Shown here one piece after another: positions 1 through 64,000 of a stretch of DNA of 64,000 bases. Under the pieces are notes generated by a model. It worked only from the letters and a program-made list of their open reading frames with translations, made no database searches and was not told the DNA's origin. Location of the stretch: positions 1-64,000 of the forward strand of contig CANEXF010000015.1 of assembly GCA_947443645.1 (NCBI GenBank). The letters run 5' to 3'. How positions within the stretch are numbered: the stretch's first letter is position 1; every line of letters begins with the position of its first letter. This DNA comes from Comamonadaceae bacterium (lineage in GTDB: Bacteria > Pseudomonadota > Gammaproteobacteria > Burkholderiales > Burkholderiaceae_C). Made by a program: the position numbers and the translations under genes.

Positions 1-198
1 GCCGGTCACACGCAGGTGAGCAGCATTGATGATGACCATGTAGTCACCGGTGTCGACGTGAGGCGTATAAATGGCCTTGTGTTTGCCGCGCAAACGGAGA
101 GCAACTTCGCTGGCTACTCGTCCGAGGACCTTGTCGGTCGCGTCAATCACAAACCACTCGTGCACTACGTCAGCGGGTTTTGCGCTGAAGGTTTTCAT
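1..198 (-). CDS. rplM: 50S ribosomal protein L13, N-terminal part (runs off window start)
   Basis: The minus strand from the ATG at 198 encodes 66 residues beginning [20 protein letters not shown] and continuing through [17 protein letters not shown] and [16 protein letters not shown]. This is the conserved N-terminus of ribosomal protein L13, an early-assembling protein of the large subunit. The frame is open to the window edge, so about the last half of the gene lies outside; rpsI (S9) would be expected next in the operon, but this cannot be seen. A purine-rich stretch (AAGAGAAAC) precedes the start. A strong sigma-70 promoter lies about 170 bp upstream. Confidence 0.95.
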
Positions 199-360
199 GA
201 GTTTCTCTTAAAAGTGAGGGTTTGTCGGGTTCTTTTCCACGGTCGGCGTTCCTCTAGTGAGAACCTCTTAGGTGGCTATCTGTGCCTGCTTCTTGCCCCG
301 GGCAAGCCCGAAATAAGCAGCAGTCAACTACTCCGCCGCGGAACCACAAGTGCGCTGCGA

Positions 361-398
361 AGCCTTGGATTATATGAATAATCAAGGGCTTGCGTCAA
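361..398 (-). promoter_or_regulatory. Strong sigma-70 promoter for rplM with overlapping inverted repeat
   Basis: On the minus strand there is TTGACG (398-393), an 18-bp spacer and a perfect TATAAT (374-369), giving a predicted start near 362 and a leader of about 160 nt before rplM. An imperfect 13-bp inverted repeat (arms 361-373 and 378-390, 11 of 13 positions paired) covers the -10 box. It could be an operator or simply a hairpin. The divergent rlmJ start lies at 440. Confidence 0.7.
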
Positions 399-439
399 CT
401 TTCGACGTTTTGCGCATGGCAAGCAGGTACGATAGGCCC

Positions 440-1405
440 ATGTTTAGCTACCGCCACGCCTTCCACGCCGGCAACCATGCCGATGTGCTCAAGCACACAA
501 CGCTGATCGCGTTGATGAAATATTTGACCGCCAAAGACACGGCATTGAGCGTGATCGATACCCACGCCGGTGCTGGACTGTACCGGCTGGACGGTGACTA
601 CACCGAAACCAGCGGCGAAGCCAAGGACGGCATTTTCCGCCTGCTTGCAGCACAAAAAACGCCTGCAGCCCCAGCCAAGCCGGCGTCAGCAGCTACCAAA
701 AAAGTAGCGCTAGGCGGCCCGCTTGCGCCCATCCTGGAAGACTATGTCAATGTGCTGCGCGGCCTCAATCCACAATTCGCAGAAAGCGGCGACCCGGCAC
801 ACCTGAGAATTTACCCCGGTTCACCGTTCATCGAGCAGCAGTTCTTGAGCGGCCGCGACAAGCTCAAGCTGTTTGAGTTGCACCCGACCGACTTCAAGTC
901 GCTGGCGGGCAACATCGAGCAGCTCGGCGTCGGCCGGCAGGTCAGCGTGGCCAGGGAAGATGGCTTTGAAGCCCTGAAAACGTTTTTGCCACCCCCTGCC
1001 CGCAGGGCCATGGTGCTGTGCGACCCGAGCTACGAGATGAAGTCGGACTACCCGCGCGTGAGCGCCTGCATGGCCGATGCCATCAAGCGCTTTGCAACCG
1101 GTACTTATGTGGTCTGGTATCCAGTAATTCCCCGGCCCGAAGCGCACGATTTGCCGCGCAAGCTCAAGACCCTGGCTGTCAAGGCCGGCCGCAGCTGGCT
1201 CAATGCCGTGCTGACCGTCAAATCCAGCAAGCTGACCACCGACACCGAAGGTGAAGTGGTCCGTCCCGGCCTGCCGGCCAGTGGCATGTTCATCATCAAC
1301 CCGCCACACACGCTCAAGGCCGAACTGCAAGCTGCACTGCCGCAAATGGTCGCGCTGCTCGGACAAGACCGCAACGCTGGTTTCACGCTGGACAGCGGCG
1401 GCTAA
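440..1405 (+). CDS. rlmJ: 23S rRNA (adenine(2030)-N6)-methyltransferase RlmJ
   Basis: A 321-aa protein of the RlmJ (YhiR) family, which methylates A2030 of 23S rRNA using SAM. The start MFSYRHAFHAGNHADVLKH is the family N-terminus; an in-frame upstream extension to 350 lacks family sequence. The SAM-binding region (VIDTHAGAGLY) and a catalytic-motif segment LCDPSYEMKSDY are present; the usual motif is DPPY, so here one Pro is Ser. The protein is about 40 residues longer than E. coli RlmJ (280 aa). Part of the excess is an Ala/Pro/Lys-rich insert at about residues 71-90 that coincides with a family-B repeat (651-708). Confidence 0.93.
   Translation: MFSYRHAFHAGNHADVLKHTTLIALMKYLTAKDTALSVIDTHAGAGLYRLDGDYTETSGEAKDGIFRLLAAQKTPAAPAKPASAATKKVALGGPLAPILEDYVNVLRGLNPQFAESGDPAHLRIYPGSPFIEQQFLSGRDKLKLFELHPTDFKSLAGNIEQLGVGRQVSVAREDGFEALKTFLPPPARRAMVLCDPSYEMKSDYPRVSACMADAIKRFATGTYVVWYPVIPRPEAHDLPRKLKTLAVKAGRSWLNAVLTVKSSKLTTDTEGEVVRPGLPASGMFIINPPHTLKAELQAALPQMVALLGQDRNAGFTLDSGG
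651..708 (-). repeat. Family-B short hairpin repeat inside rlmJ
   Basis: Read on the minus strand, this starts with a hairpin GCTAC/GTAGC, then TGCTGACGCC, then GCTGCAGGCGTTTTTT. It matches the architecture of repeats at 18301, 29327, 35252, 43120 and 57461 (first hairpin GCTA..TAGC, then GCTCGCGCCCG, then GCGCT..GGC plus a T-run). It lies antisense within rlmJ and keeps the frame open. Confidence 0.6.
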
Positions 1406-1410
1406 AGTAC

Positions 1411-1456
1411 CGATACCGATGCCGATGCCGATGCCGATGCTGGCGCTGGCGCTGGC
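1411..1456 (+). repeat. Hexanucleotide tandem repeat downstream of rlmJ
   Basis: Directly after the rlmJ stop there is one CGATAC unit followed by four CGATGC units (1411-1440), then two TGGCGC units and a partial third (1441-1456). This simple-sequence tract lies between the convergent rlmJ and cydB stop codons. Confidence 0.85.
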
Positions 1457-1491
1457 ATGATGCCAGTGCGGCTCGCGTCAGCCGGTGCTTG

Positions 1492-2523
1492 CTAGTACTT
1501 CAAGGCCGTGCTCTTGCCCCAGAACACCCGGTAGGCAAACACTGTGTAGCCCACGATCACGGGCAACACCACCGCAGCACCGACCAGAATCACGCCCATG
1601 GCCTCGGGCGCGGTGGCGGCCTGCCAGATGTTGAGCTTGTCAATCACCAGCCACGGAAACAGGCTGTAGGCCAGGCCGTAAAACGCCAGCAAAAACACGC
1701 CCACGCTGGCGCCAAACGGCACCCAGGCACCATATTCATTGCCCTGGGCCAGGCGCACCGGCAGACGCTGCAGGCTGCGGTAAATGACGGCAAACAACAC
1801 CGCCGTTGCAGCCGGAATTGGCAGCAGCAAGACAATATTCGGGAACGAAAACCATTTGACGAAGATGCTGTGGCTGACCAGTGGCGTCGCGATTGAAATT
1901 GCGGCAACGCCAGCCATGGTGAACAGCAGGCTGGCACGCGCCCAGCGCACCGCCTGCAGCTGCAGCTCACCCTCGGACTTGATGATGAGCCAGCCGGCGC
2001 CCAGCAGGCAGTAAGCCGCAACCAGCGCCAGACCAATGACAGCGTTAAAGGCCACGGTCCAGGCGCTGGCATCAAAGCCGGTGATCAGCGAACCCAGCAT
2101 ATAGCCCTGTGACCAGCTGGCCAGCAGCGAGCCAGTGTAAAACACACGGTTCCAGCGCGGCTTGTGGTCGGCATGCGCCTTGACCCGAAAGTCAAAAGCC
2201 ACACCACGCAGGATCAAGCCAATCAGCATCAGTGCCACCGGCAAATAGAGCGCGCCAAGAATCAAGCCGTGCGCCATCGGAAACACTGTCAGCAGTATGC
2301 CCACGCCCAGCACCAGCCAGGTTTCATTGGCGTCCCAGAACGGGCCTATGCTGGCAATCATGGTGTCTTTCTGATCGTCGCTGGCGCGGCGCATCAGCAC
2401 GCCGACGCCGAGATCGTAGCCATCCAGAATCACATAAGCGAGCATGGCCAGCCCCATGACGACCAGAAAAACAATCGGCATCCAGCCGGCTACTTGGGTC
2501 AGATCAGGCGCGAGATCAAGCAT
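1492..2523 (-). CDS. cydB: Cytochrome bd-type quinol oxidase subunit II
   Basis: A 343-aa polytopic membrane protein of the CydB family, the second subunit of the bd/CIO-type terminal oxidase that reduces O2 with quinol in the inner membrane. Diagnostic motifs are LDGYDLGVG near residue 35 and GPFWDANETWLVLG near residue 63, plus a run of hydrophobic helices to the C-terminus. The start ATG (2521-2523) overlaps the end of cydA by 8 bp (ATGCTTGA), implying translational coupling. No small CydX/DUF2474 partner was found in the 86 bp between its stop and rlmJ. Confidence 0.95.
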   Translation of the reverse strand: MLDLAPDLTQVAGWMPIVFLVVMGLAMLAYVILDGYDLGVGVLMRRASDDQKDTMIASIGPFWDANETWLVLGVGILLTVFPMAHGLILGALYLPVALMLIGLILRGVAFDFRVKAHADHKPRWNRVFYTGSLLASWSQGYMLGSLITGFDASAWTVAFNAVIGLALVAAYCLLGAGWLIIKSEGELQLQAVRWARASLLFTMAGVAAISIATPLVSHSIFVKWFSFPNIVLLLPIPAATAVLFAVIYRSLQRLPVRLAQGNEYGAWVPFGASVGVFLLAFYGLAYSLFPWLVIDKLNIWQAATAPEAMGVILVGAAVVLPVIVGYTVFAYRVFWGKSTALKY

Positions 2524-4093
2524 GGGATGGACCCTCTTTTTGTGGGTAGTTCAGAACATTGAGCTGGTCTTCGAGCTTGGCAGCCGCCTCGCCGGAGGTC
2601 TGGTCACCCGTTGGTTTGTGCCGCGCAAGGTAAAACAGCACCGAGATATAGGCCACGATCAGCGCCACGTAGAGCGTCAGATACAGCGCCAGCGTGAGCG
2701 CAATCTGCGGAGCAGTGACTTTGGACGCCGCATCAGCAGCCGTCAGGATGCCGGACACCAGCCAGGGCTGACGCCCCACCTCGGTCACATACCAGCCGGC
2801 AATCAAGGCCACCCAACCGGCAAATGTCATGGCCACCAGCACCCGCGCATGCCAGACGGTGAGGTCTGGGTCAGAGGTCAGGCCCGCCGACAGGCCGCCC
2901 TTAGGCGGGCCAGCCCCCTCGGGGGGCAGTGAACCACGCGAAGCGGGGAACGTGGGGGCAATCGAACGCAGCGAAGGGCCGCCCCGAGCAAGTTCAGCCC
3001 CCTCGGGGGTCAACGAACCACGCGCAGCGGGGAGCGTGGGGGCTTTTTTTCTCCAGGGTGCCAGCTGCCAAGCGGTCAGCCAGCTCACGGCCAGCATCAG
3101 CAAGCCCATGCCGACCATGATGCGAAAGCCCCAGAACACAGGTGCCACCGGCGGGTGTTTGCCCTCAAAGTCGTTGAGTCCCTTGACCTCGCCATCGAGA
3201 TGATGGGTCAGGTAGAGCGAGGCGAGCTTTGGAATGGCGATCTCGTAGCGGTTTTCTCTTGCCTTCTCGTCAGGTAGCGCAAACAGCACCGCCGGCACGC
3301 CTTTTTGCGTCTGCCAGATGCCTTCCATGGCCGCCAGCTTGGCCGGCTGGTAGGCCAACGTGTTCAGGCCATGCAGGTCACCGGCGATGATTTGCAGCGG
3401 GATCAGGACGGCGGCGAGGTAGACACCGGTTTTCAGTCCGGCCATGACCTCGGCGCTGCGGTCGCTGCGCAACCAGCGGTAGGCAGAAATACCGGCGACC
3501 AAAAAAGCAACGGTCAGACCCGACGCCATCATCATGTGCGTGAAACGGTAGGGGAAAGACGGGTTGAAGATCACCTGCAACCAGCTCGTCACATGTGCTT
3601 TGCCGTCAACCATCACAAAACCGGCCGGCGTATGCATCCAGGAGTTGAGCGCCAGAATCCAGAAGGCCGACAAGGTCGTGCCACCGGCCACCAGCAAGGT
3701 TGCGGTTGTGTGCATGCGCTCACTGACACGCTGACGGCCGAACAGCATCACGCCCAGCATGGTCGCCTCCAGGAAGAAAGCGGTCAGTACTTCATAGGCC
3801 AGCAGCGGCCCGGCGATATTGCCGACCTTTTCCATATAGCCCGGCCAGTTGGTGCCGAACTGAAAGCTCATGGTGATGCCGCTGACCACGCCCATCGCAA
3901 AGGTCAGCGCGAAAATCTTGACCCAGAACTGGTAGGCATCCATCCAGTGCTGCTGACCGGTCTTGACAAAGCGCAGCTTGAAAAACAGCAAGACCCAGCC
4001 CAGCGAGATGCTGATGGTCGGAAACAAAATATGAAACGTCATATTGGCGGCGAACTGAATTCGCGCCAGTAGCAATGCGTCTAGTCCGTCCAT
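2516..4093 (-). CDS. cydA: Cytochrome bd-type quinol oxidase subunit I, short Q-loop, with repeat-derived insert
   Basis: A 525-aa CydA-family protein carrying the heme ligands and quinol site. The segment GDLHGLNTLAYQPAKLAAME and the later TEVGRQPW are family signatures. The Q-loop after it is short, as in the cyanide-insensitive (CioA) subtype. An AGGGG ribosome binding site precedes the ATG. Residues about 344-409, between two membrane segments, are an Arg/Gly/Pro-rich insert. It contains two copies of a similar peptide (APTLPAARGSLTPEGA and APTFPASRGSLPPEGA), encoded by two tandem family-A repeats. Because Q-loop and insert lie on successive loops, the insert should be cytoplasmic. Confidence 0.95.
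   Translation of the reverse strand: MDGLDALLLARIQFAANMTFHILFPTISISLGWVLLFFKLRFVKTGQQHWMDAYQFWVKIFALTFAMGVVSGITMSFQFGTNWPGYMEKVGNIAGPLLAYEVLTAFFLEATMLGVMLFGRQRVSERMHTTATLLVAGGTTLSAFWILALNSWMHTPAGFVMVDGKAHVTSWLQVIFNPSFPYRFTHMMMASGLTVAFLVAGISAYRWLRSDRSAEVMAGLKTGVYLAAVLIPLQIIAGDLHGLNTLAYQPAKLAAMEGIWQTQKGVPAVLFALPDEKARENRYEIAIPKLASLYLTHHLDGEVKGLNDFEGKHPPVAPVFWGFRIMVGMGLLMLAVSWLTAWQLAPWRKKAPTLPAARGSLTPEGAELARGGPSLRSIAPTFPASRGSLPPEGAGPPKGGLSAGLTSDPDLTVWHARVLVAMTFAGWVALIAGWYVTEVGRQPWLVSGILTAADAASKVTAPQIALTLALYLTLYVALIVAYISVLFYLARHKPTGDQTSGEAAAKLEDQLNVLNYPQKEGPSHA
2910..3043 (+). repeat. Two tandem family-A palindromic repeats inside cydA
   Basis: Copy 1 (about 2910-2959) and copy 2 (about 2995-3043) each run from CAGCCCCCTCGGGGG to CGTGGGGGC with closely similar interiors (GAACCACGCG..AGCGGGG). 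They match an intergenic element at 30452-30539. They lie antisense to cydA, and both are read through without a stop. Confidence 0.85.
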
Positions 4094-4363
4094 GCTCAGC
4101 CCCTGTTGTTATTTGAAAAATCTGTTGTGGATTCATCGCCTGCGGCGGGCGCGCTGGCTGTTGTTGCCGCCATGGTGTTCGATGCGACGCGGCCTGTCAA
4201 ACCAGCCACCACCCTGCCTGTGCGCCAAAGTCCATTTTTGCGCGCCAGCAAGCCAGCCATGCGGGGCGCAGAGCGGCCCGACGCGGCGTATAGTGCCGCA
4301 TCGGCAAGCCATACTCGCTATCAATTAAATAGCAGCTCGCGACCGTCCCACATGCACAAACAA
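4094..4363. other. Intergenic stretch upstream of cydA; family-B-like repeat, no confident gene
   Basis: No convincing gene is seen between cydA and the metF fragment. A 54-codon minus-strand frame (4260 to 4097) ends 2 bp before the cydA ATG. It has no membrane segment and no family signature, so I do not call it. A family-B-like element (GCTAT/ATAGC hairpin at 4317-4333, followed by AGCTCGCG) is present. The cydA promoter probably lies here, but no clear -35/-10 pair stood out. Confidence 0.5.
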
Positions 4364-4654
4364 CAGATTCGATGCCCAAAATTAGCGGGGATAGGCGCCA
4401 GGGCGACTACAGATCAAGGCGCTGGCAGATTTCCAGCGTGGGTGCGCTCTGGTTCATGCTGTAGAAATGCAGCCCCGGCACGCCGCCGTTGCGCAACTGG
4501 TCACACAAGTCGGTGATCACATCCAGACCAAAGCGCTTGATGGACGCGGTGTCGTCGCCAAAGCCCTGCAGGCGCAAGCGGATCCAGCGCGGAATTTCAG
4601 CGCCGCAGGCGTCGGAAAAGCGCATCAACTGGGTGGAGTTAGTGATGGGCATGA
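4364..4654. repeat. Direct repeat, copy 1 (metF 3' end plus downstream flank)
   Basis: This stretch repeats 13380-13670 in the same orientation with an exact offset of 9016 bp. The first roughly 140 bp (4364-4501, which includes 43 bp beyond the metF stop) is identical. Scattered substitutions accumulate from 4503 until similarity ends near 4654. It marks the left edge of the catabolic block. Confidence 0.95.
4407..4654 (-). pseudogene. metF 3' fragment (C-terminal ~82 codons duplicated)
   Basis: In the minus frame ending at the TAG at 4407 this encodes a near-identical copy of the MetF C-terminus (RFSDACGAEIPRWIRLRL, then LRNGGVPGLHFYSMNQSAPT), differing from the full gene in a few residues (for example KRFG for KSFG). 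It lacks the first 190 or so residues, including the TIM-barrel N-terminus, so it cannot be an active reductase. Upstream of position 4654 the frame runs on into the unrelated doxX 3' end. The fragment is a by-product of the duplication that bounds the block. Confidence 0.93.
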
Positions 4655-5082
4655 GCCGCTGTTGATGCAATAGCGGGCTCAGTCTTTCGGCGTAGCCAAT
4701 GGTGCGGTTGCGATTTAGCCGTTGCATAAAACAACAGGAAACCACCTGCCATGGCTGCGTTTTTCAGGAAGTTCAGAAGTTGGCCATTAAATTGCGGCGG
4801 TTCCGCAGCCCAGAACGCATGGGCAATGAAGGCAGAAACCATCGTGAAAAAGGCGAGCGCAATCGCGACGTACCGAGTCTGCCAGCCGATGACAAGCGCA
4901 ATACCACCCACAATTTCAAAAGCGATCGTCAAGGCCAGCAACAGCTCCGGCAAGGGAATGCCCAGCTTAGTGAAGTAGCCGACCGACGCGCCCCATGCCA
5001 GCAGCTTCCGGATGCCGGCCACTATGAAGATGAGCGCCATAAGGGCGCGTGCGGCAACGACTATTTTTTGTTCCTGAATCAT
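4639..5082 (-). CDS. DoxX-family membrane protein, C-terminus fused to the repeat junction
   Basis: A 147-aa protein with four hydrophobic segments of the DoxX family (RALMALIFIVAGIRKLL, PLPELLLALTIAFEIVGGIALV, YVAIALAFFTMVSAFIAHAFW, LKNAAMAGGFLLFYA). The family is small inner-membrane proteins, some tied to quinol or thiol redox chemistry; the exact role is unknown. A GGAGA site precedes the ATG. The last few residues (about AHAHH) and the TAA stop lie inside the duplicated metF sequence, so the natural 3' end has been replaced or trimmed. It is the last gene of the catabolic operon. Confidence 0.85.
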   Translation of the reverse strand: MIQEQKIVVAARALMALIFIVAGIRKLLAWGASVGYFTKLGIPLPELLLALTIAFEIVGGIALVIGWQTRYVAIALAFFTMVSAFIAHAFWAAEPPQFNGQLLNFLKNAAMAGGFLLFYATAKSQPHHWLRRKTEPAIASTAAHAHH

Positions 5083-5116
5083 GATTTGTCTCCAGTTAGT
5101 TGTTTCAAATGGAAAG

Positions 5117-5875
5117 CTATGCGCTCAAAATGGCGCCATACCCCGGCGTCCCAGCCTTCAGCCCTAGCAAGTCCAGCATGTTGCGCGTGGTGCAGGCAGA
5201 GGTCGAGGTGACAGGAATGCCGAGCGTGTCCTGCGCGATCTGCAGCGCCGGGATCGACTGCATCTGCACGCAGGCCGACAGCACCACCACATCGACATTG
5301 GCTGTATTGAGTTTTTTGACATCGTCAAGCAGGCGCATCGGGTCGCGGCGGCCGACTTCTAGGTTGTCGGGAATCTCGAAGCAGATGCGGTCCACCACTT
5401 CGATGCCTTCGCTTTCGATGTAAGCCACCACCTTGTCGGTCAGCGGTTTTATGTAGGGCGCCATCAAGGAAATCTTTTTGGCGCCCAGCTTTTGAAGGCC
5501 GTGAATCAGCGCGCCGGCGGAGGTCATGACCTTGGCATCGGAGCCGTTCTCGGTCGCGATGCGTTTGAAATCCGCCTCGACCTGGCGGTGGTAGCCCAGG
5601 CCCTGCGCCATGATGGCGACCAGGCAGGCGGTGCTCATCACATCGACCCGCGCGTCGGCGAGTTCTGCCGCACAGCGCAGGCCCTCCTTGTTCATGTTGG
5701 CGAGCTCTTCCGGCGTGACCTTGTGCATGCGCATGCGGCTGGAGTGGAAGGTGAAGCGCTCGGGGTGCAGCGCTTCGCGCGCCCGCAACATCGCCGGGAT
5801 TTCAGTCTCCATCGTGGTGTTGGAGCTGGGCACGATCTGGCCGATGCGGTAAAGCCGGGATGGCATGAAGGGCAT
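5117..5875 (-). CDS. Maleate isomerase (maleate cis-trans isomerase, Asp/Glu racemase superfamily)
   Basis: A 252-aa protein whose N-terminus, YRIGQIVPSSNTTMETEIPA, is the hallmark of maleate cis-trans isomerases (NicE/MaiA). These convert maleate to fumarate without cofactor, using two cysteines. Candidate catalytic residues are the Cys of STACLVA (about residue 87) and of SACVQMQS (about residue 208). The ATG at 5875 was chosen; an upstream TTG at 5899 is in frame but less likely. As the terminal enzyme of the operon it implies that the upstream pathway yields maleate, which becomes the TCA intermediate fumarate. Confidence 0.9.
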   Translation of the reverse strand: MPFMPSRLYRIGQIVPSSNTTMETEIPAMLRAREALHPERFTFHSSRMRMHKVTPEELANMNKEGLRCAAELADARVDVMSTACLVAIMAQGLGYHRQVEADFKRIATENGSDAKVMTSAGALIHGLQKLGAKKISLMAPYIKPLTDKVVAYIESEGIEVVDRICFEIPDNLEVGRRDPMRLLDDVKKLNTANVDVVVLSACVQMQSIPALQIAQDTLGIPVTSTSACTTRNMLDLLGLKAGTPGYGAILSA

Positions 5876-5901
5876 GGTGTGACCTGTGGTGAATGTCAAA
5901 A

Positions 5902-6879
5902 TCAGTCGAGTGAAATCTGGGCGCGCTTGACGATGGCGGCATAGCGCAGTTTGTCGGCGTCCGCTGCTTTGGTCATGTCCGTCAGCGGGGCAATCCAGGG
6001 CTCGAAGCCGAAGCCTGCCAGACGCTCTTTTACGTCAGGCTCGGACAAGGCTTTGGCCACGCCGGACTGAATGCGCTCCACCACCGCTTTGGGCAAGCCC
6101 TTGGGGCCGTACATCGCAACCCAGGTAGAGAGTTCAAAACCTGCGGGGCCACCGGCTTCCGCGACGGTCGGCACATCGGTGTAACCCGCCATACGTTTCG
6201 GCCCGGCGTAGGCCAGCAGCCTGACCTTCTTCGCCTTGTAGAGCGGCGCCACGGTGGCGGCGCTACCAAAGGCCCAGTCCACATCGCCGGTGGCGACGGC
6301 GCTGTATAGCTGCGGCAATTCCTTGAAGGGCACATGCGTCATCTTCGTGCCGGTGCTGTTCTCGAACATGGCAGTGCCGACATGGGCGACGCTGCCGATG
6401 CCCCAGCTGCCGTAGGTCATCTGGCCTTCTTTTGCCTTGGCGGCGGCGAGCAGTTCGGTGACGTTTTTCCAGGGTGCATTGGCGCCGACCACGATGAAAA
6501 AGTTGGTCGTGTACAGCGGTGCTACCGGCTCAAAGTCCTTCACCGTGTCGAAAGGCATCTGCTTGTAGAGCTGCGGCTGCAGGGTCATGTGGGTGGCATC
6601 GACTTCCATCAGCGTGTAGCCGTCGGGCACGGCGCGTTTGGCCTCGCCAATCGCCAGCCAGCCGTTGGCGCCGGGCTTGTTGTCGACCAGCAGTTGCTGG
6701 CCCCAATCTTTGGTCAGTTTTTCACCTACGCTGCGCATCACTGAATCAGGGCCGCTGCCGGCGGAGTACGGCAGCACGACACGCACCGGCTTGCTTGGGA
6801 AGGTCTGGGCCAGCACTGGCAATGCCACGCAGGCAGCCAGGGCGGCAATCAAAAAATGGGCGGTTTTGAAAACTCTCAT
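5902..6879 (-). CDS. TctC/BUG-family periplasmic substrate-binding protein
   Basis: A 325-aa exported protein with a signal peptide (FLIAALAACVALPVLAQ). It has the BUG family pattern FPSKPVRVVLPYSAGSGPD, then VDNKPGANG near residue 65 and a C-terminal Venus-flytrap lobe. BUG proteins bind carboxylates, often aromatic or dicarboxylic, in the periplasm. It overlaps the upstream monooxygenase by 4 bp (ATGA), so it belongs to the operon and probably captures the pathway's substrate. No TctA/TctB membrane partners are present here. Confidence 0.9.
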   Translation of the reverse strand: MRVFKTAHFLIAALAACVALPVLAQTFPSKPVRVVLPYSAGSGPDSVMRSVGEKLTKDWGQQLLVDNKPGANGWLAIGEAKRAVPDGYTLMEVDATHMTLQPQLYKQMPFDTVKDFEPVAPLYTTNFFIVVGANAPWKNVTELLAAAKAKEGQMTYGSWGIGSVAHVGTAMFENSTGTKMTHVPFKELPQLYSAVATGDVDWAFGSAATVAPLYKAKKVRLLAYAGPKRMAGYTDVPTVAEAGGPAGFELSTWVAMYGPKGLPKAVVERIQSGVAKALSEPDVKERLAGFGFEPWIAPLTDMTKAADADKLRYAAIVKRAQISLD

Positions 6880-8060
6880 GCTGTTGTCTCTTTCATCTGG
6901 TTTTTAGGGGCGGGTTCGGAAACTTTTGAGGACGGATGCAGCGCGTCCCAGGCCGCGGCAAAGTGCGGGTCGCGTTGCTGCAGGTCGGCGTGGCTGACCT
7001 GGCCGGTACGGCGCATGTAGTCATAGGCAAAACTGACCGGATCCAGGTCCAGCTTGCAGGCGACGTTTTCGTACCAGTCCAGGCTTTTGGCGGCCGAGGT
7101 CTGGAAACTGAACGACGCCGGGCGGCGCGAGCCTTCAAAGGCGGCAAAGGCGGCCGGCAGGTCACCGGGATGGGCGGCGATACCCTTGTGCAGCGCAATC
7201 GCGTCCTGCATCGCCATGCGGGTGCCGGAGCCTAGCGAGAAGTGCACCGTGCGCAATGCATCGCCAAGCAGCACGATGTTGCGGTGCGTCCATTGTTCGT
7301 TTTTCACGATGTTGGCTTCGAACCAGAGCGAGCGGTTGGTCAGCAGCGTGTTGCCGCCCAGCTCTTCGGCGAATACTTCCGTGCAATAACGGCGGCTCTC
7401 GTCTTCACTGGCCGTGTCGAGTCCGGCACGTGTCCAAGTTTCCGGATCAACTTCGACCAGGAAGGTGCTGAGCTCCGGGCTGTACTGGTAGCTGTGGGCG
7501 ATGAAGACGCCATGCGGGCTCTGCTTGAAGATCAGCGACACCGGGTGAAAACGCTGGCGCGTACCGTACCAGGCAAACTTGTTGCGGCGCTTTTCAAACG
7601 TCGGCTGAAAGTGATGGGAAAACTGCGTGCGCACCGCGCTGTTGCCGCCGTCGGCGGCAATCAGCAAATCAACTTCTGACGCCAGCGCGCTGACATCGCC
7701 GATACGCTGCCCGTAGTGGATGCGGATGCCGAGCCGGGTGCAGGCGCGCTGCAGCACCTGCAGCATGTCGATGCGGGCGGTGCGTGAAAAGTGGTTGCCA
7801 TGAATCTGCACATGCGTGCCGCGGTGCACCACCTCAAGGTAATCGCACTTCTCGTGGTGGGCTGTGAACTCTTCAAAAAATTCGGCATCGGCCTCCTTCA
7901 GAAAAGCCAGGCCGACATCTGAGAACACCACGCCCCAGCCGTAGGTCGCACCCTCGGGGTTCTGCTCGTAGATGTCGATCTCGTGCGACGGATTGTGCTT
8001 TTTGGCGAGCAGCGAAAAGTAGAGGCCGGCCGGACCGGCGCCGATGACTGCGATCTTCAT
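6876..8060 (-). CDS. FAD-dependent aryl-CoA-type monooxygenase (VioD / salicylyl-CoA hydroxylase-like)
   Basis: A 394-aa flavoprotein hydroxylase. The N-terminus MKIAVIGAGPAGLYFSLL is the FAD-binding GxGxxG fold, and YGWGVVFSDVG, NKFAWYGT and FHPVSLIF are shared with tryptophan hydroxylase VioD and with the monooxygenase part of 2-aminobenzoyl-CoA and salicylyl-CoA hydroxylases. VLLGDALRTVHFSLGSGT is the second FAD-binding motif (DG/GD). Flanked by a CoA ligase and a thioesterase with 4-bp overlaps on both sides, it most likely hydroxylates an aryl-CoA thioester using NAD(P)H and O2. The substrate identity is inference. Confidence 0.85.
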   Translation of the reverse strand: MKIAVIGAGPAGLYFSLLAKKHNPSHEIDIYEQNPEGATYGWGVVFSDVGLAFLKEADAEFFEEFTAHHEKCDYLEVVHRGTHVQIHGNHFSRTARIDMLQVLQRACTRLGIRIHYGQRIGDVSALASEVDLLIAADGGNSAVRTQFSHHFQPTFEKRRNKFAWYGTRQRFHPVSLIFKQSPHGVFIAHSYQYSPELSTFLVEVDPETWTRAGLDTASEDESRRYCTEVFAEELGGNTLLTNRSLWFEANIVKNEQWTHRNIVLLGDALRTVHFSLGSGTRMAMQDAIALHKGIAAHPGDLPAAFAAFEGSRRPASFSFQTSAAKSLDWYENVACKLDLDPVSFAYDYMRRTGQVSHADLQQRDPHFAAAWDALHPSSKVSEPAPKNQMKETTA

Positions 8061-8539
8061 GCGGAAGCCTCCAAACCCAACAAACTGTCTGTCTGGCTTT
8101 CGTTCTGGTACTTTTCCAGCGCCGCACGAAATGCCGCAGGGATTTCAATCGAACGCCGCTCGTCACGTGCCACACACACCGGTGTCAGGGTGGCCACAAA
8201 AATCACATCGCCTTGCGGCGTGCGCGCGGTGATGTCGAGCACATAGGTGCGGCTGTGGATTTCGGCCACCGCGACCGTCATGTCAAAGAAATCGTCAGGC
8301 CGCAGCGACAGGCGAAAGTCAAAAGACAGCGCGCGGCTCGGTGTGCCGAAACCCTGCTCGTGTTTGGCTCGCTGCGGCGTAGTGTTGAACAGTGAGCCGT
8401 AGAAAAGTTCGGCGGCAGAGATCACGTATTCAGAGAAGGTCGGCGTATACACCACACCGGCAGGGTCGCAGTCGCCCCACTTGACGCGGCGGCGAATCAC
8501 CAGCGGACGATCACTGACGATGTATTCCGTCGCGGTCAT
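8057..8539 (-). CDS. Acyl-CoA thioesterase, 4-hydroxybenzoyl-CoA thioesterase (4HBT) family
   Basis: A 160-aa hotdog-fold protein with VKWGDCDPAGVVYTPTFSEYV near the N-terminus; the Asp of DPAG is the catalytic residue of 4HBT-type thioesterases. The start ATG at 8539 overlaps the ligase stop by 4 bp (ATGA); a longer in-frame extension is a shadow of the ligase gene. It is expected to release CoA from the hydroxylated aryl-CoA made by the monooxygenase, which follows it with another 4-bp overlap. Confidence 0.88.
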   Translation of the reverse strand: MTATEYIVSDRPLVIRRRVKWGDCDPAGVVYTPTFSEYVISAAELFYGSLFNTTPQRAKHEQGFGTPSRALSFDFRLSLRPDDFFDMTVAVAEIHSRTYVLDITARTPQGDVIFVATLTPVCVARDERRSIEIPAAFRAALEKYQNESQTDSLLGLEASA

Positions 8540-10212
8540 ACCGTGGCCTCCTTGCTGTGCGCTTCGTCCTGCAGCTGCTGCAGGATGCGCTGCTTGAGCG
8601 CGGGTTTGTCGAGCTTGCCGACGCGGGTCAGCGGGAAGCTGTCGACCACCTCGATGCGCTCGGGGCATTTGTATTTAGCAAGCCCCTGGCCACTCAGAAA
8701 AGCCGCCAGCGTTTTGACGTCCGGCACGTCCATACCCGGACGGGCGACGATGAAGACGCAGCCCTTCTCGCCATAAAACGGGTCCGGCATCGCGACCAGC
8801 TTGGCATCGGCCACAGCCGGGTGCTGGCTGACAAAACCCTCGACCTCCTCACAGCCTATTTTTTCGCCGCCCCGGTTGATGTTGTCGCGTAACCGGCCCT
8901 CGAAGGCGTAACAAGTGATGCCATCGACTACATGCGCCGTCATCATGTCGCCGGTGCGGTAAAAGCCGTCCGAGGTAAAGGCTTTGGCATTGGCTTCGGG
9001 TGCATTGAAGAAGCCGCTGAGGCTGGAGGGGCCGCGAAAACACAGCTCGCCCATTTCGCCAGGTTGGACGTCCTGCTCGGTCTCGGGCACCAGCAGGCGG
9101 ATCTCATCCTGCGGGCAACCGGAAGCACCCTGTGTGTGGTGCCGGGCAAAGGCAGAGGCATCGGCCGGTGAACCCAACAGCAGTCCTTCGGTGATGCCAA
9201 ACAGGTTCGAGCACGGCACGTTAATGTGGGCTTCCAGGTTATCGGCGCGGCTCATGGTGGCGAACAATCGCAGCGACGACAGGTCATGCGTCGCAATGTC
9301 GGTATAGGCCAGCAACTGCGGCGCAATCGGGCCTATCGACAACGCATGGGTGATGCGGTGTTCGGCAATCAGATCCAGCATGCGAGGTATGTCGACTTTG
9401 GACATCAACACCACAGTCACGCCAATCAGCGCAGCCGGGATCAGGGTATAGAGCTGGCCGGCGTTGTGCAGCAGTGGCAGCGACCAGATCACTCGGCTGT
9501 CACTGTCGATGCGGTAGCGCCGCATCCAGGCAGTCGAATGGCCAAGATATTCGGCATGAAAACGCGGAATGATCTTGGGTACACCGGTGGTGCCGCCCGA
9601 TAGCTGGAAGCTCAGCACGTCTTCGCTGCCGAGCGGGATGTTTTTCAGGCGCTCCTGCGCGGCTTCAAAAGTGATGCTGGCAATCAGCGAGTCCATTGCG
9701 GTCAAACCGTCTGCGGTGCCGCGCACCACCACCAGATGCGCGATCAGGGGATGCTGCGCCGCCATCTTCTGCGCAAACCCCACCAAATCGAAAGCACCGA
9801 AGTCGGCCTGCACAAAATAGCCGCGCGCGCCGGACTGCGTGGCCAGCTGGCCGATCTCCACCTCGCGGTGCTGCGGCAGCGAACACACTGGGACGATGCC
9901 GGCCTTGTAGCAGGCCAGCAGCACGATGGCGGTGTCGACGGTGGTTCCTAGCTGGAATATCGCGCGGTCACCAGTGACCAGGCCGAGGTTCAACAGCGCT
10001 GCGCCAAGGCGTTCGCTCAGTTCATCGAGCTCGCAAAAACTCAGGGTCCGGTCTTCACCAATGAAACCGGGCCGGTCAGGATAACGAGCGGCGGTGGCGC
10101 GCAAGGCATCGCCGACGGTCGAGCCAACCCAGGCGCCGTTCGCCAGCGAAGCTGCTGCGCGTTCTTGCAATGGGTAAGTCACGCCAGGGATGGCGCTTTG
10201 GATGTTCTGCAT
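8536..10212 (-). CDS. Aryl acid-AMP/CoA ligase (2,3-dihydroxybenzoate-AMP ligase-like, ANL superfamily)
   Basis: A 558-aa adenylating enzyme closest by eye to EntE/DhbE and salicylate-AMP ligases. It has the P-loop-like LSGGTTGVPKIIPR near residue 195, FGITEGLL near 340, FYRTGDM near 430, GRLRDNINRGGEKI near 450 and the C-terminal catalytic Lys in TRVGKLDKPAL. It should activate a (hydroxy)aryl carboxylate with ATP and pass it to CoA. Start 10212 is preferred over 10230 because AGGAG sits 8 nt ahead of it. As the only activating enzyme in the operon, it catalyses the likely first step. Confidence 0.88.
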   Translation of the reverse strand: MQNIQSAIPGVTYPLQERAAASLANGAWVGSTVGDALRATAARYPDRPGFIGEDRTLSFCELDELSERLGAALLNLGLVTGDRAIFQLGTTVDTAIVLLACYKAGIVPVCSLPQHREVEIGQLATQSGARGYFVQADFGAFDLVGFAQKMAAQHPLIAHLVVVRGTADGLTAMDSLIASITFEAAQERLKNIPLGSEDVLSFQLSGGTTGVPKIIPRFHAEYLGHSTAWMRRYRIDSDSRVIWSLPLLHNAGQLYTLIPAALIGVTVVLMSKVDIPRMLDLIAEHRITHALSIGPIAPQLLAYTDIATHDLSSLRLFATMSRADNLEAHINVPCSNLFGITEGLLLGSPADASAFARHHTQGASGCPQDEIRLLVPETEQDVQPGEMGELCFRGPSSLSGFFNAPEANAKAFTSDGFYRTGDMMTAHVVDGITCYAFEGRLRDNINRGGEKIGCEEVEGFVSQHPAVADAKLVAMPDPFYGEKGCVFIVARPGMDVPDVKTLAAFLSGQGLAKYKCPERIEVVDSFPLTRVGKLDKPALKQRILQQLQDEAHSKEATV

Positions 10213-10232
10213 GTCTTTACTCCTGCTCATTT

Positions 10233-11126
10233 TTATTCGCTCAATGGCACCACGATCACTTTGTCGCGGTCAAACACGTCGATGCGTCCGCGCACACCGC
10301 CAGTGAAGAGGCCATACCAGACAGCGGGTTTCAGGCCCAGTGCCTTGCGGCTGAATTCGATAGGAGCATCGGCTTCGATCAGGTCATAGCCGTCAAGTGC
10401 GGTGATGCGGCATCCTGAGCGCGACGCGGCATCGCGCACCAATGACTGGAACTCATCTAGCTGCGGCACATAGATGCCGAGGCCCTTGCCACATTGCCCG
10501 TGGGTCTTGTCGAGCAACGCCGCCTTGCCTGACCAGATGTCGTCCACCGTCAGCAGGCGCTCACCTTTGCCTCTGGCAGTATCTTCTGCAGCCAGTGCAG
10601 CCTCCAGCGTCAGCGCGGCGTCGTCAGCATCAAGCTGGTCCAGTGGCCGCAGCTTGCGGGTGAATTCGACAAAGTAGCCGTTAGGGTCGCGCACATAGAT
10701 GGACTCGATCACCTCATGCCGGGTTTCGATTGAGACATTCAAGCCCTGCGCTTCCAGGCGCTGCTTCCACGCCCGGAGCTCTTCGGCACTATCGACCAGC
10801 CAGGCAGTATGGGTAGCGTCGAAAACATGATCGTCGGGCAGCGGTGGCCGGGTGTCGCGACCCTGCAGCGTCGTCGGCATGTCGGAGCCAAGGTAATAAA
10901 AGAAAGCTATCGTGCTGCCATTACCGCTGTCAAAAAAGAAGTGCAGAAAATCCGGGTGCGTGGCCGGACCCCAGCCGCGTGCGGAGATTACATGCACCAG
11001 CGGCAGGCCGAGCTTGTCGCGGTAGAACTCAATCGTTTCACGCAGCTTCCAGGTCGGGCGTGCGGTGTGATCAACGCCATTGAGTGACAGGCGTGGCAGG
11101 ACTTGGGGGAGGTCTCGGGCGGACAT
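10233..11126 (-). CDS. VOC-family ring-cleavage dioxygenase (extradiol type), substrate unknown
   Basis: A 297-aa vicinal-oxygen-chelate protein. Module 1 contains VDHTARPTWKLRETIEFYRD and module 2 THTAWLVDSAEELRAWKQRL, ending in DPNGYFVEFTRKL. The His of VDH, the His of THTAW and the Glu of VEF are the likely metal triad. A C-terminal extension of about 100 residues follows and is unlike simple glyoxalases. Between a hydrolase and an aryl-CoA ligase, a role in cleaving the hydroxylated ring is the natural inference. It might instead be an isomerase. The start at 11126 has GAGG 9 nt upstream; longer starts at 11135 and 11144 are possible. Confidence 0.75.
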   Translation of the reverse strand: MSARDLPQVLPRLSLNGVDHTARPTWKLRETIEFYRDKLGLPLVHVISARGWGPATHPDFLHFFFDSGNGSTIAFFYYLGSDMPTTLQGRDTRPPLPDDHVFDATHTAWLVDSAEELRAWKQRLEAQGLNVSIETRHEVIESIYVRDPNGYFVEFTRKLRPLDQLDADDAALTLEAALAAEDTARGKGERLLTVDDIWSGKAALLDKTHGQCGKGLGIYVPQLDEFQSLVRDAASRSGCRITALDGYDLIEADAPIEFSRKALGLKPAVWYGLFTGGVRGRIDVFDRDKVIVVPLSE

Positions 11127-11140
11127 GGTGGTCATCCTCG

Positions 11141-12421
11141 TCAATTAGGGAAAAATTCTTGCAGCCAGTCGGCCAGCAGGCGGCCGGCTTCGAAGCGGCC
11201 AGGTGCTTCGTCTTTCGACAGCGCCCGGCCGTGATGGTCACCGCGCACACGCAAGTGACGCTTATTCGTCGAAGCGAGCGACTCAAAAATCGTTTTCACA
11301 TCGCCCGGGAAGCAGGCCTGGTCGCCGGTGTACTCGACCAGCAGCACCGGTTGCGTGATGGCCGGCGCAGCGCGGGCCAACGTCGCGTTGGACGCAAGGC
11401 CCGACCAGGTCGAGAGCCAGCTTTCGGGTGTGCACTGCCGCGCAAAGCCGACCGCACCGTAATTGGAGGCAAAGGGATCGTTGCCCCAGAGCGAGCCGAA
11501 TTTTCGGTCGGACCGGTCGAGCGACAAATCGAAACAGCGCAGGTCGCCGTCGGTACGCCAGACATTGATGATGGGCGTGTGGCCTGCCAGCCGTTTGTCT
11601 TCCGGTGTAGCTTTTTCTGCATCGGCTTTGACACGTTTGCGAGCAGCCATACGGCAATCAATCAGCGCTCGCGCCTTCATGTCCAGCCGCTCCACGCGCG
11701 CTCGCTGCGCGGCGCGGTAGCGCTCCACAAAGTCCGGTGCATAGCGTGTAGCTTTGGGTCCGGCAAAACCGTTGGCGGGATTCAGCGGGTCCAGCGCTAC
11801 ATCGACAGATAGCGCGTCGTCTTCGTCCGCCACCGATGGGTCGATGCAGTTCATAAGTAATGCGCCCTGGCCGGGATGCGGGCCGATGAAGACCATTCCG
11901 TCTGGCAAGGGCATGTCGATTTCCGCCAGCTGCGTGGGTTTACCGCCTGGTGTTTTGGCGATGCGTGCTGCACCCGGCAACGCGGCCTGCTGCGCATAAA
12001 AGGCATAAAGGCCGGCACCGCCGGAATTGCCCAACAACACGATACGTTTGAAGCCGCGGCTGCGCAGGTAGGCCAGGCCGGTGGTCACATCATGCAGGGC
12101 AAATTCATGTTCCAGCCGCAGGTCATTGCCAACCGAACGCGGCGCCTGCGACCAGGCCGCATAGCCGGCACAGACGATGTCCGGGATCAGGTAGTGGCAG
12201 GCCATGAACTCGCGCGGATGCATCACACACACAACGGTGTCCGTCGGCGTGGCCGGCTGGTAGAGCGAGCCGCTGGTGGCCGCACTGTCAGCGGTGCGCA
12301 ACACCACATTGGTAGTGACGGTACCAGAGGGCACGTCGCGCGGATTCCAGTCGGTGTTGAGGAAACCAGCCGTAGCCTGGGATGCTGCGCTTGCGTTGGT
12401 TTCTGTCGCAGTAGTTGTCAT
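11141..12421 (-). CDS. Alpha/beta hydrolase, probable ring-fission product hydrolase
   Basis: A 426-aa alpha/beta-hydrolase-fold protein with the nucleophile elbow GNSGGAG (about residue 150), a preceding VVCVMHPREFMACHYLIPD and a late GDHHGRAL that may supply the catalytic His. It is longer than the ~270-aa hydrolases of meta-cleavage pathways. As first gene of the operon, ending at the start of the VOC gene, it probably hydrolyses the cleavage product, for example to maleate plus a second acid. That reaction is inferred from the maleate isomerase at the operon's other end. Confidence 0.78.
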   Translation of the reverse strand: MTTTATETNASAASQATAGFLNTDWNPRDVPSGTVTTNVVLRTADSAATSGSLYQPATPTDTVVCVMHPREFMACHYLIPDIVCAGYAAWSQAPRSVGNDLRLEHEFALHDVTTGLAYLRSRGFKRIVLLGNSGGAGLYAFYAQQAALPGAARIAKTPGGKPTQLAEIDMPLPDGMVFIGPHPGQGALLMNCIDPSVADEDDALSVDVALDPLNPANGFAGPKATRYAPDFVERYRAAQRARVERLDMKARALIDCRMAARKRVKADAEKATPEDKRLAGHTPIINVWRTDGDLRCFDLSLDRSDRKFGSLWGNDPFASNYGAVGFARQCTPESWLSTWSGLASNATLARAAPAITQPVLLVEYTGDQACFPGDVKTIFESLASTNKRHLRVRGDHHGRALSKDEAPGRFEAGRLLADWLQEFFPN

Positions 12422-12450
12422 GTATCGGGCCGCAAGGCGGCGCTCCTGTC

Positions 12451-12510
12451 ATTGATTTAGATCAATGATAGGCGATATTCGACACAAGTGTCAATTATTC
12501 GACTCTAGTG
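12451..12510 (-). promoter_or_regulatory. Operon promoter with overlapping operator-like repeats
   Basis: On the minus strand there is TTGACA (12494-12489), an 18-bp spacer and TATCAT (12470-12465). The -35 box overlaps a palindrome, GACACAAGTGTC (12481-12492). A 14-bp motif ATTCGACWCWAGTG occurs twice, exactly 20 bp apart (12477-12490 and 12497-12510). A further palindrome ATTGAT-TTAG-ATCAAT (12451-12466) covers the -10 side. The block lies between the TetR gene and the hydrolase gene and is the natural target of that repressor. Confidence 0.7.
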
Positions 12511-12525
12511 ATAACCCTTGGACTC

Positions 12526-13257
12526 TCAACTTGGTTTGGAAATGACTTTGGCTGGATTCTTCAAATGCGCATCCATCGCCGCCAGCGCATCGCGCATCTG
12601 GCTGACTGCATCCTCAACGGTGCCGCCGCGCGCCGTCTGGCCGTTTAGCGGCGCCAATCCGCGACCAGCGAATTCGGCAATCGCGGCGGCGACGCCGTCG
12701 GCTGAAACATTGCCACCAGCGCCAAACCACCAGGCGCACCAGTTGCACATGCCGATGATGGAGAAGGCTGCGATGTGGGCATTGGTGTCACGAAACTGGC
12801 CAGCATCGATGCCGCGCTGGATCACTCCAACGAAATGTTCCAGTACCGCGCGCCGCGCCGCTTCAGCAGCCGAGCGGTGCGGCTCCGGCAGGCTGCTTTC
12901 GCTGCGCTCGACCACGCGGAACTGCAGCGGGTGCGAGAGGATCAGCCCGGCGTGCTGCAAAATCAATTGTTCGAGGGCTTCATTGGCCGGCAAGACGTCG
13001 CGAGCGGAGACGCTTTGAGCCAGCAGGCCAGCTTTTTCGGTGACCTCCTCGGTCAGCGCCGCTAGCATCGACTCCTTGCTCGGAAAGTAGTAATACAGCG
13101 CTGTGCGGCTGACACCGACCGCATCGGCAATGTCATTGATATTGGTACCGCCAAAGCCTTTTTCGATAAAGAGCAGCGACGCCGCGTCAAGGATGGACTG
13201 ACGCTGCGCGTCGTTGCGGGTAGGCCGCAGTTTCTTTTCTTTTGTCGGAGGGGTCAT
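12526..13257 (-). CDS. TetR/AcrR-family regulator
   Basis: A 243-aa regulator with an N-terminal TetR helix-turn-helix (ILDAASLLFIEKGFGGTNIN, then VGVSRTALYYYFPSKE, residues about 22-65) and a helical ligand-binding domain. Located immediately upstream of the catabolic operon with only 104 bp between them, that gap carrying the palindromes, it is likely the pathway regulator, released by an aryl-CoA or free acid. Whether it also has its own promoter upstream of 13257 is not clear. Confidence 0.88.
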   Translation of the reverse strand: MTPPTKEKKLRPTRNDAQRQSILDAASLLFIEKGFGGTNINDIADAVGVSRTALYYYFPSKESMLAALTEEVTEKAGLLAQSVSARDVLPANEALEQLILQHAGLILSHPLQFRVVERSESSLPEPHRSAAEAARRAVLEHFVGVIQRGIDAGQFRDTNAHIAAFSIIGMCNWCAWWFGAGGNVSADGVAAAIAEFAGRGLAPLNGQTARGGTVEDAVSQMRDALAAMDAHLKNPAKVISKPS

Positions 13258-13379
13258 GACTGAAAATGTAGCGCAAGCGATGCGGGCGCAGGCATAGCGG
13301 CGGCGGATAAACGCGCTTCGGCCAGACGATGGGGAGTGCTGACCTGTCCAGCACGGCCTAGCTCCGCGTACTCAGTCAT

Positions 13380-13670
13380 CAGATTCGATGCCCAAAATTA
13401 GCGGGGATAGGCGCCAGGGCGACTACAGATCAAGGCGCTGGCAGATTTCCAGCGTGGGTGCGCTCTGGTTCATGCTGTAGAAATGCAGCCCCGGCACGCC
13501 GCCGTTGCGCAACTGGTCGCACAGGTCGGTGATCACATCCAGGCCGAAGCTCTTGATGGACGCGGTGTCGTCGCCAAAGCCCTGCAGGCGCAAGCGGATC
13601 CAACGCGGAATTTCAGCGCCGCAGGCGTCGGAAAACCGCATCAGCTGGGTCGAGCTGGTGATAGGCATGA
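13380..13670. repeat. Direct repeat, copy 2 (3' end of intact metF plus downstream flank)
   Basis: This is the partner of 4364-4654, offset by 9016 bp. It covers the metF stop region, the terminal ~82 codons and 43 bp of downstream flank. It forms the right edge of the catabolic block, with TetR starting 122 bp further left. Confidence 0.95.
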
Positions 13671-14250
13671 TGCCGGGCACCACCGGCACATCGGCGCCAA
13701 GCTTGTAAGCGTCATCGACAAAACGAAAGTAGGCGTCGGTGTTGAAGAAGTACTGGGTGATGGCCGAATTGGCGCCCGCCTTGACCTTGGTCACAAAGGC
13801 CTGCAAGTCGGCATCGGCCGATTTGGCCTGCGGGTGAATCTCGGGATAAGCCGCGACTTCGATGTGAAAAGCGTCGCCGGTTTCAGCGCGTATGAAAGCC
13901 ACCAGATCGCTGGCGTAGTGAAACTCGCCGCCAGCGCCATAGCCGCTGGGCAAGTCACCGCGCAGCGCCACCAGGCGTTTGACGCCCATGGCCTGCAGGT
14001 TGGCCAGTTGCTCGCGTACGGCGGCCTTGGTCGCGCCAACGCAGGAGAAATGACACGCGGCCTCAGCGCCTTCTGCCAGGATCTCGCTGACGGTCGTGAA
14101 GGTGCCGTCCTGGGTCGAGCCGCCAGCGCCAAAAGTCACAGAGCAAAACTCTGGCTTGAGCGCGTACAAGGCCTGACGCGCGACGCGCAGCTTGGCCGCG
14201 CCTTCAGGCGTCTTGGGCGGGAAAAACTCAAAACTGATGGGCAATGTCAT
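13423..14250 (-). CDS. metF: 5,10-methylenetetrahydrofolate reductase
   Basis: A 275-aa protein of the MetF TIM-barrel flavoprotein family, reducing methylene-THF to methyl-THF for methionine synthesis. Signatures are ISFEFFPPKTPEGA at the N-terminus (catalytic Glu in SFEFFPP), FSCVGATKAAVREQL, the mid-protein ITQYFFNTDAYFRFVD and the C-terminal GVPGLHFYSMNQ. The ATG at 14250 matches the family start; an in-frame ATG at 14280 adds ten unlike residues. It is third in the ahcY-tlyA-metF string behind the SAH riboswitch. Its last ~82 codons are duplicated at 4407-4654. Confidence 0.96.
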   Translation of the reverse strand: MTLPISFEFFPPKTPEGAAKLRVARQALYALKPEFCSVTFGAGGSTQDGTFTTVSEILAEGAEAACHFSCVGATKAAVREQLANLQAMGVKRLVALRGDLPSGYGAGGEFHYASDLVAFIRAETGDAFHIEVAAYPEIHPQAKSADADLQAFVTKVKAGANSAITQYFFNTDAYFRFVDDAYKLGADVPVVPGIMPITSSTQLMRFSDACGAEIPRWIRLRLQGFGDDTASIKSFGLDVITDLCDQLRNGGVPGLHFYSMNQSAPTLEICQRLDL

Positions 14251-14280
14251 GGCTGGCTTTGGTTGTCCTGGATGACGCAT

Positions 14281-14332
14281 CCGTTAGTGCGGAGCCTGTC
14301 GAAGAGCCCTTCGACAAGCGCAGGGGAAACGG
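14281..14332. repeat. Family-C palindromic repeat between metF and tlyA
   Basis: A hairpin with an 8-bp perfect stem TGTCGAAG/CTTCGACA (14297-14304 and 14309-14316, loop AGCC) lies between CCGTTAGTGC and a terminal AACGG. This is the widely seen REP-type pattern in proteobacterial genomes whose core reads CTTCGACAAGC. Confidence 0.85.
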
Positions 14333-14360
14333 CAATACGGTGGTCACCGGCGGTAAAAAA

Positions 14361-15383
14361 TCAATCGTCTTCTGGCTTGATGCGGCGCTTGGATCGGGCC
14401 GGGCCATGCTGGCCGGCATGCGCTTCCTCAGAGTCCTCATGCGCCGCGTGCAAGGCGCGGGTTTCACTGCGCGGTGTGCGCTTGGGCAGGTTGCGCGCAG
14501 GCGCTGCGACCAGCGGCTTGTCCTCGCCAACAGCGTTGTGGCCTTTTTTGGCGTGAATGAAAAATTCACGGTTGCCGTCGCCGCCTTCAATCGCGGACGC
14601 CATCCAGCCCAGGACCTCAACGCCGAGTTCGGCGCAGGTGTCACGCAGCCGCTTTTCAACAAATTCAAAATGCACTGGGTCGCGCACAATGCCGCCTTTG
14701 CCGATCTGGCCTGGCTGCAGTTCAAACTGCGGCTTGACCAGCATCAGCAGATGGCCGTCAGGCCTGAGCAGCCGCACCACCGCTGGCAACACCAGCGTCA
14801 GCGAAATAAACGACAAGTCACCAGTCAGAAAATCAAACAGCGGGTCAAAGCCTTCGCCATCTTCATCCTCGGCCGCTTCATCATCAAAGTCCTGATCGCC
14901 TTCTTCGCCACCGTTTTTCAGGTGCAGCGCGCGGCGGTAATGCTCGGCCAGGTCGTCAGCGGTCAGCGAACGTGCGTTCACGCCTTCAATGCAAACCACA
15001 CGACCATCGTCACGCATGCTTGCATGCAGCTGGCCGTGACCTACATCAACGCCCACCACCTGTGCGGCGCCATGCTGCAGCAGGCAATCGGTGAAGCCGC
15101 CCGTGGATTGGCCGATATCCAGGCAGCGCATGCCCGCAACGTCCAGCCCGGTGCTTTTCAGCGCGCCTTCGAGCTTCAGGCCACCACGCGAAATGTATTT
15201 CGCCTCGGTGTTGTCGAGCACCTGCACCTCGGCGACATCTGGCAGCTCGTCGCCGTTCTTGGCAACCCGCTTCCAGGCTGCACCTTCTTCGGGTCGCCAT
15301 TGCACACCCGCGGCAATCAGGCGCTGGGCCTGTGAGCGAGTGGTGGCAAAGCCGTGTTCGACAAGAAAAAGGTCAGCGCGCAT
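14361..15383 (-). CDS. TlyA-family rRNA methyltransferase (S4 domain plus FtsJ-like domain)
   Basis: A 340-aa protein with an N-terminal S4 RNA-binding domain (RADLFLVEHGFATTRSQAQR) and an FtsJ/RrmJ-like SAM methyltransferase domain. Motifs are YISRGGLKLEGAL, CLDIGQSTGGFTDCLL (SAM), GDLSFISLTLVLP and LVKPQFE, giving the Lys-Asp-Lys catalytic set. TlyA proteins 2'-O-methylate 16S and/or 23S rRNA. Residues about 160-185 form a very acidic insert (GGEEGDQDFDDEAAEDEDGE), and the C-terminus has a basic, low-complexity tail of about 45 residues; both are absent from typical TlyA (about 270 aa). Its place between ahcY and metF suggests SAH-responsive co-transcription. Confidence 0.9.
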   Translation of the reverse strand: MRADLFLVEHGFATTRSQAQRLIAAGVQWRPEEGAAWKRVAKNGDELPDVAEVQVLDNTEAKYISRGGLKLEGALKSTGLDVAGMRCLDIGQSTGGFTDCLLQHGAAQVVGVDVGHGQLHASMRDDGRVVCIEGVNARSLTADDLAEHYRRALHLKNGGEEGDQDFDDEAAEDEDGEGFDPLFDFLTGDLSFISLTLVLPAVVRLLRPDGHLLMLVKPQFELQPGQIGKGGIVRDPVHFEFVEKRLRDTCAELGVEVLGWMASAIEGGDGNREFFIHAKKGHNAVGEDKPLVAAPARNLPKRTPRSETRALHAAHEDSEEAHAGQHGPARSKRRIKPEDD

Positions 15384-15442
15384 GTATTAGTTCTATCTTC
15401 CAAAATTCAGGGGGCAGGCAGCTGCCCATAGGCCAATACGCG

Positions 15443-15493
15443 CCTGGCTGCGAACCCCGGCCTGCGCAAAGCAGGCAAGGATTCGCAGCCAGG
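15443..15493. other. Long two-stem hairpin in the ahcY-tlyA gap
   Basis: CCTGGCTGCGAA (15443-15454) pairs perfectly with TTCGCAGCCAGG (15482-15493). Between them, a second stem GCCTGC/GCAGGC encloses a GCAAA loop. It begins 40 bp beyond the ahcY stop. There is no T-run, so it is not a standard intrinsic terminator; a processing or attenuation structure between ahcY and tlyA is possible. Confidence 0.8.
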
Positions 15494-15532
15494 CCCCGTG
15501 ACAGGAATCACGGTCGCACACTGGCCACGCAA

Positions 15533-16975
15533 TCAATAACGGTAAGCGTCGGCCTTGTAAGGACCGGTCTTGGCCACGCCAATGTAGGCGGCCTGCTCAT
15601 CACTCAACTCGCTGAGCACGGCGCCGACCTTCTTGAGGTGCAGACGCGCGACTTTTTCGTCGAGGTGTTTAGGCAGCACATAGACCTTGCCCACTTCGTA
15701 GTCAGCCTGTTTGGTGAACAGCTCGATCTGCGCAATAGTCTGGTTGGCAAAGCTGGACGACATCACAAAGCTCGGATGGCCGGTACCGCAGCCGAGGTTC
15801 ACGAGACGGCCTTTGGCCAGCAGGATGATGCGTTTGCCGTCCGGGAAGATCACGTGATCGACCTGCGGCTTGATCTCTTCCCAGGTGCATTTTTCCAGCG
15901 ACACGACATCGATTTCATTGTCGAAGTGGCCGATGTTGCAAACGATGGCCTGGTCTTTCATGGCCGCCATGTGTTCGTAGGTGATGACGTTTTTGTTGCC
16001 GGTGGCGGACACAAAAATATCGCACTTGTCTGCCGCGTATTCCATGGTCACGACTTTGTAGCCTTCCATCGCAGCCTGCAGGGCGTTGATGGGGTCAATC
16101 TCGGTGACCCAGACTTGCGCTGACAACGCGCGCAGGGCTTGGGCCGAGCCCTTGCCCACGTCGCCGTAACCTGCGACCACGGCGACCTTGCCGGCGATCA
16201 TCACGTCGGTGGCGCGCTTGATCGCGTCAACCAGCGACTCACGGCAACCGTAGAGGTTGTCGAACTTCGACTTGGTCACGGAATCATTGACATTGATGGC
16301 GCGCAGGGCCAGCGTGCCCTTGGCCGACATCTCGTTGAGGCGCAGCACGCCGGTGGTGGTTTCTTCTGTGACGCCAATGATGTTTTTCAGGCGGCGGCTG
16401 TACCAGCTTGAGTCCTGTGCAAGTTTGGCCTTGATGGCATTGAACAGGCAGATCTCTTCTTCGCTGCCAGGATGGTCCAGCAGGCTGGCGTCAGTTTCAG
16501 CGCGCGTGCCCAGGTGCATCAACAGCGTCGCATCACCGCCGTCGTCCAGGATCATGTTTGGGCCTTCTTCGGGCGTGCCCTTGGCGCCTGAGAATTCAAA
16601 GATGCGGTGGGTGTAGTCCCAGTAGTCGGCCAGGGTTTCGCCCTTGACGGCGAAGACCGGGGTGCCTACAGCGGCGAGCGCAGCGGCAGCGTGGTCCTGG
16701 GTCGAGAAAATATTGCATGAGGCCCAACGCACGTCGGCGCCAAGAGCCTGCAGGGTTTCAACCAGCACGCCGGTTTGAATCGTCATGTGCAGCGAACCCG
16801 TGATGCGAGCGCCCTTGAGCGGCTGGGCCTGGGCAAACTCCTGACGCATGGCCATCAGGCCGGGCATTTCGGTTTCGGCAATCTTCAGCTCTTTGCGGCC
16901 CCAGGCGGCGAGCGCCAGGTCGGCAATGACGTAATCTGCAAATGCAGCGGGGACAGGTTTCAGGACGGCGTTCAT
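15533..16975 (-). CDS. ahcY: S-adenosylhomocysteine hydrolase (adenosylhomocysteinase)
   Basis: A 480-aa NAD-dependent enzyme that splits SAH into adenosine and homocysteine, relieving product inhibition of methyltransferases. Signatures are [30 protein letters not shown], the Rossmann [33 protein letters not shown] and the C-terminal KADAYRY. A TTG four codons upstream is in frame, but GGAG sits 7 nt before the ATG at 16975, which is chosen. The SAH riboswitch lies in its leader. Confidence 0.98.
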
Positions 16976-17073
16976 ACGGTTCTCCAAGAATCAAACTGGG
17001 CAAAATAGCCACGGGCATGGCGCTTGAAACCCCGGCGAGAACTTTGGCGTTCACCCGGGCTGAAAAGCGCATG

Positions 17074-17148
17074 CGGGTGAGCGTGGTTGCAGATCGAAAG
17101 TCCTGAGCCTAGTCCACATGTCGTGGGTTGCAACGCTCCTCAGGAAGG
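17074..17148 (-). ncRNA. SAH riboswitch upstream of ahcY
   Basis: The minus-strand leader reads CTGAGGAGCGTTGCAACC, then a GTGG-closed hairpin, then AGGCTCAGG, then CAACCACGCTCACC. This matches the core of the SAH riboswitch known from beta- and gammaproteobacterial ahcY leaders: GAGGAGCGnTGC, AGGCTC pairing back to the first strand, and a distal GCTCAC completing a pseudoknot with GAGCG. The known riboswitch turns expression on when SAH accumulates. It starts right after a possible -10 (TACAAT, 17158-17153) and lies about 100 nt before the ahcY ATG. Confidence 0.88.
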
Positions 17149-17168
17149 CCACATTGTACAGATATGCA

Positions 17169-17183
17169 GCCCGCTGGGCGGGC
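17169..17183. other. Short GC-rich hairpin after the BUG gene
   Basis: GCCCGC-TGG-GCGGGC is a perfect 6-bp stem with a 3-nt loop, 28 bp past the stop of the minus-strand BUG gene and just upstream of the probable ahcY promoter. It may end BUG transcription, but there is no T-run. Confidence 0.4.
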
Positions 17184-17211
17184 GCTACCGCGCCAATACC
17201 CCAGGAAACGC

Positions 17212-18177
17212 CTAGGACTGCCTGGCCAAGCCGAGCTTTTCGACCAGCGCCTTTTCGCGCGCGAAGGTCTCTTGCGCAAACCTGGTGTAGCCCGCCGTGC
17301 TCATGTACATGGGCACCATGTCGTACCTGGCGAGTACGGCCTTGTAACTGGCCTGCTCCATGGCCTGCTTGAAGGCGTCGTGCAGACGCTTGACCTGCGC
17401 AGTCGGCGTGCCGCGCGGCGCGGCAATGCCAAAAGGCGAGTTCTGCACCATGTCCAGCCCGAGTTCCTTGAGTGTGGGCGCGTCTGGAAACTTGGCCAGG
17501 CGCTGCTCGCCCCAGGTGTTGAGCACACGCAGCTTGCCGGACTCGACCAGCGGCGCAAATCCGGTTGAGTCAGCTGCGGCCATCACATTGCCGCCAAGTA
17601 TCGATTGCATCAGATCGGCACTGCCTTTGTAGGGCACGTGCAACAGCTGTATGCCCAGCTTTTGCGCAATCAGTTCCATCGTCAGGTGCGGGCTGGTCAT
17701 GGTGCCAGTCGAGCCATAGCTCAGCATGCCAGGGTTGGCCTTGGCCCAGCCGACAAAGTGCGTCCAGGTTTTGAGCGGCGAGTCTGCCGGCACCACCAGG
17801 CCAAACGCATAGCCGGTCACATTCAACACATAAGCCAGATCCTTGATCGGGTCCCAGTTGATTTTGGTCGTGTAAGGCAGGCGAAAAACGCCCAGTGGAA
17901 TCTGTGCCAGCGTATAGCCATCAGCGCTGACGCTTTGCAAGGCCTGGGCCGGCAACGTGCCACCAGCGCCCGGCTTGTTTTCAACCACCACCGGCTGACC
18001 TAGCGCTTTTGAAGCGTTGTCCGCCAGCACCCGCATGGTGATGTCGGTTGGCCCGCCGGCCGGAAACGCGATGATCAGCTTGATCGGTTTGACAGGAAAG
18101 CTCTGGGCGCGTGCCTGCGCCCCCAGCGCGGGCACAGCCAGCGCGACGGCAGATTGCAGTAGTTGACGACGTTGCAT
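17212..18177 (-). CDS. TctC/BUG-family periplasmic substrate-binding protein
   Basis: A 321-aa receptor with a signal peptide (MQRRQLLQSAVALAVPALGA..AQS). Family motifs are FPVKPIKLIIAFPAGGPTDI, VVENKPGAGGTLPA and LKELGLDMVQNSPFGIAAP. The start at 18177 has CGGAGAG upstream; the longer in-frame start at 18240 is rejected because it adds a non-signal sequence before the signal peptide. No transporter genes flank it, so it is an orphan receptor, as is common in Burkholderiales. The ligand is unknown. Confidence 0.9.
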   Translation of the reverse strand: MQRRQLLQSAVALAVPALGAQARAQSFPVKPIKLIIAFPAGGPTDITMRVLADNASKALGQPVVVENKPGAGGTLPAQALQSVSADGYTLAQIPLGVFRLPYTTKINWDPIKDLAYVLNVTGYAFGLVVPADSPLKTWTHFVGWAKANPGMLSYGSTGTMTSPHLTMELIAQKLGIQLLHVPYKGSADLMQSILGGNVMAAADSTGFAPLVESGKLRVLNTWGEQRLAKFPDAPTLKELGLDMVQNSPFGIAAPRGTPTAQVKRLHDAFKQAMEQASYKAVLARYDMVPMYMSTAGYTRFAQETFAREKALVEKLGLARQS

Positions 18178-18300
18178 GAAAACTCTCCGGGTGATGCGGC
18201 CAATCTGGCCATCATGCATCACCGGCAGGCCTGCACACATCGGGGAAACTCCTCAAGCGCTGTCGCCACCGCGTCAGCTGGCCGCCTCAAAAACCTCAGA

Positions 18301-18356
18301 CATTTAAGGCCTGCAGAGCAATCAGGACGGGCGCGAGCAGCTACTTAATCGATAGC
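18301..18356 (-). repeat. Family-B short hairpin repeat (intergenic, complete)
   Basis: On the minus strand, GCTATCGATTAAGTAGC is followed by TGCTCGCGCCCGTCC, TGATTGCTCTGCAGGCC and TTAAATG. This is one of the clearest copies of the roughly 57-bp family and lies between uvrA and the BUG gene. Confidence 0.8.
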
Positions 18357-18365
18357 AATTCAAGC

Positions 18366-21300
18366 TCAGACCCGCTCCAGCACGCTGCGCAAGGCGTTGC
18401 CGGTGTGGGTACCGAGCTTGACCACAGCCTCGGGCGGCGCGGACGCCACGACCCGGCCGCCGGCATTGCCGCCGTCGGGACCAAGGTCAATCACCCAGTC
18501 GGCTTCGGCGATCACGTCGAGGTCATGCTCGATCACCACCACGCTGTGGCCGCCATTGACCAGTCTGTGCAGCACACTGATGAGCTTTTCGACGTCCGCC
18601 ATGTGCAGGCCGACCGTGGGCTCGTCCAGCACATAAAGCGTGTGCGGCGCCTTCTGGCCGCGCCGGGTGATGTCGTCGCGCACTTTTGAAAGCTCGGTCA
18701 CCAGCTTGATGCGCTGGGCTTCGCCGCCAGACAAGGTCGGCGAGGGCTGGCCCAGCGTGAGGTAGCCCAGCCCGACATCCTTGAGCAATTGCAAGGGATG
18801 ACCGATGCTGGGCATGGACGCAAAGAACTCGACAGCTTCGTCGACTTCCATTTTCAGCACATCACCAATGCTTTTGCCGCGCCAGGTCACGGCCAGCGTC
18901 TCAGGATTGAAACGTGCGCCGTGACAGGTTTCGCAAAGCACTTTGACATCCGGCAGGAAGCTCATCTCTATGGTGCGCACGCCCGCGCCTTCGCAGGTCG
19001 GGCAACGGCCGTCGCCGGTGTTGAAGGAAAAGCGCCCGGCCGCATAACCGCGCGCCCTGGCTTCCAGCGTGTCGGCAAAGAGTTTGCGTATGGTGTCCCA
19101 AAAGCCGATGTAGGTGGCCGGGCAGGAACGCGGCGTCTTGCCAATCGGCGTCTGATCGACCTCCAGCACCCTGTCGACCACGCGGTAGCCCGCAACGCGT
19201 TCGCAACCGATCCAGTCCGGCTGCTTGCCCCCCTCGTCGGCGTCGCGCCCGGCCTTGGTGGAGCGCTGCAGCACGGCGGCCTGAACATTGGCAAAAAGCA
19301 CGTCCCTCGCCAAGGTGGACTTGCCCGAGCCGGATACCCCGGTCACCGCCACCAGCCGGTACAGCGGCACAGTGATGGACACGTCCTTGAGGTTGTGCAG
19401 GTCAGCGCCCACCACCTCCAGCCAGGAGGTGAACTTGCTGGCCTCGGCTGGCGCCGCATTGTGCAGCGCGCTGGCGCTGGCAGCTGCGGCTTTGAGCGCC
19501 GCGGCTTTCTGAGCGGCTTGTTTGGCCTTGCTGAGGGGTTTGGCGAGCGCGGAGCCCTCACCCCCGCCCGCTCCCGGCGGGAGAGGGAGTGAACGCCCTG
19601 AATCGCTCCCTCGCCCCTGCGGGGAGAGGGCTGGGGTGAGGGGCAGCAGCGTCTCGCGGCGCATGTTCAGCGGATGAATCAGCGGATGCGCAAGGTACTG
19701 GCCCGTGAGCGACTCCGGCACCGCAGACAGCTGCGCGGCCGTGCCCTGGGCGACCAGCCGGCCACCGCGCTTGCCAGCCCCGGGTCCGATGTCGATGATG
19801 TTGTCGGCGCGGCGTATCGTGTCTTCGTCGTGCTCGACCACCACCAACGTGTTGCCGCGGTCGCTGAGCTTGCCCAGGGCGCGCAGCAAGATCTGGTTGT
19901 CGCGCGGATGCAATCCTATGGTGGGCTCGTCCAGCACGTAGCAAACGCCCTGCAGGTTGGAGCCCAGTTGCGCTGCAAGTCGTATGCGCTGCGCCTCACC
20001 GCCCGACAGCGTGGGCGCGCCACGGTCCAGCGTGAGGTAGCCCAGGCCTACGTCTTCCAGAAACTCAAGGCGGCTTTTGATCTCGGGAATCAAATCCCTG
20101 GCAATACCGGCTTCACGGCCGACCAGCGCGAGCTTTTCTACCCAGGCGCGTATGTCGGTCACGGAAAGCTGCGCGATCTCGGCAATACCGACGCCGGCAA
20201 ACTTCACGGCGCGGGCTTGCCGGTTCAGGCGCGTGCCCTGGCAACCCGGGCAAACCGTGTCCAGCACATCGTCGACCTCGGGCTCGGCAAAGCTCTGCTC
20301 GCGGCCCTTGTTGTCGGCGTCCTGCACCGAATCGTCAAACACCTTGCGCTGCTCCTTGCTGAGCTTGACGCCCGTGCCCACGCAGTCGCTGCACCAGCCG
20401 TGCTTGCTGTTGTAGCTGAACAGGCGTGGGTCCAGTTCGGCATAAGAGGTGGCGCACACCGGGCAGGCACGCTTGGTTGAAAACGCTTCCAGCCGGCCTA
20501 TGCCGGCCGTCGAACTGCCGGCGAGCATGGCGCCCTTCAGGCCATCGAGCGGCGCCAGCACATGCACCACGCCCTTGCCGTGTTGCAGCGCGGTGGCCAG
20601 AAGCTGTCGCAGCTCGGCTTCGTTTTCAGGCTTGACCAGCATGTCACCGAGCGGCAGTTCGACGGTGTGCTCCTTGAAGCGGTCTATGCGCGGGAAATTC
20701 GTGGTCGGTAAAAATTCACCATCTATGCGCAGATGCGTGTAGCCGCGCGGCCTGGCCCAGTCAGCCAGTTCGGTGTAGACACCCTTGCGAGCGATCACAA
20801 GCGGCGCGAGCAGGCCGATATGCTGACCGCGGTAGGTTTTGAGCAACTGCGCCGCAATGCTTTCGGCACTCTGCGGCATGACCGCAGCATCGTCCTTGGT
20901 GCAATGCTGAATACCGAGCTTGACGTAAAGCAGGCGCAGAAAATGCCAGACCTCCGTGGTGGTGCCCACGGTTGATTTTCGGCCGCCACGCGAGAGCCGC
21001 TGCTCGATCGCCACCGTCGGCGGGATGCCGTAGACCGCATCAACTTCAGGCCGGCCCGCCGGCTGCACAATGCTGCGCGCATAGGCGTTGAGCGACTCCA
21101 GATAGCGTCGCTGGCCCTCGTTGAACAGGATGTCAAAAGCCAGCGTTGATTTACCAGAGCCCGAGACACCGGTCACCACGTTGAACTTGCCGCGTGGAAT
21201 ATCCACCGACAGGCTCTTGAGGTTGTTCTCCTTGGCATTGACGATCTGTATCAGGTTGGAAAACGCCGGCCGCGGTTTCCAGGCTTTGGGCTGCACTTCC

Positions 21301-24300
21301 TGCACGCCGTGCACCTGTCCCATGGCCGCTTCGTACTCGCGCAACGCCCTGGCTGTATGCGATGTCGGATGCTCGCGCACGTCTTCTGGCGAACCCTGGG
21401 CGACCAGCAGACCGCCACCCTCGCCGCCCTCGGGGCCGAGGTCAATCAGCCAGTCGGCAGAGCGGATCACATCCAGGTTGTGCTCGATGATGATCAGTGA
21501 ATGGCCGGCCTCAAGCAACCTGCGCAGCGCGCGCATGAGCTTGGCAATGTCGTCGAAATGCAGGCCGGTGGTGGGCTCGTCAAACAAAAACAGCGTGCCC
21601 CGCCCAGGCAGCTTGAGCGCCAGCGCCTGCTTGCTTGCGCTTTTGGTCTTGCCCGCGGACTTACTGGCCTCGGCCAGGTAGCCGGCGAGCTTGAGGCGCT
21701 GCGCCTCACCACCCGACAGCGTGGGCACGGGCTGGCCCAGCTTCACGTATTCCAGCCCCACGTCAACAATGGGCTGCAAGGCGCGGACCACGTCGCGGTC
21801 CTGCGCAAACAGCTGCACCGCTTCGCTGACCGTGAGGTCCAGCACATCGGCCACGCTGAGCAGCCGGGGCGTGGTTTGGCCTATGGCCTGGCGTTCAATC
21901 GTGACTTCGAGAATCTCGGCGCGGTAGCGTTTGCCGTCACAGTCGGGGCAACGCAGATAGACGTCGCTCAGGAACTGCATTTCAACATGCTCAAAGCCCG
22001 AGCCACCACAGGTCGGGCAGCGCCCGTCGCCATTGTTGAAACTGAATTTGGTGGCGGTATAGCTGCGCTCGCGCGCCAGCGGTGACTGCGCAAACAGATC
22101 CCGCACGGCGTCCCAGGCGCCGACATAACTGGCCGGATTCGAACGCGCGGTCTTGCCTATGGGCGACTGGTCAACAAAAACCACATCGGTCAGGTGGTCC
22201 GCACCCATCAGCCGGTCGTGCAGACCCGGCGTTTCCGTGGCCTTGCCAAACTGGCGCAGCAGCGCAGGCGCCAGAATATCCTGCATCAGGGTCGACTTGC
22301 CGGAGCCGCTCACACCCGTCACGCAGACCAGCCGCTGCAGCGGAAAGTCAACGGTCAGGTTCTGCAGGTTGTGGTCACGCGCGCCTTCGAGAATCAAGCG
22401 CGGCGTGTTGTCGGTCACGGGCCGCTTGAACCCCATGCCCACTTGCTTGCGTGAGCCCAGGTAGGCGCCGGTCAGCGTGTCGGCATGCTTGAGGTCTTCG
22501 GGCGTGCCGTCAAACACGATCTGGCCGCCCTTTTCTCCGGGGCCAGGGCCCATGTCTATCATGCGGTCAGCGGCCAGCATCACGGCCGGGTCATGTTCGA
22601 CCACGACCAGCGTGTTGCCCGCATCGCGCAGACGGTGCATGGCCTGGGTGATGCGGTTCATGTCGCGTGGGTGCAGGCCAATCGAGGGCTCGTCGAGCAC
22701 AAACAAGGTGTTGACCAGCGATGTTCCCAGCGCCGTCGTGAGGTTGATGCGCTGCACTTCACCGCCAGACAAGGTGCGGCTTTGCCGGTCCAGCGTGAGA
22801 TAGCCAATGCCCACGTCACAAAGGTATTTCAGGCGCGTCTGGATTTCTTCAAACAGCGACTTCAGGGCCTTTTGCTCGGCATCGTCGCCGAGCGCAGCCA
22901 ATGAAAGGCTGGCAGAAAACTTCTGCAAACGATCGATAGGCAGGCGCATCAGATCATGCACGCACAGACCAGGCATGGCTTCGAGCTGGGCACGGCTCCA
23001 CTGCACGCCGACCGGCATGAAGCGCTCGGCAGGCGGCAGGACCGCGTCAGCGGCCTGCTTGGTGCCCAGGCGCCAGAGCAGCGACTCCAGCTTCAGGCGC
23101 GCGCTGCCGCAGGTCTCGCAAGGCGTGTAGCTGCGGTACTTGGACAGCAGCACACGAATATGCATTTTGTAAGACTTGCTCTCAAGGTACTCAAAAAAGC
23201 GCTTGATGCCAAACCAGTGCTGGCTCCATTTGCCATTCCAGGCCGGTGAGCCGTTGATGACCCAGGCTTGCTGCTCTGGCGTCAGTTTGTACCAGGGCGT
23301 GTCGCGCGGAATGCCCGCCGCCTCGGCGTGGCGCATCAAATCGTCCTGCGCCTCCTTCCAGGCTGGCGTTTGCATGACCTTGACGGCGCCGGAGCGCAGC
23401 GTGAGCTTGTCATTGGGAATCACCAGGCCAAGGTCAACGCCGATCACGCGGCCAAAGCCCTTGCACTTGGTGCAGGCGCCCATGGCCGAGTTGAAGGAAA
23501 ACAGCGAAGGCGTTGGCTCCGCGTAACGCGTGTCGCTGTCCGGGCAATGCAGGCCGCTTGAAAAGCGCCACAAAAGCTCGTTAGTCGCCTCGCTTTTCAC
23601 GGCGGCGCTGCCCCCCGAGGGGGCTGGCTCTGCCTGGGGCGACCCGGCGCTATCGCTGCCGCTCACCGCCAGAACATAAACATTGAGTCGCCCGCCGCCG
23701 CGCTTGAGCGCGGTTTCAATGGCTTCAATCGCGCGCGCTTTTTCAATCGTCTGAATGCGAAAGCGATCGGCCACCACGTCCAGAAGCTGGTGCGGCCCGG
23801 CCGGCGTGGCCACCTCGCGCTGCGCGTGCACGCGCGTAAATCCGCTCGCCGAAAGCCATTGCTCGAGTTGCTCAGGGCTGGTGTTGCCCGGCAGCTCCAC
23901 CGGAAACGTCAGAACCAGACGTGCCCCGGCGAAATATTGAGCGCCCTCCATGGCGGCGGTACGCGTCATCAGCTGCGCATAAATCGACTCCGGCGTGTCA
24001 TGGCTGACGGATTGCGCGGTCTGCTTGTCAAACAACTCGGCCGATCGCGCGTACAAGAGCTTCAGATGGTCATTTAGCTCGGTCATGGTGCCCACGGTGG
24101 AGCGGGAACTGCGCACCGGATTGGTCTGGTCAATCGCAATCGCTGGTGGCACGCCTTCAACCTTGTCAACCGCGGGCTTGTCCATACGGTCCAGAAACTG
24201 CCGGGCGTAGGCCGAGAAGGTCTCCACATACCGTCGCTGCCCCTCGGCAAACAAGGTGTCAAACACCAGCGATGACTTGCCCGAACCGCTCGGCCCCGTC

Positions 24301-24392
24301 ACCACCGTCATTTCCCCGGTACGGATATCCAGGTCAAGGTTTTTGAGGTTGTGCTGACGCGCACCGCGGATGCGGATGATTCCCTGGGGCAT
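18366..24392 (-). CDS. uvrA: Double-length excinuclease ABC subunit A (tandem UvrA fusion)
   Basis: A ~2008-aa protein, about twice the usual UvrA (about 940 aa). It has four ABC modules instead of two. Walker A motifs are at about residues 40 (GPSGSGKSS), 695 (GVSGSGKST), 1077 and 1688. Signature motifs TLSGGE are at about 542, 893, 1463 and 1888, each with a following [16 protein letters not shown] or [16 protein letters not shown] Walker B. CxxC zinc-binding pairs are present in both halves (for example CPTCGG and CPDCDG). UvrA is the DNA-damage sensor of nucleotide excision repair and normally dimerises; here a dimer may be encoded in one chain. Start 24392 ([20 protein letters not shown]) is the family start. 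Repeat-derived segments lie at about residues 244-265 and 1583-1612. Confidence 0.93.
19555..19643. repeat. Family-D palindromic repeat inside uvrA
   Basis: CCCTCACCCCCGCCCGCTC at one end and GGGCTGGGGTGAGGGG at the other, with two GGGAGAGGG/CCCTC-type stems between, form the common palindromic repeat that encodes [15 protein letters not shown] peptides when translated. Here it lies in the linker of the second UvrA half (about residues 1583-1612), next to a long Ala/Lys-rich stretch. Confidence 0.85.
23598..23660 (-). repeat. Family-A palindromic repeat inside uvrA
   Basis: On the minus strand this runs AGCGCCGGGTCGCCCC, then AGCCCCCTCGGGGGGCAGCG. It encodes about [16 protein letters not shown] in a loop of the first UvrA half (about residues 244-265). 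It shares frame and core with the copies in mccA and glyQ. Confidence 0.8.
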
Positions 24393-24509
24393 GAGTGAGG
24401 ACTTTCCTGAAGAAGTCAAACATTCTAGACAGCGGCCCTGCGCTTGAGTAACTTAGGGTTAAAGCCCTCTCGTCCGCTGTTTCAAGCCGGTTGTCATACC
24501 CACCCCCGT

Positions 24510-24538
24510 TTGACCCGATCAACTCAGGATACTTATAG
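24510..24538 (+). promoter_or_regulatory. Probable sigma-70 promoter for the LivK-like receptor gene
   Basis: TTGACC (24510-24515), a 17-bp spacer and TTATAG (24533-24538) lie about 90 bp before the ATG at 24627, in the divergent region with uvrA. Confidence 0.55.
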
Positions 24539-24626
24539 GTTCCGCGCGCAGCTAATACAAGCTGTTGCGCGCCCTCCCGGCGTCAAGGCCCAATGGTCTT
24601 GCCAGCCTATTACAAGGAACCACGAG

Positions 24627-25739
24627 ATGAAAAAATTGATGTTGTGCTTTGGCGCACTTGCACTGGCGGCGCTAAGCCATGCAAGCCACGCGCAAATCCT
24701 GATTGGACAAACCGCAGGTTTTTCGGGTGTTGTGAGCGCCGGCGTGAAGGAAACCACTGAAGGCGCAAAGCTCTACCTTGACGCGACCAACGCCAAAGGC
24801 GGCGTTCATGGTCAGAAAATTGAACTGATTTCGCTTGATGACAAGTTCGACCCCAAGCTCGCCGGCGAAAACGCGCGCAAGCTGATTGAAGAGCAAAACG
24901 TGCTTGCACTGTTTCTGACGCGCGGCACCCCGCATGCTGAAGCCATGATTCCCCTGCTCGCCAAATACGGCGTAACGCTGATAGCGCCGTCGACTGGCGC
25001 GATGATCTTGCATCAACCGGTTCAAAAACATATTTTCAACGTGCGCGCCACCTACCAGCGCGAAGCTGAAAAAGCCGTCACGCACCTGCAATCCATGGGC
25101 ATCACCCGTATCGGACTTGTTTATGCAGACGACAGCTTCGGTGCCGACGGCGTCACAGGCGCACAAAAAGGCCTGGCCGCGGCCAAGCTGCAGCCCACCG
25201 TGCTGGAAAAATTCAACCGCGCCAAACCAGACTTCGTCCCGATCGCGCCCAAGCTCGACCAAACCAACACACAAGCCGTCATCATGGTGGCCTCGGGCCA
25301 GGCCGTAGTTGATGGCGCCAAGGCCTTCCGCGCTGCCGGCTCGACCGCACAGATCGTGACACTCTCCAACAATGCATCGGAAGGCTTTATCAAAAGCCTG
25401 GGCGATGGCGCACGCGGCGTCATCGTGACCCAGGTATTTCCCTATGAGCGCTCGATTGCCTATCCCCTGGTCAAAGAAGCCCAGGAACTGGCAAAAGCAA
25501 AAGGCATGAGTGGGGTCAGTCCCGCCATGCTCGAAGGCTTTGCTGCGGCCAAGGTCCTGGTTGAGGCACTGCGCCGCGCCGGCCCCAAACCTACCCGCGA
25601 CAAGATTCAGACCGCGCTCGAAGGCATTCGCAAGCTGGATCTTGGTGGACTGGAGATCAGTTATGGCCCGGACGACCACACCGGTTTGGACTTTTCCGAC
25701 TTGTCCATCATTGGAACGGACGGCAAGTTCAAGCGCTGA
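24627..25739 (+). CDS. ABC transporter periplasmic substrate-binding protein, LivK/branched-chain amino acid type
   Basis: A 370-aa exported receptor with a signal peptide (MKKLMLCFGALALAALSHASHA). It has the type-I periplasmic fold of the LivK/Peripla_BP_6 family (ILIGQTAGFSGVVSAGVKET, then DDKFDPKLAGENARKLIEEQ, then TRIGLVYADDSFGADG). AAGGAAC lies 8-15 nt before the ATG. No permease or ATPase genes adjoin it, so the ligand and partners are unknown; amino acids, amides or aromatic acids are typical of the family. Confidence 0.88.
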   Translation: MKKLMLCFGALALAALSHASHAQILIGQTAGFSGVVSAGVKETTEGAKLYLDATNAKGGVHGQKIELISLDDKFDPKLAGENARKLIEEQNVLALFLTRGTPHAEAMIPLLAKYGVTLIAPSTGAMILHQPVQKHIFNVRATYQREAEKAVTHLQSMGITRIGLVYADDSFGADGVTGAQKGLAAAKLQPTVLEKFNRAKPDFVPIAPKLDQTNTQAVIMVASGQAVVDGAKAFRAAGSTAQIVTLSNNASEGFIKSLGDGARGVIVTQVFPYERSIAYPLVKEAQELAKAKGMSGVSPAMLEGFAAAKVLVEALRRAGPKPTRDKIQTALEGIRKLDLGGLEISYGPDDHTGLDFSDLSIIGTDGKFKR

Positions 25740-25784
25740 ATCAGGCGGCGTCCCCCTGCTGACGCCGCGACGCACTGGGCGACG

Positions 25785-26291
25785 TCAGTAGTAGAGCGCG
25801 TTTTCCAGTTCAAGAAACTTTTCAGGGCCAACCGCCTCCCTGATTTTTGGCGCGAGCTCCTTGAGTTTGTCGATGTCACCGGCAGCCTCGACCGCCAGAT
25901 TGAGCCTGAAGCCGCGCAAGCCCAGCTCGGAGGTCAGGCGTATGGCGATCGGATAAGCCTTGGAGTAATGCGCCTGGGCGCTCAAGGTGGGCTGACCATC
26001 GGCGCTGTGTGACAACACGGCGACCAGTTTTGGCGCGCCGGACAATGCAGACGCAGCCACGCTCGCCATGACCTCAGGCGCGGCCACCCCAGGAGCGAGC
26101 AAACCCAGCGCCACAAGGTGGTTCACATCCTCAAGCGTCACCCCCAGACCCGCAGTGGCCTTCAACACCTCATTAATGTCGCGCTTGCCATCAAACATGA
26201 TGAAGGCAGAACGCTGACGCGGGGTCAGCGCGGGCGAGCGCTGATGCAAGGCGGTCTGACCCAACTCAGTTTTGAAATAAATCATCGGCAT
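25785..26291 (-). CDS. Conserved hypothetical protein
   Basis: A 168-aa soluble protein that I do not recognise. The N-terminal ~70 residues (FKTELGQTALHQRSPALTPR, then MFDGKRDINEVLKATAGLG) look like a small winged-helix-like domain, similar in feel to those found with cyclic-nucleotide or PATAN-type regulators. The C-terminal part is helical and ends KFLELENALYY. Codon use looks like its neighbours and the frame is clean. It converges with the receptor gene, 45 bp apart. Confidence 0.65.
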   Translation of the reverse strand: MPMIYFKTELGQTALHQRSPALTPRQRSAFIMFDGKRDINEVLKATAGLGVTLEDVNHLVALGLLAPGVAAPEVMASVAASALSGAPKLVAVLSHSADGQPTLSAQAHYSKAYPIAIRLTSELGLRGFRLNLAVEAAGDIDKLKELAPKIREAVGPEKFLELENALYY

Positions 26292-26376
26292 GGCTCCTTG
26301 TCGCGTACTTCAGCACGAATGAGGAACGCAACGTGCCAAACGGTGCGCGCGCGTCAATCAATCCACTCGCCTGAAT

Positions 26377-26532
26377 TTAACCCAAATCCCTCGCCAGAGC
26401 GACTAATGCGACGACTCCTTGCAGGTCTTTCTGACCGTGCTTTTCACCGCTCAGGTCAATGTCACCACCCTTGTTCAACAGGAACAGGGCCAGTCCGGCG
26501 AACACGACGAATCCAATAATCAACTTCCACAT
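26377..26532 (-). CDS. Small single-span membrane protein
   Basis: A 51-aa protein beginning MWKLIIGFVVFAGLALFLLN, one transmembrane helix, followed by a polar tail (KGGDIDLSGEKHGQKD). AAGGAAA lies 7 nt before this ATG, which is preferred over an upstream ATG at 26565 that would place the start inside a terminator hairpin. Function unknown. Confidence 0.7.
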   Translation of the reverse strand: MWKLIIGFVVFAGLALFLLNKGGDIDLSGEKHGQKDLQGVVALVALARDLG

Positions 26533-26545
26533 TTCAGATTTCCTT

Positions 26546-26576
26546 AAAAAAAAAGCTCCCGTCAAAAGACAGGAGC
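26546..26576 (-). terminator. Intrinsic terminator of the MHS transporter gene
   Basis: On the minus strand GCTCCTGTC-TTTT-GACGGGAGC forms a 9-bp stem with one mismatch, followed by nine T residues (26554-26546). It lies about 60 bp after the transporter stop and just before the small membrane protein gene. Confidence 0.9.
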
Positions 26577-26634
26577 CTGAACAGATTGACTCAACGAATC
26601 GACAGGCGCCAGCCGAAGCCAGCGCCCTTGTCGA

Positions 26635-28293
26635 TCAGTCGTGAGCGTAGATATCAACGTCCTTGGTTTCCTTGATGAACAAGGTGCCAACCACCACGGT
26701 GACGCCCGCAATGATGATGGGGTACCACAAGCCGTTGTACATGTTGCCGGTCTGGGCGACGATGGCAAAAGCGGTCGTTGGCAACAGGCCGCCAAACCAG
26801 CCGTTACCGATGTGATACGGCAAGCTCATGGAGGTGTAGCGGATACGCGTCGGGAACAGCTCAACCAGCATCGCGGCGATCGGGCCATAGACCATGGTCA
26901 CCAGCAGCACCAGATAGAACAAGATGGCAGTGACGGCGACCTTGTCGATTTTGGCAGGGTCAGCCTTGCTTGGGTAGCCGGCGGCTTTCAAGTCATCCGC
27001 AACGGCTTTCTTGAACTCGGCATCCTTCTTCTTGGCTTCATCAGCCGGCAGACCTTTGGAGCTGTAGCTTGGAATCGCTGCTTCACCAATTTTGATACTG
27101 GCAACGGTTCCGGCGGGTGCGGCAACATTCTCATAGCTGACAGATGCGCCGGCAAGAACCTGCTTGGCGATGTCGCAAGAACTGGTGAACTTGGCTGTGC
27201 CCGTTGGGTTGAACTGGAACGAGCACTCGGCAGGGTCAGCCGTGACCGTCACCTGGTTCTTGGCTTGCGCTGCGGCCAGATCAGGATTGGCGGCTTTGGT
27301 CAAGGCAGTGAACACCGGGAAGTAGGTGACCACGGCCAGCAGGCAACCGGCCATGATGATGGGCTTGCGGCCAATCTTGTCAGACAAGGTACCGAAGATC
27401 ACGAAGAATGGTGTGCCCAAGATCAGCGAGTAAGCCACCAGAATGTTGGCCGTAGGACCGTCCACTTTGAGCGCTTGCGTCAGGAAGAACAGCGCGTAGA
27501 ACTGGCCCGAGTACCAGACCACGGCCTGGCCGGCGGTCAGGCCGATCAGCGCCAGAATCACGATCTTCAGATTTTTCCACTGGCCAAAAGATTCAGACAA
27601 AGGCGCTTTGGAGGTCTTGCCTTCAGCCTTCATTTTCTGGAAAGCCGGTGACTCGTTCATAGAGAGGCGGATGTACACAGACACGCCCAGCAGCAGGATG
27701 GAGACGACAAACGGAACACGCCAGCCCCAGTCAGCAAAAGCGGCCTCGCCAATCGCGGTACGCACGCCCAGGATGACCAGCAAGCTCAGGAACAGGCCCA
27801 GCGTCGCAGTGGTCTGAATCCAGGAGGTGTAGGCGCCACGCTTGTGATGCGGTGCGTGCTCGGCCACATAAGTCGCAGCACCACCGTATTCACCACCGAG
27901 TGCCAGACCTTGCAGCATGCGCAGGGCAATCAGGATCACCGGCGCTGCGACGCCGATAGAGGCGTAGCTGGGCAACAAACCAACGATGAAAGTCGACAAG
28001 CCCATGATCACGATGGTGACCAGAAAGGTGTACTTGCGGCCGATCATGTCGCCGAGTCGGCCGAACACCAGTGCGCCGAATGGACGCACGATGAAACCGG
28101 CAGCAAAAGCCAGCAGCGCAAAAATGAAGGCCGATCCGGCGTCCAGTCCGCTGAAGAACTGCTTGGCAATAATCGCTGCGAGTGAACCGTAAAGGTAGAA
28201 GTCGTACCACTCAAATACGGTGCCCAGCGAAGAAGCGAAGATGACCTTCTTTTGCTCTGCGGACATAGGCCTGTTATCAACGGCTATGGACAT
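26635..28293 (-). CDS. MHS-family (MFS) metabolite:H+ symporter with a large polar insert
   Basis: A 552-aa major-facilitator permease of the metabolite:H+ symporter type (FEWYDFYLYGSLAAIIAKQF, LGRLGDMIGRKYTFL-type loop, RMLQGLALGGEYGGAATYVA, ELFPTRIRYTSMSLPYHIG). Known members carry organic acids, proline/betaine or alpha-ketoglutarate. Residues about 340-450, between two helices in the second half, form a polar domain with two Cys (PAECSFQF and SSCDIAK) that ordinary MHS permeases of about 430 aa lack. Start 28293 has GGAGA upstream. Substrate unknown. Confidence 0.9.
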   Translation of the reverse strand: MSIAVDNRPMSAEQKKVIFASSLGTVFEWYDFYLYGSLAAIIAKQFFSGLDAGSAFIFALLAFAAGFIVRPFGALVFGRLGDMIGRKYTFLVTIVIMGLSTFIVGLLPSYASIGVAAPVILIALRMLQGLALGGEYGGAATYVAEHAPHHKRGAYTSWIQTTATLGLFLSLLVILGVRTAIGEAAFADWGWRVPFVVSILLLGVSVYIRLSMNESPAFQKMKAEGKTSKAPLSESFGQWKNLKIVILALIGLTAGQAVVWYSGQFYALFFLTQALKVDGPTANILVAYSLILGTPFFVIFGTLSDKIGRKPIIMAGCLLAVVTYFPVFTALTKAANPDLAAAQAKNQVTVTADPAECSFQFNPTGTAKFTSSCDIAKQVLAGASVSYENVAAPAGTVASIKIGEAAIPSYSSKGLPADEAKKKDAEFKKAVADDLKAAGYPSKADPAKIDKVAVTAILFYLVLLVTMVYGPIAAMLVELFPTRIRYTSMSLPYHIGNGWFGGLLPTTAFAIVAQTGNMYNGLWYPIIIAGVTVVVGTLFIKETKDVDIYAHD

Positions 28294-28483
28294 AGTTCTT
28301 GTCTCCAAAATAATTAGGCTTCCAACTTGGAAGTCCACTCAATTATTTTGCTTATGTCTGACCCAACTCTGACGTGAAAATAACAGGAGCTTGCGCCAAA
28401 CTTATGCCGGGCTGACAACTCAAGGGGAAACCCTTGGAGAACTTTTCGGCATGCGAATCACCCCTAGGGAAAACACCAAGTTA

Positions 28484-29137
28484 TCAGCGCGTTCGCCCTT
28501 GCACCCCGGGTCGATGCGCTGCCGCCGTTTTCCAGTCATCACCCTCAAACCAGGGGTGGTCCAGCAGGTAATCACGCAGCATGGGCAGCGCATCCAGACC
28601 CCAGAAAATCTTGTCATCCACGGCGAAGGCCGGCACGCCAAAAACACCTTGTTCGATCGCTCGCTGCGTATTGTCTTGAAGCTGCGTCTTGACGGCATCA
28701 CTGCCGGCATCGCGGCTGGGCGACAGCGCCTGCGTCAGGCTTTGAAGCCTCAAGGTGTCGGTCGCATCCAACCCGCCGCGCCAGACATGGCGAAAAATGG
28801 TTTCGCAAACATAACGGTTGGGATGCGCGGGCGCTGCGGCCGGACTACAGGCCAGCGCCAGCCTGAGCAGCGGCAGTGGGTTGAAGGGGTGGCTCAAGGG
28901 CAGTTGCAGGGGAATGTGCAGGCGATTGGCCAGCCACAGCACCTGGCGGTAAGTCCAGTCGCGCTTGGGGGCGATCTCGGCCGGACCGAGCTGGCCGTGG
29001 TGCTTGAGCATGCCGGCAAAAAGCACCGGCTCATAGCGCACGCCATAACTCAGGCCAGCCAGCGCTTCGGGCAACTGCTCAAAGGCCAGATAGGCATAGG
29101 GCGAAATGAAATCCAGGTAGAAGGTGATCTGTTTCAT
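28484..29137 (-). CDS. 2-hydroxychromene-2-carboxylate isomerase-like protein (GST kappa / DsbA fold)
   Basis: A 217-aa thioredoxin-fold protein starting ITFYLDFISPYAYLAFEQL, the signature of the HCCA isomerase/GST-kappa group (Ser as the active-site residue). GVFGVPAFAVDDKIFWGLDAL is the cis-Pro loop. It overlaps the DUF1289 gene by 4 bp at the tail of the leucine operon. In naphthalene pathways the family isomerises 2-hydroxychromene-2-carboxylate, but many homologues are of unknown use. Confidence 0.85.
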   Translation of the reverse strand: MKQITFYLDFISPYAYLAFEQLPEALAGLSYGVRYEPVLFAGMLKHHGQLGPAEIAPKRDWTYRQVLWLANRLHIPLQLPLSHPFNPLPLLRLALACSPAAAPAHPNRYVCETIFRHVWRGGLDATDTLRLQSLTQALSPSRDAGSDAVKTQLQDNTQRAIEQGVFGVPAFAVDDKIFWGLDALPMLRDYLLDHPWFEGDDWKTAAAHRPGVQGRTR

Positions 29138-29460
29138 GCGAGGTGCTGCTTGGGTTTGGCGGCGCCCGCCTGCAAGTCGGCCATGCGCTGCTCGATCATG
29201 TTCCAGATCTGGCGTTTTTCAGAATCATCCGCGCTGCTCCACTGAGCGATCTCCGCACGCGTACGAAAGCAGCCTTCGCACCAGTCAGCGCGCGCGTTCA
29301 TTTGGCAAACCGAAATACACGGGGAAGGAATTTCGCCTGCAGCACCCACAGAACGGCCGCGAATAGCTACTAAATCAATAGCGCGACGAATGGCCGGCGT
29401 CAACTCTGGCGCGGCCGCATGTGCCAGCGCTGCGGCCGTGGGCTCTGCGGCGACAGGCAT
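29134..29460 (-). CDS. DUF1289 protein with a repeat-derived N-terminal segment
   Basis: A 108-aa protein with the DUF1289 core SPCISVCQMNARADWCEGCF and RAEIAQWSSADDSEK (residues about 46-82), whose four Cys suggest metal binding. Its start overlaps the mvaB stop by one base (TGATG). The N-terminal part holds IDLVAIRGRSVGAAGEIP, encoded by a family-B repeat (29327-29382) immediately ahead of the core. Function unknown. Confidence 0.85.
   Translation of the reverse strand: MPVAAEPTAAALAHAAAPELTPAIRRAIDLVAIRGRSVGAAGEIPSPCISVCQMNARADWCEGCFRTRAEIAQWSSADDSEKRQIWNMIEQRMADLQAGAAKPKQHLA
29327..29382 (-). repeat. Family-B short hairpin repeat inside the DUF1289 gene
   Basis: On the minus strand GCTATTGATTTAGTAGC is followed by TATTCGCGGCCG, GGTGCTGCAGGC and GAAATTCC. 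It is in the sense direction of the gene and leaves the frame open. Confidence 0.75.
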
Positions 29461-30407
29461 CAGGCCTCTGCCTTGCTCAAGAGCGCGGTGGCGGCGCGCG
29501 AATTCGGCTTGCGCTGCAAGAAGTCACTGATGAACTTGCCCGCCTCAACCAGTTTGTGCAGGTCAATGCCGGTGGCTATGCCCATGCCGTGCAGCATGTA
29601 GACCACGTCCTCCGTGGCCACATTACCAGTCGCGCCTTTGGCATAGGGGCAGCCGCCCAGGCCGGCGCAGGAGGTGTCAAACTGCCAGATTCCCATTTGC
29701 AGACAGACCAGCGTGTTGGCCAGCGCCTGACCGTAGGTGTCATGAAAATGGCCGGACACCTGGTCCACGGCGTAGTGCTTGAGCGCGGCCTCCATCGCGC
29801 GCTGCACCTTGATGGGCGTGCCCACGCCTATGGTGTCAGCCACGCCGATATGCTCGACCCCGATGTCCTTCATGAGCCGCGCGACCAGCTCGACCCGCTC
29901 AGGCGCGACCTCGCCTTCGTAGGGGCAGGCCACAGCGCAGGAGATCGCGCCACGCACGCGGATATGCCGCGCCTGCGCGGCCTGCACCACCGGGCGAAAG
30001 CGTTCAATACTCTGTGCAATCGAGCAATTGATATTGCGCTGGCTGAAAGCCTCGCTGGCCGACGCAAACACCACGATCTCGTCGGGCCACAGCTCGGGCG
30101 CCGTAGACACTGCGGCCTCAAAACCCTGCATGTTCGGCGTCAGCACCGAGTAACGCACCCCGGGCTTGCGCCGTATGCCGGCCATGACCTGAGCGTTGTC
30201 GGCCATTTGCGGAACCCATTTGGGCGAGACAAAACTGGTGACTTCAATTTCCGTGAGCCCGGCGTCCTGCAAGCGATGCACCAGTTCAATCTTCACGGCG
30301 GCAGGCACTGGAGATTTCTCGTTTTGCAGGCCGTCACGCGGCCCCACGTCAACGAGCTTGACTTTGGATGGCAATTTCAAAAGGGCTCCTTTTTGAGGTG
30401 AGGGCAT
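29460..30407 (-). CDS. mvaB: Hydroxymethylglutaryl-CoA lyase
   Basis: A 315-aa TIM-barrel lyase of the HMGL family, splitting HMG-CoA into acetyl-CoA and acetoacetate, the last step of leucine breakdown. VDVGPRDGLQNEK holds the catalytic Arg and metal Asp; SGHFHDTYGQALAN has the metal His pair; GLGGCPYAKGATGNVATED is the family signature with the catalytic Cys. It is part of the operon with mccB, liuC and mccA, and a family-A repeat separates it from ghrA. Confidence 0.95.
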   Translation of the reverse strand: MPSPQKGALLKLPSKVKLVDVGPRDGLQNEKSPVPAAVKIELVHRLQDAGLTEIEVTSFVSPKWVPQMADNAQVMAGIRRKPGVRYSVLTPNMQGFEAAVSTAPELWPDEIVVFASASEAFSQRNINCSIAQSIERFRPVVQAAQARHIRVRGAISCAVACPYEGEVAPERVELVARLMKDIGVEHIGVADTIGVGTPIKVQRAMEAALKHYAVDQVSGHFHDTYGQALANTLVCLQMGIWQFDTSCAGLGGCPYAKGATGNVATEDVVYMLHGMGIATGIDLHKLVEAGKFISDFLQRKPNSRAATALLSKAEA

Positions 30408-30451
30408 GGCGCTACGCGCAGTGGGCGACCGTAGACCTTGCCAAGCAAGCA

Positions 30452-30539
30452 GGGGCCGCGGATCTGGCTTTGCCAGTCCGCAGGCGCAGCGGCCCCCTCG
30501 GGGGGCAGGGAGTTACGCGGAGCGAACGACCGTGGGGGC
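30452..30539 (+). repeat. Family-A palindromic repeat (intergenic, full length)
   Basis: This ~88-bp copy lies between mvaB and ghrA. It starts GGGGCCGCGGATCTGGCTTT, has the core GGCCCCCTCGGGGGGCAG, and ends CGTGGGGGC. The mccA copy (32639-32724) aligns along its whole length, which defines the element ends. Confidence 0.9.
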
Positions 30540-30543
30540 AACA

Positions 30544-31473
30544 TCAGTATCCCTTTTTCGGGTCAACCACACCGGCAAGGCGGTCCGACGTTGCGCCGTG
30601 TTGCATGGCCAGGATTTTCGCCGCGATCTGGGCCACGCTTTCCTCGCGCATGGTGCGCGCCGAAGTATGCGGCGTGATCGTGATTTTCGGATGCTGCCAG
30701 AACGCATGCCCTGCAGGCAAGGGTTCTTGCCGAAAAACATCCAGACTGGCCCCTTCAAGATGGCCACTTTCAAGCAGCGCCAACAAGTCATCATCGACCA
30801 GATGGCCGCCGCGCGCCACGTTGATCAGATAAGCCCCGGGCAGCAAGCGGGACAAATTCTCGCGCCGCAAGAGGCCTTCTGTTTCTGGTGTCAACGGCAA
30901 CAGGCACACCAGGATTCGGCTGGCGGCAAGAAAGTCGTCCAGACCATCCTGACCGTGAAAGCAGCGCACGCCGTCCAGCAGCTTCGCAGAACGGCTCCAG
31001 CCCGAGACCGAAAAATCAAACTGGGTCAGCGCCTTTGCCACGCGCTGCCCCAGCACGCCCAGACCCATCACGCCCACCGGGTAGTCCTGGCGCAGGCGCG
31101 GCTTGCGGTAAGACCACAACCCCTTGGCCGCATCGGCCTGGTAAGCGTCGAAGGCCCGGAAATGCCGGATCACCGCATGACAGACAAATTCGGCCATCTG
31201 CACCGACATGCCCGCATCGTCGAGCCGGACAAGGGGAACACCGGCAGGCAGGCGCAGCTTCAGAAGCGCATCGACACCCGCGCCTATGTTGAAAATGCCT
31301 TTGAGTCCAGTCTGCTCGTCAAAAAAAGCCTGGGGCGGCGCCCAGACCACGGCGTAGTCAGCTGGATGTTCACCGGGCGACCACAAGGCGATCTCCGCGC
31401 CCGGCAAGGCCGCGCGCAGGCCGTCCAGCCAGGGCTGGGCTTTGGTATCGGTACAGCAAAAAACAACACGCAT
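30544..31473 (-). CDS. ghrA: Glyoxylate/hydroxypyruvate reductase A-like D-2-hydroxyacid dehydrogenase
   Basis: A 309-aa NAD(P)-dependent reductase of the D-isomer 2-hydroxyacid family, GhrA subgroup. Visible features are IFNIGAGVDALL, the dinucleotide-binding VGVMGLGVLGQRVAKAL, and catalytic Arg (NVARGGHLVDD), Glu (FRQEPLP) and His (ITPHTSA). It reduces glyoxylate or hydroxypyruvate. Its place inside the leucine operon is unexplained. An in-frame ATG at 31488 is an alternative start. Confidence 0.9.
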   Translation of the reverse strand: MRVVFCCTDTKAQPWLDGLRAALPGAEIALWSPGEHPADYAVVWAPPQAFFDEQTGLKGIFNIGAGVDALLKLRLPAGVPLVRLDDAGMSVQMAEFVCHAVIRHFRAFDAYQADAAKGLWSYRKPRLRQDYPVGVMGLGVLGQRVAKALTQFDFSVSGWSRSAKLLDGVRCFHGQDGLDDFLAASRILVCLLPLTPETEGLLRRENLSRLLPGAYLINVARGGHLVDDDLLALLESGHLEGASLDVFRQEPLPAGHAFWQHPKITITPHTSARTMREESVAQIAAKILAMQHGATSDRLAGVVDPKKGY

Positions 31474-31506
31474 CGCTTGGCAATCCATTCAGGTCTCAGA
31501 TCAGAA

Positions 31507-33654
31507 TCACAGGCCGATCTTGAGCAGCTCGGCGCCTTCAGCAACCTGGTCTCCGGTCGCATACAGCAGTTCCAGCACCACGCCGTCGGCAGGCGCTGCA
31601 ATCGTATGCTCCATTTTCATGGCTTCCATCACGGCCAGCGCCTGGCCCTTGCTGACCTTGTCGCCCACAGCAACACGGAAAGACACCACCTTTCCAGGCA
31701 TGGGAGCCGTGAGCCGCCCGCCCTCGGCCGGCCCGGCCCCCGCATGCGCGAGCAAATCGATGGCTGTGATCTGCGTGGCGCCGCGCGCCGAAAAAACATG
31801 GTCCACCTCGCCCTGGCGAAACACCGTCACCGTCAGTCGCTGGCCCGCAAACGCCACATCAATGCCCTGGGCAGCTCTGGAAAAAACCAGCGCGCCGCTC
31901 GCACCTGGCAGGCTCAAATGCAGTGTGCCGTCGTGCAGATAGCTGAGCTGGGCTTTCGCCGGCTCGCCGTGAAATTCGAATTCAAAAGGCCTGACGGTCA
32001 GGCCATGCGAGCGCCAGCCATCGCGGCGACTGAACGGATCAAGGGTCTCCTGGTCTTTTTCGTCCAGCACAATCTGTGCAATCGCACTCGCAGCGGCCAG
32101 GGCCAGGCCCAGCGGCTCCTGGTTAAACAGCGCGGCCTGTTCGCGCGGGATCAAGGCCGTGTCCAGATCGCCCGCGGCAAACGACGCGCTGCGCACCACA
32201 TAGCGCAGGAACTGCACATTGGTGTGCAGCCCGACGATGCGGGTTTGCGCCAGCGCCTCATCAAGCCGGGCCAGAGCTTGCTCGCGGGTCTGGCCATGCA
32301 CGATAAGCTTGGCCACCATGGAATCGTAATAAGGCGAAATGGTGTCGGCCTCACGCACGCCATCGTCGACACGCACCACACCGGTTTCAAAGCTCACGCA
32401 GGCCGGCTTTTGATACAGCTGCAGCGTGCCAGTGGCGGGCAGAAAGTTGTTGTCCGGGTTCTCGGCACAAATACGGGCTTCGATCGCATGGCCATGGATG
32501 CGCAACTGGTCTTGCGCCAGCGGCAGTTTTTCACCCGAGGCCACCAGCAGTTGCCACTCGACCAGATCCAGGCCTGTGATGGCTTCGGTCACCGGATGCT
32601 CAACCTGCAGACGCGTGTTCATCTCCATGAAGTAGAAGGCCCCCACGCTTGCCACTTCGTGTGCTGCGCTGCCCCCCGAGGGGGCGCTGCGCCTGCGGCC
32701 CGGCAAAGCCGGTTCCGCGGCCCCGGCTGGAAAAGAGGACTCACCCAATCCTGCCACTTCGCCATTCCGTTCGTCCTGAGCGTGTCTAAGGACGGCATCG
32801 GGGTTTTTGAGGGCTTGCTCGACGATGAATTCCACCGTACCAGCGCCCACATAGTTGACGGCGCGCGCAGCCGCGACCGCAGCTTGGCCCATCTCCTGGC
32901 GCATGGCTTCAGTCATGCCGGGTGCGGGCGCTTCTTCCAGCACTTTCTGGTGGCGACGCTGCACGGAGCAGTCGCGCTCGAACAGGTAAACATAGTTGCC
33001 GTACAGGTCACCAAAGATCTGGATTTCGATATGGCGCGGGCGCTGCGCATACTTTTCGACCAGCACGGCGTCGTCGCCAAAGCTGTTGATGGCCTCGCGC
33101 TTGCAGGATTGGAGCGCGGCGTCGAAGTCTTCGGCTTTGTCGACCGCGCGCATGCCCTTGCCGCCACCGCCGGCGCTGGCCTTGATCAGCACCGGGTAGC
33201 CGATACGGTCGGCCTCGCGCTTGAGCAATGCCGGCGACTGGTCGCTGCCATGGTAGCCGGGGACCAGCGGCACGCCGGCTTTTTCCATCAACTGCTTGGA
33301 CTCGGCTTTCAGGCCCATGGCCTTGATGGCTGCGGGCGACGGCCCGATGAACACCAGGCCGGCATCGGCACAGGCCTGCGCGAACTCCTCGTTTTCACTC
33401 AAGAAACCATAGCCCGGGTGAATCGCCTCGGCCCCGGTGGCCTTGGCCGCCGCGATGATTTTGTCCCAGCGCAAATAGCTGTCTTTGGGCGCACTGCCGC
33501 CCAGATGCACGGCTTCATCACAAACCGCCACATGCTTGGCGCCGGCATCAGCATCGGAATAAACCGCCACCGTCTTGATGGCCATGCGCCTGGCGGTTGC
33601 CGCCACCCTGCAGGCTATCTCTCCTCTGTTCGCAATCAGTATTTTTTTAAACAT
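31507..33654 (-). CDS. liuD: 3-methylcrotonyl-CoA carboxylase, biotin-containing alpha subunit, with a ~52-residue repeat insert
   Basis: A 715-aa acyl-CoA carboxylase subunit. The biotin carboxylase domain (FKKILIANRGEIACRV, ATP-grasp KASAGGGGKGMR, FMEMNTRLQVEHPVTE) fills about residues 1-500, and a biotinyl domain with the AMKMEH lysine lies near the C-terminus. With LiuB it carboxylates 3-methylcrotonyl-CoA in leucine breakdown. Between GTVEFIVEQ and FYFMEMNTR, where relatives have a short hairpin turn, lies an insert (about residues 285-338). It is encoded by a family-C remnant (VLRHAQDERN) followed by a family-A repeat ([11 protein letters not shown]). The insert is next to the metal-binding Glu/Asn of the active site. 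Confidence 0.95.
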   Translation of the reverse strand: MFKKILIANRGEIACRVAATARRMAIKTVAVYSDADAGAKHVAVCDEAVHLGGSAPKDSYLRWDKIIAAAKATGAEAIHPGYGFLSENEEFAQACADAGLVFIGPSPAAIKAMGLKAESKQLMEKAGVPLVPGYHGSDQSPALLKREADRIGYPVLIKASAGGGGKGMRAVDKAEDFDAALQSCKREAINSFGDDAVLVEKYAQRPRHIEIQIFGDLYGNYVYLFERDCSVQRRHQKVLEEAPAPGMTEAMRQEMGQAAVAAARAVNYVGAGTVEFIVEQALKNPDAVLRHAQDERNGEVAGLGESSFPAGAAEPALPGRRRSAPSGGSAAHEVASVGAFYFMEMNTRLQVEHPVTEAITGLDLVEWQLLVASGEKLPLAQDQLRIHGHAIEARICAENPDNNFLPATGTLQLYQKPACVSFETGVVRVDDGVREADTISPYYDSMVAKLIVHGQTREQALARLDEALAQTRIVGLHTNVQFLRYVVRSASFAAGDLDTALIPREQAALFNQEPLGLALAAASAIAQIVLDEKDQETLDPFSRRDGWRSHGLTVRPFEFEFHGEPAKAQLSYLHDGTLHLSLPGASGALVFSRAAQGIDVAFAGQRLTVTVFRQGEVDHVFSARGATQITAIDLLAHAGAGPAEGGRLTAPMPGKVVSFRVAVGDKVSKGQALAVMEAMKMEHTIAAPADGVVLELLYATGDQVAEGAELLKIGL
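32639..32724 (-). repeat. Family-A palindromic repeat inside mccA/liuD
   Basis: Read on the minus strand it is nearly colinear with the intergenic copy at 30452-30539: GGGGCCGCGGAACCGGCTTT, CAGGCGCAGCGCCCCCTCGG, ending AGCGTGGGGGC. It lies sense to the gene and codes for [20 protein letters not shown] and following residues. Confidence 0.9.
32767..32800. repeat. Family-C repeat remnant inside mccA/liuD
   Basis: The plus strand reads GCCATTCCGTTCGTCCTGAG, then CGTGTCTAAGGACGGC. This is a decayed copy of the REP-type element whose usual form is CCTGAGCTTGTCGAAGGACGG. In the gene's frame it gives VLRHAQDERN, a peptide typical of translated copies. Confidence 0.7.
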
Positions 33655-33672
33655 GGTCTACCTTCGCGATGA

Positions 33673-34497
33673 CTAAGACTGCTGGCTGTGGTCTGTCGCC
33701 AGCCAGGACGGCTTGCGCTTTTGCAGGAAGGCCTGCACGCCGTCCTTGCCCTGCGCACTCGAGCGGATGTCGGCAATGCCTTTGACCGTGTGCGCAATCA
33801 GCTCTTTGGAGATGTCGCGGCCCGCCACGTCATGCAGCAGTTGCTTGCAGGCTTTGACGGCCTGAGGACCAGCAATGCACAGTGCGTCGGTGATGCCAGA
33901 TACCGTCACATCCAGCGTCTCGGCGGAGGTGACTTCATGGACAAAACCCAGACGCCGCGCCTGCAAGGCATCAAAGCGCTCAGCCGTCAGAAAGTAGCGC
34001 TGCGCTGCGCGCGCGCCCATGGCACGAATGACATAAGGGCTGATGGTGGCGGGCACCAGGCCCAGCTTGACCTCGCTCAGGCAATAGTGGGCGCTGTCGA
34101 CTGACACGGCAATATCGCAGGCGGCGACCAGCCCCATGCCACCGGCATACACATCGCCCTGGATGCGGGCCAGCGTGGGTTTGGGGCAGGCATAAATGGC
34201 CTGCAGCATTTCGGCGAGTTGCGCGGCATCGGCGAGGTTCTCCGCATAGCTGTAGTCCGCCATGCGGCGCATCCAGTTCAGATCGGCGCCGGCGCAAAAG
34301 GCTGTGCCCTCTGCGGCCAGAACAATGCAGCGCACATCGCTGTGCTCGCCCCAGTGCCGGAAGGCCTGCGTCAGCAGCCCAATCAGCTCGTCATTGAAGG
34401 CGTTGCGCACTTCTGGACGGTTAAGCGTCAAGGTCACGACGCCGTTTTTGAGGGTTTGCAACAGTTGCGTCGCTTGGGTTGGCGTTTGGTTTTGCAT
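33673..34497 (-). CDS. liuC: Methylglutaconyl-CoA hydratase (enoyl-CoA hydratase family)
   Basis: A 274-aa crotonase-fold enzyme: VTLTLNRPEVRNAFNDELI, oxyanion-hole segments AAEGTAFCAGADLNWMRR and VYAGGMGLVAACDIAV, and the YCLSEVKLGLVPATISPYV segment with a catalytic Glu. Its place between the two methylcrotonyl-CoA carboxylase subunits identifies it as the hydratase making HMG-CoA from 3-methylglutaconyl-CoA. It starts 3 bp after mccB and ends 18 bp before mccA, so all are one transcript. Confidence 0.92.
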   Translation of the reverse strand: MQNQTPTQATQLLQTLKNGVVTLTLNRPEVRNAFNDELIGLLTQAFRHWGEHSDVRCIVLAAEGTAFCAGADLNWMRRMADYSYAENLADAAQLAEMLQAIYACPKPTLARIQGDVYAGGMGLVAACDIAVSVDSAHYCLSEVKLGLVPATISPYVIRAMGARAAQRYFLTAERFDALQARRLGFVHEVTSAETLDVTVSGITDALCIAGPQAVKACKQLLHDVAGRDISKELIAHTVKGIADIRSSAQGKDGVQAFLQKRKPSWLATDHSQQS

Positions 34498-34500
34498 GGC

Positions 34501-36123
34501 TCACATCCTGAACAGGCCAAATCGGGTCTCGGCAACCGGCGCGTTCATGCTGGCCGACAAACCGAGGGCCAGCACGCGCCGGGTATCGGCCGGGTCGATC
34601 ACGCCGTCGTCCCACAGCCTTGCGGTCGCGTAATAGGGATGGCCCTGTTCCTCGTACTGCTGGCGTATCGGAGCCTTGAAGGCATCTTCTTCCGCAGGAC
34701 TCCATTGCCCGCCCTTGCCTTCTATGCCATCGCGCTTGACCGTGGCCAGCACGCCAGCGGCCTGGTCACCGCCCATCACACTGATGCGCGCGTTCGGCCA
34801 CATCCACAAAAACCGCGGTGAAAACGCCCTGCCGCACATGCCGTAATTGCCTGCGCCAAAGCTGCCGCCGATGATGATGGTGAACTTGGGCACCTTGGCG
34901 GTAGCCACCGCCGTCACCATCTTGGCGCCGTTGCGCGCAATGCCTTCGTTTTCGTACTTGCGGCCGACCATGAAGCCGGTGATGTTCTGCAAGAACACCA
35001 GCGGGATCTTGCGCTGGCAGCACAGCTCGATGAAGTGGGTCGCCTTGAGCGCTGATTCGCTGAACAAGATGCCGTTGTTGGCAATGATGCCAACGGGCAT
35101 GCCTTCAATCTGCGCAAAGCCGCAGATCAGCGTGGTGCCGTAGCGCGCCTTGAACTCGTCGAAATCACTGCCATCGACAATGCGCGCAATGATTTCACGC
35201 ACGTCAAAGGGCTTGCGGGTATCGACCGGGATCACACCATAAAGCTCATCCGCTACATATTTCGGAGCTGCTGGCGCCCGCCCAGATTGCGCTACAGCCT
35301 TTTTTATATTCAAATTCTTGACGGCCATGCGGGCCAGCGCCAGCGCGTGCAAATCGTTTTGCGCCAGATGGTCCGCCACGCCCGACAGCCGCGTGTGCAC
35401 GTCGCCGCCGCCCAGGTCTTCGGCGCTGACCACCTCGCCCGTCGCGGCCTTGACCAGCGGCGGACCACCCAGAAAAATCGTGCCCTGGTCCTTCACGATG
35501 ATGCTTTCATCGCTCATGGCCGGCACATAAGCGCCGCCCGCCGTGCAAGACCCCATCACCACGGCAATCTGCGCAATGCCCTCGGCACTCATATTGGCCT
35601 GGTTAAAAAAGATGCGGCCAAAATGGTCGCGGTCAGGAAACACCTCGTCCTGGTTGGGCAGATTCGCGCCGCCCGAGTCCACCAGATAAACGCAGGGCAA
35701 GCGGTTTTGCTGGGCGATTTCCTGTGCACGCAAGTGCTTTTTAACCGTCAGCGGGTAATAGGTGCCGCCTTTGACGGTGGCGTCGTTGCAGACGATCATG
35801 CAGTCCACGCCGCTGACGCGGCCTATGCCGGCAATCAACCCGGCGCAGGGCGCGCTGTCATTACCATCACGGTCCTGGTACATGCCGAGCGCGGCCAGCG
35901 GGCTCAGCTCCAGAAACGGGGTGCCGGGATCGAGCAGCATCTGCACCCGGTCGCGCGGCAGCAGTTTGCCACGCGCCATGTGCCTGGCACGCGCCACCTC
36001 GCCACCACCGGCGGCCGACTTGGCAATCTGCAATTGCAGGTCGTCGACCAGCACGCGCATGGCGGCGGCATTGGCCTGAAATTCGGCAGACCGGGCGTTG
36101 AGCGTTGTCTCAAGAACGGGCAT
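34501..36123 (-). CDS. liuB: 3-methylcrotonyl-CoA carboxylase, carboxyltransferase beta subunit
   Basis: A 540-aa carboxyltransferase with [37 protein letters not shown], the tandem crotonase-like cores ([34 protein letters not shown]) and [15 protein letters not shown], typical of methylcrotonyl-CoA carboxylase. GAGGAA precedes the ATG at 36123; the longer frame upstream is not family-like. Residues about 271-290 ([17 protein letters not shown]) come from a family-B repeat on the opposite strand. First gene of the leucine operon, divergent from an AraC-type regulator. Confidence 0.95.
35252..35310 (+). repeat. Family-B short hairpin repeat inside mccB/liuB
   Basis: The plus strand reads GCTACATATTTCGGAGC, then TGCTGGCGCCCGCCC, then AGATTGCGCTACAGCC and TTTTTTATATT. 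It aligns end to end with the intergenic copy at 43120-43180 and lies antisense within the gene with the frame intact. Confidence 0.8.
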
Positions 36124-36257
36124 AGATTCCTCACTGCGGCGCTGGCGGCCGCGCATGGGCCACACCTTAACGCCAATCCAGCAGCATAGGCGCAAATACA
36201 GACCAAACCAGCGCCAACCCGGTTGCAAATCGTGCCAAATAACGTCAAACTTAGACT

Positions 36258-37292
36258 ATGCCAGCGCATCTGCTCATCACCCGCTCAAGCCAGGCCATAG
36301 CCGCCACACCCATGGCGTTTGCCAGAAGCATTGCACAGGCATTCAAGCGCTATGGGCAAAGCCCGGCACAGGTCCTGAAGCTCGCACAGATCACGCCAGC
36401 CAAGCTGCTGCAAAGCAAGGCCCGCATCACGGCGCAGCAACTGGAAGTGCTGTCTGGCGCTGCAATGCAGGCGCTGGACGACGAAGCGCTGGGGGCGTTT
36501 TCCCGAAAGCTGCCTTGGGGCAGCTACGGCATGCTGGCCAGAGCCTCCATCACCTCAGCGAGTCTGGGCATGGCACTCAAGCGCTGGTGCCGCCACCATG
36601 CACTGCTGACAGACGACATCGTGCTACGCGTGACAAGCTCCGGCGACAGCGCCGCCATCACCATTGAAGAAAAGCATCCTGGCAGCACCACAGAGTTTGG
36701 CCTGGTGCATGTGCTGCGCAACATCCACGGCCTGGCCTGCTGGTATGTGGACTCGCGCATACCGCTACAAGGCGCGCGCTTTCCATTTGAGGCGCCGCCG
36801 CATGACTATGCCTACCCGCTGATGTTTCAGTGCCCACTTCAGTTCAATGCCGCGCAGGCCGAGATCCGCTTTGATGCGCGCTACCTGGCCTTGCCGCTGC
36901 GCCGTGATGAAAGAGCCCTGACTCAAATGCTACAAAGGGCACTGCCGCTGACCGTGCTGCAGTACCGGCGCGACAGAATGCTGGTGCAGCAGGTACGCCA
37001 GGCACTGGCCAACCCTGCAGTACAGGCGCACAACGCCGAGACTTTGTCCCGTGTGTTGAACATGTCGCCGCGTTCATTGCACCGGCAGCTCAAGGAAGAA
37101 GGCGCGTCGTTGCAACAGCTCAAGGACGAGGTACGGTTTGAACGGGCCCAGGATTGGCTCAACCGCACAGACAAGCCGGTCAAGAAAGTCGCAGCTGCGG
37201 CTGGGTTCCGCAACGAAAAAAGCTTTATCCGAGCGTTTCGGGCCTGGACCGGGCAGTCGCCAGGTGAGTTCCGGGCGAAGTCTACGGTTTGA
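36258..37292 (+). CDS. AraC-family transcriptional regulator (OruR/ArgR-like)
   Basis: A 344-aa regulator with an N-terminal arabinose-binding-like domain of the OruR type (SIAQAFKRYGQSPAQVLKLA) and a C-terminal AraC double HTH (TLSRVLNMSPRSLHRQLKEE, then VKKVAAAAGFRNEKSFIRAF). It is transcribed divergently from the liuB operon, 134 bp apart, so it is a candidate regulator of leucine or related acyl-CoA catabolism. The start is uncertain; an ATG at 36312 is also in frame. Confidence 0.85.
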   Translation: MPAHLLITRSSQAIAATPMAFARSIAQAFKRYGQSPAQVLKLAQITPAKLLQSKARITAQQLEVLSGAAMQALDDEALGAFSRKLPWGSYGMLARASITSASLGMALKRWCRHHALLTDDIVLRVTSSGDSAAITIEEKHPGSTTEFGLVHVLRNIHGLACWYVDSRIPLQGARFPFEAPPHDYAYPLMFQCPLQFNAAQAEIRFDARYLALPLRRDERALTQMLQRALPLTVLQYRRDRMLVQQVRQALANPAVQAHNAETLSRVLNMSPRSLHRQLKEEGASLQQLKDEVRFERAQDWLNRTDKPVKKVAAAAGFRNEKSFIRAFRAWTGQSPGEFRAKSTV

Positions 37293-37478
37293 CCGCACAA
37301 GCGCCCGATCAACACGATGCCCGGTCTAGCATCGCCAGATCAAATAATCCTTGAAAAAACCTCGAAAAACTCACAGAAAAGTCTCGAATCTCTTCAGGCT
37401 TGCGCCCCCAAACTTTGCAAGTAGGTCTATTGTCAAATCATTGCCCCTTTTGACCACGATGACGTGCAGGAGTTTTTC

Positions 37479-38630
37479 ATGAAGAGCTTTCCCTCTCGAG
37501 CCGCGCTGCTGCTGGTTGCAAGTCTGCTGGTATCAGCCCAATCACTGGCACAAGTCAGCGCCCTGGTTGCAATAGATCCGTCGGCATCGGAGCGCGGAAT
37601 TAGCGCGGTGTCTGGCGATCTGAGTAGCGGCCTGGGCAAAGCACTCAAAACACCGGTGCGGGTTGACCGCAGTACAAACTTCGCAGACGTCCTGCGCTCC
37701 ACGCGAACCGGGGAATACGACATCTACATCGTGCCAGTGCAAGTCGCAGCCTCGGCCTTGACACACGGCTACACCATGCTGGCCGACAGTGGTCATAAAG
37801 AAACCTTTGTTCTCGTCGCCTCAGCCAACATTGACACTGTGGCAAAGCTCAAGGGGAGCAGAATGTATTTGCCCCAGCAGGACTCTATTTACGCCTACCT
37901 GGCCAAGGGCTTGCTTAACGAATCGGGACTCTCCCTGAAGGATCTGGCCAAACTGGAGTACCAAAGAACCTCCGGCGCGGGACTGGTGGCGTTGGACATG
38001 GGCGTCTCAGATTCAACGGTGACCCTGAAAAGTGAGTACGAAAAGTGGGCGCAGAACAAGCCAGCGAAATACAAGGTGTTGCTGGAATCCAAACCGGTAC
38101 CCGCCGGACTCGGGCTGCTGGTTAAAAAATCACTGCCCCAACCGGTGCAGGAAAAGCTGGCGCAATGGGCCGCAGGCACGGGCAATGGCATAGAGCGCTT
38201 GGTACCAGTGTCCGACCTCAGCGGCTACAGCTATGTTGCGGGCCTGGGTCACTTCACCCCGGCACAGCTGCCCGGTGTCCAGCAGGTGACGGCCGGCGAA
38301 GCCGCCACCCTCATGAGCCAGGGCGTGCAAATGGTTGATGTCCGGTCCGAGAAAGAATTCAACGCTAAGCACATCGTTGGCGCGGTACTCATTCCTTATT
38401 TGGAGAAAAGCGCGAAAGACACCACCTATGACGCGGCTCAGGACGATTTCTCGGCACTGGAAAAACTCGACAAGAACAAACCGGCCATTTTTTCCTGCAA
38501 CGGCGCCGAATGCTGGAAGTCCTACAAGGCCTCCAAATCAGCAACCGCAAAAGGTTTTAAAAAGGTGTATTGGCTGCGTGGCGGCCTGCCTGAATGGGAT
38601 GAAAAGGGACTTCCTGTGAGCCGCAACTAA
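37479..38630 (+). CDS. Periplasmic receptor-like (PhnD/TAXI type) domain fused to a rhodanese domain
   Basis: A 383-aa exported protein. A signal peptide (PSRAALLLVASLLVSAQSLA) is followed by a periplasmic binding-protein domain of the PhnD/phosphonate-receptor type (residues about 30-250). A C-terminal rhodanese domain follows (QMVDVRSEKEFNAKHIVGAV, active-site loop FSCNGAECWKS with Cys, then VYWLRGGLPEWDEKGLPV). AGGAG precedes the ATG by 8 nt. It may sense or bind an anion and handle a sulfane sulfur or cyanide-like group in the periplasm; the function is unknown. The gene stands alone. Confidence 0.8.
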   Translation: MKSFPSRAALLLVASLLVSAQSLAQVSALVAIDPSASERGISAVSGDLSSGLGKALKTPVRVDRSTNFADVLRSTRTGEYDIYIVPVQVAASALTHGYTMLADSGHKETFVLVASANIDTVAKLKGSRMYLPQQDSIYAYLAKGLLNESGLSLKDLAKLEYQRTSGAGLVALDMGVSDSTVTLKSEYEKWAQNKPAKYKVLLESKPVPAGLGLLVKKSLPQPVQEKLAQWAAGTGNGIERLVPVSDLSGYSYVAGLGHFTPAQLPGVQQVTAGEAATLMSQGVQMVDVRSEKEFNAKHIVGAVLIPYLEKSAKDTTYDAAQDDFSALEKLDKNKPAIFSCNGAECWKSYKASKSATAKGFKKVYWLRGGLPEWDEKGLPVSRN

Positions 38631-38650
38631 GGCTAGTCCACGTCCTCGAA

Positions 38651-38688
38651 CTTGCCCAGCCTGAGCGTGGCAATCAGGCACTGGCAAG
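38651..38688. terminator. Imperfect hairpin between convergent genes
   Basis: CTTGCC..GCCTGA on one side pairs with TCAGGC..GGCAAG on the other, in the 67-bp gap between two converging stop codons. There is no T-run on either side, so a terminator role is only probable. Confidence 0.35.
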
Positions 38689-38697
38689 CCCCATGCG

Positions 38698-39855
38698 CTA
38701 CATCACAGACTCGGCCGCCCGCTCCTTCAAGCCAATCCGGTCCAGCGCACCCGCCAAATTAGCCACCGTCTTGTCCACGTTGTGCCACTTCTCCAGCCCG
38801 AACAGGCCGACGCGGAAGGTCTTGAAGTCAGCGCCTTCGTCGCACTGCAGCGGTACACCGGCTGCCGTCTGCAGGCCCTGGTCGAGAAACTTCTTGCCTG
38901 ACTGAATATCGGAGTCAGTGGTGTAGCTGACCACGACGCCGGGGGCCTTGAAGCCTTCTGCGGCAACACTTGGCAGGCCTCTAGATTCAAACAGCGCACG
39001 CACTTTTTTGCCCAGCAGCTCCTGCTCTGCCTTGACCTTGGCAAAGCCGTAGGCCCGGGTCTCTTTCATGGCGGCCGACAGGCGAACCAGTGCGTCGGTC
39101 GGCAAGGTGGCATGGTAGGCGTGGCCGCCATTTTCATAGGTCTCCATAATCTGCAGCCACTTCTTCAGATCACAGGCAAAACTGGAGCTGGTGGTGCCGT
39201 CAATCGCGGCTCTGGCGCGTTCGCTGAGCATGACCATGGCGCAGCACGGTGAGCTGCTCCAGCCTTTTTGCGGGGCCGAGATCAGCACGTCAACGCCGGT
39301 GGCTTTCATGTCCACCCAGATGGCGCCCGAGGCGATGCAGTCGAGCACGAACAAGCCGCCCACGGCATGCACGGCATCGGCCACGGCCTTGAGGTAGCTG
39401 TCGGGCAGCATCATGCCGGAGGACGTCTCTACATGCGGGGCAAAGACCAATGCCGGCTTTTCCTTGGCAATCGCGGCCAGCACCTCGGCCACCGTTGCGG
39501 GTGCCCAGGGCGCTTGTGGGCCGGCGCACAGCTGGCGCGCTTTCAATACGGTGGACGAGGCGGGGATGCTCCCCATGTCAAAAATCTGCGTCCAGCGGTA
39601 GCTGAACCAGCCGTTGCGTATGACCATGACGTGTTTGCCGGCGGCGAACTGGCGCGCCACGGCTTCCATGCCATAGGTGCCGCTGCCGGGCACCAGCACG
39701 GCGCAGTAGGCGCCGTAGACCTCTTTGAGGATGCCGGAGATGTCCGTCATCACGCCCTGAAAGCTCTTGGACATGTGGTTGAGCGCGCGGTCGGTGTAGA
39801 CCACCGAGAACTCTAGCAAGCCGTCAGGGTCAATATTGGGTAGAAGTCCTGGCAT
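38698..39855 (-). CDS. Class V aminotransferase, serine-glyoxylate / alanine-glyoxylate type
   Basis: A 385-aa PLP enzyme of fold type I class V. Visible are PGSGTYGMEAVARQF, FVLDCIASGAIWVDM (PLP-binding Asp), the Schiff-base Lys in ISAPQKGWSSSP and a C-terminal FRVGLFGLEKW. The family includes serine-glyoxylate aminotransferase and alanine-glyoxylate or 2-aminoethylphosphonate aminotransferases; the exact donor cannot be fixed by eye. Two candidate substrate links exist nearby: ghrA (hydroxypyruvate/glyoxylate) and the PhnD-like receptor. Confidence 0.85.
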   Translation of the reverse strand: MPGLLPNIDPDGLLEFSVVYTDRALNHMSKSFQGVMTDISGILKEVYGAYCAVLVPGSGTYGMEAVARQFAAGKHVMVIRNGWFSYRWTQIFDMGSIPASSTVLKARQLCAGPQAPWAPATVAEVLAAIAKEKPALVFAPHVETSSGMMLPDSYLKAVADAVHAVGGLFVLDCIASGAIWVDMKATGVDVLISAPQKGWSSSPCCAMVMLSERARAAIDGTTSSSFACDLKKWLQIMETYENGGHAYHATLPTDALVRLSAAMKETRAYGFAKVKAEQELLGKKVRALFESRGLPSVAAEGFKAPGVVVSYTTDSDIQSGKKFLDQGLQTAAGVPLQCDEGADFKTFRVGLFGLEKWHNVDKTVANLAGALDRIGLKERAAESVM

Positions 39856-40085
39856 GGTGTGTCTCGCAGTCTTTGTAAAAGTCGGGCTGAAAGCTTAGCA
39901 TGTGGCGCAGCTTCAAGGGGCGGCTACGGGTTTGTGCGGAAGGGCCCGCCAGGCCTTTGCGCGCTGCGAATCAGCGTGCAAATTACAGCGCCCATCGCCG
40001 CCCGGGAAGACCCGTTTAAGATCGACTACAGTGCATTTCACACCGCACCCCATTCCACCAACCCAACAAATGGAAACCCACGTCA

Positions 40086-42323
40086 ATGTCTGCTGATAAA
40101 TCAAAGATCATTTACACCCTGACAGACGAGGCGCCAATGCTGGCGACCTGCGCATTTCTGCCGATTGTTCGCACCTTCGCGGAGCCTGCCGGCATCAATG
40201 TGGTCGAGAGCGATATTTCGGTGGCAGCCCGTGTACTGGGTGAGTTTTCCGAATACCTGACCGACGAGCAGAAGCTGCCCAACAACCTGGCCGAGCTTGG
40301 CCGCCTGACGCTGCTGCCCGACACCAACATCATCAAGCTGCCCAACATCAGCGCATCGGTGCACCAGCTGGTCAGCTGCATCAAGGAACTTCAGAGCAAG
40401 GGCTATAAGCTGCCGGACTTCCCTGAAGATCCAAAAACCGACGCCGACAAGGCCATCCTCGTGCGCTACTCCAAGTCGCTGGGCAGCTCCGTGAACCCGG
40501 TGCTGCGTGAAGGCAACTCTGACCGCCGCGCGCCCATGGCCGTCAAGAACTACGCCCGCAAGCACCCGCACAGCATGGGCGAGTGGAGCATGGCTTCGCG
40601 CACCCATGTGGCGCACATGAAGCACGGCGACTTCTACCACGGCGAAAAGTCGATGACGCTGGACAAGGCCCGCGACGTCAGAATGGAACTGCTGACCAAG
40701 AGCGGCCAGACCATTGTGCTCAAGCCCAAGACTTCGCTGCTGGCCGGCGAGATCATCGACAGCATGTTCATGAGCAAGACCGCGCTGTGCGAGTTCTATG
40801 AAGAACAAATGGAAGACGCGCGCAAGACCGGCGTGATGCTGTCGCTGCACGTCAAGGCCACGATGATGAAGGTATCGCACCCCATCGTGTTCGGCCACGC
40901 CGTGCGCATCTTCTACAAGGAAGCGTTTGCAAAGCACGGCAAGCTCTTTGACGAACTCGGCGTGAACGTCAACAACGGCCTGGTGAACCTGTACGAGAAG
41001 ATTGAAACGCTGCCAACGACCAAGCGCGACGAAATCATCCGTGACCTGCACGCCTGCCACGAGCACCGCCCGGAGCTGGCGATGGTGGACTCGGCCAAGG
41101 GCATCACCAACCTGCACGCCCCCAACGACGTGATCGTGGACGCATCCATGCCGGCCATGATTCGCATAGGCGGCAAGATGTGGGGTGCCGACGGCAAGCC
41201 CAAGGACACCAAGGCGCTGATCCCGGAAAGCACTTTTGCACGCATCTACCAGGAGATCATCAACTTCTGCAAGACCAACGGCAATTTCGATCCACGCACC
41301 ATGGGCACCGTGCCCAACGTGGGTCTGATGGCCCAGCAGGCCGAAGAGTATGGCTCGCATGACAAGACGTTTGAAGTGCATGACGCTGGCGAAGCCCGCA
41401 TTGTCGATATCGCTACTGGCGAAGTCCTGCTGGTGCAGAACGTGGAAGCCGGCGACATCTGGCGCATGTGCCAGGTCAAGGATGCGCCTATCCGCGACTG
41501 GGTCAAGCTGGCCGTCACGCGCGCACGCAATTCCGGCATGCCCGCCGTGTTCTGGCTCGATCCCTACCGTCCGCACGAAGCCGAGCTGATCAAGAAAGTG
41601 GAGACCTACCTCAAGGACCACGACACGACAGGGCTGGACATCCAGCACATGTCTCAAGTGCGGGCCATGCGCTACACGCTGGAACGCGTGATACGCGGTC
41701 TGGACACCATCTCGGTCACCGGCAACATCCTGCGCGACTACCTGACCGACCTGTTCCCCATCATGGAGCTGGGCACCAGCGCCAAGATGCTGTCCATCGT
41801 GCCTTTGATGGCCGGCGGCGGCATGTATGAAACGGGTGCGGGCGGTTCGGCCCCCAAGCATGTCAAGCAGCTGGTGGAAGAAAACCACCTGCGCTGGGAC
41901 TCGCTGGGCGAGTTCCTGGCCCTGGCCGTGAGCATGGAAGACCTGGGCATCAAGACCGGCAACAACAAGGCCAAGATCCTGGCCAAGACCCTGGACGCGG
42001 CAACCGGCAAGCTGCTGGACAACAGCAAGAACCCGTCAACCCGGACCGGTGAGCTCGACAACCGTGGCAGCCAGTTCTACCTGGCCATGTACTGGGCCCA
42101 GGAACTGGCCACGCAGACGGAAGACAAAGAGCTGCAGGCCCACTTCGCGCCACTGGCCAAAGCGCTGACCGACAATGAGCAGAAGATCACGGACGAGCTC
42201 AAGGCCGTGCAAGGCAAACCCGTCGATATCGGCGGCTACTACCTGGCCGACCCGAAGAAACTGGCCGCCGTGATGCGTCCAAGCCCGACCTTCAACGCAG
42301 CGCTGGAAGCCGCCAAAGCCTGA
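40086..42323 (+). CDS. icd: Monomeric NADP-dependent isocitrate dehydrogenase
   Basis: A 745-aa enzyme of the monomeric IDH family, converting isocitrate to 2-oxoglutarate with NADPH. Family features are [20 protein letters not shown] at the N-terminus, [56 protein letters not shown] and the C-terminal [17 protein letters not shown]. It is unrelated in sequence to the homodimeric E. coli enzyme (416 aa). The gene stands alone with its own terminator. Confidence 0.97.
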
Positions 42324-42342
42324 TAGCTGACGGATACGCGCA

Positions 42343-42392
42343 AAGCCGCCGTTCAGGCTGGGGTTGACCCAGACTGAACGGCGGCTTTTTTT
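42343..42392 (+). terminator. Intrinsic terminator of icd
   Basis: AAGCCGCCGTTCAG (42343-42356) pairs perfectly with CTGAACGGCGGCTT (42374-42387), followed by a run of seven T. The loop holds a second small stem CTGGG-GTTGA-CCCAG. Confidence 0.95.
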
Positions 42393-42442
42393 ATTGGCGC
42401 GCCAGAAGTACCAAAAGGTCTGGGTACCGGCCGCTGGCAGAC

Positions 42443-43105
42443 TTAGTTCAGCAGCGCCGGCAAATCGCGCATGGCCGTGAACACCTGCACGGCACCGGTC
42501 GCCAACAAGGCTTGCGGCGCGTCGTGTCTGGCCTCGGGCGGGCTGTAGCCAAATACCGTGCAGCCGGCGGCCACGCCGGCCATGACCCCCGTCACCGTAT
42601 CTTCGACCACGGCGCAGCGCCTGGGGTCAACGCCCAGCGCCGCCGCAGCCGCCAGATAGACATCGGGCGCAGGCTTGGAGCGGGGCAACTCGTGGCCGCT
42701 GAAAATCCGCCCCTTGAAGCTGTTCATCAAGCCGCATTTTTCCAGCTGCAGCTCCACCTTGAAGCGGTCAGCGCCTGACGCGCAGGCGATGCGGCCGGCG
42801 TAGTGCCCATGAATGCTGAGCACCGCCTGGACAGCGCCATCAATGGGTTTGACGCCCGTCATCAGCCCCAGGTTGCGACGCTCACGAAACCGCACCATCC
42901 AGTCTTCGGTCAACGGCTGCCCGGTGTGGGCTTCGATCAGCCCAGCCTCATCCTTGACCGCCTTACCCAGAAATATGCGCATGCATTCCTGCGGGCTGAG
43001 CTTCCAGCCCAGCTCCTCCAGCATGTCACGCAAGACCCCGTTGGTGATGGGTTCGCTGTCGACCAGCACGCCATCACAGTCAAACAAAATCGCTTCAAAC
43101 TTCAC
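42443..43105 (-). CDS. HAD-superfamily phosphatase, beta-phosphoglucomutase/phosphoglycolate-phosphatase-like
   Basis: A 220-aa hydrolase of HAD subfamily IA: motif I FDCDGVLVDSEP, a helical cap (TNGVLRDMLEELG), motif II near residue 110 (CASGADR), motif III RSKPAPDVYL and motif IV VVEDTVTGVMAG. It dephosphorylates a small phosphometabolite; the substrate is not decidable by eye. It is the last gene of a minus-strand run and is separated from ychJ by a family-B repeat. Confidence 0.88.
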   Translation of the reverse strand: MKFEAILFDCDGVLVDSEPITNGVLRDMLEELGWKLSPQECMRIFLGKAVKDEAGLIEAHTGQPLTEDWMVRFRERRNLGLMTGVKPIDGAVQAVLSIHGHYAGRIACASGADRFKVELQLEKCGLMNSFKGRIFSGHELPRSKPAPDVYLAAAAALGVDPRRCAVVEDTVTGVMAGVAAGCTVFGYSPPEARHDAPQALLATGAVQVFTAMRDLPALLN

Positions 43106-43119
43106 AAAAGCCTTTCAAT

Positions 43120-43180
43120 GCTATTTATTTAATAGCTGATTACGCACGCCAGCATTGCGCTAAAGGCATTTTTTACAATT
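43120..43180 (+). repeat. Family-B short hairpin repeat (intergenic, complete)
   Basis: GCTATTTATTTAATAGC is followed by TGATTACGCACGCC, then AGCATTGCGCTAAAGGC and ATTTTTTACAATT. With the copies at 18301 and 35252 it defines the roughly 60-bp unit: hairpin, GC-rich middle, then GCGCT..GGC and a T-run. Confidence 0.8.
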
Positions 43181-43182
43181 AC

Positions 43183-43590
43183 TCAGAGCTGGTCGCCGTC
43201 AACGTAGTACCAACGGTCCAGTTCGCGGATGAAGCGGCTGCGCTCATGCAGGCGCAGCGCAGGGGTGGCCGGACTCTTTTGCCGCGCGACAAACTCGACT
43301 TCAGCATGGCTGGCGTCCAGCTGCCGGTGCTTGCGCAGCTCCAGCCCCAGCCACTTGACGCCGGCGTCAAACGCAATCGATACCGGTCTGTGGCCGGCGT
43401 GCCAGGTGGCCAGCAGATAGTCGGCGCGTTCCAGCACAAAAGCGGTGTAGCGCGAGCGCATCAGGGCTTGTGCGTCAGGCGCCGCCCGGTCAGCAAAATT
43501 ATCCAGGTATGGGCCGCAGCAAGCGGCCAGAGAAAGCGGTTTCAAGCCAGAGCCCATTCGGCCGCAGGGGCAGGGCTGATAAGACGTCAT
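43183..43590 (-). CDS. YchJ family (UPF0225) SEC-C motif protein
   Basis: A 135-aa protein of the YchJ type: N-terminal SEC-C-like YQPCPCGR and CCGPYLDNF, then LMRSRYTAFVLERADYLLAT and a C-terminal HERSRFIRELDRWYYVDGD. The Cys cluster likely binds zinc. Function unknown. The start at 43590 gives the family N-terminus; an ATG at 43650 would add 20 residues. Confidence 0.85.
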   Translation of the reverse strand: MTSYQPCPCGRMGSGLKPLSLAACCGPYLDNFADRAAPDAQALMRSRYTAFVLERADYLLATWHAGHRPVSIAFDAGVKWLGLELRKHRQLDASHAEVEFVARQKSPATPALRLHERSRFIRELDRWYYVDGDQL

Positions 43591-43656
43591 TTCAGTATCC
43601 AGAGTTTGCACAATTAGCCCGCCGAGCATAGCGGCTTTGGCATGTGCCAACGCGCA

Positions 43657-44787
43657 TCAAGCGAGCGCGCGCTGGATGATGAGCTTTTGCACGTCGGACG
43701 TGCCTTCGTAAATCTGGCAGACACGCACGTCGCGGTAAATGCGCTCGACCGGGAAGTCGCTCACATAACCATAGCCGCCCAGGGTTTGAATGGCCGCGCT
43801 GCAGACTTTTTCTGCCATCTCGCTGGCGAACAGCTTGGCCATGGCGGCCTCCTTCAGACAGGGCAGGCCCGCGTCGCGTAAACAGGCCGCATGCCAGATC
43901 AGCTGGCGCGCGGCTTCAAGCTGCGTCGCGCAATCCGCGAGCCTGAAGCCGACAGCCTGATGGTTGAAGATCGCGGTGCCAAAGCTCTGGCGTTCTTTTG
44001 AATAGTGCAGCGCAAATTCAAAAGCGCTGCGCGCCATGCCCAGGCTTTGCGCAGCGATGCCTATGCGCCCGCCTTCGAGCGCGCCCAAGGCGATCTTGTA
44101 GCCCTCGCCTTCGGCGCCTATCAGGTTGCCGGCCGGCACGCGGCAGTTGTCGAAGTTGATCTGCGCCGTGTCACTCGAATGCTGGCCCAGCTTGTCTTCG
44201 AGGCGCGCCACCACGTAACCGGGCGCGTCGGTCGGCACGATGAAGGCGCTCATGCCTTTTTTGCCAGCGCCCTTGTCGGTCACGGCAATAACGATGGCCG
44301 CATGGCCGTTCTTGCCGCTGGTGATGAACTGCTTGACGCCGTTGATCAGGTAGCCGTCGCCGTCCTTGACTGCGGTGGTCTTGAGCGCCGAGGCGTCGCT
44401 GCCCACATGCGGCTCGGTCAGGCAGAACACGCCCAGCATCTGGCCTTGGGCCAGCGGTGTGAGCCACTGCTTTTTCTGCGCCGCAGTGCCGTAACGCATC
44501 AAGATGGCGTTGACCGGGCAGTTGGTGACGGAAATCGCCGTGCTGGTGCCGCCATCGCCAGCGGCGATTTCCTCAATCACCAGCGCCAGCGTCAGGTAGT
44601 CGAGGTTGGCGCCGCCAAACTCTTCGGGCACGCAGATGCCATAGGCGCCGAGTTCGGCCAGGCCGCGGTGCACGTCCTTGGGAAAAGTGTGCGCCTTGTC
44701 CCACTTCGCGGCATTCGGCCAGAGCTGTTCCTGTGCAAAGGCACGCACGGCATCGCGGATCATTTGCTGGTCTTGGGTGAGGATCAT
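43657..44787 (-). CDS. Acyl-CoA dehydrogenase
   Basis: A 376-aa FAD enzyme of the acyl-CoA dehydrogenase family (MILTQDQQMIRDAVRAFAQE, CLTEPHVGSDASALKTTA, FITSGKNG, GRIGIAAQSLGMARSAFE, QTLGGYGYVSDFPVERIYRD). The catalytic Glu is expected in YEGTSDVQ near residue 363, as in short- and medium-chain enzymes. It lies in the run after thiolase and SDR, so a role in beta-oxidation or branched-chain acyl-CoA breakdown is likely. Confidence 0.92.
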   Translation of the reverse strand: MILTQDQQMIRDAVRAFAQEQLWPNAAKWDKAHTFPKDVHRGLAELGAYGICVPEEFGGANLDYLTLALVIEEIAAGDGGTSTAISVTNCPVNAILMRYGTAAQKKQWLTPLAQGQMLGVFCLTEPHVGSDASALKTTAVKDGDGYLINGVKQFITSGKNGHAAIVIAVTDKGAGKKGMSAFIVPTDAPGYVVARLEDKLGQHSSDTAQINFDNCRVPAGNLIGAEGEGYKIALGALEGGRIGIAAQSLGMARSAFEFALHYSKERQSFGTAIFNHQAVGFRLADCATQLEAARQLIWHAACLRDAGLPCLKEAAMAKLFASEMAEKVCSAAIQTLGGYGYVSDFPVERIYRDVRVCQIYEGTSDVQKLIIQRALA

Positions 44788-44848
44788 GATGTGCCTTGCA
44801 ACAAGCGGCCCTCGGTCAGAGATGAGGACATCCGCATAAACATCCGCA

Positions 44849-45529
44849 TTACCAGCCGCTGAACGGGCTGCCGTCGTAGTTGAGAAAGCTGCCTTTTTGC
44901 GCAGCCGTCAGTTTTGCAATGGCGCGGCGCATGGCCGACACACTTTGCGCCACCGTCAGTAGTGCGCCCGCGCCACCCATGTCGGTTTTGACCCAGCCTG
45001 GTGACATGGCGACCATGATGGCTTGGGGGTAGTCATGCTGGGCCGAGGCGACAGCCATGTTGAGCGCGGCCTTGCTGACGCGATAAGTCCAGGCGTAGCT
45101 GGAGTCCACGTCGGCGATGCGCCCCATGGCGCTGGTGATGAAGACAAAGCGGCCACCCTGGCCTTTGGCTGCGGCCTCGACCAGCGGCGCGACCTGAGGG
45201 ATGGCCTGCATCGCCCCCAGCACATTGGTGTGCATGGTGCGGTCGAAATCCACCTGCGTAGGCGGCGAGCGCGCATCACCCTGCGGAAAGACGCCCGCCA
45301 CGTATAGCGCAACATCAATCTCTTCACCATCGAGTTGCCAAGCCAGGCCGCTGATGCTGGCCGGATCAGCCACGTCCACACGCAAGGCGCTAGCACCCAT
45401 GGCTTTCAGGCGCGCAAGGCCTTCGGCATCGCGCGCGGTGGCGATGACGCTGGCGCCATCTTCAAGGTACTGGCGCACGAACTCCTGGCCGATACCGCGC
45501 GAAGCCCCGAGCACAAGAACCTTGCTCAT
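44849..45529 (-). CDS. Short-chain dehydrogenase/reductase (CsgA-like)
   Basis: A 226-aa SDR with the NAD-binding VLVLGASRGIGQEFVRQY, a YVAGV loop in place of NNAG, and catalytic Ser (FITSAMG) and Tyr/Lys (TYRVSKAALNMA). The C-terminus is GSFLNYDGSPFSGW. The substrate is unknown. It sits between the thiolase and the acyl-CoA dehydrogenase in the same direction. Confidence 0.88.
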   Translation of the reverse strand: MSKVLVLGASRGIGQEFVRQYLEDGASVIATARDAEGLARLKAMGASALRVDVADPASISGLAWQLDGEEIDVALYVAGVFPQGDARSPPTQVDFDRTMHTNVLGAMQAIPQVAPLVEAAAKGQGGRFVFITSAMGRIADVDSSYAWTYRVSKAALNMAVASAQHDYPQAIMVAMSPGWVKTDMGGAGALLTVAQSVSAMRRAIAKLTAAQKGSFLNYDGSPFSGW

Positions 45530-45642
45530 CGCTGTTCCTCCTGGCTTTGATCAAAAACACCCCTGAGCTGGCGGTGCCCGTCTGCAGGCACTGCCCCGTC
45601 AAGGGTATGCGACCACACAAATCGAGTCGATAAATAAATGGC

Positions 45643-46836
45643 CTAGACCAACTCGATCGCGATCGCTGTGCCTTCGCCGCCGCCTATGCACAGCGTGGCA
45701 ACGCCTTTTTTGAGGCCGCGCGCCTTCAGCGCATACATCAGCGTGACGATGATGCGCGCGCCACTCGCGCCGATCGGGTGGCCCAGCGCGCAGGCGCCGC
45801 CGTTGACGTTGACGATGTCGTGGCTGATCCCCAGCTCTTTCATCGCAGCCATGGGCACCACGGCAAAGGCTTCGTTGATCTCCCAGAGATCCACGTCCTT
45901 GACGCTCCAGCCGATTTTCTTGAGCAGCTTTTGCACCGCGCCCACGGGTGCGGTGGTGAACCATTCCGGCGCCTGCGCAAAGCTGGCATGGCCAACAATG
46001 CGGGCCAGTGGCTTGGCGCCCAGCTCTTTGGCCGTCGATGCGCGGGTCAGCACCAGCGCTGCAGCGCCGTCATTGATGGACGAGCTGGAGGCCGCCGTGA
46101 TGGTGCCGTCTTTCTTGAAAGCGGGCCTGAGCGTTGTGATCTTGTCGAGCTTGACCTTGCCCGGACCCTCGTCAATGGCAACCACCGTGTCACCACTGCG
46201 GCCCTTGACCGTGACCGGCGTGATCTCGGCGGCGAATGCGCCGGACTCTGTCGCCGCCCGGGCGCGCTTGACGCTGGTGGTGGCGAAAGCGTCCTGCGCT
46301 TCGCGGCTGAACTGGTACTTTTCAGCGCACTGCTCGCCAAAAGTGCCCATGGCGCGGCCGGGCTCATAGGCGTCTTCCAGGCCGTCGAGCATCATGTGGT
46401 CATAAATCCGGTCGTGGCCTATGCGTATGCCGCTGCGACCCTTGAGCAGCAGATGCGGCGCATTGGTCATGCTTTCCATGCCGCCTGAGACCATCACGTC
46501 ACGGCTGCCAACCAGCAGCTGGTCATGCGCGAGCATGGTCGCCTCCATGCCAGAGCCGCACATCTTGGACAGCGTCACGGCGCCAGCGCTGGCCGGCAAG
46601 CCGCCCTTGAAACCGGCTTGCCGGGCGGGCGCCTGGCCCAGACCGGCCATCAGGCAGTTGCCGAACAGCACTTCATCAACCGTCTCAGGCGCAATGCCTG
46701 AGCGCTCTACCGCAGCCTTGATGGCGGCGCCACCCAGGTCATGGGCAGCAAGCGCGCTGAAGTCGCCCTGAAAGCCGCCCATGGGGGTGCGGGCCGCGCC
46801 AATAATGACGATGGAATCGGGAAGGGATGTCGACAT
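45643..46836 (-). CDS. Acetyl-CoA C-acyltransferase (thiolase)
   Basis: A 397-aa thiolase: IVIIGAARTPMGGFQGDFSA, catalytic Cys in SKMCGSGMEATML (about residue 94), the NGGACALGHPIGASGARI signature with catalytic His, and the second Cys in ATLCIGGGEGTAI. It joins or cleaves acyl-CoAs. Near ivd and downstream of a LiuR-like regulator it may use the acetoacetyl-CoA formed from leucine, though that assignment is inference. Confidence 0.93.
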   Translation of the reverse strand: MSTSLPDSIVIIGAARTPMGGFQGDFSALAAHDLGGAAIKAAVERSGIAPETVDEVLFGNCLMAGLGQAPARQAGFKGGLPASAGAVTLSKMCGSGMEATMLAHDQLLVGSRDVMVSGGMESMTNAPHLLLKGRSGIRIGHDRIYDHMMLDGLEDAYEPGRAMGTFGEQCAEKYQFSREAQDAFATTSVKRARAATESGAFAAEITPVTVKGRSGDTVVAIDEGPGKVKLDKITTLRPAFKKDGTITAASSSSINDGAAALVLTRASTAKELGAKPLARIVGHASFAQAPEWFTTAPVGAVQKLLKKIGWSVKDVDLWEINEAFAVVPMAAMKELGISHDIVNVNGGACALGHPIGASGARIIVTLMYALKARGLKKGVATLCIGGGEGTAIAIELV

Positions 46837-46885
46837 GATGTGTCCTTTCAGTTTGAATTAAAAAAAACGCGCGACGAAAACAGGG

Positions 46886-47587
46886 TCAGGCCTTAACGGG
46901 CAAGGCCGCGGCATCTGCGGCCTTGTGCCCGTCACGCCAGGTGTTCCAGACGCGGTCCACGGCATTTCGGTACAGCGCGTCCATTTGTTCAGGACTGGAG
47001 ATGCTCATCTGCAGGTCTTGCAGCAGGCCGTCGTGCACGCCAAATGACCAGCCATGAACAGCCACGGCCTGACCACGCGCCCAGGCATCAACCATCACAG
47101 TGCTGACCGAAACATTGACCACCTGCTCAATCACGTTGATGTCGCACAAGGCGTTGGCCCGCACCTCTTCCGGCAGGCTTTCGAGCAGTTGCCGGTGGCG
47201 GTGGCGCACGTCCTGGATGTGGCGTATCCAGTTGTCGGCCAGGCCTATGCGCGCGGCTTCCAGCGCGGCCTGCACACCCGAGCAACCGTAGTGGCCCACC
47301 ACCATGATGTCGCGCACCTTGAGTCGCTCGACTGCGAACTGTATCGCCGACAGCGCATTGAGGTCGGAGTGCACCACGATGTTGGCCACATTGCGGTGCA
47401 CGAAGACCTCGCCCGGCTCCAGGCCTGTGATCTGATTGGCTGGTACCCGGCTGTCCGAGCAGCCAATCCACATGTATTTGGGCGTTTGCTGCTTGACCAG
47501 GCTGGTAAAAAAGCCTGGCCGCTCGGCTTCCATCTGCGCCGCCCAGGCGCGGTTGTGGTCAAAAAGGTCTTTGATTGAAGTGCTCAT
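46886..47587 (-). CDS. can: Beta-class carbonic anhydrase
   Basis: A 233-aa zinc enzyme interconverting CO2 and bicarbonate. Zinc ligands are in WIGCSDSRVPANQI (Cys, with the Asp/Arg dyad) and VVGHYGCSGVQAAL (His, Cys). The start MSTSIKDLFDHNRAWA at 47587 is the family N-terminus. Its position between ivd and thiolase suggests bicarbonate supply for the biotin-dependent methylcrotonyl-CoA carboxylase. Confidence 0.95.
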   Translation of the reverse strand: MSTSIKDLFDHNRAWAAQMEAERPGFFTSLVKQQTPKYMWIGCSDSRVPANQITGLEPGEVFVHRNVANIVVHSDLNALSAIQFAVERLKVRDIMVVGHYGCSGVQAALEAARIGLADNWIRHIQDVRHRHRQLLESLPEEVRANALCDINVIEQVVNVSVSTVMVDAWARGQAVAVHGWSFGVHDGLLQDLQMSISSPEQMDALYRNAVDRVWNTWRDGHKAADAAALPVKA

Positions 47588-47659
47588 GAGGAGAATCTTA
47601 GTAGGTCCGGGCGCGCATTCCAAAAGCCCGGTCAGCAAAATGCATGGTGCCTGCTGTGG

Positions 47660-48841
47660 CTAGCAGGTCTCGGCAAACAGTTCACGACCGATCAGCATGC
47701 GGCGTATCTCGCTGGTACCGGCGCCAATTTCGTAGAGCTTGGCATCGCGCCACAGGCGCCCCAGAGGGTAATCGTTGATATAGCCGTTGCCACCAAAAAT
47801 CTGCACCCCCTCGCCGGCCATCCAGGTGGCTTTTTCAGCGCACCAGAGAATCACGGAGGCGCAGTCCTTGCGCACCCGGCGAACATGATCGACGCCCAGC
47901 AGGTCGAGGTTTTTGGCCACGGTGTAGGCAAACGAGCGTCCGGCCTGCAGCACGGTGTACATGTCGGCGACCTTGCCCTGGATCAGCTGGAACTCACCAA
48001 TGCTCTGGCCAAACTGCTTGCGGTCATGGATGTAGGGCAGCACGTTGTCCATCACCGACTGCATGATGCCGAGCGGTCCACCAGTGAGCACGGCGCGCTC
48101 GTAATCCAGGCCGCTCATGAGTACCTTGGCGCCGCTGTTGAGCCCGCCCAGAATGTTTTGCGCCGGCACCTCGACGTTGCTGAACACCAGCTCGCCGGTA
48201 TGGCTGCCGCGCATGCCGAGCTTGTCGAGCTTTTGCGCGACCGAAAAGCCCTTCATGCCTTTTTCGATCAGGAAGGCGGTGACGCCGCGCGCGCCGAGTT
48301 CGGGCTCGGACTTGGCGTAGACCACCAGGGTATCGGCATCCGGGCCGTTGGTGATCCACATCTTGCTGCCGTTGAGCAGGTAGTAGCCACCCTTGTCCTC
48401 GGCCTTGAGCTTCATGCTCAGCACATCGCTGCCAGCACCCGGCTCACTCATGGCCAGCGCGCCCACATGCTCCCCGCTGATGAGTTTGGGCAGGTATTTT
48501 TTGCGCTGTTCTTCAGAGCCATTGCGCTTGATCTGGTTGACGCACAGATTGCTGTGCGCACCGTAAGACAGGCCGACCGAAGCACTGGCACGGCTGATCT
48601 CCTCCATCGCCACCATGTGCGCCAGGTAGCCCATGTTGGCGCCGCCGTATTCCTCACCGACGGTGATGCCGAGCACGCCCAGGTCACCCATCTTGCGCCA
48701 CAAGTCCATCGGGAACTGGTCGTTGCGGTCTATCTCTGCCGCACGCGGCGCAATCTCGCTCTGGGCGAATTCGCGCACCGCGTCGCGCAGGGCATCAATG
48801 TCTTCGCCGAGCTGGAAATCAAGGCCTGGGAGGCTGGTCAT
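47660..48841 (-). CDS. liuA: Isovaleryl-CoA dehydrogenase
   Basis: A 393-aa acyl-CoA dehydrogenase with the isovaleryl-CoA pattern. [38 protein letters not shown], and the catalytic Glu at [16 protein letters not shown] (about residue 254), rather than near the C-terminus, are typical of IVD. AGGAGAG precedes the ATG at 48841. It makes 3-methylcrotonyl-CoA, the substrate of the LiuBD carboxylase encoded 12 kb away, so leucine breakdown is split over two loci. Confidence 0.94.
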
Positions 48842-48911
48842 GATGTGGTCTCTCCTTTTATTATGAGCTGGCATGCGCCAATGCTATTCAAGATTCAGGT
48901 CACGATTCGGG

Positions 48912-49355
48912 TCAATAAGTCTTTGGAACCGGCACTATGGTTTGCTGCATCAGCGCGCACACCGTCGGTTTGCCATCAGGTGCCAGATGCGTGACTTCAG
49001 CCGTCGTCACAATGATGCGCTTGCCGGAACGCACGACGCTGCCTGTGGCCCGCAGTTCACCCGCCTTGAAGCTGGCCAGGAAATTTATTTTGTACTCGAC
49101 GGTGGTGACCTCCGAGTCGAGCGGCACCAGCGTGAGCGCGGCGTAGCCGCCAGCAATGTCGGCCAGCGCGCCCATGGCCCCGCCATGAAAGCCGCCTTGC
49201 TGCTGGCTAACGAGCTCTGAATGCGGCAATGCAATTTCACAGCAGCCGGGCTCTACACGCAGCAGTCGGGCACCCAAATGCTGCATCATGCCCTGACGCA
49301 AAAAGCTGGCCTCGATACGCTGGAACAACTCAGACGGCGCTGAAACGTCGGTCAT
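48912..49355 (-). CDS. PaaI-type hotdog thioesterase
   Basis: A 147-aa hotdog protein: GCCEIALPHSELVSQQQGGF, HGGAMGALADIAGGYAALTL with the HGG motif, and VEYKINFLASFKAGELRATG. This is the acyl-CoA thioesterase pattern of the PaaI/YdiI branch. The ATG at 49355 is preceded by AGGA; the longer frame starts with TTG. It is the first gene after the regulator, directly behind a strong palindrome (49382-49407). Confidence 0.85.
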   Translation of the reverse strand: MTDVSAPSELFQRIEASFLRQGMMQHLGARLLRVEPGCCEIALPHSELVSQQQGGFHGGAMGALADIAGGYAALTLVPLDSEVTTVEYKINFLASFKAGELRATGSVVRSGKRIIVTTAEVTHLAPDGKPTVCALMQQTIVPVPKTY

Positions 49356-49381
49356 GTGCAAAGTCCTGAAAATGCGATTTC

Positions 49382-49407
49382 AATTGACGTTTACGTAAAC
49401 GTCAATT
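49382..49407. promoter_or_regulatory. Perfect 26-bp palindrome, probable LiuR operator
   Basis: Each half reads AATTGACGTTTAC toward the centre, with the second half its exact complement (GTAAACGTCAATT). It lies between the LiuR-like gene and the thioesterase gene, upstream of thioesterase-ivd. MerR-family LiuR proteins recognise palindromes of this kind (TTGACGT or TTTACGT halves). Confidence 0.8.
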
Positions 49408-49412
49408 ATGGC

Positions 49413-49808
49413 TTACTTTGCCTTTTCAGCCTTGATCAACAAGGCCTTGGCTTCTTTTTCGTGGGTCCGTATTTCGTCAAGATTGGCCTGCAGATCAAGC
49501 ATCTGGGCCTCGAGCTTCTTACGGTGATCGGTCAGCACCACCAGAAATTTACGCAACTGTGGTGCGGTGTCACGCGGGCTGTCATAGGAGTCAATGATTT
49601 CCTTGGCTTCAACCAGTGACAGGCCCAGCCGTTTTGCGCGCAGCGTGAGCTTGAGCCGCGTCCGGTCACGCGCCGAATACACCCGATTGCGACCGCCAGG
49701 GCCGTCCCGCTGCGGCTGCAGCAGGCCCATGTCTTCGTAAAACCGCATGGCTCGGGTGGTCAGGTCAAACTCTTTTGCCAGATCGCGGATGGTGTAGGTG
49801 GTGGCCAT
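49413..49808 (-). CDS. liuR: MerR-family regulator, LiuR-like
   Basis: A 131-aa regulator with the MerR N-terminal winged helix (YTIRDLAKEFDLTTRAMRFY, then EDMGLLQPQRDGPGGRNRVY) and a C-terminal coiled-coil (LTDHRKKLEAQMLDLQANLD) without metal-binding Cys. The sequence resembles LiuR, the repressor of leucine/isovalerate genes in proteobacteria. Palindromes lie on both sides (49382-49407 and 49873-49893), consistent with autoregulation and control of thioesterase-ivd. The start at 49808 matches the family; the longer frame is not conserved-looking. Confidence 0.88.
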   Translation of the reverse strand: MATTYTIRDLAKEFDLTTRAMRFYEDMGLLQPQRDGPGGRNRVYSARDRTRLKLTLRAKRLGLSLVEAKEIIDSYDSPRDTAPQLRKFLVVLTDHRKKLEAQMLDLQANLDEIRTHEKEAKALLIKAEKAK

Positions 49809-49872
49809 GATGAACAGGGGGTTGCGGGGATCAGCACGCTCAGGGCGGCGCGGCACCGATGGCGGAACAGCT

Positions 49873-49893
49873 TTGACGTTTACGTCAACGTCA
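49873..49893. promoter_or_regulatory. Second LiuR-like operator upstream of liuR
   Basis: TTGACGTTTACGTCAACGTC is a variant of the perfect palindrome at 49382-49407. It lies 65 bp upstream of the liuR start, as expected for autoregulation. Confidence 0.7.
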
Positions 49894-49951
49894 CATAGCC
49901 GCAGATATTACCTGATGCGCCCTGGCGTGCGGGCCTGGCGCGGCCCGTCAA

Positions 49952-51496
49952 CTAGAGTTGGCCGAGCGGCGCCTGCGGAATAGCCATGAAGAAGCTTGCG
50001 CCAGTCGCGTCGGTCTCAGCCCAGACACGGCCGCCGTGCCTTTGCGCCACGCGCCTGACAATCGCCAGCCCCAGACCATTGCCAGGAAACTCAGCCGAAG
50101 AGTGCAGCCGCAAAAAGGCCTTGAAAAGCTTGTCGCCGTAGGCCGCGTCAAAGCCAGCGCCGTTGTCGCAAACCTGCAGCACCAGCTCACCGGGCGTCAC
50201 GCCAGCCTGCAGCGCCACCTTGATCCATCCTTGGGGTCTTTTCGCGCTGAACTTCCAGGCGTTCTCCAGCAGGCAGGAGAGCGCTGTCAGCAACAGTGTC
50301 CTGTCCCCCACCAGCCGCAGGCTGGCTGCCATCTCCACCGTGACCGTGCGCTCTGGATGACGCTTGCGCAAATCTTCAATGATCGCAACGCAGGCCGGCG
50401 CCAGATCAATCTCTTCAAGCCGTTCAGTCAAGGCGGGCAACTGCACCAGCGTGCGCAGGTCATCAACCAGTTTGGCCAACTGGTGGGTGCTGGCATGAAT
50501 ACGTTCAACATAACGACGTCCGGTGCTGTCCAGCACGGCCGAATACTTGTCGGCCAGCATCGCTGCAAAGCCGTCAACCGCATGCAGCGGGCCCTGCAAT
50601 TCGTTGGACAGCCCATAAGCCAAAGCCTGAAAATTACTGTTCGTGCTTTTCAAGCTTTCTTGCAGCCTGGCAACATCGAGCTCCAACGCGGTGTTTTCCC
50701 GTCGCAAGGCGCGGTCGGCCAGGTGCCGCGCCGTCATGTCGACAAGACTGACCAAGACCACTTGCCGCGCTTTCCATAGGATGCGCCCGAAGACCAGCTC
50801 CACGAGCACCAGCTGGCCATCCATTTTTCTTTGTTTGCAAAGTTGCGGCGCTATCGAGCTGTTGTTGGCCTGCGCAATGGCCAGCGCACTGAGCAGCGCC
50901 GCGCCTTCGCCATCGGGAAACAGTGCGCCCAAACTGAGCGCCGTGAAGGCCTTGTGCTGAATGCCATAAAACTCTACGGCGGCGTCATTGACGGCAAGGA
51001 TGCGCAATGAGCGAAGGTCAAAAATCCACATGGGATTGGGATTGCCCTCAAAAATCAGCTGGTTGTAGCGTTCGCTGGCTTCCAGCAAACCTTGCAGTTT
51101 CAAGGTGTGGCTTACGTCCTTGAGGTTGACAACGTAGCCAAGGCGATGGCGCCTGAAGCTGTATTCCAGCCAGCTGTCTTCAAACTTGTGGTGGGCTATG
51201 AACGCATGGCTGTCCGATGCTGTCATGGCCACCTCGGTCGCTCGCTGGTACTGCTCCGCCACCTCTCGCGGCACCAGTTCCCAGAAATCTCGCCCGGCAA
51301 GCGCGGCAGACGTGCAGTTCAACTGCCTGAGCGCCTGGGCATTGCATTCGACGAACTGCCCTCGTTCGTTGAGCAGCACGATGCCTTCGTTGGCCAGATC
51401 CAGCGGCCCCCAGTCCTGACCGGCGGGCACCGGCAAGGGCGCGGCGGGCGCGCCTCCTCGCCGGCCAGCGGCGTGCTTTGCGCTACGCCGCCCCAC
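49952..51496 (-). CDS. PAS-domain histidine-kinase-like protein lacking the phospho-acceptor His
   Basis: A 514-aa sensor with two PAS-like domains (about residues 30-145 and 150-270), a degenerate dimerisation helix and an intact-looking HATPase domain (LLENAWKF N box, CDNGAGFD G1, GNGLGLAI G2). In the H box, YGLSNELQGPL, residue 298 is Asn (AAC at 50605-50603) where the sister kinase downstream has SHDLRSPL. It therefore cannot autophosphorylate at the normal site. It overlaps the preceding response regulator gene by 14 bp. It may act as an allosteric partner, a phosphatase-like protein or a decoy; this is inference. Confidence 0.85.
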   Translation of the reverse strand: MGRRSAKHAAGRRGGAPAAPLPVPAGQDWGPLDLANEGIVLLNERGQFVECNAQALRQLNCTSAALAGRDFWELVPREVAEQYQRATEVAMTASDSHAFIAHHKFEDSWLEYSFRRHRLGYVVNLKDVSHTLKLQGLLEASERYNQLIFEGNPNPMWIFDLRSLRILAVNDAAVEFYGIQHKAFTALSLGALFPDGEGAALLSALAIAQANNSSIAPQLCKQRKMDGQLVLVELVFGRILWKARQVVLVSLVDMTARHLADRALRRENTALELDVARLQESLKSTNSNFQALAYGLSNELQGPLHAVDGFAAMLADKYSAVLDSTGRRYVERIHASTHQLAKLVDDLRTLVQLPALTERLEEIDLAPACVAIIEDLRKRHPERTVTVEMAASLRLVGDRTLLLTALSCLLENAWKFSAKRPQGWIKVALQAGVTPGELVLQVCDNGAGFDAAYGDKLFKAFLRLHSSAEFPGNGLGLAIVRRVAQRHGGRVWAETDATGASFFMAIPQAPLGQL

Positions 51497-52226
51497 TGTG
51501 TGAGCCCTGTTCGCCCGTCAGGGGCTGAAGCAGGGCCCTGGGGGCAGAAGTGCGGACCGCGCGTTTGGGCGGTCGCTGCGTCTCGCCACGCCATTTGACG
51601 TTGGCACCGACCAGCGCGGTCACATAACCTTGCAACCAGTCAAAGTTGACGGGTTTTTGCAGCAAATGCGCATGTGGTGGAAGCCCGCCACGCGCTTGTA
51701 TGCTTTCTGCGGACAAACCGGTGATCACGACGATCTGCATGTCGGCCAACTGAAGGTTGCGTTTAAGCGCCTTGAGCATCTCAATGCCATCGACACCAGG
51801 CATGGACAAGTCCGTCACCAGCAGGTCAGGCCGCATGCTGGCGATGTCCATCAAGGCCTCCAGTGCCGAAGGCATCCAGGTGCAATCGACTGGCAGGTCC
51901 CAGGCCTCAAACTGGCATCGGTAAAGCTCGCGGGTGACCTCATCGTCCTCCACCAGCAATACCCGCAGGCGGCTTTTGGGGTCGGTGTCGGCCTTGGCCA
52001 GCTGTGGACTGTTTTTGGCCAGGTAGGTGTTGATCGAGTGCAGGGCAATCCGGCGGTGGCCGCCCAGCGTCTTCCAGGCCTCGATCTCGCCCTTTTCAAC
52101 CAGCGACTGCACCGTCGCCACCGACAGGCCCAGCAGCTTGGCCGCGTAGCTGGTGCCGCAGTAGTCCTCGCTGGAAAAATCAGCGGCCGTGATGGCATCT
52201 TCGAAAGATTTGGGTTTACGCGACAT
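51483..52226 (-). CDS. Response regulator with N-terminal excisionase-type HTH
   Basis: A 247-aa regulator in inverted order. An N-terminal MerR/excisionase-type helix-turn-helix (TSYAAKLLGLSVATVQSLVE, then KTLGGHRRIALHSINTYL, residues about 25-70) is followed by a receiver domain (VLLVEDDEVTRELYRCQFE, phospho-acceptor Asp in LLVTDLSMPGVDG, Lys in LLQKPVNF). The C-terminal ~40 residues are a disordered tail. The next gene is the kinase-like protein lacking His, so the likely phosphodonor is the 920-aa kinase upstream. Confidence 0.88.
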   Translation of the reverse strand: MSRKPKSFEDAITAADFSSEDYCGTSYAAKLLGLSVATVQSLVEKGEIEAWKTLGGHRRIALHSINTYLAKNSPQLAKADTDPKSRLRVLLVEDDEVTRELYRCQFEAWDLPVDCTWMPSALEALMDIASMRPDLLVTDLSMPGVDGIEMLKALKRNLQLADMQIVVITGLSAESIQARGGLPPHAHLLQKPVNFDWLQGYVTALVGANVKWRGETQRPPKRAVRTSAPRALLQPLTGEQGSHSGAA

Positions 52227-52322
52227 GGCAGCAATCGAGGTGGATTGAATTTTTCACTTTAACCATTTTAATTAGTTCACCCATAAAAGACCGATATTCT
52301 TAAAATTTAGCCGCAGGCAGAC

Positions 52323-55085
52323 TCAGGCCACAAGCGGCGTAGCAGGCAGGGTGAAGAAGAAGGTCGCGCCAGACCCGGGCTCGGCCGTTGCCCACAGACG
52401 GCCGCCGTGACGCGCAATGACGCGGCTGACCGTCGCCAGCCCGATGCCCGTTCCGGGAAACTCGGCCACGGTATGCAAGCGCTGAAACGCGACAAACAGC
52501 TTGTCGGCGTAGGCCATGTCGAAGCCCGCGCCGTTGTCGCTTACAAAAAAAACCGGCAGACCTGCGGCATCAACCTTGTGTCCGACACGGATGCAGGCAG
52601 TGCTTTGTCTGGCGGTGAACTTCCAGGCATTGCCCAGCAGGTTTTCCATCACCACGCGTAGCAGCCGTGCATCACCGAAAACCTGCAAGCCAGGCTCGAC
52701 CAGGGCCTGCACCTGACGCCCGGGCTCGCGCGCCTGCAACTCGTCCAGAACGCGCTGACTCAGCGCCGAAAAGTCCAGGGTCTCATGGCTCAGCGCGATG
52801 CGCGAAACCTGGGCGAGCGACAGCAGGTCCTCTATCAGTTTGCCCATATGCGCGACACCGGCCTGTATGCGCGACAGGTAATGTTGCACCTTCTGGTCGA
52901 CCTCACCGGCCAGCTGCTTGGACAACAAACGGCTAAAGCCGTCTATGGTGTTGAGCGGTGAGCGCAGGTCGTGGGAGACAGAATACGAAAAAGCCTCCAG
53001 CTCCTGGTTGGACAGCCGCAGCGCCGCTTCTATGGACTTGATCTCGCTGATGTCCGCATCAATGCCCACCCAGAACGCGACGCCGCCACTGGCGTCCAGC
53101 ACCGGGGAAGCACGGTAGGACATGGTGTGGTAACTGCCGTCTTTGGCAAGCAGGCGCCGTATTCCCATGTAGGGTGAGCGCTGGGCCATGGCCGCTTGCC
53201 AGGCTGCCCGAACCGCAGGCAGGTCCTCGGGGTGTACAGCGGCAAACCACTTGGTCCCCTCCCAGTCGTGAAACTCGCCGCCCGCCAGATCAAACCAGGC
53301 CCGGTTGACGTAGCTCAGCATGCCGTCCGGGCTGGCAGTCCAGACCACTTGTGGCGCCTGCTCTGCCAAGGCCCGAAACAAGGACTCCTGGCGGCTCAGC
53401 GCAAGCGTTCGCTCCGCGACTTTTTGCTCCAGCCCCGCATTGAGCTGGTGAACATCCTGCAGCAGCTGCGCATTCTCTATTGCCATGGCTGCCAGCTGCG
53501 CCAGCTCTATTGCCATGTATTCATCGCGCTGGCTGAATTCCCCCTGGTACTTGTCCACCAGTTGAAGCAGCCCCATGCTCTTGCCGCTGCGCCCAATCAG
53601 CGGCACTGCCAGCCAACTGCGCAGGGCCGGCTGTTCAGCGCTGGGCTGGCCGAAACCAAGAAAGCTGGCCCGCAGTGGGTGGGCCGCCAGCTCGGCCTGC
53701 GTCATGCGCACTGCACGCCGGCTGTCGCAGACTTGCGCATAAATGCTCACGCCATCCTGCGGGCTCATGCTGTCGCGGTACTGCGCGTACTTTTCTGACA
53801 GCGACAAGGCGTGGCTGGCCTGGGCCCAATCGCCGTTCAAGGGCCGGCTGACCACCGCCTGGTGGGCGCCTATCACGCCACGCGCCTGATCGGCAAGCTC
53901 GTCCAGCAGCCCCTCCAATCCCTGGTGCCAGGTGATCGCCTGAGCGGCAGCGGCAGCGCGCTGCAATGCCGCGCCGGTCTGCCGGCTGTGCGTCAATTCG
54001 GTGGCCAGCGCCTGCTCGCGCTGCTCAAGCGCATCGGCCATCTGGTTAAAGCCCTCGGCAACCCGTGTCAGCTCACTACCGGAACTGCTGGGTACCAACG
54101 CGATACGCACATCGAGCCGGCCATTGCGAATCTGCCGCGTCGCATCCAGAATGGCCGCTGTCGGCCGCACAATGCTTCGGCTACCCAGCACCCAGGCCAA
54201 CCAGCCCCCCAAAAAAGCCAGCGCAGCGAGCACCGTATAGGCGACCGCGACCTGCCGCTTGGCCGGCGCGAGCACCTCGTCTTTGTCCATGCTGACCGCG
54301 ACAAAAAAAGGCAAGCTAGCCGACTTGCCGCTGCTTGCATAGGCATAAATACCTTTGACGCCGTCAGCATCCAGACCTTCGCTAACACCTCGACGTCCGT
54401 ACTTGACGGCCTCCTGAAGCAGCGCAACAGGCACTTGCCGGCCAAGGCGCGCCCGCAGGGGATCACTTGTGGCCAGCACAACACCGGCGCGGTCAGTGAT
54501 CACCGCATGACTGCCCTCGGGCAAGGGAACGCCGGCCACAGCGCGCGAAAGATGATCCAAATCGACGCTGACAAACGCCACCCCTGTGGCGCGGTCGTGA
54601 CCGTCCTGCACCGACAGGGCGAAAGTGATGCCGGACTTTCCACCTGCCAGGTCGCTCGCAGAGTCGTCCGACACCAGGCCGTGCCCAGCCAATGCGGTCA
54701 TGAAAAAATTCGCTTGCCCGATAAAGCGTCGACCGGAATTGAGTCCATCACAGCGCAGCTGCCCATCGACATCGATGATGCCAATGTTGGAAAATAGCGG
54801 CAGTTGCGATCTGAGCGCGGCAAAAAAAGCCTGGCATTGCTGATTCCGCCCCTCCAGCAAGCGTGAGGAATTGACGACGACGGTCAGCATCTGTTTCGCT
54901 GACTCGACCACATGGTCCTGACTGACAGCGATCATTGCGACGGCCCGCTCAAGGTTACGGTTGACCCGGCCGACAGCGGCATCAGCGTCCCGCACGGCCT
55001 TGACCACCGCCAGACCAAACAGCGGCAATATCGCGGCAATCACCAAGATGACCAGGCGAGTGCGCAGCGTAATTTCAGTCCTCAT
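52323..55085 (-). CDS. Membrane sensor histidine kinase (dCACHE-HAMP-GAF-PAS-HisKA-HATPase)
   Basis: A 920-aa kinase. TM1 (LVILVIAAILPLFGLAVVKA), an extracytoplasmic double-CACHE region (about residues 35-285; HAVITDRAGVVLATSDPLRA), TM2 (AYTVLAALAFLGGWLAWVLG), HAMP, a GAF domain (about 380-540), a PAS/PAC domain (about 560-680) and the catalytic core follow in order. The phospho-acceptor His is in YSVSHDLRSPL near residue 704; LLGNAWKF, SDNGAGFD and GTGIGLAT are the ATP-binding boxes. It is flanked by a receiver-only protein and an HTH response regulator. The signal is unknown; small organic ligands are usual for dCACHE. Confidence 0.92.
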   Translation of the reverse strand: MRTEITLRTRLVILVIAAILPLFGLAVVKAVRDADAAVGRVNRNLERAVAMIAVSQDHVVESAKQMLTVVVNSSRLLEGRNQQCQAFFAALRSQLPLFSNIGIIDVDGQLRCDGLNSGRRFIGQANFFMTALAGHGLVSDDSASDLAGGKSGITFALSVQDGHDRATGVAFVSVDLDHLSRAVAGVPLPEGSHAVITDRAGVVLATSDPLRARLGRQVPVALLQEAVKYGRRGVSEGLDADGVKGIYAYASSGKSASLPFFVAVSMDKDEVLAPAKRQVAVAYTVLAALAFLGGWLAWVLGSRSIVRPTAAILDATRQIRNGRLDVRIALVPSSSGSELTRVAEGFNQMADALEQREQALATELTHSRQTGAALQRAAAAAQAITWHQGLEGLLDELADQARGVIGAHQAVVSRPLNGDWAQASHALSLSEKYAQYRDSMSPQDGVSIYAQVCDSRRAVRMTQAELAAHPLRASFLGFGQPSAEQPALRSWLAVPLIGRSGKSMGLLQLVDKYQGEFSQRDEYMAIELAQLAAMAIENAQLLQDVHQLNAGLEQKVAERTLALSRQESLFRALAEQAPQVVWTASPDGMLSYVNRAWFDLAGGEFHDWEGTKWFAAVHPEDLPAVRAAWQAAMAQRSPYMGIRRLLAKDGSYHTMSYRASPVLDASGGVAFWVGIDADISEIKSIEAALRLSNQELEAFSYSVSHDLRSPLNTIDGFSRLLSKQLAGEVDQKVQHYLSRIQAGVAHMGKLIEDLLSLAQVSRIALSHETLDFSALSQRVLDELQAREPGRQVQALVEPGLQVFGDARLLRVVMENLLGNAWKFTARQSTACIRVGHKVDAAGLPVFFVSDNGAGFDMAYADKLFVAFQRLHTVAEFPGTGIGLATVSRVIARHGGRLWATAEPGSGATFFFTLPATPLVA

Positions 55086-55136
55086 CGCTTTTGCCCTTTA
55101 TGTGGCACGACCCAAGACGCCCCGCAGGGAAATCCG

Positions 55137-55577
55137 CTAAAGCGCGGCCAGCACCTCATTGACCCCCAGCCAGTAGGCCTGCAAGGCGTTGAGCTTTTCC
55201 GTGAATTCACCGAAATCCACTGGCTTGCGTACAAAACCATTCGCGCCGTGGTGGTAGCAGGCCGAGATGTCCGACTGCTCACTGGAGGACGTCAGCATCA
55301 CAACCGGCACCAGGGTCGTGAGTGGATTGGCGCGCACGCTGCGCAGCACGTCCAGCCCCGAGAGTTTGGGCAACTTCATGTCCAGCAGAATGAACGATGG
55401 CTGCCGTTGGATGTCCCGCCCCGCATGCAGACCTTGTCCAAAAAGAAAATCCAGCGCCTGGGCGCCATCGCGAGCGACGGCTATCTCTGCGCTCACACCA
55501 TGCGCCTGTAGCGTCAACACGGTCAGCTCAAGGTGGTCGGGGTTGTCTTCAACGACCAGAATCAACTTGTCTCTCAT
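55137..55577 (-). CDS. Single-domain response regulator (Rcp1-like receiver)
   Basis: A 146-aa receiver-only protein: LILVVEDNPDHLELTVLTLQ, phospho-acceptor Asp in ILLDMKLPKLSGLDVL, Thr/Ser in VVMLTSSSE and Lys in GFVRKPVDFGEF. The insertion between beta-3 and the Asp (AQALDFLFGQGLHAGRD) is typical of Rcp1-like regulators paired with bacteriophytochrome-type kinases. First gene of the four-gene signalling cluster, with AAGG ahead of the start. Confidence 0.92.
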   Translation of the reverse strand: MRDKLILVVEDNPDHLELTVLTLQAHGVSAEIAVARDGAQALDFLFGQGLHAGRDIQRQPSFILLDMKLPKLSGLDVLRSVRANPLTTLVPVVMLTSSSEQSDISACYHHGANGFVRKPVDFGEFTEKLNALQAYWLGVNEVLAAL

Positions 55578-55648
55578 GAAATACCTTCAAGCGCACGGCT
55601 GTCATTTTGGTAAACGATCGGTACTTTTATCATAGTGGAGATAACACT

Positions 55649-55665
55649 TAAGCAGTACTCGCTTA
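55649..55665. promoter_or_regulatory. Short perfect inverted repeat upstream of the signalling operon
   Basis: TAAGC-AGTACTC-GCTTA is a perfect 5-bp repeat with a 7-bp spacer, about 75 bp upstream of the receiver gene. It could be a regulator site; no binding protein is assigned. Confidence 0.35.
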
Positions 55666-55704
55666 CCGGATGATCAGTGCACTTGTAGACATTTCAGCCT
55701 GGTA

Positions 55705-56643
55705 TCACCAGCGCGGCACGCCTTCGTCCTTGAGCTGACCGCGCAGTTCGGCATAGTCCGGAACCACCGCCCGTACAGTGTCCCAAAAGCGCGGACTGTG
55801 GTCCATCACGCGCAAGTGGCTCAGTTCATGCACCACCACGTAGTCAATCACCGACTGCCGGAAATGAATCAGGCGCCAGTTCAGCCGAATCGAGCCGTCT
55901 GCGCTCGCGCTGCCCCAGCGGGTGCCCGCGCTCGACAGGCTGAGCTTGCGCCACTGCACGCCCAGCTGCGGCGCAAAGTGCTCCAGCCGCTCGGTAAAAA
56001 TCTGCTTGGCCTGGCGCATCAGCCAGGCCTGCACGACGTCACGGATTTGCGCCTCAGTCGCGCTCAGCGGCAGACCCACATGCAGCGTCAGGCCAGCGTT
56101 AGGTGAGGTCTCGTCAGACGAAAGCGGAATCTCCGCATGCCGCTTGAGCTCTGCGCCCACGCCGCCAAAGGCGTGACGCGGGTCCAGCACCAGCGTCACG
56201 GAATCGCCCAGAAACGGCAGACTGGTGCCGTCTTTCCATTCAATGCGGGCGGACTCCAGGCGCTCGTGGCGCTCACGGGTTTCCTGCAGCTTTTTGAGTA
56301 TCCAGCCAGACTTCTCATGCACGGCCTTGTCAATGTCGCACAAGGGAACCCACTTGGGCGCGCTGAGCACCAGACCGTCTGGCCCGACTGAAAAGCCTAT
56401 GGTGCGGCGCTTGCCGCGCTTGAATTCGTAGGCCACCAGAACGCTGCCAAACAGCGCCTCCCGCGTGGCGCGGGGGTGGCGAAAGCTGGCCGGGGCCAGC
56501 GCCTGGGTCAGGCTTTGAGCCGGCAGCGCATCCGCCGCTGACGGCAGCGCCTGCACCGCAGGGCGCACAGGCTTTGGCGGGACAACCGGTTCAGACGCGG
56601 TCTCAAAGAGATCAAGTGTGAACTGGAGAAGCCTGTGCATCAC
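55705..56643 (-). CDS. YgjP-like metallopeptidase-fold protein (DUF45/WLM)
   Basis: A 312-aa protein with the zinc-peptidase signature VVHELSHLRVMDHSPRFW near the C-terminus (HExxH plus a downstream His). KRTIGFSVGPDGLVLSAPKW and GTRWGSASADGSIRLNWRL are typical of the YgjP/UPF0758-like WLM group. A proline/alanine-rich N-terminal ~55 residues is longer than in E. coli YgjP. The substrate is unknown. Followed by plsC after 6 bp. Confidence 0.85.
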   Translation of the reverse strand: MMHRLLQFTLDLFETASEPVVPPKPVRPAVQALPSAADALPAQSLTQALAPASFRHPRATREALFGSVLVAYEFKRGKRRTIGFSVGPDGLVLSAPKWVPLCDIDKAVHEKSGWILKKLQETRERHERLESARIEWKDGTSLPFLGDSVTLVLDPRHAFGGVGAELKRHAEIPLSSDETSPNAGLTLHVGLPLSATEAQIRDVVQAWLMRQAKQIFTERLEHFAPQLGVQWRKLSLSSAGTRWGSASADGSIRLNWRLIHFRQSVIDYVVVHELSHLRVMDHSPRFWDTVRAVVPDYAELRGQLKDEGVPRW

Positions 56644-56649
56644 GTCAGT

Positions 56650-57420
56650 TTAGCGCGCGCTGTGCGCTGTGACGTCTGCCGCCGTGTCAGGGTAAGCCTC
56701 GGGATCAAGACGGTGCATCTCGGCTTCAATCCAGCTTTCGACCTCGCGCATCAGCTCGTCCGGCTTGCGGCCTATGCTGCTAATCGGTTTGCCAATCGAG
56801 ATGTCCACCACGCCCGGGGTCTTGATGAAGGCCTTGCGCGGCCAGCATTTGGCCGAGGTCACCGCAATCGGAATCACTGGCGCGCCGGTTTCGATCGCCA
56901 GTCGGGTACCGCCGGATTTGTAAACGCCTTTTTTGCCGCGTGGAATCCGGGTGCCCTCTGGGAACATGATGACCCAGGTGCCCTGGCTCATCAAGCGCTT
57001 GCCCTGCGCAACCACCTTGTTGAAGGCCTGGGCACGCTGGCCACGGTCAATATGGATCATGTCCATGCGGGCCATGGCCCAACCGAAAAAGGGCACATAA
57101 AGCAGCTCCTTTTTGAACACATAGGCCAGCGGATGCGGCATCAGCGCCGGCATGCAGAAAGTCTCCCAGGTGCTCTGGTGCTTGACCAGCAGCACGGCCG
57201 CGCTGGTCGCGCCTGTGGGCAGGTTTTCCATGCCCGTGACCCGGTTCTTGATGCCCAGGATGAAGGTGCCGCTGTTCACCGCCAGACGCAGCCAGCCGGC
57301 GCACATCCAGTACATGGTGGTGCTGCTGACAAAGAGCGACGCAACGATCACAAAGAGCGCCCACGGAACCACCGTGATGGCCATCCACAGGAGGTGCAGG
57401 ATTGAACGGATCAAGGGCAT
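56650..57420 (-). CDS. plsC: 1-acyl-sn-glycerol-3-phosphate acyltransferase
   Basis: A 256-aa membrane-bound acyltransferase making phosphatidic acid from lyso-PA. It has an N-terminal membrane anchor (ILHLLWMAITVVPWALFVIV), block I as KHQSTWETF (H-x4-E instead of the usual H-x4-D), block III FPEGTRIPRGKKG and block IV ETGAPVIPIAVTS. Operon with the YgjP-like gene and probably gmhB upstream. Confidence 0.9.
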   Translation of the reverse strand: MPLIRSILHLLWMAITVVPWALFVIVASLFVSSTTMYWMCAGWLRLAVNSGTFILGIKNRVTGMENLPTGATSAAVLLVKHQSTWETFCMPALMPHPLAYVFKKELLYVPFFGWAMARMDMIHIDRGQRAQAFNKVVAQGKRLMSQGTWVIMFPEGTRIPRGKKGVYKSGGTRLAIETGAPVIPIAVTSAKCWPRKAFIKTPGVVDISIGKPISSIGRKPDELMREVESWIEAEMHRLDPEAYPDTAADVTAHSAR

Positions 57421-57460
57421 GGTGGTCTTCTCTTAGGTGAACTGGACTTGCGCATCACTC

Positions 57461-57512
57461 AGGCCTTTTGCGCATATCTGGCGGGCGCGAGCAGCTACTG
57501 TTTTTATAGTAC
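57461..57512 (-). repeat. Family-B short hairpin repeat supplying the gmhB stop codon
   Basis: On the minus strand GTACTATAAAAACAGTAGC is followed by TGCTCGCGCCCGCCAG, ATATGCGCAAAAGGCCT. The gmhB stop (TAA at 57506-57504) and its last codons fall in the first stem of this element. Confidence 0.75.
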
Positions 57513-58076
57513 AAAAGGCAGGGGCTGGGCACTGCGCGCAAGGATGTAGTCGGCAAAGGCCGACAGGTCCTGGTGCAGCACGGTGCCTGCAGGCAAGCCA
57601 TCGGGCCGGCCGCCAGCACGGTATTGCTCGGATTTTCCGGTCAGCACCAGGTGCGGCTCGCAACCAGCCGCAGCGCCGGCCTGCAAGTCGCGCAACGAGT
57701 CGCCGGCCGTCGGCACGCCTTTGAGCGCGACGCCAAAGCGCGCGCCTATCTGCTCGAACAGGCCCGGCAGGGGTTTGCGGCATTGGCACGCCTCCTCCGG
57801 GCTGTGCGGGCAATAAAACACCGCATCAATCCGGCCACCCAAGGCCGCCAGCATCTTGTGCATTTTGGCGTGCATGGCGTTGAGCGAGGCGACATCAAAC
57901 AGGCCGCGCCCCAGGCCAGACTGGTTGGACGCGATCACCACGTGCCAGCCCGCATGGTTTAGCCGTGCAATCGCCTCCAGCGCGCCGGGCAGCGGCATCC
58001 ACTCTTCCGGCGTTTTGACGAAATCGTCGCTGTCACTGTTGATGGTGCCGTCACGGTCGAGGATAACGAGCTTCAT
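57504..58076 (-). CDS. gmhB: D-glycero-beta-D-manno-heptose 1,7-bisphosphate 7-phosphatase
   Basis: A 190-aa HAD phosphatase of the histidinol-phosphatase/GmhB group: LVILDRDGTINSDSDDFVKT (Asp nucleophile and acid), VIASNQSGLGRGLF and the zinc loop CPHSPEEACQCRKPLPGL. It acts in ADP-heptose synthesis for LPS. Its stop codon lies in a family-B repeat, so the natural C-terminus may have been reset by a residue or a few. Confidence 0.92.
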   Translation of the reverse strand: MKLVILDRDGTINSDSDDFVKTPEEWMPLPGALEAIARLNHAGWHVVIASNQSGLGRGLFDVASLNAMHAKMHKMLAALGGRIDAVFYCPHSPEEACQCRKPLPGLFEQIGARFGVALKGVPTAGDSLRDLQAGAAAGCEPHLVLTGKSEQYRAGGRPDGLPAGTVLHQDLSAFADYILARSAQPLPFVL

Positions 58077-58153
58077 GGGAGCCTCCAGAGCGCAATAAGG
58101 CCAGCCCCGTCGGGGCGCCGCGAGGACACAAAACGCAGCACGTAAGTGCTCAT

Positions 58154-60289
58154 TTACGCGGCCAGCTTGGAAAGATCGGCCACGCGGTTCATGGCCACGT
58201 GCAGAGACTTCAGCAGCCCCTGCCGGTTCAGCCGCAAATCCATTTCTTCGGCATTGACCATCACGCCATCAAAGAATGCATCCACCGGCACCCGCAGCGC
58301 GGCCAAAGTTTGCAGTGAGGCGGTGTAGTCGCCGGCTTCAAACTGCGTTTGCGCTCGTGGCAACACCTGGTTCATGACTTCAAACAGGGCAATTTCAGCC
58401 GCTTCGCGCAGCAGCACCGGGCTGACATGGGCGTCCACCTCCTGCGCCTTCTTCAAGATATTGCCAATGCGCTTGTTGGCAGCGGCCAGAGCCGGCGCTT
58501 CAGGCAAGGCAGCGAAGACGCGCACGGCCAGCAGGCGCTTGGCCACATCGCCCAGACGCTGCGGCTGCAAGGTCAGCACGGCATCGACTTCCTGCGCGCT
58601 GTAGCCCTGCTCGCGCAGGGTACCAGCCAGGCGGTCATAGATGAAGTCGATCAAGACGCCACTGGCGTCCTGGATTTTGTCGCCAAAAGCCTGCGCGCCG
58701 GCATCCACCAGTGCGCGCAAATCCATGGAAAGATCGCGCTCGACCAACATGCGGGTCACACCCAGCGCATGGCGGCGCAGCGCAAACGGATCCTTGTCGC
58801 CCGTCGGCAGATTGCCAATGCCAAACATGCCGACCAGGGTCTCGAGCTTGTCCGCCAGCGCGACCACCACGCCCACATCACCACGCGGCAAGGTGTCGCC
58901 GGCAAAGCGCGGCTTGTAATGGTCTTCGATCGCATCGGCGACGTCGACGCTCAAGCCGTCGTTGAGCGCGTAGTAGCGCCCCATGGTGCCTTGCAGCTCG
59001 GGAAATTCACCCACCATGTCTGTGACCAGATCAGTCTTGGCCAGCTGCGCGGCCTGGTCGGCTTGCTCGGCCAGCGCAGCACCGCCGAGTTGCAGGCCAA
59101 TCGCCCGGGCAATTGCCCTAACCCGTTCAACGCGCTCACCCTGCGTGCCCAGCTTGTTGTGATAAACCACCTTGTCCAGCCCCGCCACGCGCGAAGCCAG
59201 CGTCTTTTTGCGGTCCTGGTCAAAGAAGAACTTGGCGTCGGCCAGGCGCGGACGCACCACACGCTCATTGCCGCCTATGACCGCGCTCGCATCACTGGGG
59301 CTGATGTTGCTGACGACCAGAAATTTGTTGCTCAGCTTGCCCTTGGCATCGAGCAGCGGAAAGTACTTCTGATTGGCCTTCATCGTGAGGATCAGGCACT
59401 CCTGCGGCACGTCAAGGAATTCTTTTTCGAACTCGCAGACCAGCACATTGGGACGCTCGACCAGCGCGGTGACCTCGTCAAGCAGGGCTTCGTCTTCAAT
59501 CGCCTTGACGCCGCCGCCGACCTTGCTGGCGGCTGCAGCGAGTTGCCTGGCGATCTCGGCCTTGCGCTCGGTAAAACTGGCGATCACGGCACCGTCTTTT
59601 TGCAAGCTTGCGGCGTAGCTGTCGGCGTCCTTGAACACCACGGGATCAAGCAAGGCCTCAAAGCGGTGACCGTGCGTGCTGTTGCCAGCCTTCAAACCCA
59701 GGGCATGCACGGGCACCAGGTCAGCGCCATGCAGCGCCACCAGGCCGTGCGCCGGACGCACAAAGCTCACGCTGCTCCAGCCGGGCAAGGCGCAGTCGGT
59801 CTCCAGCTGGTAGCTCATGACCTTGGGAATCGGCAACTTGGCGATGGCTTCGAGCAGGGCTTTTTGCAGGCCTTCGACCAGCGTGGCACCGGTCACGGTG
59901 CTGTCGTAGAACAGGGCTTCGGCCTTGCCGTCGGGCGCGCGCTTGAGACCGGCGACGGCGCTGGCGTCTGCGCCCAGCGCGGCCAGTCGTTTGAGCAGTG
60001 CCGGCGTCGCCTGGCCCGATGCATCCAGCCCCACGGCCACCGGCATGAGCTTTTGCGACACCGCTTTGTCAGCGGCCTGCGCGGACACTGCCGTGATGTG
60101 CGCGGCGAGTCGCCGCGGTGAGGCATAGGCCGTCAGCACGGCGTCGGCGCTGGCCAGACCCTGTGCCTTGAGTTGCTCAAGCAAGACGCCAGCAAAAGCG
60201 TCACCGAGTTTTTTCAGAACTTTGGGCGGCAGCTCTTCAACAAATAATTCAACCAGCAGGTTTTGGGTAGTCATGGTCATCGCGCTCAC
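58154..60289 (-). CDS. glyS: Glycine--tRNA ligase beta subunit
   Basis: A 711-aa beta subunit of the heterotetrameric glycyl-tRNA synthetase ([63 protein letters not shown], SDRxxR-like region, then the DALR-type C-terminal tRNA-binding part). A GTG start overlaps the glyQ stop by 4 bp (GTGA); ATGs at 60280 and 60274 are also in frame. Co-translated with glyQ. Confidence 0.96.
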
Positions 60290-61275
60290 GCTGCCTTCTT
60301 TGTCATCTGCTCAACCCATTCACGCGGTGCCATCGGGAAACCCAGGCGTTCGCGGCTTTCGTAGTAGCTCTGCGCGACGGCGCGCGCGAGGTTGCGGATG
60401 CGGCCAATATAGGCTGCGCGCTCGGTCACGCTGATGGCGCCGCGCGCGTCCAGCAAGTTGAAGCTGTGCGCAGCCTTGAGCACCTGCTCGTAGGCGGGTA
60501 AGGCCAGTTTTTCGGCGATCAGGTGCTTGGCCTGCTTTTCATGCGAGGTAAACGCGGTGAACAAAAAGTCAGCGTCGCTGTGCTCGAAGTTGTAGGTCGA
60601 CTGCTCGACCTCGTTTTGCTTGTAGACGTCGCCATAGAGGAGTTGGCCCCCACGCTTGCCCACTGCGTGTGGCTCACTGCCCCCCAAGGGGGCTGGGTCA
60701 GCTTGGGAGCGGCCCGGCGCTGACCCGCTGTCGGTCCACACGAGGTTGTAGACGTTGTCCACGCCCTGCAGGTACATGGCCAGGCGCTCCAGACCGTAGG
60801 TGATCTCGCCGGTGATGGGCTTGCAATCAATGCCGCCGACCTGCTGGAAGTAGGTGAACTGCGTGACTTCCATGCCATTGAGCCAGACCTCCCAGCCCAG
60901 ACCCCAGGCGCCCAGCGTCGGGTTTTCCCAGTCGTCTTCGACGAAACGGATGTCGTTTTGTTTCAGGTCAAAGCCCAGGGCTTCGAGCGAGCCCAGGTAG
61001 AGCTCCAGGATGTTGCTCGGTGCCGGCTTGAGCACCACCTGGTACTGGTAGTAGTGCTGCAGACGGTTTGGGTTCTCGCCATAGCGGCCGTCTTTTGGTC
61101 GGCGGCTGGGCTGCACGTAGGCGGCCTTCCAGGGCTCAGGGCCGAGCGCTCTTAAAAAAGTAGCAGTATGCGACGTCCCGGCACCGACCTCCATGTCATA
61201 AGGCTGCAACAGTGCGCAGCCCTGGTCAGCCCAGTAGGACTGCAGCTTCAAGATAATTTGCTGAAAGGTAAGCAT
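60286..61275 (-). CDS. glyQ: Glycine--tRNA ligase alpha subunit with a repeat-derived insert
   Basis: A 329-aa alpha subunit carrying the class II catalytic core: [71 protein letters not shown] and [20 protein letters not shown]. Typical GlyQ has about 300 residues. The excess is an insert at about residues 178-208 ([20 protein letters not shown] and following) between LVWTDSG and YGDVYKQ, coded by a family-A repeat in the sense direction. The core on both sides is intact, so the enzyme is probably functional. Confidence 0.96.
60646..60730 (-). repeat. Family-A palindromic repeat inside glyQ
   Basis: On the minus strand: AGCGCCGGGCCGCTCCCAAG, GACCCAGCCCCCTTGGGGGG, then CAGTGAGCCACACGCAGTGG and AAGCGTGGGGGC. 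The core is one mismatch from perfect. It is in sense orientation and reads in the same frame as the mccA and uvrA copies. Confidence 0.88.
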
Positions 61276-61402
61276 AGGGTTTGGGATTTGACTCGCACGT
61301 GGAGGTACTTGAACGGGCGGCTTGCCGCACCGTGTAAAGCGTTGATTTTACGGGCCAACGCAGGGCCGCCTGGCAACGCCCCGCCGGCTTGCTTGCGCAG
61401 CG

Positions 61403-63115
61403 TCAAGGATGCCGTCGGCTGCGCCTGGCCTGCCGTGCAACCAGCGCCAAGCCCAGCACCAGCGCGATCAGCGTCCACCAGGGCCACAAGCCGTAACGCG
61501 CGGCCCACCAGGCATAAGGTGTGAGGCCGCTGCGGCCCTCGACCTCGCCCACCAGCGCGCCCCGGGTGTGGCGCTCCAGCGAATGCGTGACCTGGCCGCG
61601 GTGGTCGATGATGACGGTGGCGCCGGTGTTGGTGGCGCGAATCATCGGACGCTCGAACTCGATCGCACGCATGCGCGAGATGTTCAGGTGCTGGTCAATC
61701 GCTATGGTGTTGCCGAACCAGGCGATGTTGCTGATGTTGACAAATATCGTGGGGCTCGATGCCGGGTCGGCAAAGCGCGCCGCCAACTCCTCGCCAAACA
61801 GGTCTTCATAGCAGATGTTGGGTGCCAGGCGCTGGCCCTGCCAGTCAAACGAGGCCTGGCTCACCGGGCCGCTGTTGAAGTCGGCCAGCGGAATATTCAC
61901 GATACTCAAGAACCACTTGAACCAGGGATGGACAAACTCCCCGAAAGGCACCAGATGGTGTTTGTCGTAGCGGTAGACAGCCGCCCTCGCCTGGCCGGTT
62001 TGCGCGGGCGCAGGCTTGAGCCCAATGGCCGAGTTGGTATAGCCCTGCTGGTTGTTGCCCAGCGGCAGGCCTATCAGCGCGGCGGTCGATGACGACGGTC
62101 CGGTAAAGCGTTTGAGCAAGGCATCGGCATAGCCCTCGGGCAGCTGCGCGGGCAGCAGCGGAATCGCGGTTTCTGGCGTGACCACCAGCGAAGTCTTGGC
62201 CTCACGCAACTGCTCACCGTACCATTTGAGCGCGTCGGGGATGCCCTTGCCGCCCTGGAACTTCTCGTCCTGGGCAATATTGCCCTGGAGCAGGGTCACC
62301 GTGAAGCCGGGATGAACCGTGCCGGCCGAACGGCTGCCCGCAGCATCGGGGTAGGCAGAGGTAAACGCCGAGGCCGCGCCACCATCAAGCCGCAGGGTCT
62401 GGCTGGCAAACACCGCGCCCAGCACGGTCAGGCAGATCGCCGCGGCGGGCAACCAGCGCGGCCGCATCACCACACCGACCAGCGCCGCAGCCAGCAGCGC
62501 AGCGGCAAAACTCAGCCCATGCACACCCACCAGCTTGGCCAGATCGGCAAACGGGCCGCCCAGCTGTGCATAACCGCCCTCACCCCACGGAAAGCCGGTA
62601 AACAGCGCCACGCGACCCAGCTCTGCGAGCAGCCAGAGCGCGGCAAATACAAACGCGTGGCCCGCTGCATTGGCGATCTCAAGACGCCGGAAAACCGCAC
62701 AAACAGCGGCATAGTAAAGCGCCAGGAAAGCGGCCAGCCCAAGAATGGCCAGCGCCGCCAGCGCAGAGGCCAGACCGCCATAGGTGTGCAGCGAAATAAA
62801 CAACCACCACCAGGTGCCGCACTGCAGCGCGATGGCAAACAACCAGCCCAGCACGGCCGCCTGTCGCGCGCCGCGGCTGCGCTGCAATTGGAAAACCAGC
62901 ATGGTGAGCGCCAGCAACTGCAGCCACCAGAGCGGCTGTCCGCGCTCAAACCCCCAGGCAAAAGGCCAGGCAACGCTCAGTGAGTGGGCGCAACCAGCTA
63001 CCAAAACAATAGCAATTTGCAGCCAGGACAAGCGCCCGCGTTTCGTCGCGGGCTGAATGTGTTCCAACAATGCAGGCAGGGTGGGCAGCGATGGGAGAGA
63101 TGGCAGGGAACGCAT
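61403..63115 (-). CDS. lnt: Apolipoprotein N-acyltransferase
   Basis: A 570-aa inner-membrane enzyme adding the third acyl chain to lipoproteins. An N-terminal bundle of about six helices (for example LSWLQIAIVLVAGCAHSLSV) is followed by a nitrilase-type catalytic domain with Glu in VVTPETAIPLLPAQLP, a Lys in the YDKHHLVPFGEFV region and Cys in APNICYEDLFGEELA, and ends with a last helix. It is slightly longer than E. coli Lnt (512 aa). It lies 29 bp after corC, the usual pair order. A family-B-like segment covers the first membrane helix. Confidence 0.94.
   Translation of the reverse strand: MRSLPSLPSLPTLPALLEHIQPATKRGRLSWLQIAIVLVAGCAHSLSVAWPFAWGFERGQPLWWLQLLALTMLVFQLQRSRGARQAAVLGWLFAIALQCGTWWWLFISLHTYGGLASALAALAILGLAAFLALYYAAVCAVFRRLEIANAAGHAFVFAALWLLAELGRVALFTGFPWGEGGYAQLGGPFADLAKLVGVHGLSFAAALLAAALVGVVMRPRWLPAAAICLTVLGAVFASQTLRLDGGAASAFTSAYPDAAGSRSAGTVHPGFTVTLLQGNIAQDEKFQGGKGIPDALKWYGEQLREAKTSLVVTPETAIPLLPAQLPEGYADALLKRFTGPSSSTAALIGLPLGNNQQGYTNSAIGLKPAPAQTGQARAAVYRYDKHHLVPFGEFVHPWFKWFLSIVNIPLADFNSGPVSQASFDWQGQRLAPNICYEDLFGEELAARFADPASSPTIFVNISNIAWFGNTIAIDQHLNISRMRAIEFERPMIRATNTGATVIIDHRGQVTHSLERHTRGALVGEVEGRSGLTPYAWWAARYGLWPWWTLIALVLGLALVARQARRSRRHP
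62958..63013 (-). repeat. Family-B-like sequence in lnt (partial, low certainty)
   Basis: On the minus strand GCTATTGTTTTGGTAGC is followed by TGGTTGCGCCCACTCAC and GGCCTTTTG. The first hairpin and GCGCCC match the family well; the remainder also encodes residues expected in Lnt, so part of the match may be coincidence or domestication. Confidence 0.45.
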
Positions 63116-63144
63116 AAGGTCGGGTCGGTGCTGCCGCGAGCCCG

Positions 63145-64000
63145 TCAGTCGCCTGAAGCCTGGGCGCCGGGCGCTGGCGCGTCCACGGGCGAGACCTTGA
63201 ACCAGCGGACAGCGCCGCCTTTGGTATGCAGCACGGTAAATTGCAGGCCACTGAGCACGAAATGCTCGCCACGCTTGGGCACATGGCCCATTTCGTGCGC
63301 GACCAGACCGCCTATGGTGTCAAAGTCGGCGTCCACCAGGCTCACGCCAAAAGCTTCCCCAACGCGTTCTATGGCAGTGTCGCCGCTGACGCGGTAGGTG
63401 CGGTCGGACAGACCAAAGATATCGCCCTCGTCTTCAGCGATGTCAAATTCATCCTCGATTTCGCCGACGATTTGCTCAAGCACGTCTTCAATCGTGATCA
63501 GCCCGGCCACGCGGCCAAACTCGTCAATCACGATCGCCAGATGGCTGCGGTTGTCGCGGAACTCGCGCAGCAAATCATTCAGGCCCTTGGTCTCGGGCAC
63601 AAACACCGCGGGTCGCAGCAAGGCCTTGATGTTGAGTTCGGGCGCACGCTGCAGTTTGAGCAAGTCCTTGGCCATCAGGACACCAAGGATGTTTTCCTTG
63701 TCGTTTTCATAGACCGGAAAGCGCGAGTGCGCGGTATCAATTACAAGATGCAGCAACTCGTCAAAAGGCGCGTTGATGTTGATCAGATCCATACGCGGCG
63801 CGGCGACCATCACGTCCCCGGCCGTCATGTCAGCCATGCGGATCACACCTTCGAGCATTTCGCGGCTTTGCGCGCCTATGACATCGTTGTCCTGGGCTTC
63901 CACCAGGGTCTCGATCAACTCGTCTTTGGAGTCGGGACCGGGGTGGAGCATTTCAGCGAGCTTTTGCAAAAAGCCGCGCTTGTCTTCCGGCTTGGCGGAT
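63145..64000 (-). CDS. corC: CorC/HlyC-type CBS-domain protein (runs off window end)
   Basis: The minus-strand frame is open to the window edge. Visible residues start SAKPEDKRGFLQKLAEML, so only a short N-terminal part is missing. Two CBS domains (MVAAPRMDLININAPFDELL, then SHLAIVIDEFGRVAGLITIE) and a C-terminal CorC_HlyC domain (DADFDTIGGLVAHEMGHVPK) are present. The protein is implicated in Mg/Co efflux or membrane homeostasis. The usual corC-lnt order is kept. Confidence 0.95.
   Translation of the reverse strand, partial: SAKPEDKRGFLQKLAEMLHPGPDSKDELIETLVEAQDNDVIGAQSREMLEGVIRMADMTAGDVMVAAPRMDLININAPFDELLHLVIDTAHSRFPVYENDKENILGVLMAKDLLKLQRAPELNIKALLRPAVFVPETKGLNDLLREFRDNRSHLAIVIDEFGRVAGLITIEDVLEQIVGEIEDEFDIAEDEGDIFGLSDRTYRVSGDTAIERVGEAFGVSLVDADFDTIGGLVAHEMGHVPKRGEHFVLSGLQFTVLHTKGGAVRWFKVSPVDAPAPGAQASGD

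Follow-up and report, generated by a model that had tools for sequence, protein, structure and literature searches.

Repeats that invade protein-coding genes are best known from Rickettsia. Rickettsia palindromic elements (RPEs) are characterised in a review as short palindromic repeats that occur as in-frame insertions in many genes (PMC10969869). REPs are 20–40 bp long and carry a GTAG or CGTC tag, those with GTAG often lying near a RAYT gene. REPs and BIMEs form high-copy palindromes downstream of genes, with stems that bear alternative complementary residues, and some REPs are found inside ORFs, uvrA among these (PMC3733652). Some E. coli REPs sit within 15 nt of stop codons (PMC12306157). 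Hot et al. (2011) named the Beta-proteobacterial repeat element (BRE), a tandem repeat of approximately 75–91 bp with hosts in Bordetella, Polaromonas, Delftia, Acidovorax and Rhodoferax (PMC3110155). BRE copies are mostly intergenic, some lying wholly within coding sequences, and none of the loci in table 3 of that paper has a divergent context; copy numbers at the published thresholds reach a maximum of 29 (Polaromonas JS666), with 4 in R. ferrireducens (PMC3110155). Intergenic stem-loop families, including Bor-1 (93 and 117 bp), have also been described in Bordetella (PMC2267715).

Copies in the window and their host genes

The window, a 64-kb stretch (64,000 nucleotides) of a Comamonadaceae genome, contains all six copies of a palindromic element that a sequence-only reading had placed in it. 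The core said to be common to them, CCCCCTCGGGGGGC, is exact in four (2914 and 30493 on the plus strand, 23610 and 32671 on the minus strand), while those at 2998 (+) and 60679 (−) differ from it by a single base each. A further core-like match with two mismatches lies at 58105, where a surrounding element was not recognisable by eye. At up to two mismatches the window thus has seven core matches compared with 0.98 expected by chance, and none of 100 shuffles reached seven.

Two tandem copies are located in cydA (2516..4093, minus strand; cytochrome bd oxidase subunit I, PF01654, E 1.1e-162). Both were already recognised, and both are on the plus strand, antisense to the gene, which corrects the earlier description. 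The first (2881..2959, type Ia) has the stem arms GGCCCGCC/GGCGGGCC, its core at 2914-2927 and the GTGGGGGC end at 2952-2959; the second (2964..3043, type Ib; stem GAACGC..GCaaGTTC) follows at a spacing of 84 bp. The remaining genic copies are on the minus strand, in sense with their hosts. The copy in uvrA (18366..24419, minus strand; a 2017 aa ORF with UvrA interaction and ABC domains) is indeed present at 23598..23660, with its core at 23610-23623, in a truncated form that lacks the GTGGGGGC end. A type II copy at 32639..32724 lies in liuD (31507..33654, minus strand), the methylcrotonyl-CoA carboxylase alpha subunit gene with Biotin_carb and BT_MCC_alpha domains. A type Ia copy at 60646..60730 (stem GGGTCAGC/GCTGACCC) codes for approximately residues 184–211 of glyQ, the glycyl-tRNA synthetase alpha subunit gene (60286..61275, minus strand; PF02091, E 2.1e-145). 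The only intergenic copy of the six, of type II (30452..30539, plus strand), turns its GGGGGC end towards a minus-strand gene (30544..31488; ORF and codon-score call) and lies 4 nt from that gene's stop codon. The SAH riboswitch was the only Rfam match in the window at gathering score, and none fell on the element.

Abundance and distribution

The exact core occurs 146 times in the 3.2 Mb genome, and its reversed control does not occur. A genome-wide covariance-model search, suggested in the sequence-only reading together with a count of genic and intergenic copies, returned at least 151 matches (150 of 1833 candidates fully scored), and about a third of the copies are inside genes. Of 299 genomes from the family, 228 carry the element, in keeping with the earlier view of a Comamonadaceae repeat with a core and length of its own. 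Across the order Burkholderiales, model matches were present in 14 of 150 genomes, including the present one, from eight families. Replication-strand bias is present but modest (35:21 vs 11:20 in a second species, G043, among the matches listed) and was not taken as proof.

Carriage by plasmids or phages is disfavoured: by blastn, 2 of 72,556 plasmid records and none of 50,697 phage records matched, and a 28-residue element peptide had no match in plasmids by tblastn. Separately, the element pattern was seen in 79 stretches of IMG/VR contigs.

Structure of the unit

In each unit of about 80–95 bp, a hypervariable complementary stem encloses a loop that is constant; the other parts are the C5/G6 core, a small hairpin of the C(GNA)G type and GTGGGGGC. 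Tandem units are arranged head to tail, neighbouring copies in this genome being mostly 81–84 bp apart. From the window and the stretches around 96 listed cores outside it (of the genome total of 146), 105 copies were collected and 104 kept, edge or duplicate rows being dropped. Sorted by pattern, their left arms form two subtypes, 74 of type I and 30 of type II. They correspond to two flank types that the sequence-only reading had merged into one. For type I, 53 of the 74 copies were aligned (A2), together with smaller sets of 28 (A4) and 26 (A5) in which two or three rows are not part of A2; for type II, 29 of the 30 were aligned (A3). Only copies whose left arm looked intact on visual inspection were used, and the pairing percentages given here accordingly apply to intact copies.

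The stems covary. In type Ia (28 rows), 95.8% of cells were paired compared with 76.3% after shuffling, with 82 two-sided changes vs 26.7; in type Ib (26 rows) the values were 96.9% vs 82.9% and 46 vs 15.4, and in type II (29 rows) 92.3% vs 86.4% and 32 vs 10.0. One stem pair of type II is unpaired in 21 of the 29 rows, and further pair types were no more numerous than in shuffles for the type Ib and type II alignments. An alignment fitted to the covariance model, with 21 distinct rows drawn from seven further families and from two genera of this one, had 97.9% of cells paired vs 70.8% in shuffles, with 97 two-sided changes vs 27.9. This complementarity could instead stem from templated repair of near-palindromes or conversion between copies, with no structural selection, which is unlikely. 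Such repair would suit stem letters that vary yet remain complementary, even within coding sequence, and the recurrence of identical stems at unrelated loci, but it leaves the GNA triloop and the conservation of the loop letters to be explained by another cause.

The small hairpin is C(GNA)G in 81 of the 89 stem-forming copies, compared with 386 of 6651 comparable hairpins of the same DNA, and this mini-hairpin is confined to one strand. DNA mini-hairpins with GNA loops are extraordinarily stable (PMC4686876). DNA folding of the small hairpin revealed no special stability, and RNA folding energies were barely beyond those of shuffles for the six window copies (z −1.77 to +0.65) and four others (z −2.11 to +0.92).

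Filled and empty sites in relatives

Empty sites of the element occur in relatives. Among 30 GlyQ loci read, 25 are without insert, three have intact inserts and two have remnants. The net insert is 28 residues (84 bp), and in three species the glyQ stem is altered on both sides with pairing kept. Of 30 LiuD loci, 18 have an empty loop, 10 a filled one and two are unread; for CydA 17 of 30 loci are without insert, three have one and 10 are unread (20 read, including the present genome). The uvrA insert is missing from the sole orthologue read (L304 of G033). The proposal that genic copies are in-frame insertions absent elsewhere was thereby borne out for glyQ, liuD and cydA, most of whose orthologues read are without them, and for uvrA against that one orthologue. 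The intergenic site at 30452..30539 is filled in G004, has a deletion form in G026 and is empty in G033.

Size and copy number would be compatible with a classical MITE, which has terminal inverted repeats and duplicates its target. Two empty sites are without target duplication, to within 1 bp, and terminal inverted repeats are not conserved, since the variable stem forms the left end; such an origin is most improbable.

Reading frames of genic copies

Genic copies use a single reading frame per orientation. This holds for 33 of 33 genic copies in the present genome (log10 P −11.4), for 8 of 8 in G043 and for 4 of 4 in stretches from G026, G033 and G004. In another genus (G144), codon-score gene calls looked unreliable, so frames were judged by Pfam in 20 ORFs selected from a list of long ORFs that span the element (46 rows, 43 distinct ORFs). 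Pfam confirmed six genes; five of these followed the rule, queA being in another frame. When 70 intergenic copies were translated, net charge was lowest in the two used frames (1.6 and 0.8, the others ranging from 2.9 to 4.7), and C/W/F/Y/I/M residues were scarcest there among the frames of the same orientation. On the other side, the sense frame in use is not the most hydrophilic: its GRAVY is −0.59, compared with −1.10 and −1.25 for the alternatives. Host enzymes include GlyQ, MetG, CysN, DapC, GlnD and PEP carboxylase, and RecG and topoisomerase I are among the host proteins in another genus. The C(GNA)G hairpin is retained, within coding sequence, in 25 of the 33 genic copies.

Docking behind stop codons

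In the present genome, intergenic copies crowd just downstream of stop codons, their GGGGGC end pointing at the stop. Of the intergenic arrays that have this end towards a gene 3′ end, all 45 finish at a distance of −1 to 11 nt from its stop codon, whereas in 20000 simulations a mean of 10.9 and a maximum of 20 arrays did so; only one of 53 arrays has a divergent context. Docking in G043 and G144 is only partly supported by gene calls. With the codon-score caller, nine arrays of G043 fell in the opposite (+,+) context and one in divergent context, and in G144 seven were divergent and six (+,+); gene miscalls are suspected for these contrary contexts. In units from other genera and families, an ATG lies a few nt beyond the far stem arm in 8 of 17.

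The polar docking, the near lack of divergent contexts in this genome, the covarying stems and the nearby ATGs would all suit a foremost functional intercistronic RNA element, in which structure behind the stop alters mRNA stability or translation and genic copies are strays. Such a role has been proposed for E. coli REPs that lie up to 15 nt from stop codons, and E. coli REPs less than 16 nt from a stop are stated to lower translation (PMC12306157, quoting earlier work). This explanation is possible but doubtful, given the retention of the hairpin in coding sequence, a loop type known as a DNA motif and the weak RNA folding scores. It is less likely still that the insertion step itself causes docking, with entry where translation ends, in one polarity, and stop codons as the target. 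One strand would then be left single there by a ribosome or an R-loop, and genic copies would be off-target entries surviving only in the two bland frames; if true, the element would move by a route tied to the termination of translation.

Proposed mode of spread

The interpretation favoured here, which we hold to be rather probable, is that of a non-autonomous, structured Burkholderiales repeat, a cross between REP-like and RPE-like behaviour, which spreads as a folded single strand, passes two survival filters and is translated where it lies in genes. Copies would spread as folded single-stranded DNA processed by a putative enzyme, a step proposed because the conserved hairpin loop is of a DNA-specific, ultra-stable type and occurs on one strand only. 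They may then survive either immediately downstream of a stop codon, where they would act as a transcribed 3′ or intercistronic structure, or within genes in the frame that codes for a near-neutral linker, and the latter copies are predicted to be translated within the host protein.

Neither a transposase nor any other enzyme that might mobilise the element was found. A Y1_Tnp gene is present, mostly once, in 60 of 61 genomes of the genus, including the present one, and could make the element a REP mobilised by a genus-wide RAYT transposase. RAYT was nevertheless rejected as mobiliser, this origin being very unlikely. The two are unlinked: none of 20 RAYT loci (3.3–3.4 kb) has a core at up to two mismatches or a model match at E 0.01. 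The RAYT loci read bear another palindrome, e.g., TAATTGGGGTCAGATTCCAATTA, and G003, G022 and G040, which are without an exact core, also have a RAYT gene. Of 104 copies, 7 have GTAG near the unit ends, compared with a mean of 12.2 in shuffles, and 16 have CGTC there, compared with 20.6.

The bacterial group that carries the element here is free-living. In-frame invasion of genes by repeats, as in Rickettsia, is thus common in a further bacterial group, and illustrates how a seemingly mobile scrap of DNA can be tolerated as what is predicted to be added protein sequence. Docking and the single-frame rule make selfish-repeat ideas countable in any Burkholderiales genome and help to tell insertion preference from selection, while the hypervariable complementary stem offers a natural test of the maintenance of hairpin pairing, even in coding sequence.

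Comparison with described repeats

The C(GNA)G loop type of the conserved small hairpin is shared with the d(GCGAAGC) DNA mini-hairpin (PMC4686876), which is a physical motif whereas the element is a repeat family. Like RPEs, the element inserts in frame in conserved genes and is absent from most of the orthologues read. The resemblance drawn in the sequence-only reading stands for a short, palindromic, multi-copy repeat with about a third of its copies genic and in frame, and as a whole that interpretation is partly supported. RPEs have other hosts and measure about 150 bp; the likeness drawn is one of behaviour, and membership of that family is not claimed. Docking at stop codons is not mentioned for RPEs in the available part of the review (PMC10969869).

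With REPs and BIMEs the element shares high copy number, a palindromic form, a position downstream of genes, complementary stems and occasional occurrence in ORFs (PMC3733652). It differs in its size of 80–95 bp with several hairpins, in the lack of an enriched tag and of a RAYT gene flanked by the same repeat, and in its head-to-tail tandems, an arrangement described as absent or rare for REP dimers. The Bordetella stem-loop families (PMC2267715), known here from their description, may or may not be the same repeat.

No literature on such repeats was found to contain the core words. By its published description, rather than by comparison of sequences, the element is very probably BRE, and the sequence-only reading, which knew of no account of it as a protein-invading element, has probably been overtaken by Hot et al. 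(2011; PMC3110155). Structure, docking and the frame rule are not in section 14 of that paper, which says that function needs study; docking, the frame rule and covarying stems are also additions to the sequence-only reading. Published BRE copies are fewer (at most 29, compared with 146 exact cores here). Both repeats are GC-rich, chromosomal, of one size class and found in Comamonadaceae, with tandems from zero to a few nt apart. The BRE tandem unit of 75–91 bp corresponds to the 81–84 bp spacing and the 84 bp glyQ insert, and the occurrence of BRE in Comamonadaceae and other Betaproteobacteria is matched by the family- and order-wide distribution of the element (PMC3110155).

Anatomy and copy number of the element

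A unit is built from a left hairpin, a constant core and a small hairpin, and ends in GTGGGGGC. The six copies that the sequence-only reading placed in the window (two in cydA, one each in uvrA, liuD and glyQ, and one intergenic) are found at those places, four with the exact core CCCCCTCGGGGGGC and two with one change. This core occurs 146 times in the 3.2 Mb genome to which the window belongs (own genome), and the reversed pattern does not occur. A covariance model matches at least 151 places there, and the true number is probably higher because just 150 of the 1833 candidates were fully scored. From 70 sequences (69 stretches and the window), 105 copies were read and 104 kept.

Two subtypes of the left arm are distinguished. 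In type I (74/104), the stem has up to 8 pairs whose letters vary between copies (AATTTCCC, TTTTTCC, GTTCCGCC and GGGTCAGC among them), and the loop is constant (GCCGGGCCGCCCCAAG or a near form). The left hairpin of type II (30/104) is GGGGCCGCGG-accggcTTTgccgg-CCGCAGGCGCAGCG. In intact copies, these helices are backed by pair counts against shuffles and slides. In units from two further genera of the family and from seven further families of the order, two-sided changes and all four Watson-Crick pairs are seen at seven of the eight stem pairs; this alignment was fitted to the covariance model and is thus biased towards it. Plain energy folding did not set the units apart. Of the 104 copies, 89 form the stem of the small hairpin, and 81 of these close it with C(GNA)G, against 386 of 6651 hairpins of comparable kind in this DNA; for genic copies the count is 25 of 33. 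GNA loops on G-C stems form extraordinarily stable DNA mini-hairpins (PMC4686876). In two copies (L040:2501 and L052:2514), a GGGGTCAGAC-type palindrome immediately follows the core, as if one repeat had inserted into another.

Insertion into conserved proteins

Depending on the gene caller, 35 (codon-score test) or 33 (second caller) of the 104 copies are genic. Outside the window, 23 of 26 host ORFs match a Pfam family at E 1e-8 or better, with a domain that does not span the insert in every case; these hosts include methionyl-tRNA synthetase, CysN, DapC, GlnD, XdhA, FdhD, PEP carboxylase and two AcrB-type transporters.

The proposal that the inserts are missing from orthologues is borne out for GlyQ, LiuD and CydA at most loci read. 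GlyQ of most relatives aligns to window residues ~1-183 and 212-329 without the insert; among 30 glyQ loci, three carry it intact (own genome and relatives G035 and G013), two retain a shortened remnant and 25 have none. The stem of the insert, GGGTCAGC/GCTGACCC in one of these three species, is GGGCCAGC/GCTGGCCC in a second and GGGTCGG/CCGACCC in the third, where the inner pair is lost; letters are altered on both arms, and pairing is therefore largely preserved within coding sequence. An AlphaFold model of moderate overall confidence (mean pLDDT 66) places the insert in coil, and the insert contains the lowest-confidence block of the chain (pLDDT 33). A contig labelled as a Desulfovibrionaceae MAG (L081) encodes a GlyQ 85% identical to that of the window, whose corresponding loop seems to contain a decayed element; a binning error may lie behind the label.

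The LiuD loop is empty at 18 of 30 loci and filled at 10. The fillings are of different subtypes and include one tandem with two different stems and one perfect in-frame tandem pair, at L163 in relative G034, where a 90 bp unit is present twice without any difference and was probably duplicated recently in frame. Inside liuD of the window, at 32789 (-), a third repeat-like stretch, TTAGACACGCTCAGGACGAACGG, which we take to belong to a repeat family, adjoins the type II element, so that this single loop may hold a stack of two different repeats.

CydA carries inserts at 3 of 20 loci read, and the one uvrA orthologue read lacks the copy present in the window. A second uvrA site holds an 84 bp insert in relative G004 and is empty in G026 and G033. 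At 2017 aa, the UvrA ORF of the window (18366-24419 (-)) is roughly double the usual UvrA length, and it matches the UvrA interaction domain twice. One of its linkers contains, in frame at 19640 (-), another repeat-like stretch of 12 residues, presumably also a repeat family. A SAH riboswitch (RF01057; 59.1 bits) is found at 17072-17147 (-).

One reading frame per orientation

In the own genome, the 17 genic copies in sense orientation all have the core in the APSGGS frame, and LPPEGA is the frame of all 16 antisense copies. Genic copies have a mean of 2.3 open frames, and the chance of the observed frames under uniform choice among open ones is 10 to the -11.4. The rule is kept by 8/8 copies in stretches of a second species (G043) and 4/4 in those of G026, G033 and G004. 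In another genus (G144), frames called by codon score are mixed, with 15 copies over five frame classes. A Pfam scan there covered 20 of the 43 distinct ORFs spanning an element and placed it inside or between domains of one protein in six genes; MoeA, GCV_T, a methylmalonyl-CoA mutase/MeaB fusion, RecG and topoisomerase I obey the rule, and QueA breaks it.

When the frames of 70 intergenic copies are compared, the two that genic copies use are stop-free most often (0.96 and 0.99) and encode the peptides of lowest net charge; for each orientation, the used frame also gives the smallest number of aromatic, Cys, Ile and Met residues. The sense frame in use is nonetheless less hydrophilic than both alternatives. 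We infer that the rule reflects selection on the translated peptide.

Docking at stop codons

The own genome has 85 arrays (single units or head-to-tail tandems), of which 29 touch a gene interior and 53 have neighbours on both sides. The latter lie antisense to two co-directional genes (36), between convergent genes (9), in sense (7) or between divergent genes (1). Taking the last G-run before the gene as the array end, all 45 GGGGGC ends facing a gene's 3′ end lie at distances of -1 to 11 nt from the stop codon. When arrays are placed at random within these gaps, a mean of 10.9 and a maximum of 20 dock (20000 trials); this null may be too wide should decayed units that escaped detection occupy part of the gaps. 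If the end is instead taken as the first GGGGGC after the core, 33/36 co-directional antisense and 5/9 convergent arrays dock, and the undocked ends lie at least 86 nt off, mostly with more units following. No such docking is seen at the opposite end, where the distance from core to facing stop codon is 48 to 386 nt (19 copies). As judged from the sequence of two empty sites, the stop codon there predates insertion. Five of the seven sense arrays have a called start within the unit and may be N-terminal insertions.

In G026, G033 and G004 stretches, 5/5 facing ends lie 1-6 nt from the stop, and one array is (+,+). In G043, 14/17 lie within 13 nt, yet nine arrays are called (+,+) and one divergent; in G144, 7/8 lie within 12 nt, with seven divergent and six (+,+) calls. 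We suspect that these calls in G043 and G144 are miscalled genes in GC-rich DNA. In eight units from other families (L444, L446, L449, L453, L447, L448, L458 and L459), an ATG lies no more than a few nt beyond the far stem arm, and four have a Shine-Dalgarno-like word in the arm; such units could span from stop to start codon.

Distribution and candidate mobiliser

Among the GlyQ matches obtained, which may omit records very near the window, the closest (87%) come from several named Comamonadaceae. A Rhodoferax MAG ranks first, with Polaromonas and Variovorax equal in identity, and Rhodoferax is thus the likely source genus. A 16-base pattern occurs in 58/61 genomes of the genus (own included), 228/299 of the family and 2/40 of other families; the covariance model matches 14/150 genomes of the order, representing eight families. 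The element is almost missing from plasmids and phages. Copies in G043 show a moderate replichore bias, compatible with many explanations.

A RAYT-like (Y1_Tnp-type) transposase gene is present in 60/61 genomes of the genus, as a rule once. At 20 loci read, including L260 (G000:C3:173808-174134), it is mostly found ahead of a gltB-like start, and the palindrome that flanks it is a different one, of TAATTGGGGTCAGATTCCAATTA type. The element occurs at 0/20 of these loci and so shows no association with RAYT there; no mobilising enzyme was found.

Comparison with known repeats

BRE share the size, tandem habit and host range of the element and at times lie within coding sequences, as described in the BRE section of Hot et al. 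(2011; PMC3110155), whose table lists neighbours that are all co-directional or convergent. Going by this description, we think that the element and BRE are one family; the sequence-only reading, which knew of no account of these repeats as protein-invading, would then have been anticipated in part. That BRE section does not contain the structure, docking, frame rule or orthologue comparisons, and such repeats are not mentioned in the available portion of the R. ferrireducens genome paper (PMC2755013). The nearest parallels for protein insertion are RPE (PMC10969869) and intragenic REPs (PMC3733652), and for docking, the E. coli REPs near stop codons (PMC12306157).
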